DNA from: Labia minor
Lineage: Eukaryota; Arthropoda; Insecta; Dermaptera; Spongiphoridae
NCBI GenBank assembly: GCA_963082975.1
Contig: OY720346.1
Span: 20,330,720 to 20,394,719 of the forward strand
DNA: 64,000 nucleotides
Direction: 5' to 3'
Both the position numbers and the translations under genes were made by a program. Every line of letters begins with the position of its first letter. Position 1 is the first letter of the stretch. The notes beneath the pieces were generated by a model. The model saw only the letters and a list, made by a program, of their open reading frames with translations, made no database searches and had not been told where the DNA came from. This document shows, piece after piece, positions 1 through 64,000 of this stretch.

Positions 1-1739
1 ATCAAACAAAGAAAAAAAAAGAAAAGATATTAAAACTAATTGATAAGGAACAATCCATAAGACAATTAAAAAATATATTTTTCAAAAACTTTTCTATACT
101 CGAATGAAGTTCATTTACGATTATCGTTCATGGATCAAAAAGAAAACATGATCTAGATCCAATCCAATAGTTAATAAAGAATATTGTTTATTCTTCTCTC
201 TCTCTCTTTCCCTCTCTTTTCTAACCAATGTTCGTTCTCTTTCTTTCTTCTTGTCTTCTTTTGATAGACATGTGAATCTTCCTCTCCATCTCCTCCTTGG
301 CTTTTCTTTAGATGGATATCTCTGGTCCCGGCTGTTTATGTGTGTGTGGATATCTCTTGAGATATTGCTCAAGATATCTCAATGCGTCTTAAATCAGACA
401 GTTTCATTCGGGATATATATATATATATATATCTTACAAAACAGCCAATTTTAATTTATCTCTCAGAATAAAAGTACATCAAATAACTTTTTTTCATTTT
501 ATTTATCAAAATCAAATAGCCATCAACTTAATTAAAAAAAAAATAAATAATAAAAAATAAATGCAAATAAAAATAAAAAGTACAACCTAAATAATATTTA
601 AATATACTTTAGAAAAAAAAATTACATTTATAAAAAAATGGAAGATTTCTATATTAGATTACAACTTGTATTTAAATATTACTTTATTATTGTTAAAATC
701 AATAAAAGAACAATTTTTTAATAAAGTTATTATGAAAATTAAATATAAATATTGTAATTATTTTACTAGTCATTTTATGAGGGTTAGTTAATCTTTAAAC
801 GACTATTATAAAAGTATACTCCTACCTTTTATTTATTTATACCTTTTTAATTTTTAGAAATTATTTCAAAAATTGCATAACTATTTTTCGATATATATGC
901 ATAATATTTTGAAAATATTGATCATGAAATTCTTTTTTATCCTCTTTGTCTATTTTAAAAGAAAGATTTAATTTCAAATTAAATAAGAATTTATTTTATT
1001 TAAAAAAAAAATACTAAACGTAAATTCACTATTGTTTAATATAATGCCTTGTTCTTACAGTTGACTTCATTAATATCTTTATTTTTAATAAATATAATTA
1101 CCCTGATTATAATTAATATAATTATTCTATTTTCTTTTATAATACATAAATAGCAAATTTATAAATTATATCTGAAGTAAATTATATTTGATTATCTGTT
1201 ATAAATGAATATTGATTTAATAATTGAGACCAAATTCAGTAAATAGATAGATTTATATTTATGTAATTAGGTTATAAATCTTATCTAGAGAATTTATTCT
1301 TTAAAAATATCACATTTAATGTAAACTAATATTGTTTTGTTGCTATTGATGAAATAATAGATGATCAACATTTTTTTTGAATAGATTACATGCGTTTCGA
1401 ACTCGAATGTTTGTTTAGGTTATTAATTCATTCGAAGAGACAACGGATTAGAGAAATTATTATCATCGCTTGACACGATCGATTTCTCGGGATCCATTTT
1501 TGGTTTTATTATAAGCGTGATAAAGAAAGAATGCTAATAAAATTATCAAAATCATGGAATAAGTTGAATAGTTTAATTTTTTTTCTTTCTTTTGTATATT
1601 TTTTTTTTACCTCCTCCAATTTAAAATGTGTCACTTGTCCATAAATATTCATACGAATCTTCAACAGAAAAAAATAGACTCGAATGGAATGAGAAAAAAA
1701 AAAATGCCAGGAAAAAATTCCTATTTTTCTAAGGTATGC
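1..1739. other. AT-rich gene-free stretch
   Basis: Holds a (TC)n tract at about 197-210, a (TA)n tract at 413-432 and, at 349-377, an inverted repeat GATATCTCTTGAG-ATATTG-CTCAAGATATC with two unpaired bases. Otherwise poly-A/T-rich; no gene or known element seen. Confidence 0.7.
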
Positions 1740-2110
1740 ATGTAAGGTATTTGACCCTCGCGGGCCATCATCATCATCGGGATGCCAGCGAGAGAAGAAC
1801 ACAAACACCTGCGGCGCTCGGCTGCGTCTCTGGAATGCCCCCTCTCTCTCTTTCAACTCGAAAAAAAAAAAAAAGAAAAAACGAACCCTTTTGCTTAGAG
1901 AGAGAGTAGAGATCAGAATGTACCCCGATGCTGATGCTGCTGGCCAACGCTCACTACCTGTTATTTAATTTAGTGGAAACAAAATGTCCGGATGTGACCG
2001 GCATGGAAAATTCAACGACACGCTTCGTGCATAATTAATCCCCTTTTCTGAGTTGGGTAGTGGGGTTGGAGAGGAGGAGTGGGGGGAGGGTGAAGGGGTT
2101 GGAGAGAGAG
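1740..2110. promoter_or_regulatory. GC-richer island, candidate conserved non-coding DNA
   Basis: Surrounded by very AT-rich sequence, it holds AACACCTGCGGCG (E-box), a GATGCTGATGCTGCTGG run and GGATGTGACCGGCATGG, and ends in a GGGGTTGG/(AG)n purine tract. No credible open frame. Regulatory role inferred from composition only. Confidence 0.3.
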
Positions 2111-3045
2111 AGAGAGAGAGAAAAAAAAAACGCAATTAAAAAAATATCCATCCGATATTTTGTATAAGTGAAGGGTTGGCTCGGGAGATAAAAAAAAAAG
2201 CGCCGAGAGGCCGCTCGCTAAAAGCGCTCTTAGGCGTTAATTCAATTGTATAAATGTCTTGCATATTGGATGACACATTTGTTACTTTTATGGCAAACGC
2301 AATTAGTTTTATATAAAAATAGACGATCGTTCGAGGGAGGAATAAAAAAAAGGCCAACAAGAATATTTGCTTATCTTGCTAATATTTTTTACGGCGCCTG
2401 TTTAAAAAAGCATTTTGCCAACATTATGTAATGACAACGAAGACGAAATGACGATAAAATACAATCAAATAAATATATATAAATCAAATGAATACGAAAA
2501 ATTAAAAAAAAATAATTATTAAATGCCATCAATTGTTATTCTAAAAAAAAACATTCAAAATTGGACGAAAATAAAAATTATTCTTTAATATATAATATTT
2601 ATAATTATAATAAAATAATTAAATAAAAAAAAAATATAAATTTAAATTTAAAATATACTTTTTCATTTAAAATTAGAAATTTTTATTCCAATTCAATAAC
2701 AAATAAAAATTAAAATCAATCAAAATAAATTTAAATCATAAAAAATGTATAAAGTTTCAGTTAGAAAATATACTCATTAAATTAAAATATAATTTAAATA
2801 TTTATATATTTAAATAAATAAATAAATAAATATATATATATACTTTTTTTAATATGCTAATTTTATTTTTGTAATTTATTATATATCGTATTTGTTATAC
2901 AATAAATAATTCCACGTTGAAAAGAGTGATTGCATAAATTTAATTGTTACAATTTTCATCGCTCAACAAAATCGCTCATTTCGATCTTTGTTATTTTCAA
3001 CTTTTGAGTGAATTATTCATTACCGTGTTACATGTTCGTGTGTTT

Positions 3046-3660
3046 AATCACCAAGGTTGTGTGGTGGTGAGAATTCTTCGGCTTCCGGGAGTTCAGGTCA
3101 ATCCGCCCCGAAACTCAAGAGACACCCACAAAGACGATATCAATTCAATTAATCTCTCCCCGGGTTTTCTTTTAATTTTATCGCTTTAAGTTGTATTTTA
3201 TCTCTTTCTAAATTTAAAAATAATTGAAATCTTCTTCATCTTTATTTTTTTTTTTTAATAGAGTGACTGACCTAGATTACTTTGAATCGTATCATTTTTT
3301 TTTTTTTGGTAAATAATAATAAAATAAAAATAATAATACTAATAATAATAATAATACAAGGAATTAATGTGAAACAAATGTCTGTCCCGTTGGCTTAATG
3401 AGTTGGCAATTATAATCCAATTAAGCCGAATGAAGGGTGTGAGGGGGTTGGGCACGAGACTTGGCTTTCTGTATTTGGAGTGGTGTGGGGGAGGTTGCAA
3501 TTTGTCTACACCCCGCGGGGTTCTTTTGAGAGATGGCCACCGCCCAGCTGTTGAGGAGAAAGGCTCGGCGGGGATCCATCAGCCGGAGGGCGCCCCTGAC
3601 TTCCTAAGTTCAACCCTTCACCCCTTACTTTAACCACCAGAAACAGTAAATCGTGTTACT
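3046..3660. promoter_or_regulatory. GC-richer islands, candidate conserved non-coding DNA
   Basis: Two islands (about 3046-3170 and 3385-3640) are split by AAT-rich sequence. The second has CTTAATGAG, CAATTATAATCC (homeodomain-like TAAT and TAATCC words) and AATTAAGCC, then a GGGGTTGG/CCGCGGGG stretch. The open frames here show no protein-like composition. Confidence 0.3.
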
Positions 3661-4337
3661 GCAAACATGTCTTAAAATACAATATTTAAATTACTTACAC
3701 CTTACACCAGAAGATCATTAATTTCAAATATATGTATATACGAGTATATATGTACATATGTAGTAGTATGTATGCATTAATTATTTATTTACTTTATTCA
3801 TAAACAAGTAGCATTAAAATTTTACTTACATAAAAAAACATTTTACCTCCTTTAATTGTGTTAATAAATATATTATAAGTAAATAATAAAAAAAAAATGA
3901 ATAATTTAGTATAAAGTGAATAAATTGCATGACTATTAAATATTATTAATAATTATATTTTGATGAAATTTAAATAAGTTATATGTTTATCATAAATTGA
4001 ATTTAAAAGAATAGTATTTTTTATTATTTAAATATATTTGATATATTTTCAAGGGACGATGAGTTTTTTTCTTTTCAAAATATACTTAATTAATATATTA
4101 AATATTTTCAAGTTGATGAATAATTTTTCAAATTGAAGTCATAAAGAAATAATTTATTCTTTATGTTTATTTTAAATTAAATTAGATTCTGGAACTAAAA
4201 GACCAATTTAGTTGTTTTTACCGACCGACGATAGTAAGGGAGGTATTGTTTTCACACCAAATTTCACATGTGGAGATTTTTACATATCTCCACGAATCAT
4301 GCATTTTCTTAACAGAAAAAAGTATTTTTAGCATGAT

Positions 4338-4383
4338 GTCTGTCCGTCTGTCCGTCTGTCCGTCCGTCCGTCCGTCCGTCCGT
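4338..4383 (+). repeat. CTGT/CCGT microsatellite in family-1 copy A
   Basis: About eleven tetranucleotide units, first alternating GTCTGTCC, then pure CCGT. It is inside the mobile element; the same site in copy B holds only two or three units, so it is length-variable. Confidence 0.95.
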
Positions 4384-4852
4384 ATAGATGTGTACAGCTT
4401 GAACGGCTCAAAGGATTTTGATGAAATTTGGTATATTTACTTAATGCATCAGTATGATCAATATTTCAATTTCACATGAGGAGATTTTTTACATATCACC
4501 ACGAATCATGCACTTTGTATTGGTTTTATCCTTGAGAAAAATCATCTTTATTAGTTTTTTCTTAATTTAAAATTATATGACGTCATCCAACCATTCATGA
4601 CGTCACGGCCTGGTCTTACATATATATTATAAATAAAATAAAATTAAAAATATTTATGTTATATGCTTTTATTATTATAGATAGGATAATAATATCTGTC
4701 ACGTATAAGTGAGGCACGACTCGTTTTCTTGGATTGTCTTATAATGAATTGTAACTATTGTGCGCAGAAACTTTGTAAATTTTTGTACACTTGTTGGTTT
4801 TTGATCCTTTAAATTTTCGTATTTCGAACCCTTTATTAAAAAAAAAAATCTT

Positions 4853-5146
4853 AAGTGTCTCCACTCGACTATCTCACAAATTTGAATTGGATTAATTAAC
4901 ATATATTATATTTATATTAAATTTAATTAATTAAATTATAAATTAGGTATAATTGAATTGGATTAATTAATTGATTAATTTAAAAATTTAAAATTACAGT
5001 ATAGTATTATTATTCAATTAAATTAATTAATTATCATATATTAAATTGAAATTTAAAATTTTTACCTTCAATTTTATGTCAAAATTTAAAAAATTCCGGT
5101 ACTTCAATCCAATTCAAATTGAAATTCCATATATAGCAGTTTTATA
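4853..5146 (-). mobile_element. Truncated family-2 element nested in family-1 copy A
   Basis: On the minus strand it begins at TATAAAACTGCTATATATGG and runs to CGAGTGGAGACACTT, matching the 3' half of family 2 (about 7330-7582). The 5' half is missing. The terminal stem-loop is weakened to GAGTG-GAGA-CACTT. An extra ~188 bp (about 4665-4852) that belongs to neither family lies beyond it. Confidence 0.8.
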
Positions 5147-5263
5147 TCTGTTTTTTATTACATTAATAGATATCTTAAAATTATTTGAAATTGTTTCTGT
5201 AGCTGGAAATTAATTTACTTCAAACCGTCGGCCGGTTCGGACCTGGCCACAGGTCAACTTATT

Positions 5264-6988
5264 TTTTATAAAGGTTGAAATTTAATATTTATGAAAATAG
5301 TAAGATTTTTGGTAGGCTAATATTCATGATTGTATAGAAATCAGTAGAGATATTTTCAATTTTATAATATATGATATTATATCTTATTTATTGAATTAAT
5401 TCTTGGACTATAGTGTGTGTATGTGAGTGAGTTTTTTTGTCAACTTTTAATTTCAAGTTTTAAGATTGGCCGTTTAGTTTGTGCCGAGTCGTTGGACGCC
5501 CTTCTCCCCTTTACTATTCTCTTTCCGCATTGACTTCAATTCATTGTCCTTTTGGCACAACTCCACCCTCCCATCTACGTACACCCAAAGCCACCCCCTA
5601 TCCTCGCTGGTGCAAACAGTAGTCGACAACTTGTCGCTAAACTTAGTATAGTTCTCGAGTTGCAGAGAGAACAGAGGCCTTCAAGCAACTTTGTCCAAAA
5701 GTTAAATTATACTCTTAACGCGACGTTTCGGTTAAATTGTATGGTAAGGCGTTGATTCTCCCTGATAATTTGTTTCTAATTTTTTTTTTTTTTTATGTCT
5801 GCCATTCATAAATCATTCTCTGGAGATGTATGTACCACTGTTTATATACGGATGATACAATCGGTTGGTGGGCTAATCTAGTTAGTAGTTTCCAATCAAA
5901 TTGCATACACCCATCCCTTCTATTGTGGGAGAGCAATTAAGTTGAGTAGATTCCACCCCCTCCCCTCCCCACTCCTTTGGAGAGCTAGTTTATAGCTAAC
6001 CAGATTAATATCCAATAAAGATTAAAATATTGCACAGGAGATATGTAGCCGGTCGCTTTTGTTATTATTTTACTTACACTATATTCAAAAGAGGAAGGAT
6101 GGAGTGGATGGTTTTCTTTTAATGAGTTTGAATTTGTTCTCCTATTATACGCGCAACTCTTTAAATATAAAAAATATTAAAATATATCTTCTCTTTTAAA
6201 AGCAATGAAGATTACAAAAAACAAATACCTTTGTTTTGATTTATTTTAGTAAACAATTTGTATTACAATAAATTAAATAAACAGCACAAAAAAAAATCTT
6301 AGAGAATTTTCCAAAATCCATTATTCACAGTTATTGATAGTTATTCAATATCTATAAAATTATGAAATATTGGCAGTTGAATTATTATTTGACTTTTATT
6401 AGATCTTTTTAGTGGACTTCACAATAAATATTTATGAAACTTAAAAAAAAGTAAATATAAAATTCTAAAAAAATATATATAATTGAGCATTAGTATATTA
6501 TATAACTGTAGAAAATGCTCTAGTTTAAATGAGTTGGAACATTAAATTTTATAAATAATATATTAAAAATGTTTTTAAGAATTATATTTTTCTTATTTAT
6601 TCCTTTCTATATAATTTATAAATAAATCAAATTAGTTATTCTATTTTGTCTCACAAAAAAATCAAGAGTATGTAAATTGGAAATTGATTCTAATATTCAG
6701 AAGTTATTTTAATGTGTCTATAAATGTATTTTAAATTTCTACTAAAGATTATGAAATTAATGATATTAATAAGATAAATTAACACTTAAATTAATTTTTT
6801 ATTAAATGTTAGTTATAGACTTAAGAGAAAATACAATATTGGTTTCAATAAAATAAATATAACTAAGAAATCTATTTGGTAAATTTTGATGAAAAAAATG
6901 AATTTTTTATTTATTTTTAGTTTATAGAATAATTCCATAGAATAATTTAAATGATATTGATAAGTAAATATATCAATTGTTATTTTTT
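5264..6988. other. AT-rich stretch with a small GC-richer patch
   Basis: A patch at 5460-5760 includes GTGCCGAGTCGTTGGACG; 5840-6080 includes CAATCGGTTGGTGGGCTAATC. The rest is AT-rich. Nothing coding. Confidence 0.6.
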
Positions 6989-7584
6989 ACTATCTCGCCA
7001 GAGATAGTATTGCGATCACGAAAATTTTCGATGTTGAGATTTTGATGTTTTTATACGTTTTGAAGGTTGCTGAATCATTTTCACTAAGGTTGAGAAAAAT
7101 GTCTGTGTGTGTGTATGTATGTAACCAAGATTACGTAAAAACGGTTTGAGCTAGAATGATGAAATTTGGTACATGGACATTATTCAAAATTCATAGTTTT
7201 CTATCAACTTTCGAGAAATGTAGCTCAGCCGGTAGAGGGTCATTACTTACAACCTTTTGATTTATTTTCCTTTAAAGTGACCGTAAAAATAAAGATATAT
7301 GTTTGATAATTTTTCACATGATTAATAATTGTATAAAACTGCTATATATAGAATTTCAGCTTGATTGAATCGCTTAAAGTACCAGAATTAATTTTTTAAC
7401 AATGCAAATCTCACCCGCCAACACATGACGTGGTGCCATCAACAAAGAGCCAAACATGCGCTGGTTTAATAAATATTATTTATTAATTTTAATTTATAAT
7501 TTAATTAATTTAATTTAATTTAAATTAATATATGTTATTTAATCCAATTCAAATTTGCGAGATAGTCGAGTGGAGACACTCCAG
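6989..7584 (+). mobile_element. DINE-1/Helentron-like element, family 2, copy a
   Basis: The 5' end is a perfect hairpin, ACTATCTC-GCCA-GAGATAGT. The word ACTATCTCGC returns inverted as GCGAGATAGT (7557-7566), followed at once by a terminal stem-loop GAGTG-GAGA-CACTC (7568-7581) and CAG. A TGTCTGTGTGTGTG run lies in the middle (about 7100). Roughly 90% identical to 26352-26942 by eye. The architecture equals family 1 although the sequence is unrelated. Non-coding. Confidence 0.85.
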
Positions 7585-8795
7585 ATTTTTTTTTTTTTTT
7601 GCAACCAATAAAAAAACATGATAATTGTTTTGTAGTTTGATTTTATTTTATTATTTTTCCCCCCTTGAACTAAAAGAGAAAATAAATTCCTGTCAACATA
7701 GGTAAAAAAAACAGTCCTGATCTCACAGTTAATTATATGTTCGACGTTCTATAAGAAAACTCGACGAATTAATATTTAAGTGGAAGTTTGAAACTCGTGC
7801 CTGTTATTAAGTAAATCCACCGAAACATCTGCTCCAGGGATTCTCTACCTTCTCATGTGATTTTTTTTTCATTCCATATCGATTAAACAGAATATCAACA
7901 AAAAAGAAAAAAAAAACAACAACAAAAAATGCAAAATTGAATCAAATAAGTTTAAAATTTTATTTTTAATCACTTTAAACGAGGATTTATGAACATATAA
8001 TATGAATTTAATATGATCCGGACGACCAAATATGGTAAAGAGAAAATTTTATAACATTATTTATTAAAAATTCTTGATCGAGAGTAAAGATTATGTTTAG
8101 ATGATCCACTTAAGCAATTTTGACGATGGACAAAAAAAAAAAACGAAACCTGAGGTTAGGGAGAAAAATTGAAATCAATAATTTAAATAGTTTTCTAATT
8201 GTGTTTAATATGAAAATAGGGTCTCGAACGAAATTAACGTCTAATGGTTGAGTTATTTCGAGGAATATAAATCAGCTCAAGAGTCGTCTGACAGACAGAC
8301 ACTCGGACGGACAGGAAGAAGGATCATCATCCCTTTACGTCCCTTAAATCATTCTCATCAACGTAAAATACGTAAAGTAGGCGAGGAAATGATATTTGCA
8401 AGAACGAAATGGGTCATTGCCGAGGGGGAGAATATACTTACAATACCATTAGAATATTAAATTTGTTTTATTGGATTTTTACAAATTGATATACGTATAT
8501 ACCATTTGAAAAAAAAATATATTTAATTAAATTTATAAGTGTAAAATGAATACTAAAAACATCATATAACTCTGTTTTATTAATTAATTTTATATTCAGT
8601 TTAATTATTATTATAATTTATTGAAATCGTTTTTTTAATTATATGTCATTCTGTCACAATTTATATATGATCATAAGATAGATACTTGTTGATGTATAAA
8701 TTTTTATTTCATTTTCTACAAATACATGCAAGATATTATTTTGTAATCTCATAGTTAATAATATAATTTGATTATTTTTATACTGGAGTTTACAT
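7585..8795. other. AT-rich stretch with a microsatellite-like relic
   Basis: At 8280-8315 GTCTGACAGACAGAC and CGGACGGACAGG resemble the ACAG/ACGG arrays of the family-1 elements, without their other features. The 70-codon frame over it is a by-product. No gene. Confidence 0.5.
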
Positions 8796-8996
8796 TGATA
8801 ATTTTTCTTGGGAATGTTAATGCGGTGGTTTCCCGTTGCCTTCCGCATGTATAGAACCAGGAACTGACAGTTCCTGGAGCCGGAGGCAGCTGATGTTAAA
8901 TTTAATTTTATTAGAAATATTTGTTCTTAGTTGGAATCGAACGCCGACTTCTTGTGTAGAAAATTGCTATGCTACTCTCTCGGCTAGCTGCCTCCT
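8796..8996 (-). mobile_element. tRNA-derived SINE relic
   Basis: On the minus strand a head GGAGGCAGCTAGCCGAGAGA holds an A-box-like word (8971-8988), and GGCGTTCGATTCC supplies a B-box (8930-8945). The body follows, ending in GGAAGGCAACGGGAAACCAC and CCCAAGAAAA (about 8796-8843), a type of conserved SINE body block. Spacing suits a pol III promoter. It contains a short palindrome AGGAACTGACAGTTCCT. Exact ends and target duplication are unclear. Confidence 0.6.
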
Positions 8997-9689
8997 CAAT
9001 TTAACTATAAAAGTATTTAATTTGCGTTTCTAATCATTTTGAATATCTTAATTTAATTATATTTATTCTAAAATATTTATTGAGAGTATATCACAGATGA
9101 GATTATTGATTACAATTATATTATTATAATTTGATAAATAATTTATTCAATTTTTTTATTTATAATATGTTTCTTTCTTTAATGACATATATTTGCTTTA
9201 TAAACTCAAATTCGAAACTTTCCTTCTATATTTTTTAAATATATATTTTAAATATAATTTTTCTTCTTTAGTAAAGGTATTATTTTTTTTTGAAAAACCA
9301 ACCAAATATTGAATAATGCCGATGAAAACATTATATTGTTTTTTTCCTCGATTTCTATACGTTTAAAAGCGTAATCCCGGTTTCATCAAGGCATTACGCC
9401 TTCGGGCAGATGTTTGATAGATTATAAATCGCACCACGATTTTCGCCCCCTTCTTTTCCTCTCTATATTATTGCGAATCTTTTTTTTTTTTTTTTTTTGT
9501 TATTTTGTTTTTATTTATTTATTTTTTGTTTTTGTTTTTAATACTAATGATCGGCTATAAAAATGAATATTTTGTATATTAATAGTATTGTTTGTTTTAT
9601 ACTAATTGAAAAATTAAGCATCCCAGACCGGTTTAATGGCAGTTATAAAAATCATAATTTATTTTAAATTGGAAATTTATGAAAATAAA

Positions 9690-10320
9690 ATTAATTTGAC
9701 GAGCGGGGGTGGGTTGGACGAGAGGGCTTATTCATGTTGTTTTTTTTTTTCTATTTTCCGTCTTTGTCTTGAATTCTGGTAGCGAGCAGCACAAATATCG
9801 CTTTTATTCCACTCTGAGCCGTTCGTTGCTGTCTGTTTTAATTAATGCCACCCCCTCGAGTTTCAACCCCCTAACAAGACTCTCCCCTCGCTATCCAATT
9901 AGAAGACATTCCCGCTCTCACAAAGTTTTACATTTCACGTTTGTCTTTTCTCTCTTTCGCTCGCTGGAATTTCATATTCATTCCAGCATTTTATTGGAAT
10001 ATTTTGACTTATCCGAAAAATTCAAGAGGCTCCCTTCATCCACCCACCAGGCTACCCACCAACCCTCGCCCATCCCTCCTTCAAATGCTGAGTCGTCAGT
10101 TAGGAGTTTGACGGAATGACAGCCCTCGAAATTGGTCCCATTACCAGAAGAGCACGACCTGGTCAAAATGCAGCCTCCTGCACCCCCGGGAGTTAACCCC
10201 CTTCCCCCTCCACCCCTTACAGGACCAACGAAGTGCGTGATCGGCGAAGTCGTCGGGGATTGAGTTATCAATTTCCTGTTGCGATTAGACACGCTATCTT
10301 ACTTCCTTTCTATCATTTTT
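9690..10320. promoter_or_regulatory. GC-richer island, candidate conserved non-coding DNA
   Basis: A C-rich stretch with CACCCACCAGGCTACCCACC, GGTCCCATTACC and CGAAGTGCGTGATCGGCGAAG. Overlapping open frames exist on both strands (about 136 and 104 codons), but they are repetitive and unlike known proteins. Called non-coding with modest certainty. Confidence 0.3.
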
Positions 10321-11039
10321 AATGTAATTCTACCAAAAAACTAAATGAAAAAAAAGTATTGTTTTTCATGAAGCAGGTTTAATAACGCGTATAATTCTCT
10401 CTCCCTCGCTTACTCCCTCTCCTCTCACTACCACCGAACCATCCCCCACATGACCCGCTCTATGCAGTCTCTGGGTTTTTGATTAAAAGTTGGAAATGAG
10501 ATACTCTATGCGGGGAAAAATATTTAAATAAATAGCGAATCTTATTTATATGATATTTTATGACAGAACAATATTATATTAACGATATTTCTAACTTTTA
10601 GTTCAGGCATTTTTATGGTATATATGTGAATATATATATATAGAACAACAGATAGAAAAACTTTAATTAGAAAGAAAGAATAAATGGAATATTTACACAA
10701 ATATACTATAAATAAAATATTTTCCCAACTAATCTATTAAATTAATCTATTTAATTAAATTATATGATTATATGCATATACTGATTAAATATATTATACT
10801 AATAATAATATTATTGAATAATTTATAAAATAAATTTTTAATCAATTACACGAAAATCTTTTCTATTATATTTTTATATCTTTTTAATATAGGAGATTTC
10901 ATTTTTTTTTCTGTTGTACAAAAATTTTCTTATTTTATACAAAATTTATCTACATATAGTAATATAATCATATATAAATAGGATATTTACCCAGAGGAGT
11001 GTAACATTTTTAATATATACATTATTTTTTTTTATAAAT

Positions 11040-11400
11040 CCCCCTCCCTCCACTATCCCCCATCCAAAAAGAGTGATCCAGATACACTTGTTATTTACGA
11101 GTTATTCGATCACGTAAAATTTAAGCACGTATTGCCAAATACGTGTTCTAATAAGCCTAATCTATTCATTGATAATTCCGGGGGACACGGATTCCTCATT
11201 AACAGCAACCCCTTCTCTCCCGCACACCCTCCGGCATACAGTTGAATATACATTAAGAGGAAAGGGGAAGAGAGAGTGAGAGAGCACCCATGTTGTATAA
11301 TTTTAATTAAAATTCTCGTTTTTGAACTCCCTCCCCACTTCTCCCTCTTCTTCACTCCTCATTCCTACATTTCCCACCCCAATTTCAACCCCTGTTTTAT
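11040..11400. promoter_or_regulatory. C-rich island
   Basis: CCCCTCCCTCC-type tracts alternate with TATTGCCAAATACGTG, AATAAGCCTAATC and CGGGGGACACGG. No gene is recognised. Confidence 0.25.
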
Positions 11401-14234
11401 TGTATAATTGCTTTCCGGGGATTTTTGACAACTCTTTAATCAACTACAAATTAAAATTGGGTCCTAGAGAAGAAAAATTTTGAAAAACACAGCAACGTTA
11501 TATCTGTACTCGAAAAATTATTATCAATCAAGAATCAAAAAAGCTATTTATTCATTTAGAAAATACAAATATTGTTTTTTAAAGGAAAAGAATTCCGAAT
11601 ATCTGTAATTGGATGGAAACTATTAAATTGATGAATTTATTGATCAATTAATTAAAAGTAATTCATAGCATGGAAATTATTGTAAAATATGTTCATATAA
11701 TAATATCTAGATTTTTAATTAATTTAATTTTTAATAATAATTTAATTTTGTTATCCAAATAGTTTATATATTTAATATTTTTTTAAAAAATACTAGAAAC
11801 TAAATATAATAGAATATGGTTAAAATATTTATTTTCATAAAAGCAAAAAAAGCATTTAACCAAAAAATTGTTTTTTTTTAAATACACAAAAGCCATGATA
11901 GAAAAAGTCGACTGATAATAATAAGAGAGTGCTGAACTCCCTCCCTATGCCCTATGGGGATTTTTTTAACAATTGGATGTGTGTGCCAGCAGGTGATTTC
12001 CACTCGAATAAACTTCCATTTCTCCAATTTTTTTTTTTTATATTTTTTAATTATTCTAATCTTTCTTCAAGAGGTGTCATCCCATTCACTACCATATCAT
12101 ATCATCTAATTCTTCAAAATGCCTGCTCATAAATATTAATGAACCTTGAGGGCTTGATTATGGTATTTATTTTCTCAAACGTTTACATCTTTTTTATATA
12201 AAGTACATTCACTATCCATTTACTGAAGGAGATATTAAACATGTAGTTCGTCAGGTTTTACCAGTAATTTCAATTAAACACCTTGAAATATAAGGTAATT
12301 GAAATAGATATAATAATATATTACAAAAAAAAAAAAACATGGAGTGAAATAAGAGATTTATGTTACCGGAAAAATTATTCAAGAAATACAAACGATAATA
12401 ATATGAAAAGTAAATATTAAGTACCTATATTTTTTAATTTTATTTATTTATGAAAAAATTAATTAATTAATATTAAATTTTAAAACCATATTTGAGTATA
12501 TATGTATTTATTTAATCGACATAAGAAATATTTTTATTTGTTTTTATTGAGATTTTCTATTAATTTCTATTTTTATTTAAATTAAATTTTCTATATCACA
12601 CACACACACACACACAATTCTATGAATATATTTTTTTATCAATTTTGAACATTGAACCATTTGAGATTTCAATGAATATCATTATGATTACTATCATTCT
12701 TGTTATAAAAAAATCATTTCTTTTTTAATGAAAAATAATTGAATTTTTAATCAAATATAATAATAATACTAGATTGTATCAATTGTCTCATATTATGATT
12801 TTGACTTTTAACTCACTTTTTTTAAGCTTTAAACGTATTTTTTTTTTGTTAATTTTTACACCCTTAAAGATTCATAGGCTTGATTTCATTATCAGATATA
12901 TATATTTATATTTTTTCAGTCAAACATTTAATACGGAATATAATCTTTGCTTCTGGCATGTTTTTCAATCCGAAATTCTCCTCCCCCCCCCCTAAAAAAA
13001 GAGTTGATAAAAAAAATCGATGTCCGGAAAGAAACTCGATATGTTTGTTTCCAAGCTTTGTTCTTTTTGTTATTGTGTTTGTAGTTTTTATTATTATTTT
13101 TTTTTATTAAATCTGACATCTCTTTTTTGGTTTTCGAATCTTTCAATAGGACGGGTGGGTTATTCAAAAAAAAAAAAATAATAAATACTTTTTACTCGAT
13201 GTTGGTATTGTGCTTCTGATATTTTTTTTTTTTTATTTTTTTATAACCTAGACTGTGCTCAACTTGACCACACCATCACGGAAATTGAATTGCCCAAAAG
13301 GGTGATAAAATCAACTTATTCAAATTTCTTTTTGTTCAATTCGGGTATAACTTGATTTAAAAGATTTGATGCGCAATCGGGGTTGGATAAAACAATATAC
13401 AAAACGGAAATCAAGGAATATTAAAACAAAAAATAAAAAAAAAAAAATAAAAGAAAAAATAACAAAAAAAAATCGTACAATAATGAAAGAATGCATCTTG
13501 GTTGATTTCTTGTAACCATAAATCCTCGAGGATTCTTGTTCTTTCGTGTCTGGGCGGTGGCGGCACCCTTTTTTTATAATTTAGAGAGGGAAAAACCTAC
13601 CCTGATATCAGACATAGCTCCCTCGATTTCATAAATCAATTACAGACCATATTTCCAACTACGTATAGTAATCAGTTAATGAATAAAAGAGAATTAAAGG
13701 GAGGTTTTTTTTCTAAAGATAATCCACCCCTCACCCCAATTGAATTCAACTGGAATCATTCAATGATTGGATTATGTTATTATTATTTAATACGCAAAAA
13801 GTAATCGATTCAAATACCTTTCAATTATTCAATATAAATTACTATTCTAGATAAAGAACGATGTATATTCATTTTGATATAGAATACATTTAAATTTCAA
13901 CTTTAATAATTACCTATACATATAATTATTTTATTTTTGTTGTTATTTTCAGAGTTATTGAGTTATTAGTTTAGTTAGTTGATCAGTAAATGATCCCAAA
14001 TTATTAAAAATATAAAATTAACCCATAAGACAAAAATCTAATAAGTTTGTAAAAATAAAACAACTACATAATATATCAGCTAATTTTAATTTTATATTAA
14101 TGCTGTCTAGTTTAATAAGAATTTCATGGTTTTTATATTATATTTATTTTATTCGGTTAATAAAAAAATTATTATTAAATGTATAAATGCTAATAGGAAA
14201 AAAGTTACTATTTTATTTATTTAATGTTTAAAAA

Positions 14235-14270
<36 letters not shown>

Positions 14271-14899
14271 TTTGTATTATTTATGGATAGATAAATTCTT
14301 CCACCTATCTAAATAATAAGTAATCAATTCAATGCTGCCCTCTGACAGGTATTCATTGAAATATTAATAGAATATACATTATGGCCCATTTATTATTTAT
14401 ATAATTATTATGATTATAATTCTTTACATAATGTATAAAAAAAATGCAAGAACGTTTCTAATTTGAAAAATATAATTCTATAAATGTTGTTTCATATTAA
14501 ATACGAGTATATTAATGTGTTTTGCTTTCCTAATTTTATACGATAGAATCTTAATGATATGAAATTATAAGATTAGGTAGATTATATCGTAGTTAGTATA
14601 ACGTGTGAATAAACTAAAATCGTCATGAATGGTTGGCTGATTGCCGAAATAATATATCAATAAGTTAATAATTTTTTATAATAAATTATTATTTTATCTA
14701 ATCGGAAATTATGATGACTAAGTTTTATTTTTTAATTTTTAGTTTTTATTAAAGTTCTTCTTTCTCATTTGCTATAAATTTATCAATTATCTTCATTTGC
14801 GTCAATACAATTGAAGATAAAGTAGAACAATCCAAAGTGGGAATAATTGGAATGGTTTGGTCCGTTTCTTGGTCTTTATTCTTGGTAATTATGTCATTT
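11400..14899. other. Long AT-rich gene-free stretch
   Basis: Includes a (CA)10 run (12597-12616), a (TA)14 run (14239-14267), poly-C at about 12983 and poly-T tracts near 13220. A slightly GC-richer patch at 13500-13640 has TCTGGGCGGTGGCGGCACC. All open frames are low-complexity. Confidence 0.65.
12597..12616. repeat. (CA)10 microsatellite
   Basis: Uninterrupted CA run in AT-rich DNA. Confidence 0.95.
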
Positions 14900-15330
14900 G
14901 GTCCGACATCCATCCCCATCTGATAAGCGCTAATTAAAATCAATCAGGGGCTTATCTGCTCCCTTAACTTAAGACGCCGTGCGTTTGATGGCGTTTGACC
15001 CAGTAACGAGCCTCTAAGCTGCCGGTTTACGGCCCGTAAAGCGCACCCCTTCCAAAAACATCCCCTCGGCCCTTTGCCCTCGCCGTTTCCATTATTTATA
15101 TCGCTGGGCCGTTTTGTCATTCCGCACGCGCCTCTTCACTTGCGCGCCCTCTTTTCTACCATTTTCATACACATTTCCCAATTGCATTATTTTCTCAGCA
15201 AAAATAAAAAAATAAAATAAAAGAGAAAAAAAGGGATGAGGGAGGGAGAACATGAATGCCCGCCTCCAAAGCCCTTGTCCGGGACTGCACCCTGCTGCTG
15301 CCTTTTTCCAGGCAATCTTCTCTCCCTCTC
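14900..15330. promoter_or_regulatory. GC-richer island, candidate conserved non-coding DNA
   Basis: Contains GATAAGCGCTAATTAAAATC (GATA plus TAATTA), TTTGATGGCGTTTGACC and GCCGGTTTACGGCCCGTAAA, then purine tracts. It stands out sharply from the AT-rich flanks and has no coding signature. Confidence 0.35.
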
Positions 15331-16071
15331 TAATCCCTACGAATACAATATTCAAAAAATTAATGTACCGATTATGAATGATAATAAATTATTATAGAGA
15401 GGCAGTTAAAGGTTTTCGAATTGAACCGCAATCGAAAATAATAATAATAATAATTGAAAATCGAAACAAAAGAAGAATTAAGCGAGAAAGGACTATTTTT
15501 TTTGTTTTGTTTTTGTTTCATATAAATAAATAAATAAACAATGTAAATTATGTGAAGTTTTATTAGAAATTTCCTTTTACTTTTAAATCTTTTGAAAGTT
15601 TTTGGGTGTATTATTTGATTTGACAGGTAAATATTATTTATTTCTTTTGTGCAACGAAAGAACCTGTCAAATATACTTCCTAAACATGAAATCATCTCAA
15701 AAAGAGTGTGAGAATGGGGGATGAGTAAAGGGGAGGGGACTGAAAGACCGTCTAAAGATTGAAATAATAAAGAAGGCCACAATCCCCCTTATATTTAATT
15801 AATTTGCTCAAATATAATAATAATAATAATAACAGTAAAAATAATAATTTAATTAGTTGAAATTTTGTAAAAATAGAGAAAATACAAATAATAAAAATAC
15901 TAGTTTTAAAGTGCAGCATTTAATTATTCAAAAGGAAGACAAGTTGTATAAAAGAAGGGATGAATTAAAAAAAATATAAATAAATAAATGAAGAAGAGAA
16001 TTTTTTTTTAAAAATCTTAACATTTAACGATGTGTGAAAGAAAAGTTTTCTCATCGCAGTTTAATTAAAAT

Positions 16072-16134
16072 AACATGAACTACGTTGATTTGGCTTGACC
16101 TTTCGAGGTCTCGGGTTCAATCCCCGACTAATGT
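16072..16134 (+). pseudogene. Decayed tRNA or SINE fragment with a perfect T arm
   Basis: TCGGG-TTCAATC-CCCGA (16111-16127) is a perfect 5-bp T-stem with canonical loop and an internal B box. The flanks ACATGAA and CTAATGT pair at 5 of 7 positions, like an acceptor stem. No proper D or anticodon arm fits in the ~35 nt between, so it is not a working tRNA. Confidence 0.35.
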
Positions 16135-16368
16135 TCAATTCACATCCTTCTCCTCCTCCATCCCCCTCTCCTCCTTACCACCTACGCTTCATTAAAAAAA
16201 AAAATAATTAAAAATTTTAATTTATTAAATCCTTTTATTTTATTTCATTTTATTTCATTTTGTTTTGTTTTTTTTTCAAATAATTTTTAAAACACTTTTC
16301 AATCTCCACCCACTACAAAAGCATCATCTTTCCACGATACAAAACTAACTGAGCCAAACTTTCCAATT

Positions 16369-16371
<3 letters not shown>

Positions 16372-16407
<36 letters not shown>
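16372..16407. repeat. (TA)18 microsatellite
   Basis: Uninterrupted AT dinucleotide run. Comparable runs lie at 14239-14267, 17580-17615, 24668-24694, 25317-25339, 30540-30563, 34382-34406, 49936-49962 and 52724-52742. Confidence 0.95.
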
Positions 16408-16411
<4 letters not shown>

Positions 16412-17339
16412 TCGTTATTTTATTTATTTTTGAAATCTGAATTTCCTCCAACCAGAGAGAGGAAATCCTTCAAAGGCTTATCTCTCTACGGAATGCTCAC
16501 CTTGAGGGAGGGAGCCCTTCCTCACCCTATTCTCCCCCTCCTACTCCTCGACATCTCTACTATACATTTTATCCCAGGAGGGCATTAAATGTCAAGAGAG
16601 TATACAATGCCTATCAAAAGAAATTTTACTCTTTCTTCTCTCTCCATTCACTCTCAACTCTTTTTCTCTACTAAAAAAAAGAATGAAAGAGGAATTTAAA
16701 ATTTCTTTTTCTTTCTTACTCTTTCTAAACCTTACCTTCCTTTCATGAATATATTCCGTGAAAAATGCCGTTTTTTTTTTATTAAAGTAAAAATAATACA
16801 ATCATAAATTTATAAGAATAATTTATTGATTAGAAATATATTAATAAATAATAATAATAATAATAATATTAAAATAAACATTAATGAAATAAGATATTTT
16901 TTTTTTAAATTTTTAATTCAAATATTTCAAGGATCAAAATATAATATAATATTTATATCAATAAATGTTAGGGGTAGATTAAATAGTGCTGAAGAAATTT
17001 TTTTTAAGTATTATTAAAATTTAAATATTTATAAATAAAAAAAAGTTTTTTTTAAATAAACTCGCGTAAAGATGTATAAATTTTGGATCTATAATATAAA
17101 ATAATTGATTCATTTTTCCTACATTCAATAAAATAAATTATTTTAATAATTATTCAATAATCGTCATAATAAACGACAGCATGAATTTACTATTATTTTT
17201 AATTAAAATGATTTTTAAAATCGAATATTCAAGAAAAATACTTTCTTTTTTTTGTTATTTTATTTAATCGTCATCGATTTTCACAACCCCTCTCTAATGC
17301 TAATCAGGTTTATAGCTTGTTATAAATTCAGGCAGTTAT

Positions 17340-17530
17340 TTTTTTTTCAACCACCCCGCTCTGCTGCTCTATGCTCCATGCAATTCGTGGGTGCATTATA
17401 ATGCACGAATTGATACAATTGAAATTTCATTCATCATATTGTGATTGGGATCCCTTTGATTGAAAGTCCAACGATGCGGTCCACTCATTCATATTAAATT
17501 AATTGTAAACAGCATACAATAGCCAACACA
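17340..17530. promoter_or_regulatory. Island containing a 32-bp near-palindrome
   Basis: At 17381-17412 CAATTCG-TGGG-TGCATTA is followed by TAATGCA-CGAATTG, an inverted repeat interrupted only by four extra bases in the left arm, with the perfect core TGCATTATAATGCA. Flanking words (ATTGTGATTGGG, TTGATTGAAAG) are regulatory-like. Possibly a dimer binding site. Confidence 0.4.
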
Positions 17531-17575
17531 CCGAAAAATAATAAATTTTTATTTATTTATTTATTAATTTTTTTA

Positions 17576-17618
<43 letters not shown>

Positions 17619-18199
17619 GAAAATAACCATTGATGAGTGTTAGTAGAGTAGGGGAGGGACAGTTATAAAACCAATCATGAAATAAATATTCGAGAAAAAT
17701 TATCTCCATGTTATTTGAATAAAAAAATCAGTGCTTTTCAACAAAAATATTTAACAATAAATCATACTTGTTTCATTTTTATTTTCTAAAAAACTTTACA
17801 AAAAAAATATTATATATTATTATATATATAATAATATATACTTGAATAAATGTATATATATATATATTACTTAATGATAAATTTATAAAATAATATTTAA
17901 TGGAATTAACGTGAATTGAGGAATTCAGTAATAGAAATTAATGGAAATTCTTGTCGAAGGTAGTGCAGATTTTTTTTTATTGTTTCTAATAAAGCTAATA
18001 AAAAGTGTCGGCTGTCTGTTATATATACAATCTTCTGAGTTATTATAATAACATTGGTTTTATATATCATTTTTTTCCACCATTAATTGGAGACATTAAT
18101 GTAAAAAGAGCGGTGGAAAAAAACCGAATGGCTCTATAAACGAGTCGAGAAGACATTGTGTTTCATTTTAATTTGTTCACTCGAGAGAGATCGTTTTTT

Positions 18200-18223
18200 T
18201 TCTCTCTCTCTCTCTCTCTCTCT
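18200..18223. repeat. (TC)n microsatellite
   Basis: About twelve TC units, 140 bp downstream (minus sense) of candidate site 3. Shorter AG/TC runs occur at 2103-2120, 20649-20663 and 51642-51656. Confidence 0.95.
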
Positions 18224-18368
18224 TTTTCTCATTTTGTTTACGCTGTTTAATATCTAAAGAAATGAAAGAAGAGGAAGTATTTAGAGTGAGAAGAAATGTA
18301 TTTGAATAAATAAATGTCGTTTGTAAAAGAAACGTAGATTTTTGAAGGAACCCATGGAATCTACTCAC

Positions 18369-18409
18369 GAATTGCAAGAAAAGAGGGAATGCGGATGTCA
18401 GATACTGAC
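18369..18409 (-). other. Candidate ratchet site with RS-exon / microexon 3 (41 nt)
   Basis: On the minus strand TTTTTAATTTGTATTGTTTCAG precedes GTCAGTATC, with the exon starting at 18409. A strong donor CAATTC|GTGAGTAG begins at 18368, giving 41 nt. GTCAGT is a usable 5' splice site. It lies 20.0 kb downstream (minus-strand sense) of the 38410 site. Confidence 0.45.
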
Positions 18410-18607
18410 CTGAAACAATACAAATTAAAAAAAAAAGATTAGTATAATAATAAATTGATAATATAGATCTACTATTATTTAATATGATACAAATATAAGA
18501 ATACTATTAAAAACATTAAAATAGTTCAATAATAATATTAATGGATATCATTAAAAAATATTCAAGTAATGTGGCTGCATATCCAAAGGCGTTAATATTT
18601 AAATATT

Positions 18608-19076
18608 AAAAAATACACAATATCAAATATTAGTAAAATAAATTGTTTTTATATTAAATAATTCAATTATTTATATTATATTGAATAAAATATATTATTT
18701 AAAAAATTATTTAAAATATTAATTTATTTTTAATTAAATATATTAATTATCTAACAAAAGAATTAATTTAACAATTTCTGATTTAACAAAATTACAGTTT
18801 CTTTTGTTATTTTTGTATCATTTTTTTAAACAAACATTCTTACTTGAGTTAATTCTGATTGATTTTAAATTTAACAAAAGAAACTGTAATTTTGTTAAAT
18901 CAAGAATTGTTAAATTAATTCTTTTGTTGGATAATTAACATATTTAATTAAAAATAAATTGATATTTTAAATAATTTTTTTAAATAATGTATTTTATTCA
19001 ATTATCATATAAATAATTGAATTATTTAATATAAAAACAATTTATTTTACTAATATTTAACTTATTGTGTATTTTT
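18608..19076. mobile_element. Foldback-type element: two ~203-bp inverted arms, 62-bp loop
   Basis: The left arm (18608-18809) and right arm (18872-19076) are reverse complements with about 95% identity by eye, starting AAAAATACACAATA and ending CAGTTTCTTTTGTTA. The spacer 18810-18871 is unique. No open frame. The size, lack of coding and long arms fit a foldback/MITE-like element; a simple inverted duplication is the alternative, since I could not identify a clear target duplication. Confidence 0.85.
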
Positions 19077-19489
19077 AAAAAAAATAAGATAAATAGTTGC
19101 TAAATAAATAAATCTTGTTATTGTTTTATTTTATAACAAGAAAATATAAATAATTTCAACTTTGGAAAATCATGAAAAAATAATTAATATTTAGTATCTT
19201 CAATAAAGTTAATAATTAATAAAGTTTTTTAAAATAATTATTTATTATCAGAAATTGTGATTTGAATTGAAATTTCGATTATATGTAGTTATGTGCTTTA
19301 TTTTTTAATAGTTTATTTGCCTCCATTCTGTTTTATCATTTAGAAATATCATTTAAAATTCTCCCATCCACAAAACAATATCGTATTAATAATTACATAT
19401 ACGATAAGTCTTAGAGAGGGAGAGGGGATAGGAAGAAAGACTTCGGGAGGCAATTAAAGAAAAAAAAAACAGTCATGTTCACATTTCGT

Positions 19490-20870
19490 GATTTGATACG
19501 ATCGAGACATTAATTCAAAAATTGTAGGTGTGCTAATCGGCTGATGGAGGTCCCCGATTAGGAGGCACCGCCACGCAGGCCTCACGCACCCCAACCCTTT
19601 CTTTTTTTTTTTTTCTTCCTTATATATATTTTTTTTTCTTTACTCAATTATCCATTGTTTTTCGCGACGTCTGCCGTGTTTGTTTGTGTTATTACTTATT
19701 GCCCAGGCGGCGGATCCTATTATTCGGCTGTGGTTTAGGAGAATTGCCGTTAGGCGTCTCGTCCTGCCTACTTTTAGCTTTAATGCTATACATGAGGCAG
19801 CCGCTGGTAATTACATTCTAACCCTTTCATCTCTCTCCCTGCTTTATCTCTGCGCACCCCCTCGGTTCACCCCGCTCCCCCCCTCGACTCACTCATTTAC
19901 CCCCGAGAGCCGGCGCTCGAGTAATTAAACCCCCAACCCTCGCTGCCTCGAACGCCGTCGAGATAATGGCAAGAAAATTATTTGCAACGCTGGAGAAAAG
20001 TCTCGTTCATCACAGACGAGACTGGCCTGCAAGAAACATGAGGGCGCCCCCGGATAGTGAGCTGTTTAATCTGCTAATGCTTGAACAGTGGCGTTTCTAT
20101 ACAAGCTCCTGGTCCGCCGATGACGGATGACGCACCTGTCACGGCACCAGTTTGCCTGTCGATGCCAAACGAGGTCACCAATTCGAAAAAGTGACACTCG
20201 TTTTGTACACCTTCTCTCTACTTTGCCAAAGAAAAATACCCCCCCCTCCCCCCAAAAAAACAAAAAAAAAAAAATACACATTGATGGATGTTTTTCCCCA
20301 CCATCGACATTTTTTCCTTTCCCCCCTCCTCCCGAGGTGTTAAAAATTCACTTGTGCGTAGACATGACATTAACGGTGATTAGGGTGGCACTCGCTAATT
20401 ACCCCATTGGCAATGTGTTAAGCAAAAAGCCACCCGAAGAAGAGAACAAGTCAATAGCGAGTCGACAGACGTCACGGATTGGAAAATGAATGAATCCGTC
20501 GGCGTCTTCATATTCACCGCAATTAGCAATTAGCACCTGTTTGTTCTGACAAACAGCCGGTCTTCGTCGTTTCATAGATGTACATTCATTTATTTTAATT
20601 ACACAATATTAATTATTCTATGCGTTTGTTGAGAAATGTAAATTAAACAGAGAGAGAGAGAGAGGAGAATTGTCCAATCGCGAAAGGATCGAGAAGTGGA
20701 GAAGGGGTGGGGGTGCTTTATTTATTTTCTCTTCAGGCAGGCGTTCGTTAATGAAATGCTAATTTATTTATCAAGCTAACATCATTAACCGACTAACTTT
20801 TTGATCATTAAAATTCATACTATGGAGAAAGAGCGAGGGGTATAAATATATCAACTAACATCTCTAGATA
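19490..20870. promoter_or_regulatory. Largest GC-richer island; candidate enhancer cluster
   Basis: About 1.4 kb with many developmental-factor-like words: CTAATCGGCTGATGG, GGTAATTACATTC, GAGTAATTAAAC, CACCTGTCACGG and GAGGTCACC. Near 20521 a doubled CAATTAG is followed by an inverted forkhead pair (20537-20556). A hairpin AGTCTCGT...ACGAGACT lies at 19999-20023. Poly-C/poly-A tracts at 20238-20275 break it. Open frames are short and inconsistent. Confidence 0.4.
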
Positions 20871-21435
20871 GGAAAAATATTAATTGGAAACATTGATTTA
20901 ATAGATAGGAATATAACCCCATTGCCTAAAAGTTATCATATAAATGAGAGGGAGAAAAAAAAATAGATATTCTCGGATAAAATATTTTGAATGACTGAGC
21001 TTTTAATGAGTTTTTAATATCTTGAAATTTTGTCGGAAAGTATAGTCTTGGTATTCGGAGGCTACCAAGCAACATTATGACTGACTCATGCTTTTAAGAG
21101 TATAATAGACAAATTTCTCTTTTGTTTTTTTTTGTTTTTTTTTGGTTTTTATTATTTAAATGATATTAGACAAATGGTGATGGGTTGTACTTTAAATCAA
21201 AAATTACTGTTTCAATAACATTCAAAGATCATTTCATTCACATGTATACAAAGAATATATAGTTTCGACCATATAATATTTTTTTTTATTAATATATAAT
21301 TTATTTTATTTATATGAATTTATATATAAATATAATTTTCTAAAGATTTTCTTTATTTCTCTTTATAATATTAAAAATTTTAACATTTATTCTTATAATA
21401 ATAAAAATAATATAACAATTTAAAAATAAATAATA

Positions 21436-21970
21436 TAAATATAAAATTTTTTTATAAAATAACGTTTTTCCAATGGACTAAAAATAATAAAATAATTTAT
21501 CTAAAAGCTTGACAAAGTTTATGTGGATGAATTGCTTCGTATTCAACGAAAAACGTTGGGCGCATTTAGTTTAATTTATTAATATGAACAATCAAGTCAA
21601 ATTTTTTTATCATACAATAAAATTGATAGTTTAAGAGCTAAGAAATTAATCTTTTATTATTTTTCACTGTAATATACTTATATCAAAGCATGTATCAAAA
21701 TTTAAAAGAATTTTTATTAAATTTACATATTATCAATCAAATCCAAAATGGTTGATTATATTTGAAGAAATAGTGTTACTTGTTAATTAAGTGTTTTATA
21801 TGAATTATAGCTCCATAAAGGAAGTTAATTGCATAGAACTAAATGCTCCCAACGTTTTTCGTTGAATATGAAGCAATTCTTCCATAAACTTTGTCAAGCT
21901 TATAGAAAAATTATTTTATTCTTTTTAGTTCATTGGAAAAACGTTATTTTATAAAACAATTTTATATTTA
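21436..21970. mobile_element. Non-autonomous element with ~135-bp terminal inverted repeats
   Basis: The arms 21436-21572 and 21837-21970 are inverted copies (about 88-90% by eye). They share AACGTTTTTCCAATG, AGCTTGACAAAGTTTATG and TTCAACGAAAAACGTTGGG. Weaker inverted similarity (TTTATTTCTCTT...) may extend the arms to about 21340 and 22040. The 264-bp interior is AT-rich and non-coding. Most likely a MITE; the superfamily is not recognisable. Confidence 0.8.
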
Positions 21971-23119
21971 GATTATTTTATTCTTTTTTTATTGCAATTT
22001 TATTTAATATAACAAGAGAAATAGAAAAGATGAAGTTATACGAAGATTTACAAATTGAATAAAACAAAAAAAAATATTAAATAACAATTAATTAATTATA
22101 ATTCAATTATATTTCTTCTATACCTTCTAAGAATCCATTGAAATATCTATAAAAATTTTCAAAAGTCTATCTCAATAAAAAGTCGATGAAAAATCGATTT
22201 AAATTTGTCAAAAGAGCGAACAGACAGACAAAGAGACAGACGCCAAGTGAAGTTGAGAAAAACGTTATAAAAATAAAATAGTATTTGAGTAAATATCATA
22301 ACTTATAAAATATAGTAATTTATTTTTAATTTTTGTACTATTAATTTACATATAAGATTGCAATTATTTACTTTTCTTTTGATTTAATAAAAAAATTATA
22401 ATAAAACTTATGCAAATTTTCTTCATTATTTTTGATTTTAATAAATAAATATCAAAAATGAAAAAAGAAAATTAGTAAATTATTTTGCTTTAAAGTGAAA
22501 AGTTCAATTGCATTGAATGCAACTCATTTAAAGGAATAACTTTCTATTACAATATAATACATTGGGTGTTATTCAATATGAAATTATATTATATTTCATT
22601 GTGTTATCCAGTATGAAAATATCTACTTTATGTATGAGAAAGATTGAAAACCATTTTCAAATACTTTATGTTCATTCTTGAAATTCTGAAATGTTGATTT
22701 GAATAAAATTTTGTGAAATGACAACTGACAGGAACGGAAGATATTTATATTTATATTTGCTACATGAAGAAAACTAATCCTAGACGAAAATTTATATCCT
22801 TGAAATAAAAAAATAAATAAATAAATAAATACTTGTCAGGATGCAAGGGTAAATTAGGTATAATATACTTTGTCCGTATGTAAGTAAAAACCCGTCGTAG
22901 GTATTTAATTTCTAGCTAAGACGAAAGGAAACAAATTTCCCAGGGTATTAATACAATAATATTCCTACACCTGACAGTTGAAATTATTTTTCTCCGTGTT
23001 TCATGAAAAGATTTGATTTCTAAGAAATTTCTTTCCGTCCATTTGATGGTTATTTGGAAATCAATTCAATAGCCTTATAACAAATTTCAAACTGTCGTAT
23101 TTGTTTCGTTTTTATGGAT
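21971..23119. other. AT-rich stretch
   Basis: Contains GAACAGACAGACAAAGAGAC (about 22219-22240), a faint microsatellite relic, and (AAAT)n at 22807-22830. No gene. Confidence 0.55.
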
Positions 23120-23640
23120 ATTGTAAAAGTTTAACATTTCAGTTGGTTTATCACCCTCACTGGTTTTGTATGCTACATACACCTACCCGTCCCCCAACCT
23201 TCCAAGCCTTTTAAAGTTCAAAACTAAAATAAAATTATCTAATTTTCTGATTATTACCTAGCCACTGTTTCTTTTTCGTCCTTTCCCTCTCCTCGCTTCC
23301 TCCCCCCCCCTCTACAAGCTTCCCCAAACTTGGTCTTTAACACTAACGACACCCAACTTGAACGAATGCATTTGGGAAATGACCCGCGAGCTATAGACAA
23401 ATTACCTTTTTTTCCCTTCTAAACGAAGATTGTCCAATAGGTTGGGTGTGATGTGATTTTTTTTTTCCTAAAGCCCATTTACTATAATTGGATTTATATG
23501 TATGAATGTATGTAAGTATGCACGCCAGGGCTAACTAATTCAGATCAAGATTAGGATCCTTTATCTATATCTAACCATCAACACGTTTCCCTGCTAGTGT
23601 CTTTTTTTCACTCATTTTTTTTTTAATTAATAAGTAGAGC
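23120..23640. promoter_or_regulatory. Moderately GC-rich island
   Basis: Contains C-rich tracts (CCTCCCCCCCCC), CATTTGGGAAATGACCCGCG and AACCATCAACACG. No gene or repeat family is recognised. Confidence 0.22.
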
Positions 23641-24089
23641 GGGATATAGTGGGGGAAGTTAATATGTTGATATGTATTTTACAGTATAAAGGTGATAATT
23701 TATTTTATTATATTCATGTTTGTTGGAGATCAATAAATAATGTGTATAGGGCTAATAATAAATCGTAAATCAAATAGGCTTAATGCGAATTTATAATGTA
23801 TAAATAAATTCTCATTGGTTCTCCCGTTTGTTTGGATTGCCATTTTCTTTTTTTTTTTTACGTCAGTGGATAAATAAGTAGGCGGAGCGTAAAAATTGAG
23901 ACATGGACCAAATTCTCTCCATCAAGTTAAAATCTAAATAGGTAAACCGAACTGATATGGATATATTTATTAAAAAATAAATACATTATTCAAAATAGCA
24001 TCGTCAATTCTAATCCTATCAACTGAATTATTTGGTATTTTTATTAATATTGAAGTATGATATTTAATAAATAAATAAAAAGTAGTTTA

Positions 24090-24550
24090 CGAGGGTGTAC
24101 TGAAAAGTTTCCGACCTGACCAAGAAAAACGATGTTTTTCAATTTTTTTTTTGCTATATTTTTCAACATAATCTCCATCAACACTGATATATTTCTCATA
24201 ACGTTGTACTAATTAATTTAATTAATTAATTAATTATTTAATTAATTAATTAAATTTAAGTCTCATCAACAGGTATGAATCGACGTGAAAATTCGTTTGG
24301 ATTATGCTTACAGTGCCAAATTGTCGTTAAAAATGTTTTTTCGAAGCAATTTTTGGTCTAACGTTAGGAAATGCGGCACCCACGTTGCACACAGCTTTCC
24401 ATATTCAAATGGTTTTGCAAAATATTTCGCACACGTTCAGCTGACATCGTACAGGTCTCAGCTATCTTGGATTTTGAAAAATAAAACAAAAAAAAAATTG
24501 AAAAACATCGTTTTTCTTGGTAAGGTCGGAAACTTTTCAGACCACCCTCG
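24090..24550 (-). mobile_element. Internally deleted mariner-like element with both TIRs
   Basis: The left end CGAGGGTGTACTGAAAAGTT and the inverted right end CGAGGGTGGTCTGAAAAGTT continue into TTCCGACCT(G/T)ACC and a matching AAGAAAAACGATG run, giving a terminal match of roughly 60 bp. TA dinucleotides (24088-24089 and 24551-24552) flank both ends, as expected for Tc1/mariner insertion. At 461 bp it is about a third of a usual mariner (~1.3 kb). The interior keeps two transposase fragments on the minus strand, separated by an AATTAATT-rich filler at 24211-24260. Confidence 0.92.
24100..24500 (-). pseudogene. Mariner transposase remnant, catalytic core missing
   Basis: Reading the minus strand from about 24495 to 24275 gives a segment like the second helix-turn-helix and linker of mariner transposases (AETCTMSAERVRNIL, then NHLNMES, then LDQKLLRKNIFNDNLAL), broken by stops and frameshifts. 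From about 24212 to 24100 it continues with the family's C-terminal tail (RYEKYISVDGDYVEKYSKK). The first HTH and the whole D,D34D catalytic region are gone, replaced by the AATTAATT filler. It cannot encode a working enzyme. The right-hand TIR also serves as the end of the C-terminal coding remnant, which is normal for mariner. Family assignment rests on recognised sequence patterns, not on a search. Confidence 0.85.
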
Positions 24551-24663
24551 TATATACACACAACACAAGGATTTTAGAATTTAGAGGAAAATGAAAAAAA
24601 AGAAATTGAGAGATTGAAAAGGATAGATAATGAGATTGATTAATTAATTTGATTAATATTTTA

Positions 24664-24699
<36 letters not shown>

Positions 24700-25019
24700 T
24701 AAATTATTTAAGTTGTTACAAAGATACAAATGGAATTTACTGATAATTTCATTAATTTATTCAGTATAATTGGAGTCTAAAAAAAAAACAATGAATTTTT
24801 TTTTAAATTAAAGCTTTCAAGGTAGTTTTCATGATTACATTCTATTACATGATGCAAATAGAATTGTGAGGAATGGCTCAGTTATAATGGATTCCAATTT
24901 GTATGGTTAAAAACTTAGGTAGTTGAGTGTGACGAAGAAAGGAGGGAGGAGTTCAGGAAGAACGAGTGCAGGTGACGGAAGGCAACTTCCCACTCAATTA
25001 GAAGGGTAGAAGGAGACAA

Positions 25020-25200
25020 GGTAAACACTTGAGCGTTTTTGCATAGGCTAATGGAGGGCTGACAATGGAGCCCATCGGTACCATCAGGCAGCGGTCACGG
25101 GATCGATCAGACAGGCAGACACGTCGTGATCGATGCTTATCGAATCCTCGACAAAGGAGCATTTTTTCGCATGAGTCAGGATTTAAGTAAACTAACCGGA
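25020..25200. promoter_or_regulatory. GC-richer island
   Basis: Holds GGCTAATGGAGGGCTGAC, CATCAGGCAGCGGTCACGGG and CGATCGATGCTTATCGAATCC-like words near 25130. Non-coding by inspection. Confidence 0.28.
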
Positions 25201-25307
25201 TCCTAAGGGGTAGAAAAGAAAAAGGGCTTTACCCTCAATCAAATCTTACACAATTGAATTCATTATCAGTTTGTTTTTTTTTTTGTGAAACATTTCTTAT
25301 ATCTAAG

Positions 25308-25338
<31 letters not shown>

Positions 25339-25764
25339 CTAAAGTAATTATAATTAAATGGAATTCAAGGAAAAAATATTTCCCTGAAGGGAAGATGATG
25401 GTCATTGTGTGGGTGGACGGGAAACATTTTTTGAACCCATTATTATTTTTTTCGACCTAGCACATGTGAGGCATAAAAATTAATATCGCTGAGTCATGAT
25501 GCATGAAATTAGCTACGATTGCTAACAACAAAAGACCAATGTTTGCGTTCTGTTGCATGTTAGAGACGATTCCTGTTCATAATTATATATCGAAATGACC
25601 CACAAAAGAAGGGGGAGTAAAAATTAAAGACGATGATGAATGAATAAATCATAAGTCGAAAAAAATATTCTCTATGGCACTCAATATAAATAAGATGCAC
25701 TCGTGTTCTTTCAATGGGATTCCAAAAAGAGAGCAAAACAGTAAGAAAAATCTTAGGTTTGGCG

Positions 25765-26130
25765 TATAAAAGAGATAAAGCGTGATAACAAAAGGGAATT
25801 CACAACACGCCCGGGCAGGAAGGAATCAAAGGATAAGCGGAAGTCGTCGAGGGGGTGCGCAGCTACGGGCAAGATAAGCGGAGGGTAACGAGGGCCGTTT
25901 CTATGCGTGGCGCCACCCTTTGGCCCTACGAGGGAGGATACCCGCCTTCGGGGACCCCTGGTCTATTGACAGCGAGAAACAGCCATCAGAGAGACAATTG
26001 GGAAAAACGCAGTCCAGAATAAAAAGACGTTCGAAGGTAATTTAAATGTAATTTACAGTTTGATGAAGGGTCAACGTTCGACCGATGGATCGCATAGCCT
26101 CCCACGAGAGGGGGAGAATTACGATTACAT
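25765..26130. promoter_or_regulatory. Island with a GATA-site cluster
   Basis: Four same-strand GATA words lie within about 110 bp: AGAGATAAAG (25771), CGTGATAACA (25781), GGATAAGCGG (25831) and AGATAAGCGG (25872). The last two share GATAAGCGG. GC-rich sequence with GGCGCCACCC and CCGCCTTCGGGG follows. This suggests an enhancer using GATA-type zinc fingers; inferred. Confidence 0.4.
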
Positions 26131-26351
26131 TACATATCTTCCAGGTTTCCAATAACTTAGAATGAATCTTTAGGGAAAAAAACATAACCACTTTTTATCT
26201 AATTTCAATATTAAATTAGTACCAGATATTAAATTATATATTTATTAAAAAAATAGTTATGTTTGTATACATTTGTTATTCAAACTAGAAAAGACTAGAA
26301 ATGATTTCACTGTTCTTCTGAAAAATTCTGAATGTTAGATTTACTGTTTTT

Positions 26352-26942
26352 ACTATCTCGTAAGAGATAGTATTGCGATCACGAAAATTTTCGATGTTGA
26401 GATTTTGATGTTTTTATACGTTTTGAAGGTTCCTGAATCATTTTCACTAAGGTTGAGAAAAATGTCTGTGTGTGTGTGTGTATGTATGTAGACAAGATTA
26501 CGCAAAAACGGTTTGAGCTAGAATGATGAAATTTGGTACATGGACATTATTCAAAATTCATAGTTTTCTATCACCTTTTGAGAAATGTAGCTCAACCGGA
26601 AGAGGGTCATTACCTACAACGTTTTGATTTTTTTTCCTCTAAAGTGACCGTAAAAATAAAAATATATGTTTGATAATTTTGCACATGATTAATAATTGTA
26701 TAAAACTGCTATATATAGAATTTCAGCTTGATTGAATTGCTGAAAGTACCAGAATTAATTTTTTAATACTGCAAATCTCACGCGCCAACACGTGCCATGG
26801 TGCCATCAATAAAAGGCCAAACATGCGCTGGTTTAATATTTATTATTTATAATTTATAATTAATTAAATTTAATTTAAATATAATATATTATGTTATTTA
26901 ATCCAATTCAAATTGCGAGATAGTCGAGTGGAGACACTCCAG
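26352..26942 (+). mobile_element. DINE-1/Helentron-like element, family 2, copy b
   Basis: The second full copy, with the same 5' hairpin (ACTATCTC-GTAA-GAGATAGT), inverted GCGAGATAGT at 26915-26924 and terminal stem-loop at 26926-26939. Its (TG)n run is a little longer than in copy a. Same orientation and length (591 against 596 bp), so both probably moved from full-length sources. Confidence 0.87.
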
Positions 26943-27479
26943 CTTATTTTTTTTAGAATTCAAATTAGTTCAATAATTAACCTTCGAATTTCTAAACGAT
27001 AAAGGTTGAGTCAATATACCGATCATAACATAAGTATTTATTTATATGTTTTCAAGAATATTATACTGTAAATAGAGAGTGACTGAATTTGAGATTAAAA
27101 TTTAAGGATATTATCCATCATCAGTCTGAACTAAATTTTCCAACTGTAGACACTACTAATGATTCTATTTTCATGATGATAATAATATTATTTATTTTAA
27201 TGTATTTATACTGATATATGCTACAAATCTCTACATATCTTGATCTAGAAATTAATATCATATGGAGTAGGTGTATTGTAAATGAACATAATATTAATTA
27301 ATACTAGGGAAACATTTTGTTGATTAAAATTATAAATTTTATTTGAAATGTTTTTTGGAAGTTAAAATTAACTAAATGTATTATGAATGAAAAAAAACGT
27401 CGATAAATGTGAAAAATTATCAGTTATTTTAGTTGTTATGAAAAACATCAAATGTTTTTTTTAAAAGGGCGCTAACCTT

Positions 27480-28070
27480 TTCCAACGGGTTTTAATATAA
27501 TCCCTGTAAAATACAGAAGATGTGCATGTTTGATAAGGATGTTGTTGTTATTATCAACAAATTCCCGAGGATATTTTTCATTAACGATTTTGGTATTACT
27601 TCGGGTGTTCTTCAGTGTCACCTCAAGCTCGCTTTTTATGGGCTCCTCGTAAAAAGATACGACTTCGAAAACGAATTTTGATGATGGAAACGAAGGTTAA
27701 AATTGATAGAGCCTGGATGGAAGATCAACTCAGTGGGTGGGAGGGGATAGCAGCTGGTTTTATTAATTCGGTAAATCATACTTTATAGAATCTGATTAAG
27801 CGTCTCTCAGCACGCGACTTGATTTTGTTTTTTTATTTTTAAACGGATGATTTTTAATCACTTGAAATAATCTTGGAGGGATGGGAAGGTGGTGTATCCA
27901 ATTTTTTTTTTTTTACCCCCGAAAGATAGTTTTCCTCTGAGCGAATGATAAGCTAGCATCCCCGGTCGGTTCTCTTCAAGGGATGCTAATTTAATAGATG
28001 CGCGAAAGGAAGCCATTGATATTACGGGCAAATCCTCCCAGCCTTTACCTTCCTTATCAGCGAAGAGCTG
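27480..28070. promoter_or_regulatory. GC-richer island
   Basis: Contains AACGGGTTTTAATATAATCC, GGTGTTCTTCAGTGTCACC, GATTAAGCG and GGGATGCTAATTTAATAG. Open frames on the minus strand near 27858-28073 lack any recognisable domain. Confidence 0.28.
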
Positions 28071-28440
28071 CAAAAAAAATTACTTGATATCCTTTCTTTG
28101 TTATTCGCCGATATTAAATTCGTTAGCCTAATTGATATTTAAATGCAGAGGATTAATATAAGAGAAAAAAAAACTAATCTATTTAAAAAAAAAAAATGAA
28201 ATACCCCTAAAAAGGGTCTATACCACATGATAATAATTATAATTCATTACTTGATTTTTATAAAAAAAAAGTGTATTTTATTAGTAAAAGTGGTAAAAAA
28301 ATAATTTAAATAAGAAGAGAAAAAAGATTGTTACTTTTCATTTAAACTAATTAGATTAAATTTTCGTTTAAAAAAAAAATTTAATCATGATCTTCAAGAT
28401 TTGGAATATCTAAAATATGTTTTTAATGATTTAAAATTAT

Positions 28441-29330
28441 GAGAATACAATATAGTAGTATTAAATTTAAATTGAAAATGGAAGTTGAATAGAATAATTG
28501 TTTCTATTCTATTGAAATTTTATTTTTATTTTGTTTTGTTTTCTGTAAAAGAATAACAATATATATTTCGCCAATTGTTGATAATTTAACTCGGATGACT
28601 TTTCTTAAAAATATTTTGTTTTTTTTAAGAATTTTAAATAATTTTAATGATAATTTTAAGGAGAATATAATATAGTAGTATTAAATTTAAATTTTGAAAA
28701 TGGAAGTTGAATAGAATAATTGTTTCTATTCTAATGAAATTTTATTTTTATTTTGTTTTGTTTTCTGTAAAAGAATAACAATATATATTTCGCCAATTGT
28801 TGATAATTTAACTCGGCTGACTTTTCTTAAAAATATATTTGTCTTTTTTTAAGAATTTTAAATAATTTTAATGATAATTTTAAGGAGAATATAATATAGT
28901 AGTATTAAATTTAAATTGAAAATGGAAGTTGAATAGAATAATTGTTTCTATTCTATTGAAATTTTATTTTTATTTTGTTTTGTTTTTTTGTAAAAGAATA
29001 ATAATATATATTTCTCCAATTGTTGATAATTTGACTCGGTTGACTTTTCTTAAAAATATATTTGTCTTTTTTTAAGAATTTTAAATAATTTTAATGATAA
29101 TTTTAAGGAGAATATAATATAGTAGTATTAAATTTAAATTGAAAATGGAAGTTGAATATAATAATTGTTTCTATTCTATTGAAATTTTATTTTTATTTTG
29201 TTTTGTTTTTTTGTAAAAGAATAACAATATATATATCTCCAATTGTTGATAATTTAACTCGGATGACTTTTCTTAAAAATATTTTGTTTTTTTTAAGAAT
29301 TTTAAATAATTTTAATGATAAATTATTAAA
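28441..29330 (+). repeat. Satellite-like array, four ~222-bp monomers
   Basis: Monomers start with GAGAATA(C/T)AATATAGTAG at 28441, 28661, 28885 and 29108, giving unit lengths of 220, 224 and 223 bp. They are highly similar, differing by scattered substitutions and 1-4 bp indels. Each ends with AATTTTAATGATAATTTTAAG. Monomers 1-3 contain the inverted repeat AATAGAA-TAATTGT-TTCTATT; monomer 4 has lost it. Unit lengths are not multiples of three, so the short open frame in the last unit is unlikely to be coding. Confidence 0.93.
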
Positions 29331-29919
29331 AGAAGAATATTATTGTAGAATTCCAAATTAGATATTTTATAAATTAGTGACCGGAAAGTGAAAAATGGTC
29401 CCAAATCCTATTATTATTATTATTATCAATAATAAAAACCTCGATTTAAATAATTAATAAGTAGATATAAGATTAATGTAGAATACAAATTGAAAAAATG
29501 TTTTTTTTAATTTATTCTTTAAAGTGAGAATATATATATGGTATATATATAATATTAGTTTTTGAATAATATGTATAACTGATTAACAAATGATAACTAC
29601 CGACCATTTTTTTTTTAATTTAAATAAATTAAGAATTCCTTGTCTGTTGAAAATGTACTATGATACTTTTACTTAAAATATTTAAATACATTTATATATT
29701 TAATGTATTTTATTTCGAAATTAATTTCTTTTAGACTATAAATAATCGATTTAATAGCATCCACGATGACTGGAATCAGGAACATCACTTTACAAAGATT
29801 GTTTTAATCACCGGATCAAGTACATCTATTATAATTAAATTCCATTTCTTTCCTTTTTTTATTTCTTTCTCTTTTTCTCTATCTTAAGGATAATTAAAAT
29901 AGTTTTTCTTTTCTCTCGC

Positions 29920-30180
29920 TCTCCCTCTTGCTCTTCTCGTAGTGTTTTTTTCGCATCATAATTCATTTGACGCGATCCGTCGCGACATTCGCGCGTCGAA
30001 AAACAACAACACCTTCCACACCGTTTTTTTCTACCATTCTTTTTTTTTTTTAAGAATTTCAAACCATAAATTTTTCTTTCTTTCCAAGCTTTAAGGTTAT
30101 CTTCAAATCAACATCTTACCTCTCCCTCTCTTTTCTTTTTCGTGTGCTTTTTTTTCCTTCAACCCGACTAACCAAGATCA
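29920..30180. promoter_or_regulatory. Small GC-richer island
   Basis: CATTTGACGCGATCCGTCGCGACATTCGCGCGTC (29967-30000) is CpG-rich and partly palindromic (GACGCG...CGCGTC). Pyrimidine tracts surround it. Confidence 0.25.
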
Positions 30181-31979
30181 TTCATTTCATTTCATTTCAT
30201 CAGTTTGAAATATTTATTCGCTAGAAAAATGCATTCGATCATAAAATTTCAACATATGCAAATGGGCCTAAGTACACTGATGGCTCTCAAGGAAAAACGA
30301 AATAAAAAGATAACCTCGGCTAATAAATTTCAGTCAAAAAGGAGAGTATTCCACAAAGACCAATAAATAATATCCAATTGTTCAGTAAAGATTAGAGTAG
30401 GTGCTCGATTTAGGGCGCGAGGTGATGTTGAAGTATAAATATTTACTAAATGTTAAGATAAATTCGCGTTAATTTTGTCGGATGATAATTAACAAATACT
30501 GAATCAGTTATGAATCGTCACATTTTGCTCCTCCCTCCCAATATATATATATATATATATATAATAAAAAATAAATAAATATATAATAATAATAATAATA
30601 ATATTTAAAAAAAAATATCGTAATAAAATAGACACGTCCTTTTAATGTAACAGAATCTAAACCTATAAAGATTTTTTTTTAATCGTTTATATTCAGAAAT
30701 AAAAAGTGTCATTTCAGTCGTTAAAATCTTAAAATTTTTATTAGTATATTTTTAATAGCGATTTTATGTACTCCTATGGCTCAATATTCATGAGCCGCCC
30801 ACTACAAGATCGGTTGCTTGATGACATACTAAAGATATTATTATGCAAGATGCATTTAAGAAAAAAAAGAAAATACTTAATCGTTAACATTAAAAATGAT
30901 CAAAGAATTTTTTTTTTTGTATTTTTTGTATAATTCTATATACAACTTTTAGAATTATTCAATATTTAATAGAAATAATCAAAAAATTAAAAATTAAAAA
31001 AAAAGTATTCTAGGAAGAAGTCTATTTTATAAATAAATTTCTGTTTTGTGTGAAAAGTAAAAGTTTACACGGGTATGTCATTTAATTATCAAGAAAAATA
31101 TTAATAAAAATTATATATATATATTATATATATATAATATTTTATTATAATTTAAAATATAAAAATATTCGCGAAAAATACATTTAATAATCTTTTAAAT
31201 TTTTTTTTAATATGCTTCCGAAAAAATACTTATTACATAATTTTTAATTAACAAAAATTCGATCCAAGTTAAGATCTATACACCTACTCGTATATATAAA
31301 CACTCCTCCTCCTCGAGAAAAAATATTTTCTAATTTAAAAAAATGTGTAAGACACACAGCTACTATTAACAAAAAATTATTACCATATTTTATGAATATT
31401 TAAAAAAAAATCATTATTTTTTCAATTGTAATAATTTTAAATACAAATTAAAAAAAAAAAGAATTAAACAAAATCAAAATATAAGATTATCAAACAATTG
31501 GAACTTTCCCCCTTCTCGTTTTCAATAATCATCAATAACAATTTGATAAAAGTCCTATTTGTCGTTGTATGGAATATTCTCCGCCATTACCACTGGATTA
31601 TTTTAATTGATTTTCTCACGTCATCATAAATGAGCGATTTGCAATCTGTTTGCGAAATTGATTCGGGCTGATGTCACGTCTATTAAATCGCATAGTCATG
31701 TCTCGAAATAATTGGATCAATCTCTGGAAATAATTTACAATTTCTATCACTAATTTGAGAATATTAAATAAAATAAAATATAAATAAAATAAAATATAAA
31801 TAAAATAAAATAAAAATGAAATATATAAATAAATTTATTGACATAAATTGATTTGAATAATAATAAAATATATATTTTAATTGAAAATTGTTAAAAATAA
31901 TGATAAATGTGAGGGTTATTCTTCTAGGTAATATTTTTAAAATCAAAATAATAACATTCATATGAGATTGATTCTGTGT
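30181..31979. other. AT-rich stretch
   Basis: (TTTCA)4 at 30182-30200, (TA)12 at 30540-30563, (AAT)n just after, and an AAATAAAATAAAATAT-type run at 31770-31820. Nothing coding. Confidence 0.6.
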
Positions 31980-32330
31980 TTAATGGGAAAGTTGGGAAGG
32001 TAATAAGTCCCCCCATTCTGAGAACACCCTAAGATCATCTTGGGACAATCTAAAAAAGCTTGTCCGTCATGTTTTCCATATAGTATTATAGCTTGCATCT
32101 CCTCCTCGCCCCTTATAGAGAAACTTTCTTGGCCAGTGAATGAGGGTCCGAGTAAGGGTGAGAGACATTCAAGAAGGGAGGGAGCGGGATGGAGGTTGGG
32201 GAGTTGAAAGACAGATCGCCTGCTGAATGCCGACGCAGTTAATCAAAGCTCCAAGTCCCTCTTCACCCATACACCCCATCCATCGAACCCCGAAAACCAC
32301 CCTCGCTTCACTTCAACTCTCTTGAAAAGA
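31980..32330. promoter_or_regulatory. GC-richer island
   Basis: Contains CTAAGATCATCTTGGGACAA, GGTCCGAGTAAGGGTGAG and GACGCAGTTAATCAAAGC. No coding signature. Confidence 0.25.
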
Positions 32331-33479
32331 ACGAAACAAAAAAAAAAAAATCCGAGAAATTCAATTAACAGCAATTGAAAAAATTTTAATCAATCCCATC
32401 AAGAAAAAAATTTAGTTCAAAATGAAACAAAAAAAAAAAAAATCAATTTCATTCTTTCACAAGAAAACGATAAAATTTGTTTTATTTCTATTATTATATG
32501 AAATATATAGGTATTTATGAATCCATATACATACATTATTATTTAAAAGTATTATTTTAAAAATTTATATAATAATCTATTTACGAACTACATTAAATTC
32601 CAGGAATTTTATTATTTTATAATTTCATGAAAAACTATTAAAAAAATGATATAAAATAGTTAAGATTTTGTTAATAATTATTAATTATTGTTAGTATAAT
32701 GGGTAAATGATTTTTACGAGCTCTTCTTTAAAATCAATTCTCCTACCCTCCTATAAACTCATGATTCATGTAGTCATTTGCCTAAATTTCTCTACCCTCT
32801 TAATTCTTAACTCTTAAACCGTCTATTTTCTTTATTTTGTAAGACAATGTCAAGATATATGGGCAAGTTCCAGATTTGAAATTAATATAATAATAATAAA
32901 AAAATAATTTTTAGAACATAAATATTATATCAGTTATTATTATTATCCAAAAAAACAGTTATTTAATATAAGGTAATATTATAAATTAAGAGTCAATAAA
33001 AAAGTATTTTACGGGATTATATCTCAATTTTAAATTAATTTTTATAATATGATACATTAAATAGCTATTAAATTATATTATAGCTAAGTTATATATCACA
33101 CAAAGGGTTGATATTTCATTGTAATATTATATTAACTTCTTTTTTTTTTTAATAAATAATAACTTAACTAAAAAATTTAAAGATTTTTACAATTTCATTT
33201 TTTTTTATCTTAGAATTTCGCTTGAAAAGATGTATTTATTTATTTATGGAAAGAAGATATTGCCTGAATCGCTTGATAGAACGTCATAAAATAATAAATA
33301 TCGAAATAGAAAAAAAAGTAAAGGGTTATTATATTAAAAGGGAATCAAATATTAGTATTTCATAAGATGAACGAGTTTACTTTTTTTTTGTAGATCTATT
33401 AAAAACAAATATCCTAAGTCATATATCAATAAAAAAGAAAATGTTTTACGTAGTAAATAAATCATTATCGGTTAAAGAG

Positions 33480-33960
33480 ATCATAAAAGTGGCAATATCC
33501 TCCTCAATCTAATCGGAAGTAAAGTTTTTATCTCCGGGTCGGTGACGAGGGGGCGGGGGCACATAAACCGAGATGATAGTGCCATTGAAAGAGTCCAACG
33601 ACCAAATCAAATAATTATGAAGTCGTGAAAATGGCCGTTGCGGACGAGGATGATGGGGGCGCCGTTAAAGATGTAGGGGTTGGAGGGCGCTAATCAAACA
33701 GGGCGATAAAGGGGACGGGGGACATGCGGTGGGGATACATCACGTTTAATTTAATGCTTAGGAAATGGTTATTTATTTGTTTGTATAACTTTAGCAACTG
33801 GCCTTGGGTTCGTATAATATTAATGACATGCAAATAGCCGCCGGGCTGACAGCCATCGCTTATTATCTTGGTTAAATATTCCCATGTGCAGTCCATTTCT
33901 AAAATAGGGGATGGGGCAGGTTGCACCGCCACTCTGATTAGATACACAAATACAAAGATT
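33480..33960. promoter_or_regulatory. Island with octamer/homeodomain composite
   Basis: Its second half has TAATGACATGCAAATAG (33821-33837), a perfect octamer ATGCAAAT next to TAATGA, then CCGCCGGGCTGACAGCC (CTGACAG is TALE-homeodomain-like) and CTTATTATCTTGG. An 85-codon minus-strand frame covers this part but matches nothing I know, so a regulatory element is more likely. Confidence 0.38.
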
Positions 33961-35379
33961 TATTGACTCAATATTCAGGGATTTTTTAAATTTTGATAAA
34001 TTACATGACCATTAGTCCACCGATTTCCAGGCCATCTTTGCGGAAAGGGTGGGGGTGGTTAATAGACAACCCAACAGCATCACCAACTCTATACGAACAT
34101 TAACCTAATGACGAAATGGAAAGAAAACTTTTTTAAAGAAAATTGATGGGAAATGTCAACCGAGATGGGTTTTAAACAAAAATAATAAATAAATATAAGA
34201 GGTATACATACATATCTACATAAATATATATGCATAGACAATGATTTATAGAGATAATGAAAGAATTTTGCTCAAACTCTTTTTATTAAAATGCAGAGAC
34301 TAGGTAAATTTTGATTTATCTAGAATTAAAAAATAATAAACAATTTTCTATTCTATTTGAATATTTTATTAAGAAATATGAATATATATATATATATATA
34401 TATATAATGGATCATATTTATTATTTGATTGAAAAAAGTTGAGATCACTGATATATTATCTTTGAAACATGTCTTTCTGGTTCTATTATAATAAGAAACC
34501 AATGCAATTATATTATGAGAGGTACAAAGTTTGCTCGAAAAGAGTGTGAGATCGTTTATCAATTTATTTAAGAATGTAAATAATTTTCCTTTTAGTAAAA
34601 TAGTTTTTGTTTTTATTCAACAAACATATAAAATTTAGAATATTTGTTATTTCAACTTTTATGCAGAGAATAAATAACATATCAAAAAAAAAAACTGAAC
34701 CAGTTATAGGAAATAGTGAAAAGAGACAAAAAAAGAGAGGTTTTGTCCAAAATCCCAAATTCATAAAGTTTTGATCAAAACAAATTCTCGTCCAAAAAGC
34801 AACATTTTTTGTTATTTTTATTTTATTTGAAGGAACTTGGATCTTTTTCTCTGGTTAAAGTAAGTTCATTTTTATTTGTAAATTATTGTGTTAACTTTTT
34901 AAGAAAATATATACTCAATTAAATGATTAGAGATAGCTAATTTATAATTTATAATTATTTTTCTATAAAATAAAAGAAAAACAAATTTTTATCTTTTATT
35001 TCACATATATATCTATCAATTTTTCTCTTAACATATAAATTAAATAATGTGAAAGAAATCTTGAGATGAGCAAAGAAATAAATCACTTTTTTTTAAATTT
35101 AATATGGGGGGACTTGTATGAATTCATTACTAACTTCACAGTAATAATATTTCTCTTTGCTAAATATATAGTTTAAAATAAAAGAATGTCAAATCCATTT
35201 CTTTATCTAGTTAAGTTTTTATCATCTTGTAAATACAATAGAATTATATATTCAGAACCAAAAATAAAAAAAAAAATTGAAGTCTCTTTAATAGAGCAGT
35301 GGAGGTGGATCGAGTAGTAGAGCTCCTCCTTCTCTTTTTCCCGTTCCCTTTTATCTTCCCTTCTTTATACCTCTCTTAA

Positions 35380-35720
35380 ATTTAACAATTTTTTTCAGCT
35401 TATGATAAATAACGCGTTGCTCCTTTTTTGCGCGTGATTTTCCAGCGACGATGATGGTTGGGTTCACTTTAAGCGTTTGTATTATATTACGTGGGCTTGG
35501 CTTTTCTTAAACATTGGATTTCCTCTCTCCTCTATCGATGCTCATATTAGGTAATAGGAAAATGGTGGTGGCAGGCCAGAGGGTGGTTAAAGGGCTGAAG
35601 GGCGTATGATCGAGTCTCAGAGCCCACCATGAGAGCGAGAGGGAATTGAGTTTTACCGAATTCCGATAGCGAGGGTTGGTTGGTTCGTTGGCTGGTTGTC
35701 TGCCTGGTGTATTAAGGAGG
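35380..35720. promoter_or_regulatory. GC-richer island
   Basis: An acceptor-like TTTTTTTCAG (about 35398) precedes CTTATGATAAATAACGCG, but no matching donor follows nearby. Then come CAGCGACGATGATGGTTGGG and a GGTTGGTTGGTTCG run. No gene is recognised. Confidence 0.25.
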
Positions 35721-36402
35721 AAAGAGTATCGTTTCCAGTACATTTTACCAAACGGGAGAGAGAATGAGAGGGAGGGGGGATAAAAAAAAATACAGAACAC
35801 AAAAAAAAGCTGTTTTGAAAACAAAGCAAAAAAATAAATAAATAAATTTCAAACGAATCAGATAAAAAAATAAAATAAAGGTTTAAATTGTATCATAAGA
35901 GAGTGGGGTTCAATTACGGAAAAATTCATTTGATTTCAAATAAAATTGGTGTTTTCTCCGGTACGAGAATAAAAAAAAAACAATCCCAATATAACTGCAA
36001 AAGATGGAGAAGCGGCGATGGAGAATTAACTTTGAAGTTTGAAAATAGAGAATCCACGTTATAAATGATAATAGAGAAAGGTAAATAACATCAATAAATA
36101 CCGAGAGAAGAAGAAAGAGCGGATTGTTTGATTTGGCCAATATATATTTATTTACTATTATACTCTGTATTCTTCTATTACATATTATTGGATATTATTA
36201 AAAAGTATAAACCTGATAGAAAAACAATCATAGACCTGTAAAAAACGAACTAATTCACTTCTTAACAAAAAAAAGTATTATCAAGTATTATTATTATTTT
36301 ATTTGTTTTACTTGAGTTTTTATAAATAATAATAATAAAGTAACATAATATGATAAATAATTTTTAATATAAATAAATATCATTTAAAAACCATTATAGA
36401 AA

Positions 36403-37020
36403 TAAGTTGACCTGTGGCCAGGTCCGAACCGACCGACGGTTTGAAGTAAATTAATTTCCAGCTACAGAAACAATTTCAAATAATTTTAATATATCTATTA
36501 ATGTAATAAAAAACAGATATAGATATAACATAAATATTTTTAATTTTATTTTATTTATAATATATATGTAAGACCAGGCTGTGACGTCATGAATGGCTGG
36601 ATGACGTCATATAATTTTAAATCAAGAAAAAACTAATAAATAGATTTTCTCGAGAATAAAACCACCACAAAGTGCATGATTCGTGTGTGTGGTGATATTT
36701 AAAAAATCTCCTCATGTGAAATTTGGTGTGAAAATAACCCTTCCCTTCCTATCGTCGATCGCTAATACTACCACTTCCGGTTTCCGGATTTGCACCAAAA
36801 GTTGATCAATTCATCCCACTGATGCATTAAGTAAATATACCAAATTTCATCAAAATCGGTTGAGCCGTTCAGGCTGTACACATCTATACGGACGGACAGA
36901 CATCATGCTAAAAATACTTTTTTCTGTTAAGAAAATGCATGATTCGTGGAGATATGTAAAAATCTCCACATGTGAAATTTGGTGTGAAAACAATACCTCC
37001 CTTACTATCGTCGGTCGGTA
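36403..37020 (-). mobile_element. DINE-1/Helentron-like element, family 1, copy B (complete)
   Basis: A reverse-oriented copy of the element at 4219-5263. Hairpin GACCTG-TGGC-CAGGTC lies at 36409-36424, the inverted CCGACCGACGG follows it, and the opposite end is CGTCGGTCGGTA (37009-37020). It keeps two direct-repeat modules (each with GCATGATTCGTG...GTGAAATTTGGTGTGAAAA) and the ACCACTTCCGGTTTCCGG segment missing from copy A. Its microsatellite is short (36890-36902). Confidence 0.88.
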
Positions 37021-38349
37021 ATAACACAAAAATTTAAGTAAAATGTTCAAATCTTGTAATTAAAGAAAAAAAGAATTAAAACATCGATACTATTATAGTA
37101 AATAATAATGACATTTATAAATAATTGTCAACTGTTTATTATGCATTATTTGTTGAAATGTGATACAACTAAAAGAAAAAACAAGATAAAAATAAATAAA
37201 ATAAAAATCGTGGTTATATTAATTTAATTAAAATAATAATAATAATAATAATAAAAAGAGATGATCGCTTTCGTTGCTAAATATTTTGTTTCAATATTTA
37301 AAAAATGATAAATGAATTGTATTCTATTTATTTTATGCATTTCAAATGAATCCAAAAAGGATTAGATGTAAACATACATATACAACAAAAATGCATAAAA
37401 TATTGTATTCACCAAGTGAAATGGATTTATTTATTTATTTTATTATTTTAACAAATAGCAATTGTGCCCTCTAAAGGTATAAATAATTTAATAATAAAAT
37501 GATTCAAATCAATAGATCATGTTTCATATAAAGGGCAAAGTAAACAAAATATCTAACTAAATAAATTTAAAAATTTATGAATAAATATATATATATATAT
37601 AAAATTAAAAATGGTTAATCGATATTTTCATTAAAAATAGAATGGAAATAACTAAATAAATAAAATATTTTAGTTTTTTTTATTTTAGTTAATTAGGATT
37701 GACAGTTTTACTTTTCGTTGTTTTGCCATAAGTAACATTTAAAATGTTTACTTTTCACTACAATTATCAATATTTTTTAGTTTTATAAAAGAAACATCGT
37801 AAATTTTTTTACCTGTATTTTAGGGAAATAATTTAATATTATTTTTTTATATTTAGAATTAATCAATTATTTTTTTATTTTATCGATATGAATAATTATA
37901 TATTTTTCATTTTTGAAAAGATTAAAAAAAAAAACTTTTATCCTTTTTTTAGGAAAAAAAATAAAAAAGTTATTTTAAAGATAAAGAAATTCATTTATTA
38001 GTGGATTAATTTCTTTAAATAAATTCTAAGTTTTATTTATTACAAGAAAAACTATAAAACAAAAATCTACAAATAATTTTTTTTTTATAGGTTCATATTT
38101 TAAAAAAAGCAATAAAATATTTATTTATTCTTTTCGAGACAAAATAAAAATAATTATTATCACATGGAGTATCATTATAAAATTTTAAATTTCAATTAAG
38201 ATTATTTCATATGAACAGATAAATTTTATCCACATCCTATTTTAGTGCACTCATTCTTTATTTGTCGAAAGAATAAAATGCAAATAGATCTGGGGTAGGT
38301 GGGAAGAATAAAACGCCCACAAACGGAAGTACTTGCAATCATCACTTAC
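37021..38349. other. AT-rich stretch before candidate ratchet site 2
   Basis: (AAT)n at 37233-37255, (TA)n at 37585-37602 and poly-T tracts. No gene or known element. Confidence 0.6.
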
Positions 38350-38410
38350 AATATGTTAAAATGTTCTGGAGGGTGACAAACGGATTGCAATCAACAGCAT
38401 GGGTACCAAC
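38350..38410 (-). other. Candidate ratchet site with RS-exon / microexon 2 (61 nt)
   Basis: The minus strand reads TTTTTTATTTCTTTGTTTCAG and then GTTGGTACC; the exon starts at 38410. A strong donor ATATT|GTAAGTGATG begins at 38349, giving 61 nt. The re-created 5' site GTTGGT is weaker than at the first site. One frame is open throughout. It lies 21.4 kb downstream (minus-strand sense) of the first site. Confidence 0.45.
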
Positions 38411-39472
38411 CTGAAACAAAGAAATAAAAAATTCACCATGAGATGGAATATATGGAAATAATAAAAAAAAAATAGGGTGGGTAAGTAATATAATCGCAAA
38501 TTTCATCAAGTGGAACATCGTAAAACGAAGTCCTAAGTGGCTATTAAATTTTTAAATTAGTTTCAAGTTGAATTCTTAAATACTTTTCTTATTATTTAAC
38601 TGTATACTAAAATATCATTTAAGACAATTAAGAATGGAAAATATATATGTATATGCGAAGCGTGATATTGAAATTAGGTGACGTTCTCTTGGGTAATCTT
38701 GTATCATTGGAAATTATGTTAATTAAATTAAATTAAGTTCCAGCTTGAAATTGAAACGATTAAAAAAATAAGCACAATTATACTTTCGTGGATATCAATT
38801 GAAAAGTATTTTATAATTTAACTGGTGAATCTTTCTATGAAAATATCACTGATATATGATTTTAGTAATGAAAGAGATGTGAAAAAACATTGGAATTCAA
38901 AAAATACTTTGTGAAGATCTCAAGTAAAAGTATTATATAAATGAGCAAAATGTAATAAACATTTTATTTACTAGTATATGTTAAATGAGATTTTCCATTT
39001 TGGGTATTATTATATCATTCATAGCATAATATAATAATAATATCTTCAAAAGTTTTTATTTACCTTTCAAAACTTCAAAATGTTTTTTTTTCCTCTAATC
39101 CTTTTATTTTAATCCTATACAAAAATCTTGATTTTATAAGTGTGCAAGTTTTAATTCTAGTTGCCATCAGATAAAGAATAAAGATAAAATTTGAATAAAG
39201 TATAACATTGGTATAATAATCAAAATAAGAAGAAAATTGACAAAAATAGAGCCATCCTAATATCTGACAATTAGTATCAATATTATTATTATTTTTAATA
39301 TTATTATTATTATATTAATTTCTCAAAGAATATTATATTTCTATAATTATTATTAATCATTAATAAAGTAAAATAAAAATAAATAAGATATACACTTAAA
39401 ATTAATATCAATTACACTGTATATTGAATATACACTTATATCCATTCGAATCCATTTATTATATTAAAGATT

Positions 39473-39480
39473 ATCTATAC
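39473..39480. repeat. Left target-site duplication of the hAT element
   Basis: ATCTATAC abuts the left terminal CAGTGG and is repeated exactly at 42808-42815 beyond the right end. Eight base pairs is the size made by hAT transposases. The perfect match means the host DNA has not diverged here since insertion, which suggests a fairly recent event. Confidence 0.95.
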
Positions 39481-39547
39481 CAGTGGTTCTTAAACTGTGG
39501 TCCGCGGACCCCTGGGGGTCCGCGAAGCCTTTACTGGGGGTCCGCGG
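39481..39547 (+). repeat. hAT left terminal/subterminal repeats
   Basis: The terminal inverted repeat CAGTGGTTCTTAAACT is followed by a GC-rich block in which GGGGGTCCGCG occurs twice and its complement CGCGGACCCC once. The GGTCCGCGGACC core is a 12-bp palindrome. Similar GGGGGTCCG words recur at the right end. Subterminal repeats of this sort are where hAT transposases usually bind; the binding role is inferred. Confidence 0.85.
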
Positions 39548-39948
39548 TCCTCGGAAAAAAATCATCGTAAAAATATATACATATATAAATATTTAAAGTT
39601 CATTGTTTAACTATATCCTCCTAGAGAATTACGGCTATAATTTAATACTATTAATAATACTATTTTATTTTATTAAATTGATAATTATGTCAATTAATTT
39701 TTTGTGAATAAATAAACATATATAAAAAACTATATATAAAATTTGAATTTTCATCCATTCATTCATTTAAAATCATTTTTCGATTGTTCCTTTAAAATAA
39801 CCCCTCTTAGGGGCTCGGAAGGGGAGGCATATAAGGGAATTTTCTTTCACTTTGTTATTGGGGAAAACCAGGGGAGGGGACAGTCTTACCCGGAAAAACC
39901 CAAATTGTCAGCGTCCACTCTGGGGTTTTAAACAGTTTTAAAGCAAAT

Positions 39949-40058
39949 GTTAATTATAAGTTCATTTCTCAACGAGTTGTATCTTTAAATTATTTTTATT
40001 AATGTTAATTATAAGTTCATTTCTCAACGAGTTGTATCTTTAAATTATTTTTATTAAT
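39949..40058 (+). repeat. Two 55-bp tandem repeats in the hAT leader
   Basis: A unit beginning GTTAATTATAAGTTCATTTC and ending TTATTTTTATTAAT is present twice head to tail, with essentially no differences. It lies between the GC-rich left end and the transposase gene. A local duplication; function unknown. Confidence 0.9.
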
Positions 40059-40242
40059 TTAATTAATTATAATTAAATTATAGCTAATAATAGTTTATTA
40101 TAGCTAATAATTTTTTTTAATTTTTAGTGTAATTTGCATGATCATTATTTTATAAAAACACTAAACACATTTTGCAATTTCCCAGAAAGGCTGTTTTTGA
40201 GAGTAAGTATAAGTTAGTTTTATGAATAAAAAATATTTATTT

Positions 40243-40332
40243 TAATAATATTTTAGAATCAAATTACGAAATTAATAATATTTTAGAATCAAATTACGAA
40301 ATTAATAATATTTTAGAATCAAATTACGAAAT
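40243..40332 (+). repeat. Three 30-bp tandem repeats in the hAT 5' intron
   Basis: The unit TAATAATATTTTAGAATCAA plus ATTACGAAAT occurs three times without change inside the putative 5'UTR intron. Perfect identity suggests a recent duplication. Confidence 0.9.
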
Positions 40333-40360
40333 ATATTTATTATATAAATTAATATTCATT

Positions 40361-40470
40361 TAAAATGATATTAAATCATTTATTTAAAATGATTTAAAAC
40401 ATTTATTAAAATGATTTAAAACATTCATTTAAAATGATATTAAAACATTCATTTAAAATCATATTAAAAC
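40361..40470 (+). repeat. Degenerate ~20-24-bp tandem repeats (CATTTAAAATGAT...) in the hAT 5' intron
   Basis: Around five imperfect copies of a unit built from CATTTAAAATGATATTAAAA run up to the intron's end region, followed by four TATATTATATT-type units at 40496-40530. The element's leader is thus unusually repeat-rich. Confidence 0.75.
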
Positions 40471-40561
40471 ATAGCTAGTAAATAATAATTCGTTATATTT
40501 ATATTATATTTATATTATATTTATATTATTGTAGTTCAATGTTAATAAATTACTCCATAAA

Positions 40562-42421
40562 ATGGATCGTTGGCTACAAACTGGTTCAACACAGAAACGG
40601 AAAGAATCAGATGATGAGGCATCAACAGCAAACTCTACCAAGAAACGCAAAACTAGAAAATATTCGGATGATTATTTATCATTTGGATTTACTTATATTT
40701 GCAACAATGATGTGGAAAGACCAGTCTGCGTTCTATGTCAGGAAAGTTTATCCAATGAAAGTATGAAACCTGCTAATCTCAGACGTCATTTACAAACAAA
40801 GCACAGCGAGCATGTTAGTAAGTCTATCGAATTTTTTAAAATGAAAAAAGAAGAACTTAATTCAAGTCAGAAATTGATGGTAAAGACGGGATCTGGTGGT
40901 ATGAGTAAGAAAGCAGTAATGGCATCATATGAAGTAGCTCTACTTATTGCTAAAGCAGGAAAGGCGCATAATATAGCAGAGCAATTAATTCTTCCTGCTA
41001 CAAAAGTAATTACAAATATAATGTTAGGAACTAAAGCAGCAAACGATATAAATTTGATTTCATTATCAAATGATACGGTTAAGAATAGGATTGAAGACAT
41101 GTCATGTAATATAAAAGAAGAATTAATATCGAGAGTGCGCAAAAGTCACTATTACTCATTACAATTGGATGAAAGTACTGATGTCACTAATAATGCCAAT
41201 TTGTTAGCTTTCATTAGATATGAGTTTGAAAATCAAATACAAGAAGATGTATTGTTTTGTGATTCACTACCTTCACGAACGACAGCTAATGACATATTTA
41301 ACAGTTTGAATAATTTTATAACCGAAAATGAAATAGAGTGGCCAAAATGTGTTGGAATTTGCACTGATGGTGCTCGTGCAATGTCAGGTACAAGAACTGG
41401 ATTGATTGCTCTTATTAAAAATGTTGCGCCTCAGGTTGTTTGGAATCATTGCTGCATTCACAGAGAATCATTAGCAGCCAAAAATATGTCACCAGATTTG
41501 AAAAGAACATTAGACGAAGTAGTTAAAATTGTCAATTTCATTAAGGCTCGTCCACTTAATTCCAGAGTTTTTAAAATTTTGTGTGAGGAAATGGGTAGTC
41601 AACATACACATTTATTATTACATACAGATGTACGTTGGTTGTCCCGCGGGAAAGTACTCATTCGCCTTTTTGAGCTTCGAGATGAAATACGATTGTTTTT
41701 AATAGATGCGCATTTTGAACTGACCGAATGTTTCAATGATTTTATCTGGTTAGCTAAGGTGGCTTACTTGACTGATATTTTTACAAAATTGAACGAACTT
41801 AATTTGAGCCTGCAAGGTACTGTTGTAAATATATTTAAAGTTGAAGATAAAATAGAAGCAATGATTAAAAAAATCGACTTGTGGTCGAAACGCATCCAGA
41901 ACGGTGTATATGAGTCTTTTCCAACTCTCAATGATTTCATAGAAAGCTCCAGTGAAAAATTGCTTAATCAAACGCGTCAATTATTTGTTGAACATTTAAT
42001 TACTTTGAAAAGCAACTTCAGGAAGTATTTTTCTACTCCTGATCCTTGCAATAACTGGATCAGAGATCCATTTAATATGGAAATTACAAATGCTAAACAT
42101 TTATCTGCACCTGAACAAGATATTCTCGTGGAATTATCATGTGATACAACTTATAAACTAAAATTTAACAAAACTGAATTGAGCAACTTTTGGTTACTTC
42201 TCAGGTCAGATTATCCTGCGCTTGCAAATAAAGCACTTCAACACTTGATTCCATTCTGCACAACATATTTATGCGAACAAGCTTTTTCGGTACTATTTTA
42301 TATTAAGTCTAAATATAGAAACAAATTAAATGTAGAGCCGGATCTTAGATTAAAAGTTTCCAATATTAAGCCAGATATTGAGATTCTTGTTTCAAGAAAA
42401 CAACTGCATACATCTCATTAA
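40562..42421 (+). CDS. hAT transposase with N-terminal BED zinc finger (SCAND3/ZBED/FAM200-like), intact
   Basis: A 619-residue uninterrupted frame. It would cut and paste the surrounding transposon in the nucleus. A basic N-terminus (KKRKTRK, residues 27-33) could serve as nuclear signal. A BED-type zinc finger follows: C56-x2-C59 and H76-x4-H81 in the segment around NESMKPANLRRHL. The RNase H-like core shows QLDES (D203), the CTDGARAMSG block (D269), HCCIHRESL (about 296-304) and HTDVRWLSRGKV (RW at 358-359). Near the C-terminus the hAT dimerisation block has YLCEQAFS, with E572 as the likely third acid, then KSKYRNKLN. Length fits the family (about 600 aa). The start is the first ATG in frame, just after a probable 3' splice site (AG at 40533-40534); MDRWLQTGS resembles the usual opening of these proteins. 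The frame ends TCTCATTAA. No frameshift or stop is present. A domesticated host gene is less likely because TIRs and TSD still flank it. Confidence 0.95.
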   Translation: MDRWLQTGSTQKRKESDDEASTANSTKKRKTRKYSDDYLSFGFTYICNNDVERPVCVLCQESLSNESMKPANLRRHLQTKHSEHVSKSIEFFKMKKEELNSSQKLMVKTGSGGMSKKAVMASYEVALLIAKAGKAHNIAEQLILPATKVITNIMLGTKAANDINLISLSNDTVKNRIEDMSCNIKEELISRVRKSHYYSLQLDESTDVTNNANLLAFIRYEFENQIQEDVLFCDSLPSRTTANDIFNSLNNFITENEIEWPKCVGICTDGARAMSGTRTGLIALIKNVAPQVVWNHCCIHRESLAAKNMSPDLKRTLDEVVKIVNFIKARPLNSRVFKILCEEMGSQHTHLLLHTDVRWLSRGKVLIRLFELRDEIRLFLIDAHFELTECFNDFIWLAKVAYLTDIFTKLNELNLSLQGTVVNIFKVEDKIEAMIKKIDLWSKRIQNGVYESFPTLNDFIESSSEKLLNQTRQLFVEHLITLKSNFRKYFSTPDPCNNWIRDPFNMEITNAKHLSAPEQDILVELSCDTTYKLKFNKTELSNFWLLLRSDYPALANKALQHLIPFCTTYLCEQAFSVLFYIKSKYRNKLNVEPDLRLKVSNIKPDIEILVSRKQLHTSH

Positions 42422-42739
42422 ATATGTAAGTTATATTTAATGAGATAGATGCAGTTATTTTTTAAAATATTTCTTATTTAATATTTTCTGAAAAAAATTA
42501 TAAAATATTTATATGAATTTAATGTAAGTACCCATTATAATTTGTGAGATTTGTTGCTATGACAATGTTTGTATTTTCTTTCTTCAATATTATAATTTCT
42601 AATAAAATGTGTTCTACAATATGCAAAAAAATCGTTATTCACCAATCACTGTTAGAAATATTCATCATATATCCTTGTCCTTATGAGATCGTAAGTCAGA
42701 AATTAATTAATAAAATGACGAAAAGTACCTAAAGTTGTG

Positions 42740-42807
42740 ATGGGGGTCCGTCAAAAAAAATTTTTTCAAGTGGGGGTCCGTGGAGTACATAAGTTTAAGA
42801 ACCTATG
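42740..42807 (-). repeat. hAT right terminal/subterminal repeats
   Basis: GGGGGTCCGTC and GGGGGTCCGTGG lie about 30 bp apart, then the inverted terminal repeat ending AAGAACCTATG. Compared with the left end it differs at terminal positions 3-4 (CATA against CAGT), so the two ends are not identical. Confidence 0.85.
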
Positions 42808-42815
42808 ATCTATAC
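42808..42815. repeat. Right target-site duplication of the hAT element
   Basis: ATCTATAC follows the right terminal ...AACCTATG directly and matches 39473-39480 perfectly. Confidence 0.95.
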
Positions 42816-43149
42816 TAATAAATTCATGTCTTTTTTTATCTCTTGAACAGTAACACAATAATTTCTCTAAACTCTAAAACACTAAGTTAATGTTTTTATT
42901 TTGAATTGTCAAACTTTAATATATAATAATATAATGTCATACTTTAATATATTGAATTTAATATATATATATATAAAAGTATTACGAGTATATGTCATTT
43001 TTATAGTATTGTTCTAAATAAATTTTAAATAAATTGTATAGAATGGAAAGTTTTCGTTATCAAATTGTAAAATTTAAAATAGTAAGAAATAATGAAAAGA
43101 GGATTTATAAAAAAAAAAAAAAAAAAAAAACAAGGAAAAAAAAGAAATT

Positions 43150-43400
43150 ATAAAAGGGGCGCGATATCAGTTGAGGGAGATTTTGCAGGCATTGAAGTGT
43201 CCCTGTCAGGTACAATGTAGTGGAAATGATAAACTCTGAATGGAAAAAGAGGAGCGGCTTATTCAATTGGGAAGATATGGCCAATGCCATTGATGAAGAA
43301 GCAGCAAAAGATGAGAACAAGTCAACCCCAAACCCTACGACTACCCCCACCCACTCCTCTTGGCCCCTGTCCAGATGGCGAACCATTAATCCCCAATGAA
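43150..43400. promoter_or_regulatory. GC-richer island after a 22-bp poly-A tract
   Basis: Contains GGCGCGATATCAG, CCAATGCCATTGATGAAG (inverted CAATG/CATTG) and CACCCACTCC. Poly-A precedes it at 43110-43131. No gene is recognised. Confidence 0.25.
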
Positions 43401-43879
43401 GATCATCAGTAATGAGATTTCAATAACGGAAAAACATTTTGATTTTTGCTTTAGTATCGATCAACTTTTTTTTTTATTTTAAGGTTCAATTACCGGAAAT
43501 ATGGGGTAAAAAAAAAACAAACATGTTGTCGGAATTATCGATTTCGAAAAAAAGGACATGCAAATTCACTTTAAAAATAAATAAATCAATGGTTTAAAAA
43601 TAATAAGGATTATTTTTTAGCTGGGTAAAAAAAAAAGGAATTGATATAATTTTATAGAGAGAAAAAAGTATTATTTTTATTGAAATGAAATATTTGTATT
43701 TATTGATGTTCCATTTTAGTTGGAAAGTTTTATTTTCAAAGCAATGCAAGAAGCTCAGATGAACTTTCGAGAAAACTTCCAAATTATGTTTTCCGTAATA
43801 TGTATAAAGGATGAAACAAATTGTCTATTATCATCTGCTCGGAAGAATGAAAAGTCTTACCGCAGACTAAATTTCTCAT

Positions 43880-45120
43880 TTATATTTATTAGGCTCGAGC
43901 ATTCATAAGGTCTCCGAACAACTCTACATCTCTTTCACAATCTCATTCGGAATACGCGAATAGAGGCAACGTAAGAAGGAGCCATTTAGACATAAGAGTA
44001 GGGGAAGTTAAGGATTGTATATTCTCTATATAGTATATATATATATATACTTTTAACTTTTACAATTTTACTTGTTAGATGCTTGTGAAATTATAGTAGA
44101 GAATTAAAACATTGTTAATAAAAAAAAAAATATTAATTTAATTAGTATGGGTTCAATAAATATGTAGGACGATCAAGGAGATATTAATTTGTAAGAGTCG
44201 ATTGCGTCTTGGGGAATAATTGACCGTCGAAGAAGAAGAACCGGGATCGATAGCACCAGCGATGAGCGCTTGGCTGACTCCCGGTTAAGGAAAAAAAGAG
44301 AGAAGAGAGTGAAAGAGAAAAAAGAGCGTCATGGGGTTGGTTGGGGGACCCAAGTGAGATTGTCACAGCTCATAGTCGCCGATTCGCACGTCCAAATTCC
44401 GGGGGCGGATCCTCCTCTTGCTCTTCTTCCTTTTGTCGTCTGAGTTTTCTTCGCAGCAGTGCAAAAATTGTAAAATTTATGTGCCGGCTTGTGGATTATC
44501 CTGGAGCGGGGTCGTTATGGGCCCCCGGGGACTCTAGAAGCCATTACGCGCGCCAAGAAATCTCGCCCCGGGGTCTTCAACCCATCTCTCACACTCCAAC
44601 CCCCCCACGCCTTTGCTCAACCTCCCTCTGTTAGAACTACGGCGAGTCTCTTTCACATTTGATAATTAACAGAAAGAAAATGGGAATTTCCGATTCATGT
44701 TTGTAGGTTCCAGACCAAATGATTGAGAGAGTGAAAAAAATCAAAAAAAAAAAAAAAGAAAAAAGAAAAAGCTTTGTGGTGTATGTGTATAAGACAAATG
44801 GCTCAAGTATAGAGGGCGAGAAACGAAACAAGGGCGCAAGGTGGTTGAAACGGAAAAGAAATATTGAGTGGAGAAAAAGGAGGGGGGAAGCGAGTAGGAA
44901 ATGAAGTAGCGCGCGAAAGGCTAATGCTAAGTAATGCTGAAAGCACGTATTACCTATGCAACTGAGCCAGATCCATAAAAATGGATAATACTCTGCATAT
45001 ACCGGTCGGCTTAACTCGTTCCTATACAAAATATAAAATATTTCGGTCATGGATTAAGGCTTAAAAAAAACAAGCTTGATCGGCGAAGCCCGGATTGAAA
45101 AGGGTCGTTCGTTAGAGAAG
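43880..45120. promoter_or_regulatory. GC-richer islands with purine and pyrimidine tracts
   Basis: Islands at about 43890-44000, 44190-44640 and 44920-45120 hold TTGCGTCTTGGGG, CCGGGATCGATAGC, ATTACGCGCGCCAAG, CTAATGCTAAGTAATGCTG and CATATACCGGTCGGC. (GAAAAA)n tracts lie between them. Open frames there are low-complexity. Confidence 0.28.
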
Positions 45121-46079
45121 GCAGATCAAGGGATGATCAATAAAACAAGGAACATAAAAATAACAAATTTGGATTCATCATATTTTTCAGAAGTTGTTGT
45201 TTGGAAATTGTACAAACTTATATTTTTGAATTATTTATAAAAGAGAATATAAACCTAAGAAAACTTGGTATGGAAAATATATGGGACACAATGTGTGGAA
45301 TTCTTCACCGTTTTAGTATATATATCAATAAATAAACAAGGATCAGAGAATTTTCTATTTAAAAAATAAAAATGACTTTTAATATGTTTATAAAAATTAA
45401 TGGAAATGGTAATTTGATTAAAAAAAAACTGATTCAGGATATATCAAACTAAAGGAATTAGTTGATTGAATAAAATAAAATGATAAAACCTCATAGATAA
45501 AAAAAATTATTATTATAAATTTAGTCTATTTAATTATTAAGTAAATAATTAAATAATAAATAAGTAATGAATTTGGAGAAAAATCATAAAAACAAATCAC
45601 AAAAGAAAACTTAGAGGTTTAATGAATAAAATTGTCTTATTGAGAATTATTTTATATGATATTTATGATACTCTTATAAAAATAGATGAATATCCCTTGA
45701 AATCTTAGATTCAAATTTTTGGACTAGCGATAATTATTTCTTCTAAAAATGTAATAATTCTTCATTTCTATATGTATTAGTACTTTATATTCGAATTTCA
45801 TGAAAGTAAATAAAAACAATGAATACCTATATTAAGAAAAAGAAAACAAGAAGAACAATTTTATTAAATCACTTAAAAAAAACCTTTAATGGCACAAAAC
45901 ATTTATTTTTTCATGATGAAAATAAATCTTTGAGAACTAAACTATTAAGATGTTCATTTGGGTGATTTCCAAAATCAATGGCCAAGAAATGAGGTTCGTT
46001 ATGAAAATGCAACAACACTAACTTATCGTCTGATAGACGAGGTTTAAGTAGAGAATTCATTCGATGCTGATTTAAGTCC
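45121..46079. other. AT-rich stretch
   Basis: Plain AT-rich sequence; I see nothing in it. Confidence 0.6.
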
Positions 46080-46400
46080 CCGGTATTTATTCTGAGATCT
46101 GGAAAGAAAACGACGACGAACTCATTCTCCGCCTCTCCCTTCCCCCATCCTCATTCTTCAGCACTCCAAGAAAAGCGCGCACATAGAGAAAGAGGGCCTT
46201 AAATCGTGGACGCGGTGATAAATATCAGGCCAGAGACAATTAAGAAGATTGGAATTGTCTCATTATCTTCTAATCATTAAATTACAAGGACGGTGCACGC
46301 GGAGTCACGGGTTCCCAGTTGTGGATTAACTTCAGAGGGTGTGTCGGAGGAGGTTGGGGCACGCACACCCCGTTTGCATGACACCAGCAGCCGTCACCTG
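46080..46400. promoter_or_regulatory. GC-richer island
   Basis: Contains CGCGGTGATAAATATC, CAATTAAGAAGATTGG, TCTAATCATTAAATTAC and GTGCACGCGGAGTCACGGG. Non-coding by inspection. Confidence 0.3.
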
Positions 46401-47669
46401 CTGCCTTCCAAAACTGCAAATATATATCATCACGAGAAAAAAAATTTCACCAGGGATCATTCTTTATGAGATTCGAAAGAGCGAGAATATTGTTCATCGG
46501 GCAATGATGAAAAAAAAAAGAAATCTAAAATATAATAAACTTCTAGGAAAAAAAGAAAGAAAATTGAAAGAGAAAATCAAAATGGAAAAGAGAAAAAGAT
46601 GTAAATAAATCATTCAAATCACAAAATACCTTTTTTTTTTAAAAAAAAAAGAATTTCTACATCTAAATATATTTATTATATAAGAATCACTCCAAAAATA
46701 TATATAGATATATTTATATTTGTTTTTATATTTTTTGCTTACTTAAGATCAACATGAATTTTCTCGGAGATCTTTTACAATAAATGATGCTTTTAAGTTA
46801 TTCATAAATGTAATCTCTGATAGAGTTCTTTAATCCATGTTCCGTCTTGCGTCTTAAGAAGTCGGGTGAGAGTTGGAAGAGGGGCTGAAAAGAAACTTTT
46901 TGAGTTGGAATTCAAGTGAGTAAGTATTAAAGATAGAAACTTAGAAAGAACTTAGGAAATCTCTTCGTACGAAAATTTGCCTTCAAACAAAAAAAAAAAA
47001 AAAAGGACAAAAAGAAAATTACAACACGAATAACGAGTTTAGTTTCATATCAGAGTCAGTAATTTGGAGCTAAGCGATCTTTCAATTTTTTTAATTAAAA
47101 GAAGAATTATCAAGATCTTGGAATACTTAAAAAGAAAAAAAAATAATGAACTTTTTCATATGCAAGGTTGAATCAATAGGGAAAAAAAGCTGAAACGAAA
47201 TTTATACTCTATGTGATTATTCCGAGATTGCAGAAATTATTTAAATCTAAAACATGGAGATTAAGTATTGACATTGCAATTTTTGTATTATACTTAAAAT
47301 TGTTTATGTATTTGAATAATATACAAGAATATGAGATTTATCTTATCTTCTTCATGTTAATTATATCGAATTCAAAATATTTAGGGCAAGACTAAGTTTT
47401 TTTTCAAAACATCTTGAAGAATAATTCTTATACTGTTGAACATTAAATATTTATGTTTTATTTAAAGAAGTCTATTAAAAAAAATTAAAGTAAATATATA
47501 TCTTTATTAGTATACTTATTTTAAAGTTTGCTTTCTTTGAAAGCACCTCTCTTCTTTAGGCGTGATCTAAATTGATAAGAGATGTTAGTTGAATATTCTT
47601 GGTTACCATCGAGTCTTTAATCAAATTTTATTACCATCAAACTAATGAAGATATTTATGATAATTTCTA
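46401..47669. other. AT-rich stretch
   Basis: Contains a (GAAAA)n purine run at 46505-46600 that yields a lysine-rich false frame, and poly-A at 46988-47004. No gene. Confidence 0.6.
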
Positions 47670-48200
47670 ATTTCCCGCAACCCCTTCAGCTGTGGCCATT
47701 TTCTCCATCATAAATCTATCAAAAGGTATGCGCCTTCATTTCGACCGATGATTTCTCGAAAGCCGGTTACGTTTGGTTTTATTAAAATAAAATACAATTT
47801 ATTTACTGAGTTTTGACAGTGTATGAAGTATTTATCATTGTAATTATCGGAAGGTAGGAATAAAATGCGCCGTTACTATCCCTGAGTTATGGGCTTGCAT
47901 GCGCCGCCTAATAAGCAAGCTAATATAAATATATGAGGCCCGTTGCGACATGATTAAATCTCAATATATAATCTTTCTGTGGATTGCAAGTGGGGCGTTA
48001 ATTCGCCCCCTAAATCACGCAAGCCCCCCCATTCAGTGGGGTCTCTAATGCACTGTCGCCACCGCGACTGTCAATTTATGGGCCGATCGGTGATTCCTTA
48101 CAATTAGTGGCCAAATGCCATTTCCTCATCAATGGTCCTTTTTCTACCCTTCGCCAGCTCCCTTTACTTCATCAGCAACCATCCACTCCTATCACCCTTT
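47670..48200. promoter_or_regulatory. Island with several inverted repeats; candidate enhancer
   Basis: GGGGCG-TTAATT-CGCCCC (47992-48009) is a 6-bp-arm inverted repeat around a homeodomain core. ACTGTCGC-CACC-GCGACTGT follows at about 48052-48071 with one mismatch. Also GCATGCGCCGCCTAATAAGC and GGGCCGATCGGTGATTCC. Such density of order in an AT-rich desert suggests constraint. Confidence 0.4.
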
Positions 48201-49559
48201 ATACTTTGATGGGCAAAACATTATCATTTTTCTTTATTCACTCATTTCAAAAAAAAAAAAATAAATAATTAAATAATACCTAATTAATTTATTTAAATAA
48301 ATAAATAAATACAGAATTATAAATAATCAGAGAAGCAAATGACGGGACCCAATCTATAATTTAATTTAATCGAATGCGAATTAATATAGAATATTAATTA
48401 GTTGAGAGTTGCGAATCCCCTAAATCGATTAGTTTGCCTAATTTGTATATCACTAATCATTAGCCTATAAATTTAGATCCTGGGTCATGAATAAATTTAT
48501 CATTTTCTCTAGAATTATATTATTAAATTATTAAAATAAACAGTAAGCTATATTTAATAATAATAATAATATTCATATTAATATTAATAATAATAGAATA
48601 ATAATAGGAGAATAGGGGCAAGTGGATGAATCAAAAAACAATTTTTATTAAATTCTTATTAAGATAAACAATCTATTATTAAAATAAAGTAAATATTAAT
48701 TTATTTATTAGATGATGAAAGAAGATTGAAAATAGATTATTTAGATTAAAAAAAATTCTACATCAGCTTGTAAATTTTCTGAGTATAACTAATATTATAA
48801 ATAATAAAATAAAAATATTTTAGTATAAATAGAATAAATAAATTTATTAAATAATTATTTCTATAATGTCTGAATTTAATCATTTAAAAAATTCATTATA
48901 TATAAAAATTTAAATGTTACAAAAGAATGGACCAATAATCATTTGATTTAGGCATCTGATCCATGAAAATTTAAAAGTATTCAAAATTTATATTTTTAAT
49001 TTATAAACTTTTATGATAATTAATGATCTATGTATTTATAGGGTTTTGAAAATTATGTAATATACCAGTTCACTCTATTAATAGAAATCTATAAAATATT
49101 GTAATGTTAAATATAATAATTAAATTAATTAAATAATAAATTATAATTTAAATAATTAATTAATATAATCCATAGTCAATATATTTAAATTTTAAATGAT
49201 AAAAAATTATCAAAATATTATATATATATATATATACTATTGATATATACATATATCAAAATAGTTTTGTAATATAAGCTCGAATTTTATATAATAATTT
49301 CCCACATTATATTTAATATAAATTTTTGAAACTAGTGATGTTTGAAACCTCGTTTTCAAATTCAGTGGTTTAGTATTTTACTAAGCTTCATTCTTGATAT
49401 ATATTTTATATATATGTATATTTATTAATTTAATTAATAATTAATTTTTAAAAATTCCTCTCTTTTAAATTTTGCCTGTTTATTCAATTGTAGAAACATT
49501 CACTTGATTATTTGAATATTAAAATTAATAAAAAAAAAAAAAAAAATGGAAAATCATTT
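48201..49559. other. AT-rich stretch
   Basis: (AAT)n runs near 48558-48600, TA-rich tract at 49221-49258, poly-A at 49531-49546. No gene. Confidence 0.6.
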
Positions 49560-49820
49560 CAAGTTTGAGGTCGGTTTCGGTTTTCGTAATCTCTCCTGAG
49601 AGACATTACCCCCTCTCCACATTTCTTCATCCCCACATTGCCCATCCCTTTACACATACTCTAATTATTATCTCAATTAGTCGCCGAAACTTTTTGACTT
49701 AACGCCGCGGAGGGGCCAACATTTTTGCAGCTCATCACACCAATGAAGAAAGGTTGCCTCCCAGCCGGAGATTATAGTACTTGTGCCCTCGAGACAGCCA
49801 GAAGGGATTCTATCTCTGTT
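49560..49820. promoter_or_regulatory. GC-richer island
   Basis: Contains CTCAATTAGTCGCCGAAAC, AACGCCGCGGAGGGGCC and CTCCCAGCCGGAG. No gene is recognised. Confidence 0.28.
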
Positions 49821-50139
49821 ACGTGAGCGGAATTCCAATGCAACAAAAGTGTAAATTTGTTAATCTCTCCTGTATGCATGAATATATATTGGATTATTTT
49901 CCTTATATTAAGTTTCATAATTAGATACGACTCAAATATATATATATATATATATATATATACATTTATAAATGAAATTCATGTCCATTATTAATTAGAA
50001 ATGTTATGGGAGAGCTTGATTATGCAACGCCAGTTGAAATAGAGTCATTTTTTTCCTCTCCAACAACTCCATTCGTATGTTTCAACGGCAAATAAATGAA
50101 TATTTTAAATGAATAGGATTTAAAATTAAAATATTTTTA

Positions 50140-50520
50140 AAATGGGCGTGGTGGTTGAGGTAGGTGGTAGGAAGGGTAGCGAGGGAGGAGGGTGGACGAT
50201 GGATGGTACATTTACAAAGATGGCATTCAGAAAACCAATCGTGAGATCAGCCATGGAGAAAAATCGCGGATGCAATGAGGTGGATGTCCAATCACGGCAG
50301 TGGATTAAAATGACCTGCCGCTAGTAATTACTATTGTTCCATTAAGCCAAAGGCTAAACTAAGGGATTTATGAGAGTATTCAAACGAACGAATGATACTA
50401 CGCCGTGTATATGTCGGCAGTGTGTGAGGGGGAAGGGGGAAAGTCACACAGTTCAATTGGGGGGAGGGGGGGATCCTCGGCTAATGATGAAAAACGATCG
50501 CGTCTCTCGAAACTATCTTC
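50140..50520. promoter_or_regulatory. GC-richer island
   Basis: Contains CAATCACGGCAGTGG, CTAGTAATTACTATTG (TAATTA), CCATTAAGCC and a G-rich tract GGGGGAGGGGGGG near 50460. The 60-codon plus-strand frame at its start is G/V/K-rich and not convincing. Confidence 0.28.
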
Positions 50521-51539
50521 TCTCAAAATGACCATCATAAAAAGCTTTCATTATTTCCTCTCTGATCACTATTTATGATGAACAGATACAAATACAAATT
50601 TATACACACACACAAGTTAATATGTAAATACAACAAATACACAAATATAACACTTTCATATATCTAGTTGAGTAAAAAAAAAAATGTAATCTCAATCCAA
50701 TATTCTAGTCTACAATCAAGAGTTAAAACTTTTAAGATTTTTTTTATATATGATAATAATAATAATATATATAATTAGAAAACTATATTTATATAATATA
50801 TATACTATATATAAAAATAAAAATAAAATTAAAATAATTTAATTTAAATACATATGTAAATGATAGAATGAAATATTGTAATGATAATATTTGATTTGAT
50901 TTTATTCAAAATATTAAATTATAAATAATATTCTGTCATTTTCTGAATTTAATAAAATTATAATTAAAATTTAAAGAGAAATACAGAAATAAATCTAATT
51001 TCTATATATTTATAATATTTACATTATTAATGTTTTATTATTTTTGCTAATTTCTATTTTCAATATATATATATTATATATATTCATAGACTAAGACTAC
51101 CAACTAACAATATTTAATCTTTCATGATTGAAAATAATTTTTTTTTTATTAATTTATTCGATGCTATTCCCATTTGTTATGTTACTGTCTGAAAAAATTT
51201 ATTAATTTAAATCCCTCCTTCTCTCTCCTTCTCATTTCAAACATCAATTTCTAATAATTAAAATTTTTCTGATTTTATTATTTTATATTTTATGGGTCTC
51301 TTTGACCATATTAATAATTATTTTATAATACTTAATGAATTTCATATACTTTTTTTGGTAGGAAATTAGCAAATTCTGATGAAACTTGTCTATACAACTA
51401 GGCCGCCCATATTTAATTTTTTTTTTTATTTATTTTCTTTTTTGTTTAAATTAAATGAAGAATTTATAATAATGTATAGTATAAGAAATAAAAAAAAAAT
51501 GAACTAATATATAATTAAAAGATAATGAGAAATGATGCT

Positions 51540-52470
51540 TGTGTCAGTTGTTTCTCTCTTTTTAAGGTAAATGCACTTTATTTAAAGAGTGATTTTATGA
51601 AAGAATGAGCAACATAAATTTTCGTTTTAACTGTTGATAAGGAGAGAGAGAGAGAGAAAGTGGAAAGTAAAAACAATAATGGCATCCCAGGGAGAAATGT
51701 TTTTTGGGTGGGTGGAATTCGCGTTTGTCCAGGATGAAATGGTCGTTTCAATCAAAGATCACTTTTAAATGCTCTCTTAATGCATTTCGCCCTTCTCTCT
51801 TTGGTTAATTGCGGCAAACAAGTCTATTAATATAATGGAAAACTTTTATGGGAGAAATATGAATTTAAGTTTTTTTTTTTTATATTTTTTTTTATTCCGC
51901 GTCGACGAGGATCGTAAAAAGCCCCGGCCAGACAGCACAGGACAATTTTCCTATTAATTTTACGAGAATGTAAAACCTGGATTTTACGGTTTTCCCGAAT
52001 GCGCCATAAACGCGACAGTTTATTTCGCTTGTATATAAAATTTAGCTGAGGGTGTTGGGGCAGGTCGCGGAGACGGACGCTGCACCTGTTGTTGTCGTTG
52101 TGTTGTTGTTGTTGTCGCCGGCCAAACATCCCAATAAATCTAATATGGGCTGCCGAGTGTTTTTCTATTCCAATTAGCAGAGTGCAAATGCAATTAACCC
52201 ATTGCGCTTTTAATTAGGCGGTACGCCTCCTCTCCACTCCCTCTCCCCCTTCCCTCCCTGATATTAAAAGTATAAATCTCGTTTAGCGTGGAAATTAAGT
52301 CGAGCTCCGGGAAACCGTCTTCCATACAAATGGATTTTTAACCGGGTATAAATAACATTTTCCTTTTTGGTTTTAATTTCGCCCTCGTAGGAATTTATCC
52401 GGAGCTCTAATTGCGCAACTGTCCCGAATTTAAATACGCCACGTTCTATTCGCCCCCGAACAGTTATACA
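51540..52470. promoter_or_regulatory. Long GC-richer island; candidate enhancer cluster
   Basis: Contains ATCAAAGATCAC (TCF-like), TTGGTTAATTGCGGC, CGCCATAAACGCG (Abd-B/Cad-like), CACCTGTTGTTG, TTCCAATTAGCAGAG, GTGCAAATGCAATTAACC and TTTTAATTAGGCGG. A 100-codon minus-strand frame over 51827-52129 is Q/R-rich from a GTT repeat and looks incidental. An AAG|GTAAAT junction after a pyrimidine run (about 51565, + strand) is too weak to call. Confidence 0.4.
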
Positions 52471-52929
52471 ATTTTAAATCGAGCTTATCACATTCTACTA
52501 ATTAATATCTTCATTCTTTAGTTTTATAATTCAAATATCTTCACAAATTTCTTTTATTTCATTTGTTTTTCTTTTTTAAAAGAATTTATATCATTATGAA
52601 ATAAATAAATAAATAAATAAATAAATGAAAATTTATAAATCAAAAAAAAAAAGAAAATGCTTTAAGTAATCATGTTAATAAAATAAATTTATTTTTATTA
52701 TAGTAGTTTCTTTTTTAATTGATATATATATATATATATATATGGTATTTATAACATATCACTGTATATATATAATATTTATTTTTATAGAGTTGATTTC
52801 AATATGAAACTAAGTGGACTTCTTTTATAGAAGAGGTGAAATTTGTTAGACACATTTTTTTTTTAAAGTGATATAATACTTTTAAAGGAAGTCGTTTATT
52901 TTTTGGAAAATACTAAATTTGAACTGACT

Positions 52930-53280
52930 GTTTCAAAAACCCCTTGTTCTCTATTCCAATTGGCTGGCAGTACGTTTGCAACCCTTGCGGTGGGGGCGGA
53001 GAAAGCCAGGAGGCTGAGAGAGGTTCCCGGGGGACGAATAACCATCTGACACGGCGGATGGATCTGTCACAATGAAAGACGGCCTGGATCCAAGAGAGTT
53101 CACCACTCCACGAGCCTCTTTTTTTTCAGGAGGAGTGCTTCAAACAACCCAGGGACAGTTTATAAACATGGGGGGGGGATGTTCTAGAAAAAAAATTGAA
53201 ATAATTAACACCAAAATCAATGAAGTGTGAGTGCGAACAGAGGGTGGAGGTGCTAAATATATATATCATAAACAACCAAT
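52930..53280. promoter_or_regulatory. GC-richer island
   Basis: Contains CCAATTGGCTGGCAG, CATCTGACACGGCGGATGG and an acceptor-like CTCTTTTTTTTCAG (ending 53129), with a possible donor GTGTGAGTG at about 53227. The stretch between has a G-run and stops, so an exon is not claimed. Confidence 0.28.
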
Positions 53281-53781
53281 GTGACAAGTATAAAAGGGGT
53301 GGATCTGTGGTGAAATAAATAACACCTGATTCTCTACTCTTTATTATTAATAAGAAAATTATATTAGCTTCAATGATAATGTATTACTTGTAATTTAACA
53401 GATGTCTGAGTGATAGTTTGAAAATTATTATTCTTTTTTTTTTTATTTTTATTTCATCTTTCCATAACGTTGATTTTATTTAAAAATCACCGAGCGTTAA
53501 AATAATTTAGAAAAAATAAAAAAAAATGAAAAACAAACAAAATTAAAATATTTTGTTTTATAATAATCTCATTAAAAACAAGAAGAAAAATATTATACAT
53601 ATATAGGATACCTTATAAAAATTATAATTTACATTTTTATTTTACAATTGAATATAATGTTATTAAAAATTTTTAATTTCATTTATTGTAGGAATACAAC
53701 ATAAAATATCTTATAAGTATGTAAATGAGGACCATAAAAAACTTATATACCAATTATATAAATAAATAAATAAACAAAAAA

Positions 53782-54435
53782 TAAGTTGACCTGTGGCCAG
53801 GTCCGAACCGACCGACTGTTTGAAATAAATTAATTTCCAGCTACAGAAACAATTCCAAATAATTTTAATATATCTATTAATGTAATAAAAACAGATATGG
53901 ATACATAAATAATAAATATAAACATTTTTAATTTTATTTTATTTATAATATATATGCAAGACCAGGCTGTGACGTCATGAATGGCTGGATGACGTCATAT
54001 AATTTTAAATCAAGAAAAAACTAATAAATATGATTTTTCTCGAGGATAAAACCAATACAAAGTGCATGATTCGTGGTGATATATAAAAAAATCTCCTTTG
54101 GTGTGAAAATAACCCTTTCCTTCCTATCGTCGATCGCTAATACTACCACTTCCGGTTTCCGGAATTGCACCAAAAGTTGATCAATTCATCCCACTGATGC
54201 ATTAAGTAAATATACCAAATTTCATCAAAATCGGTTGAGCCGTTCAGGCTGTACACATCTATACGGACGGACGGACGGACGGACAGACGGACGGACAGAC
54301 GGACGGACGGACAGACATCATGCTAAAAATACTTTTTTCTGTTTAGAAAATGCATGATTCGTGGAGATATGTAAAAATCTCCACATGTGAAATTTGGTGT
54401 GAAAACAATACCTCCCTTACTATCGTCGGTCGGTA
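53782..54435 (-). mobile_element. DINE-1/Helentron-like element, family 1, copy C (complete)
   Basis: Reverse-oriented and very close to copy B along its length. Hairpin at 53788-53803; far end CGTCGGTCGGTA at 54424-54435. The ACGG/ACAG microsatellite has expanded to about 55 bp (54263-54317). A small deletion removes part of the first direct-repeat module near 54090. Confidence 0.88.
54263..54317 (-). repeat. ACGG/ACAG microsatellite in family-1 copy C
   Basis: Thirteen or so GGAC units with GACA interruptions, the expanded counterpart of the arrays in copies A and B. Confidence 0.95.
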
Positions 54436-54989
54436 AAAAACACTAAAAAAGAGGGTTACCATTATCATTTCTTAAATTCTTAAAACAACAAATTAATTAA
54501 TTTATTATTTATAAATCTTAACTACATTCTGTTTTATAATAAAAAATAATTATTTAAAGATATTTATATAAAATATTCCCATTATAAAAAAAAATGTTAT
54601 GAATAACCTTGTGACTATTTTTAGTATAGATTAGGACTATATGTGATTGATACATAAAATTGTTAATAAGGCTTATATTTATTTATATACTTTCATATAT
54701 AATTTTAGATTTTCGATTATACTTAATAAAACATTGAAAATAAATCCAGATTTATTTAATTTTTAATGCAACACATGAGAGTATATATATAATATATAAT
54801 TAATAAATTTTATATTAAAAATAAAAACTCAATTTTCTTTTATTTATAAAATATATTTATATAGCTTTATGCATATATATTTTTTCAAAATAAAAATAAT
54901 AATAATATATATACATATTATTTGAATATGAGAAAATTTTTCGTAGATATTTTTATCCACAAATGTTTGTTTTTTATTTTTATATATTT
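54436..54989. other. AT-rich stretch downstream of family-1 copy C
   Basis: TA- and AAT-rich; nothing else seen. Confidence 0.6.
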
Positions 54990-55290
54990 ATTTATTTTTT
55001 GAATTCAACATACCCCTAAGATGAAGTTTATTTATATGTCTATGTGCGGGTTTGTGTGGTGTGGTCGACCGGTGCTCGGGGATACAAACCCCAACCCTTG
55101 GACCTTCCCCCGGGTGTTCAAGATGGATGCGAGAAGATATGGACCTAGAGAGAGTGAGAGAGAGAGAAAGAGAAGAGATCCCTGGGGAGCTCTCCCAAGT
55201 CGAACTCATCTTGTTTGGGTTTCCTAGTCCCCACCTTACCCACTCCCTTCACTCAACCCACAACCCGTCCCCTGGATATATATTCATATC
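54990..55290. promoter_or_regulatory. GC-richer island with (GA)n tract
   Basis: GTGTGGTGTGGTCGACCGG, CCTTGGACCTTCCCCCGG and an AGAGAGTGAGAGAGAGAG run (about 55148-55168). Overlapping frames on both strands, none recognisable. Confidence 0.22.
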
Positions 55291-55482
55291 CACTACAGTA
55301 CGGTTGATAAATTTCAAATCTCCCCTAGTACAAGTATTTATTTATTTTTCATATTGTTGTGAATAAAACAAAAAAATAAACTTGTTTATTGTCATTCTAT
55401 TAAATTAAAATATTTAGGGCTCAATTAAATAAAAATAAATAATATCCAGAAAAATTTTATGAAAATGTATTAATAAAAAATT

Positions 55483-55545
55483 TAGATCGTAGCTCGGTGG
55501 TAAAATGATGAATTTCAAAACTTGACGTCGAGTGTTCAAACCTTA
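55483..55545 (+). repeat. tRNA-like head (possible SINE)
   Basis: TAGCTCGGTGGTAAAATG (from 55490) resembles an A box and GTTCAAACC (55534-55542) a B box, 44 bp apart. The stems do not fold as a good tRNA, so it is not a functional gene. The AT-rich sequence that follows may be a SINE body but has no second copy here. Confidence 0.4.
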
Positions 55546-56219
55546 ACAAGTTCACCAAAATTATAATTTAATATTTAATAGTTAATGTGATAAATTCTCA
55601 AATAAATTTATAATATGGTTCATGGGCTTAGATTCTGAGAGTCAATAAAAAATGTATATAATAAATAATAATTTGAATGAAATTGAAATTTATTATTAAA
55701 AGTTAATGGTGGCCTAACAATCTAGCCGGATTATAGTTGTTCAAGGGTGGTTGATTGATATAGTCAAGTAGTATAGATTGAGTTTAAAATTTAATACATT
55801 ATTATTATTATTAATAATAATAATAAAGTAAATACCAAATAATTTCAAAGAATATATTAAATAATTTGAAATAATTAATAAAATATATAAACAAATAAAA
55901 AATAATCAATTTTTGATTGTGAGATGATAAAAGAAAAATATAAAATGATATTTATGCTATATTTAGCAAATTTTTTAATATTATAGTACAATTCGTTTTA
56001 ATAAAATATTTTAAAATTGTTTTTTTTTTCTATTTAGTCAAGAATACAATCTTTATTTCATTTTATAATGTTTTGGTTCTTTCTGCCAGATGCATTGAAT
56101 AAATGCTTGAATTAATAGAAGAATATCGTGTCCATTTCATCTCTTTTTTCATTATTCTCCTGGTATTTATTTTGAATATTTTTTTTTTTTGTGCGTGAGT
56201 TAATTTGAAAAGAGTTCTC
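55546..56219. other. AT-rich stretch
   Basis: Possibly begins with a SINE body after the tRNA-like head (GAGAGTCAATAAAAAATG at about 55637). (ATT)/(AAT) runs form a short palindrome at 55800-55826. No gene. Confidence 0.55.
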
Positions 56220-56890
56220 TTTCTCTCTCTCCTAGTGGTAGTGGGCAGAAGAAGAGTTGCAAGTGGGGGTGGTCTAAAAGCGAATCGACGTTGCTTTTGA
56301 TAGCCGTTGCGGTTGCGTTGTCAAGTTGTATTGGTTTAGAGTTTCTATCGGTTTATCGGGCATCCTTTCTTTGACATAACTCTTATACTAAATAGCCTCT
56401 GTCCGAGTATGTGTGTGCGCCTGACGGGGTGGTGGGTGTCTGCAAAAATGCACCCCATTGATTAGGGCTGAGGCCCCGCACAAAGCCCCCGTCCCAACCT
56501 CCATTAAACCTATTCCACTCGGCCAATAAATAAGTTTTCAACTCGGTACGCCAAAAGCTACTTGGTTTATTATCCATTAGCTTAATAGGAACGGTTCTTT
56601 ATACAGACGACGAGGAGAGGGGGGAGGGGTGGGCCAACTTCTATTGTGCCCCTATGATATTAATTAGCTTGTAAAAGATTGGAAAACTCTCTATTTTTAG
56701 AGATATAACGCATTATGGAAATCCGGACAAGCCATAAAAAAAAATCTACGACGGGGAGCAGCTAATGCCCGATCCAAGGATCCGACCGCCCGGCGAGATT
56801 TATTGCAAATCGACATACAATGGCAGAAATATCGCGGAAAAAATTGATTGCAATTATAATTAAGGGGAGGGAATCGATTTTAATGAGATC
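56220..56890. promoter_or_regulatory. Long GC-richer island; candidate enhancer
   Basis: Contains GTTGCTTTTGATAGC, CCATTGATTAGGGC, GATATTAATTAGC, TTATTATCCATTAGCTTAATAGG, AGCCATAAAA, GGATCCGACCGCCCGG and TTGCAATTATAATTAAG. Homeodomain-like TAAT words are frequent. No coding support. Confidence 0.38.
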
Positions 56891-57869
56891 AAGATAGAAA
56901 AAATAAACAACCGAAACGAAATAAAAAACAAACACAAAAAAAAAAAAAAAAAAAAATAATAAATAAAGAAGAAGAAGGAATTTATAATACAAAATATATA
57001 AAGAAGCAATTCTATAAACAAACAAAAAGACAAGAAATAAAATACGTCAACGTTTTGAGAAAACAAACAATAATTTCTATATAAAAATAAACTTTATCAT
57101 CAACCACAACGATATACTTAGCATTGTTTCATATCTTTTCTTCTTTTTAAATAAAAAAAAGAACGAATAAGTTCGAATGTTTAATTTTTAGATTTATTAC
57201 ATATTTTTCAGATAAAATTTTTCAAAAAAATACAATTTTATTCTACTTTTACAAGATTTTTATAAAAATTTATAAAAATCTAAATATATAGTATTAATAC
57301 TCGAATAAAAGGTCATAGACATTGGAATATTCCCAATTCAATAACAATGGTTGCATAAAGTAAAGGGGCAAAGGATAGATACAAAGATAAGTAAATAAAT
57401 ATTTTCAAAATCTTAAATAAATTCTTGCAAGATTTTCTTTCTTTCTTTATATATTTTATATTATGAACTCTTAAAATAATATTTCTCTCTTGTTTTGTTA
57501 CAAAGTAACATTAGTGCTTTTTAAAAAATAAAATAAATAAAAGTTTTACGCTTAAAAATTAAAAAAAAAAAGAAATATATAATGTATATATGTACATATA
57601 TAATAAAAGATAATCGTTTCGACCTTTTCTCTTTCTGTTGATCAGATATTTTTGGAATTTAATTTAGTAAGAAAATCCTTTTATTTTTATTAACCATGAA
57701 ATCATGCATAAAATGATTTTGATGAACTTATTTTATTCTCTTTTAACGAGTAGTAAAAATTTAATTATAGTGTTTAAAAAAAAAAAATAGCTGTCTCTCT
57801 TTCTCTCCTTATTCTGTGTCTCCCTTCCTCTTTTTTCCTCAACTCTTCTCCAAACTAAAATCATTCTGT

Positions 57870-58340
57870 AAACCAGCTGGTGGTCGTATAGTTAATGTTT
57901 CAAGTCTTTTATTGAGAGGAATGATTTTCAGAAGGCGCAGCTACAATGTCGTTGCAGTGATTTAATTGTTTTTTTTTCTTAAAGTATATAAATCATTGTT
58001 TTTTTTTATATATTTGTCAATTTCCATGTAATGTTCGTGATGTGTAGGCATCGTGGTTTGAACAGACTATTAAAAAGTTACCAGTGGAGCTTAAATCAAG
58101 AGGCGAAACGTAAATTGCAACGTATCGGGTTCTCCAAGGCTCCCAGCTCATTACCCAAGCTGACATTTAGCATATAGCGGGGAGGGGGTCGTCCGGGGGC
58201 TGATCGGAGCAGCAACAGGTCGGCCGTACGTGAAAAACCCCAAGTGTTGTCATTTTGATATTAATAGAGAGATGGATTGATAGGTTAAACAGCTGAGGGG
58301 GGATGATGGCGAGGAAAGATAGACGAAGGCCGAAATGATG
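57870..58340. promoter_or_regulatory. GC-richer island
   Basis: Contains ACCAGCTGGTGG (palindromic E-box CAGCTG), GAGCTTAAATCAAGAGG, CAACAGGTCGGCC and AAACAGCTGAGG. A tRNA-like reading of the start was considered but lacks a B box. Confidence 0.28.
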
Positions 58341-59639
58341 ATAAATCATCGATGGGAAAAAAATATACCGGAAAAAAAGAAAAAAAAAAAACGACTCAAA
58401 TTAGTCGGAAATGAGATAATGAAATTTGAGTTGTGATGATAAAAATATATATATATACATTCACACATAAAAATTGATATTATAAATCTATAATACATGG
58501 ACGCTTCTATTTAAATGAAATGATTGATAAATATTGACGATGAACAAAAATTGGGAGAGGGTGAAAATTGAAAAAAAAAAAAAAATATTCAAATGATATT
58601 TTCTCAATTAACTTAAAGTAATGAAGATCGGTCAAATAAATTGAGTCATGTTAAGTATACCACCTTAATAATAATATTTATTATTTTAATCTATAATGGT
58701 TATAAATGCCTTGGAAATCATAACTTTAATAAAGTCACATATTTCTCCTTCTCTCTCGAAAATATCTTAAAGTTTATATAGGTACTAATCCCTTTAAGGG
58801 CTTGGCATTTAGGAAACTCTGATCTATGAACCTTGAACGAGTTACTGGAAGGGCTGGCTAGCCCTTTCAATCCTTGATTCACCATTGTTCATTCAAGAGT
58901 AAATTGGAAACGCTCTCATGATACTAGATTACTTCAAAATTAATTATTTAATGAATTGAAATTGGAGATAATAAATTATTTTTTTTTTTTAAAAAAAAAG
59001 AAAAAATCTATTCTTTTTTTTATTATAAATTCCAATTCAAATAATTTATTACACTTGATTTAATAAAAAAAATCCAATAATTTGAATACCTTATCAAATT
59101 TCAATAAAAACTTAAGAAACAAAAACAAAAATATAAATAAAAATTAAATAATTAATAATAAAATTAAATTGTATTTAAATATATTTGCACAGAAGAGAAT
59201 TTCAAACTTTTAACTAAAATAGTTGAATTATTGTAAGCTTAGTTAATTTAAAAATTTCAACCTGATATTTGAAATTAATTAAAAATTACTATAATTATTA
59301 CTAACACATCGATTATAATTGATTCGTAAGTTTATATTTATATTATAATATTCGACAAATACAATTTACAACTATAAATTAAATATTTTGATATATGTAT
59401 TGTATTGTATTTATTTTTATATTTTATTTTGTTATTTTATTTTTAATGAATAAAAAAATTTCAGAGTGCGATGGTTAATTCATTCATTGAAAAAATGCAC
59501 GAGGATTAAAAACATGTCGCAACCAATGATAATAAATGGCACAACTGATTACACCCTTGCTCGGGCATAAATCAGTTTATATATATATATATTGTAAAAA
59601 TAATATCGCTTTTTTGATATTGGCGAACAACGATTAAAA
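58341..59639. other. AT-rich stretch with one hairpin
   Basis: AAGGGCT-GGCT-AGCCCTT at 58849-58866 is a perfect 7-bp stem, near CCCTTTAAGGG at about 58790. The remainder is AT-rich. Confidence 0.55.
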
Positions 59640-60060
59640 TGCGGTTAACTAATTAGCCTAATAAAACTGTTGTTTCCAAAATGATGGATCTAAAAATGCT
59701 AATAGGTGGAGGCCCCGGAGGGCATGTCAGCTAAATGACACAGGGGACGCACCACTTACCGAACGGATAAACGAACGAGCAGAAAGTGATGGACATATTC
59801 CAGCGACACTCACCTGGAACAACACAAAAAAAAGCAAAGTCAAGTGTGAGTCGGAATGCACTCGCGGGATCAGTCCTGTCAGGGGATCAACTGCACTCGG
59901 CGGATTGGATTTGCTGACCGGGCATGACTGGACAGACCACCGACGGATTACAGATAAGAGATAAAAGATAGAAGATAAGATGAGTTCCAACCTTCGGCGT
60001 TGGTTTCTTTCCACCATCCAATTATCCATCCACCCCAGGATTAGACTGAATCTACTTCCA
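59640..60060. promoter_or_regulatory. GC-richer island around candidate ratchet site 1
   Basis: Surrounds the splice-like signals at 59760-59815. Contains GCGGTTAACTAATTAGCC, CTGCACTCGGCGGATTGG and an AGATAAGAGATAAAAGATAG GATA-like run at about 59950. Confidence 0.35.
59760..59813 (-). other. Candidate ratchet site with RS-exon / microexon 1 (54 nt)
   Basis: On the minus strand a tract TTTGCTTTTTTTTGTGTTGT leads to CCAG, with the AG at 59815-59814, directly followed by GTGAGTG. This is a textbook juxtaposed 3'/5' splice site. A second strong donor, TTCG|GTAAGTGG, begins at 59759 and defines a 54-nt exon (59813-59760). Two frames are open through it; I recognise no protein. The combination is what recursive-splicing sites in long introns look like. 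An ordinary 54-nt exon is the alternative. Confidence 0.45.
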
Positions 60061-61129
60061 GAGCGAATAAAATAAGAGTATTACGCGACCAGCAAAAAAA
60101 AAAAAAATCATGAGATTATCATCTTACAAAGAGAGACAACCGTACATATTCAGAATTTATTTTATTTTTATTTTTTTACTATCCTAATTACTATGGAAAT
60201 TTTTCCATACTCTTAATTCATAACATTGCATTCTTAATCTTATCTTCTTATGCTAGTAAAAATTGGCCATGGGTTCTCAAAAACCGCTCTAAAGATTTTT
60301 TTGAAATTGACACCAGAGATAGTATTTATAAAGAAAAATTGAGTTTTATTGTTCACATCTCTGGAAAAATTCATCTTTATTAGTTTTCTGATTGAGTATA
60401 TTAAACAAATTTCAAAAGGGAAAATATATATATAATTTATAAAAAAAACAAACAAAATAAAATCAATTTTAATTACAAATATATATTACAATTATTCCAT
60501 GGAAGAATTGTTAAACAATAACCCAATTAAGGATGGATGGATGGTACATTGCAACATTTCGATTAAAATATCAGACGCTGCTTTTGGAAAAAGAAATGTT
60601 CTCTAGAGAAGGGTGGAAAGATGCTTGGTATGTCAAGAGGGAATTTGCTCCCGATCGAAATAACAAATTCCATTTTCTACCCTACGAGAGAGATTCTTCT
60701 TCGCTTCCAATCTAATCTTTGTAATAAATAAATAAATACCAACACATAGTGATACAACTTGGGAATCATAATTCGGTCAATATTTAGTAAATAATACGAT
60801 TAGTTTTAATATTAAAACGAGACTAGAATGGTGATTCATTGGATGGAGCGGAATGAAAATGCATTTTGATCAATATTTATGGTGTGTTGATAGGGAGAGT
60901 GGTCTGATGAGACCAAAGTGCCAGGTGTTTGATGAAGATCAGTGATAAGTAATAAATAATTCCTGGGTAACTCGTAAACTCATTTGATTTTCCGATAATC
61001 AAAGGAATATTTTCTGTTAAGTCATTCGATCCATTGGTAAAGTAACTTTGGAAAGATCCAGAATGTAAAAGGCGGTTAAGTGAGACTCTTAACTTAAGAA
61101 AATCTTATAACAGAAACCGTTGTTAATAA

Positions 61130-61600
61130 GAGGATGGCTTCGCGAGCGTGATTTTTGTTTGGAACCCTCGTCGACGCAAAATGAAATAAACGCAATCCCA
61201 TGTTTCGTTTAACTTCGAGAGACAAATCCAAATCGCTCTAACTTGAACAAATGGAGGATGAGGAAATGAGAGGACGGGATTTCTGGAGTGTTTCTAGTGT
61301 TCAGTGGGGATTGTGCTAATGAGCTAACACGTCGCAAACTAATGCAATCGAGCGAGTTGGTGATTTTTCGGCCTACGACAAATTCAGAATTTTTCCTTGT
61401 CGGATGATAATACCACTCCTGGCATCAGGAAGCCCTTGCATTATTCATAACCACCCCATACCCTAGACTGCAATTCGACAACCCCGACGCTTTCGAGTTA
61501 AGCCTCCAAATGAATTTTAATTGAGAACATTGCAGTCGTTTTGGCCTCAGGCCCAGACGAGAGACGGCCAACTCCAAAACGCTTCTCCTCCAATGTCATT
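61130..61600. promoter_or_regulatory. GC-richer island
   Basis: Contains CTCGTCGACGCAAAATG, GTGCTAATGAGCTAACACG, CTAATGCAATCG, GGATGATAATACC and AATTTTAATTGAG. Non-coding by inspection. Confidence 0.32.
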
Positions 61601-64000
61601 AAAAATAAATAGGAAGTGGAAATATTAATACGAATGAAATATTTCTCATATAAATAATCAAAAGGTCATCTCTTGGTAGAAAAAAAAAAACGAAACGAAT
61701 TGAGGTAGTCATGTAGAATAAATGAGCCTAGCACATTTGTTTGTTAACCGGTTGTGATGTTTGGTAATCCGAGATACGAAAGGCGATAATGCTTATCGGG
61801 TGTTTGGAAATAATGGATGTGCGACGTTTATAAAGAAGGTTACCAAATAAATACGAAGATAAAAAAAAAACAAGAAAAAGGTTTCGATATTTCAAACATC
61901 ATCATTCTGAATGATCAAAGTAGCAATAGGGAGGAAATAAATTTCGGGATTTGGAATTTTATATATCCCATGGTTCGTTTAGAATTCAAGTTTATGAGCT
62001 CAGCTGTTGTTGTTATTGTTGTTGTTGAGATGGGTGAGCGAGATGTGTCGTATTTTTTGGGACTTCTGTCTTTTCTTGTTGAAAATAACACCAAACGTAG
62101 GGGGCCACAAGTTCCACCTGATCCTAAAAAGAAATATTGCTCTTGCAAAGAGGTCATCTCATCTCTTTAAAAAAAAAGCTCGAATTCAATTTGTGAATAG
62201 GTTGATTTTCTCGTTAATTAATTCCCACTGGGCGATAATAAGAACATCAGAGAAAGGGAAAAAAATAATGAAAATTAAGCTGAGAGCTTATTATAAGACT
62301 CGATTAAAATAACAAACAGCGCCACACAGCCGAAGCCAGAAGAGAATTCAAAACGGTATAAATTTAATTAACAACCCCCTACCCTAACCCGATAAATATT
62401 ACTTTTGCTTTTGATTCGATGAAAAACAAAGACTAAATCATTTCCTATAAAATAATAATTAATTTTATTTACCCAGTAAGTTTTTTGTTTTATTTTGATT
62501 TCAATTAAAATATGATTGAATTTAACGATAATAATGATGATAATAATGATAATAATAATAATAATAATAATAATAACTACATCCAACATATCTATGAATA
62601 AATAATCAAGTTTTGTTGTATTTTAAAGGGAATATTAAAATACAGGTGTAGAAATGAAAAATAAAATTTGAAATAAAATTATATATGTATGTATATACAT
62701 GTATAATTAAATTTAAGGAAGAAAATATAAATGTGTATATACAATTAAAATTTTATAAATAAATTACTGAAAAATAAGTTAAATGTAATTATATATTCGA
62801 AGGTAGGTAGGTATATGAAATATAATAATTAAGTACCTATTATGAAGGTTTAAGATTTGGTTTTTAATGGAACGTTAATAGCCGATTTTATATCTGAGCA
62901 TCAAACAATAAATAAGATTTAAACAATATGCAAGGATGTGAGTGTATGTGGGGTTACGGTCCGGCTGAACATCATAAAATGTTGACCAGCCCATTAAGGG
63001 ACGATTTGTTCATGTAATGTTTACTAAGAAGCCAGTTTTACGTAGTTTACATTCTGTTCAAATGCATTTTCTCTCTTATTATTTGAAATAGATTAATCTT
63101 AAACAACAAAATCCTCCCTATGTAATGATAATACTATACTAAATTTTCAAACAGTGAATACTAAAATGTAAATGAAACTTTGGATTTTATTATAATAACC
63201 CTTTTCTTTTTATTAATTTTTATATTAAAATAAGCAATAAAATTAGGCTACCATAGTATTATTCTCAATATGCAATATTATTTATTTAAAATATTGAGTG
63301 CATATACAATAATTAGAAGTTAATTAAAAAAAGAAAGATAATTAAATACATAGAACGTTATAATATGTTAAAAATATTTATCAAATATAACATATGATAA
63401 TAAAATAATATAAAATTCTCTTAAATTCAGTACACAAGTTATTTGATGATCATTTAATGGATTGAATTAAATAATAATAATAATAATAAATCATTAAATA
63501 ATAATTAAAAAATTAAATTCAATCTACTGAAATCAAATGTGTATTATTTTATATAATTAAATACAAATTTATTTAAAGAATTTTGTTTTATAAATAATAT
63601 TATTTTCCAACACCACTTTTCAAAGAATTTATTTCAACAACGATTAAAAGGAGCGGGTATCACCAATCTATTCTTTGCTAATTAAAAACTTTGTTGTCTA
63701 TTTTACTTTTTCTTGAAATTAACCCTTTAAAACCCCTTTTATTTATATAAAGACCCTTTCATTGCGAGCAGTTATTTGATCTTATTATTTACCCCTTCCA
63801 TGGTGCAGATTTCGTTATTTATTATAATAATATATGGAAAGTTTAATATTTTGCCGTGTCGTGGAGTGCACCAGGTGTCATTCGATATTTTTTCAACCCT
63901 CCTCCCTATTCACGCCTGATAAAATACTACTACTAATAATATCAATAATAATAATAATAATAATCATAATAATAATAATAGGCGGCAGCAAATATTCACG
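61601..64000. other. AT-rich stretch to the window end
   Basis: A GTTGTTGTTATTG run at 62003-62025 creates false frames. (AAT)n runs lie at 62528-62576, 63468-63489 and 63925-63980. A patch at 62940-63010 (GGGGTTACGGTCCGGCTG, GACCAGCCCATTAAGGG) is GC-richer. No gene. Confidence 0.6.
62528..62576. repeat. (AAT)n/(GAT) microsatellite
   Basis: ATAATGATGATAATAATGAT followed by eight AAT units. Read on the minus strand it gives a false poly-isoleucine frame. Confidence 0.95.

Follow-up and report, generated by a model that had tools for sequence, protein, structure and literature searches.

Recursive splicing of long introns is well established in flies, and recursive splicing with RS-exons was reportedly described for vertebrates by Sibley in 2015. 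The Drosophila ratchet points with cryptic RS-exons described by Joseph et al. 2021 (PMC8605326), in Ubx, kuz, Bx and chinmo, join a strong acceptor to an AG|GT juxtaposition, and their RS-exons of about 50 nt (51-56 nt in Ubx and chinmo) are closed by a downstream donor. According to the same account, several roughly evenly placed sites can divide one long intron, as with the two in the ~50-kb kuz intron, and at intronic ratchet points of insects and mammals the recursive donor exceeds the RS-exon donor in strength; vertebrate RS-exon recursive splicing, as summarised there, likewise involves an exon-defined RS-exon and competition between donors. The fly sites mapped from nascent RNA are reported by Pai et al. 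2018 (PMC6110457) to have a strong 3' splice site and to be enriched for strong downstream 5' splice sites, and their non-random placement cuts introns into chunks that average 9.1 kb and typically measure 9-15 kb. In the literature searched, direct insect evidence comes from flies, and bee, mosquito and beetle are represented by motif enrichment alone. This enrichment was computed in 2009 for large introns of bee, mosquito, beetle and sea urchin (PMC2773006); in the figures given there, non-fly insects have a sense-strand excess in introns longer than 50 kb (0.484 sites per 100 kb sense vs 0.122 antisense in the bee), and vertebrate introns show little enrichment.

In this study, we report three candidate sites of this kind on the minus strand of a 64,000-nt stretch of DNA (the window), at positions 59813, 38410 and 18409, named RP1, RP2 and RP3. 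The first-pass annotation had described a pyrimidine tract plus CAG directly abutting GT at each of them, with donors 54, 61 and 41 nt further on. Re-reading of the sequence found its coordinates and letters to be correct: juxtaposed 3'/5' splice sites, (Y)nNCAG|GT, with GTNNGT as the recursive donor, are present at all three, as is a cryptic short RS-exon followed by a downstream GTRAGT donor.

RP1 reads CAG|GTGAGT. Its 3' splice site (59814-59847, acceptor score 12.1) consists of a branch-point-like CTCAC (A at 59847), a T-rich tract and CAG, and is AG-free for 47 nt upstream; GTGAGT opens a 54-nt RS-exon (59760-59813, GC 0.48), which is followed, 54 nt further on, by TCG|GTAAGTGG with the donor GTAAGT at 59754-59759. 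RP2 reads CAG|GTTGGT, and its 3' splice site (38411-38439, acceptor score 11.7, AG-free for 79 nt upstream) is built in the same way around a branch-point-like CTCAT (A at 38439); the 61-nt RS-exon (38350-38410, GC 0.41) begins with GTTGGT and is closed by ATT|GTAAGTGA, the donor GTAAGT occupying 38344-38349. RP3 reads CAG|GTCAGT, with a branch-point-like CTAAT (A at 18439), a T-rich tract and CAG at 18410-18439 (acceptor score 8.5, AG-free for 59 nt upstream), a 41-nt RS-exon that begins with GTCAGT (18369-18409, GC 0.44), and TTC|GTGAGTAG with the donor GTGAGT at 18363-18368. The CTNAY branch-point-like motif thus lies at -34, -29 and -30, respectively. A full GTRAGT serves as recursive donor at RP1 only; those of RP2 (GTTGGT) and RP3 (GTCAGT) are off the published consensus GTAAGT. 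The GC content of the RS-exon exceeds that of its flanks at all three sites, an excess that is not significant site by site (0.23, 0.12 and 0.05 of random windows).

The AG|GT juxtaposition and strong acceptors are those of the fly ratchet points described in PMC8605326, and the RS-exons of 41-61 nt, likewise closed by a downstream donor, are similar in length to the ones given there for Ubx and chinmo. The layout of several sites in a row is also similar, whereas two of the three recursive donors are off-consensus here, the segments are of ~20 kb, and usage is predicted from sequence. Strong 3' splice sites, strong downstream 5' splice sites and division into chunks agree equally with the nascent-RNA map as reported in PMC6110457, and the segments of 20.0 and 21.4 kb, for which the intron ends are not seen, are longer than the fly segments. 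The sites counted in PMC2773006 are motifs at an 80% score, in an account that mentions no downstream donor; the three found here in 64 kb were scored differently, so the densities are not comparable. By its composition, the window (GC 28%, CpG o/e 1.09) appears insect-like rather than vertebrate-like, being AT-rich without CpG depletion.

We consider it likely that RP1-RP3 are true ratchet points (recursive splice sites) within a single long intron on the minus strand, with RS-exons that are first exon-defined. The same reading was put forward in the first-pass annotation and is supported at the level of sequence, its basis being the juxtaposed sites, the RS-exon donors, the branch-point-like motif, the exclusion of AG, the single strand and the absence of a Pfam match at E <= 0.01 in its three frames. 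From these features we infer transcription, a single host intron, the order of the steps and RS-exon exclusion, and a putative minus-strand host intron of more than 41 kb is favoured. In the proposed mechanism, each site would first be recognised as a 41-61-nt exon, bounded by a strong 3' splice site and by the downstream GTRAGT. Joining of the upstream exon to the CAG would rebuild a donor from the exon end and the GTNNGT of the RS-exon; this rebuilt donor would outcompete the RS-exon's own donor, so that the RS-exon would be discarded, removed together with the next ~20-kb segment. The steps would run from the upstream exon to RP1, RP2 and RP3, and then to the next site or exon.

Donor strength was approximated by U1 pairing (kcal/mol), with several assumed upstream exon ends. 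With CAG, the rebuilt donor was stronger than the RS-exon donor at RP1 (-11.7 vs -8.8 kcal/mol), RP2 (-7.5 vs -4.9) and RP3 (-7.5 vs -5.3), and the same order was obtained at all three sites with AAG or GAG. With the weak ends ATG or TCT, the rebuilt donor was the weaker one at all three sites, the two donors of RP1 being near-equal with ATG (-8.7 rebuilt vs -8.8 RS-exon).

The intervals between the sites, earlier given as 21.4 and 20.0 kb, were measured as 21,403 and 20,001 nt. They are near-equal, as the description "evenly spaced" implies; however, there are two of them, and because two random intervals are this even with a probability of about 0.034, even spacing counts as weak support. 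The proposed removal in ~20-kb steps is drawn from these two intervals.

RP1-RP3 might instead be short exons that are expressed (in a 5'-UTR or lncRNA, or as regulated/poison exons) and chance to begin with GT, with their downstream donors used. We regard this as unlikely. Each site does have all the parts of an exon, with a GTRAGT donor 41-61 nt beyond a strong acceptor and a relatively GC-rich body between them; the length of RS-exon 1 (54 nt) is divisible by three, and two of its frames are open; and on the intron side the downstream GTAAGT of RP2 and GTGAGT of RP3 are nearer to consensus than GTTGGT and GTCAGT. Ordinary exons, however, would be expected to begin with GTNNGT only seldom, and all three of these do, a strong acceptor followed by GTNNGT being found at 3 of 54 such acceptors on the minus strand and at none of 46 on the plus strand. 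Moreover, the lengths of 54, 61 and 41 nt fall in three different phases (0, 1 and 2, respectively), each RS-exon has stops in at least one frame, and the minus strand gave no Pfam match.

The pairing of acceptors with downstream donors was also counted across the window. A GTRAGT lies 30-105 nt downstream of 3 of the 54 strong minus-strand acceptors, and these are exactly RP1-RP3, all starting with GTNNGT; the single case among the 46 plus-strand acceptors starts with GAGGAG and is not recursive. When the acceptor threshold was relaxed to 5, GTRAGT-paired acceptors numbered 9 of 316 on the minus strand (three recursive) and 5 of 298 on the plus strand (none recursive). Exon-like pairs occurred at 0.67 per strand in 300 shuffled strands, 11 of which had at least three. 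The minus strand has 11 copies of GTRAGT in all and the plus strand 19, and four of the 11 are inside the three modules. It is the downstream donor that decides between RP1-RP3 and the other acceptors.

A further, and decidedly doubtful, version of the recursive reading is that this is a recursive intron of a non-fly insect in which RP1 alone has a consensus recursive donor while RP2 and RP3 depend on the upstream exon end. The first exon or isoform feeding into them would then determine whether the RS-exons are skipped or are retained as poison exons that break the frame. The off-consensus donors of RP2 and RP3 may leave room for such a regulated include-or-skip role.

That the three sites are chance motifs of AT-rich, poly-T-rich DNA, selected by eye, is highly improbable, and the evidence differs according to whether the downstream donor is included. 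Every AGGT on both strands (n = 224) was scored as acceptor plus donor, using generic weight matrices that are not from this species. RP1-RP3 took ranks 1-3 (21.9, 15.1 and 14.0; next 12.2). With a frequency score the three were still first, RP2 barely so (0.815 vs 0.814 for plus-strand position 15627). With a normalised-bit score RP1 remained at the top (0.834), plus-strand 15627 (0.777) was level with RP3 (0.776), and both 15627 and plus-strand 51567 (0.760) exceeded RP2 (0.750). The margin is therefore narrowed or lost under other scores, as chance would allow. T-tract AGs are plentiful in AT-rich sequence, and with the downstream donor ignored, at least three sites scoring as high as these occurred in 7 of 400 order-3 Markov strands (0.0175) and in 7 of 150 local 300-nt dinucleotide shuffles. 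In the complemented window three juxtaposed sites reached or exceeded the threshold (18.1, 15.9 and 14.6), the best two of them above RP2 and RP3, and in the reversed window two did so. The juxtaposed motif without a downstream donor is less striking, and this part of the evidence is the weaker one.

With the downstream donor included in the score, the three sites again head the 224 (31.7, 21.0 and 19.5; next 17.5, on the plus strand). Sites scoring this high and followed by a downstream donor averaged 0.16 per order-3 Markov strand and 0.23 per local 300-nt dinucleotide shuffle, and three were reached in 0 of 400 and 0 of 150, respectively; neither the reversed nor the complemented window had a juxtaposed site at threshold with a downstream donor. 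Modules, defined as an acceptor of at least 8.4, an immediate GTNNGT and a GTRAGT 30-105 nt further on, numbered three on the real minus strand, none on the real plus strand and none in total on 300 locally shuffled strands (150 per source strand). Both the score thresholds and the three-part module criterion were chosen after the sites had been seen, which favours chance, but these counts and the shared strand of all three sites stand against it. The three-site observation is confirmed as genuine.

The least credible alternative takes 59813 alone as the ordinary donor (CAG|GTGAGT) of an upstream 114-nt exon, 59927-59814, and the other two sites as unrelated. Among the exon-like pairs listed for the minus strand this one scores highest (22.9), and it lies inside a GC-rich patch (59701-60050). 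Against it, the exon would end in a T-rich tract, a branch-like CTCAC and 47 AG-free nt, as is characteristic of a 3' splice site; a search with the 117-aa open frame over RP1 found no relative at E <= 0.001; and the second GTAAGT 54 nt on would stay unexplained.

Searches for genes were made on both strands. With stops written as X, the three minus-strand frames gave no Pfam match at E <= 0.01, in a search insensitive to short exons; as a sensitivity control, the domain of a hAT transposase in the same read-through format reached only E 0.0089. On the plus strand, the Pfam searches covered two stretches (one frame each) and five open frames, of which 24279-24581 weakly matched an uncharacterised domain, below Pfam's cut-off. 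Searches for tRNAs and against Rfam (gathering threshold) found nothing, and an exact-match scan of the three site cores against IMG/VR viral contigs gave 0 hits, a result that is uninformative on insects. The modules of RP1-RP3 overlap no dispersed or tandem repeats among those listed (25 of 41 inverted pairs).

The window also contains several other elements. A hAT-type transposase of 619 aa, uninterrupted, is encoded at 40562-42418 on the plus strand, and its named relatives are zinc finger BED domain-containing protein 5-like. Among the 120 matches listed of 1209, identity is at most 58% to those spanning the protein and 63% to one covering 72% of it, and the named matches are from fish, a frog, a shrimp and insects; its Pfam matches are below Pfam's cut-offs. 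A tandem array at 28441-29321 has about four copies of a 223-nt unit (96% matches). One dispersed element is present in three copies, at 4205-5267 (minus), 36377-37034 (plus) and 53756-54447 (plus), the listed pieces of which are 88-99% alike, and two of these copies contain a (GTCC/ACGG)n microsatellite. A two-copy dispersed repeat (6984-7555 and 26347-26914) has pieces 95-97% alike and a last piece at 74%. A search with a fragment of a dispersed repeat gave two matches, neither of which carries an organism name. A long MITE-like palindrome (18608-19075) could fold in nascent RNA; on the minus strand its near end is ~199 nt upstream of RP3. Finally, 20 GC-rich patches, 200-550 nt long and peaking at 48-59% GC against the 28% background (for example 10001-10300, 19701-20250, 25751-26100 and 44201-44700), are possibly conserved regulatory elements.

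Given the enrichment computed in 2009 for non-fly insects (PMC2773006) and the well-established recursive splicing of flies, RP1-RP3 are a well-formed further candidate of an established phenomenon. The three-part signature of a strong acceptor, GTNNGT, and GTRAGT 40-60 nt on is suggested as a means of recognising sites of this type in unannotated DNA, together with the strand that is transcribed. If the isoform-dependent version were true, recursive splicing would double as a switch over ~20-kb segments. If RP1-RP3 are confirmed as recursive splice sites, they would be a clear multi-site case, probably from outside Drosophila, of recursive splicing by exon definition.
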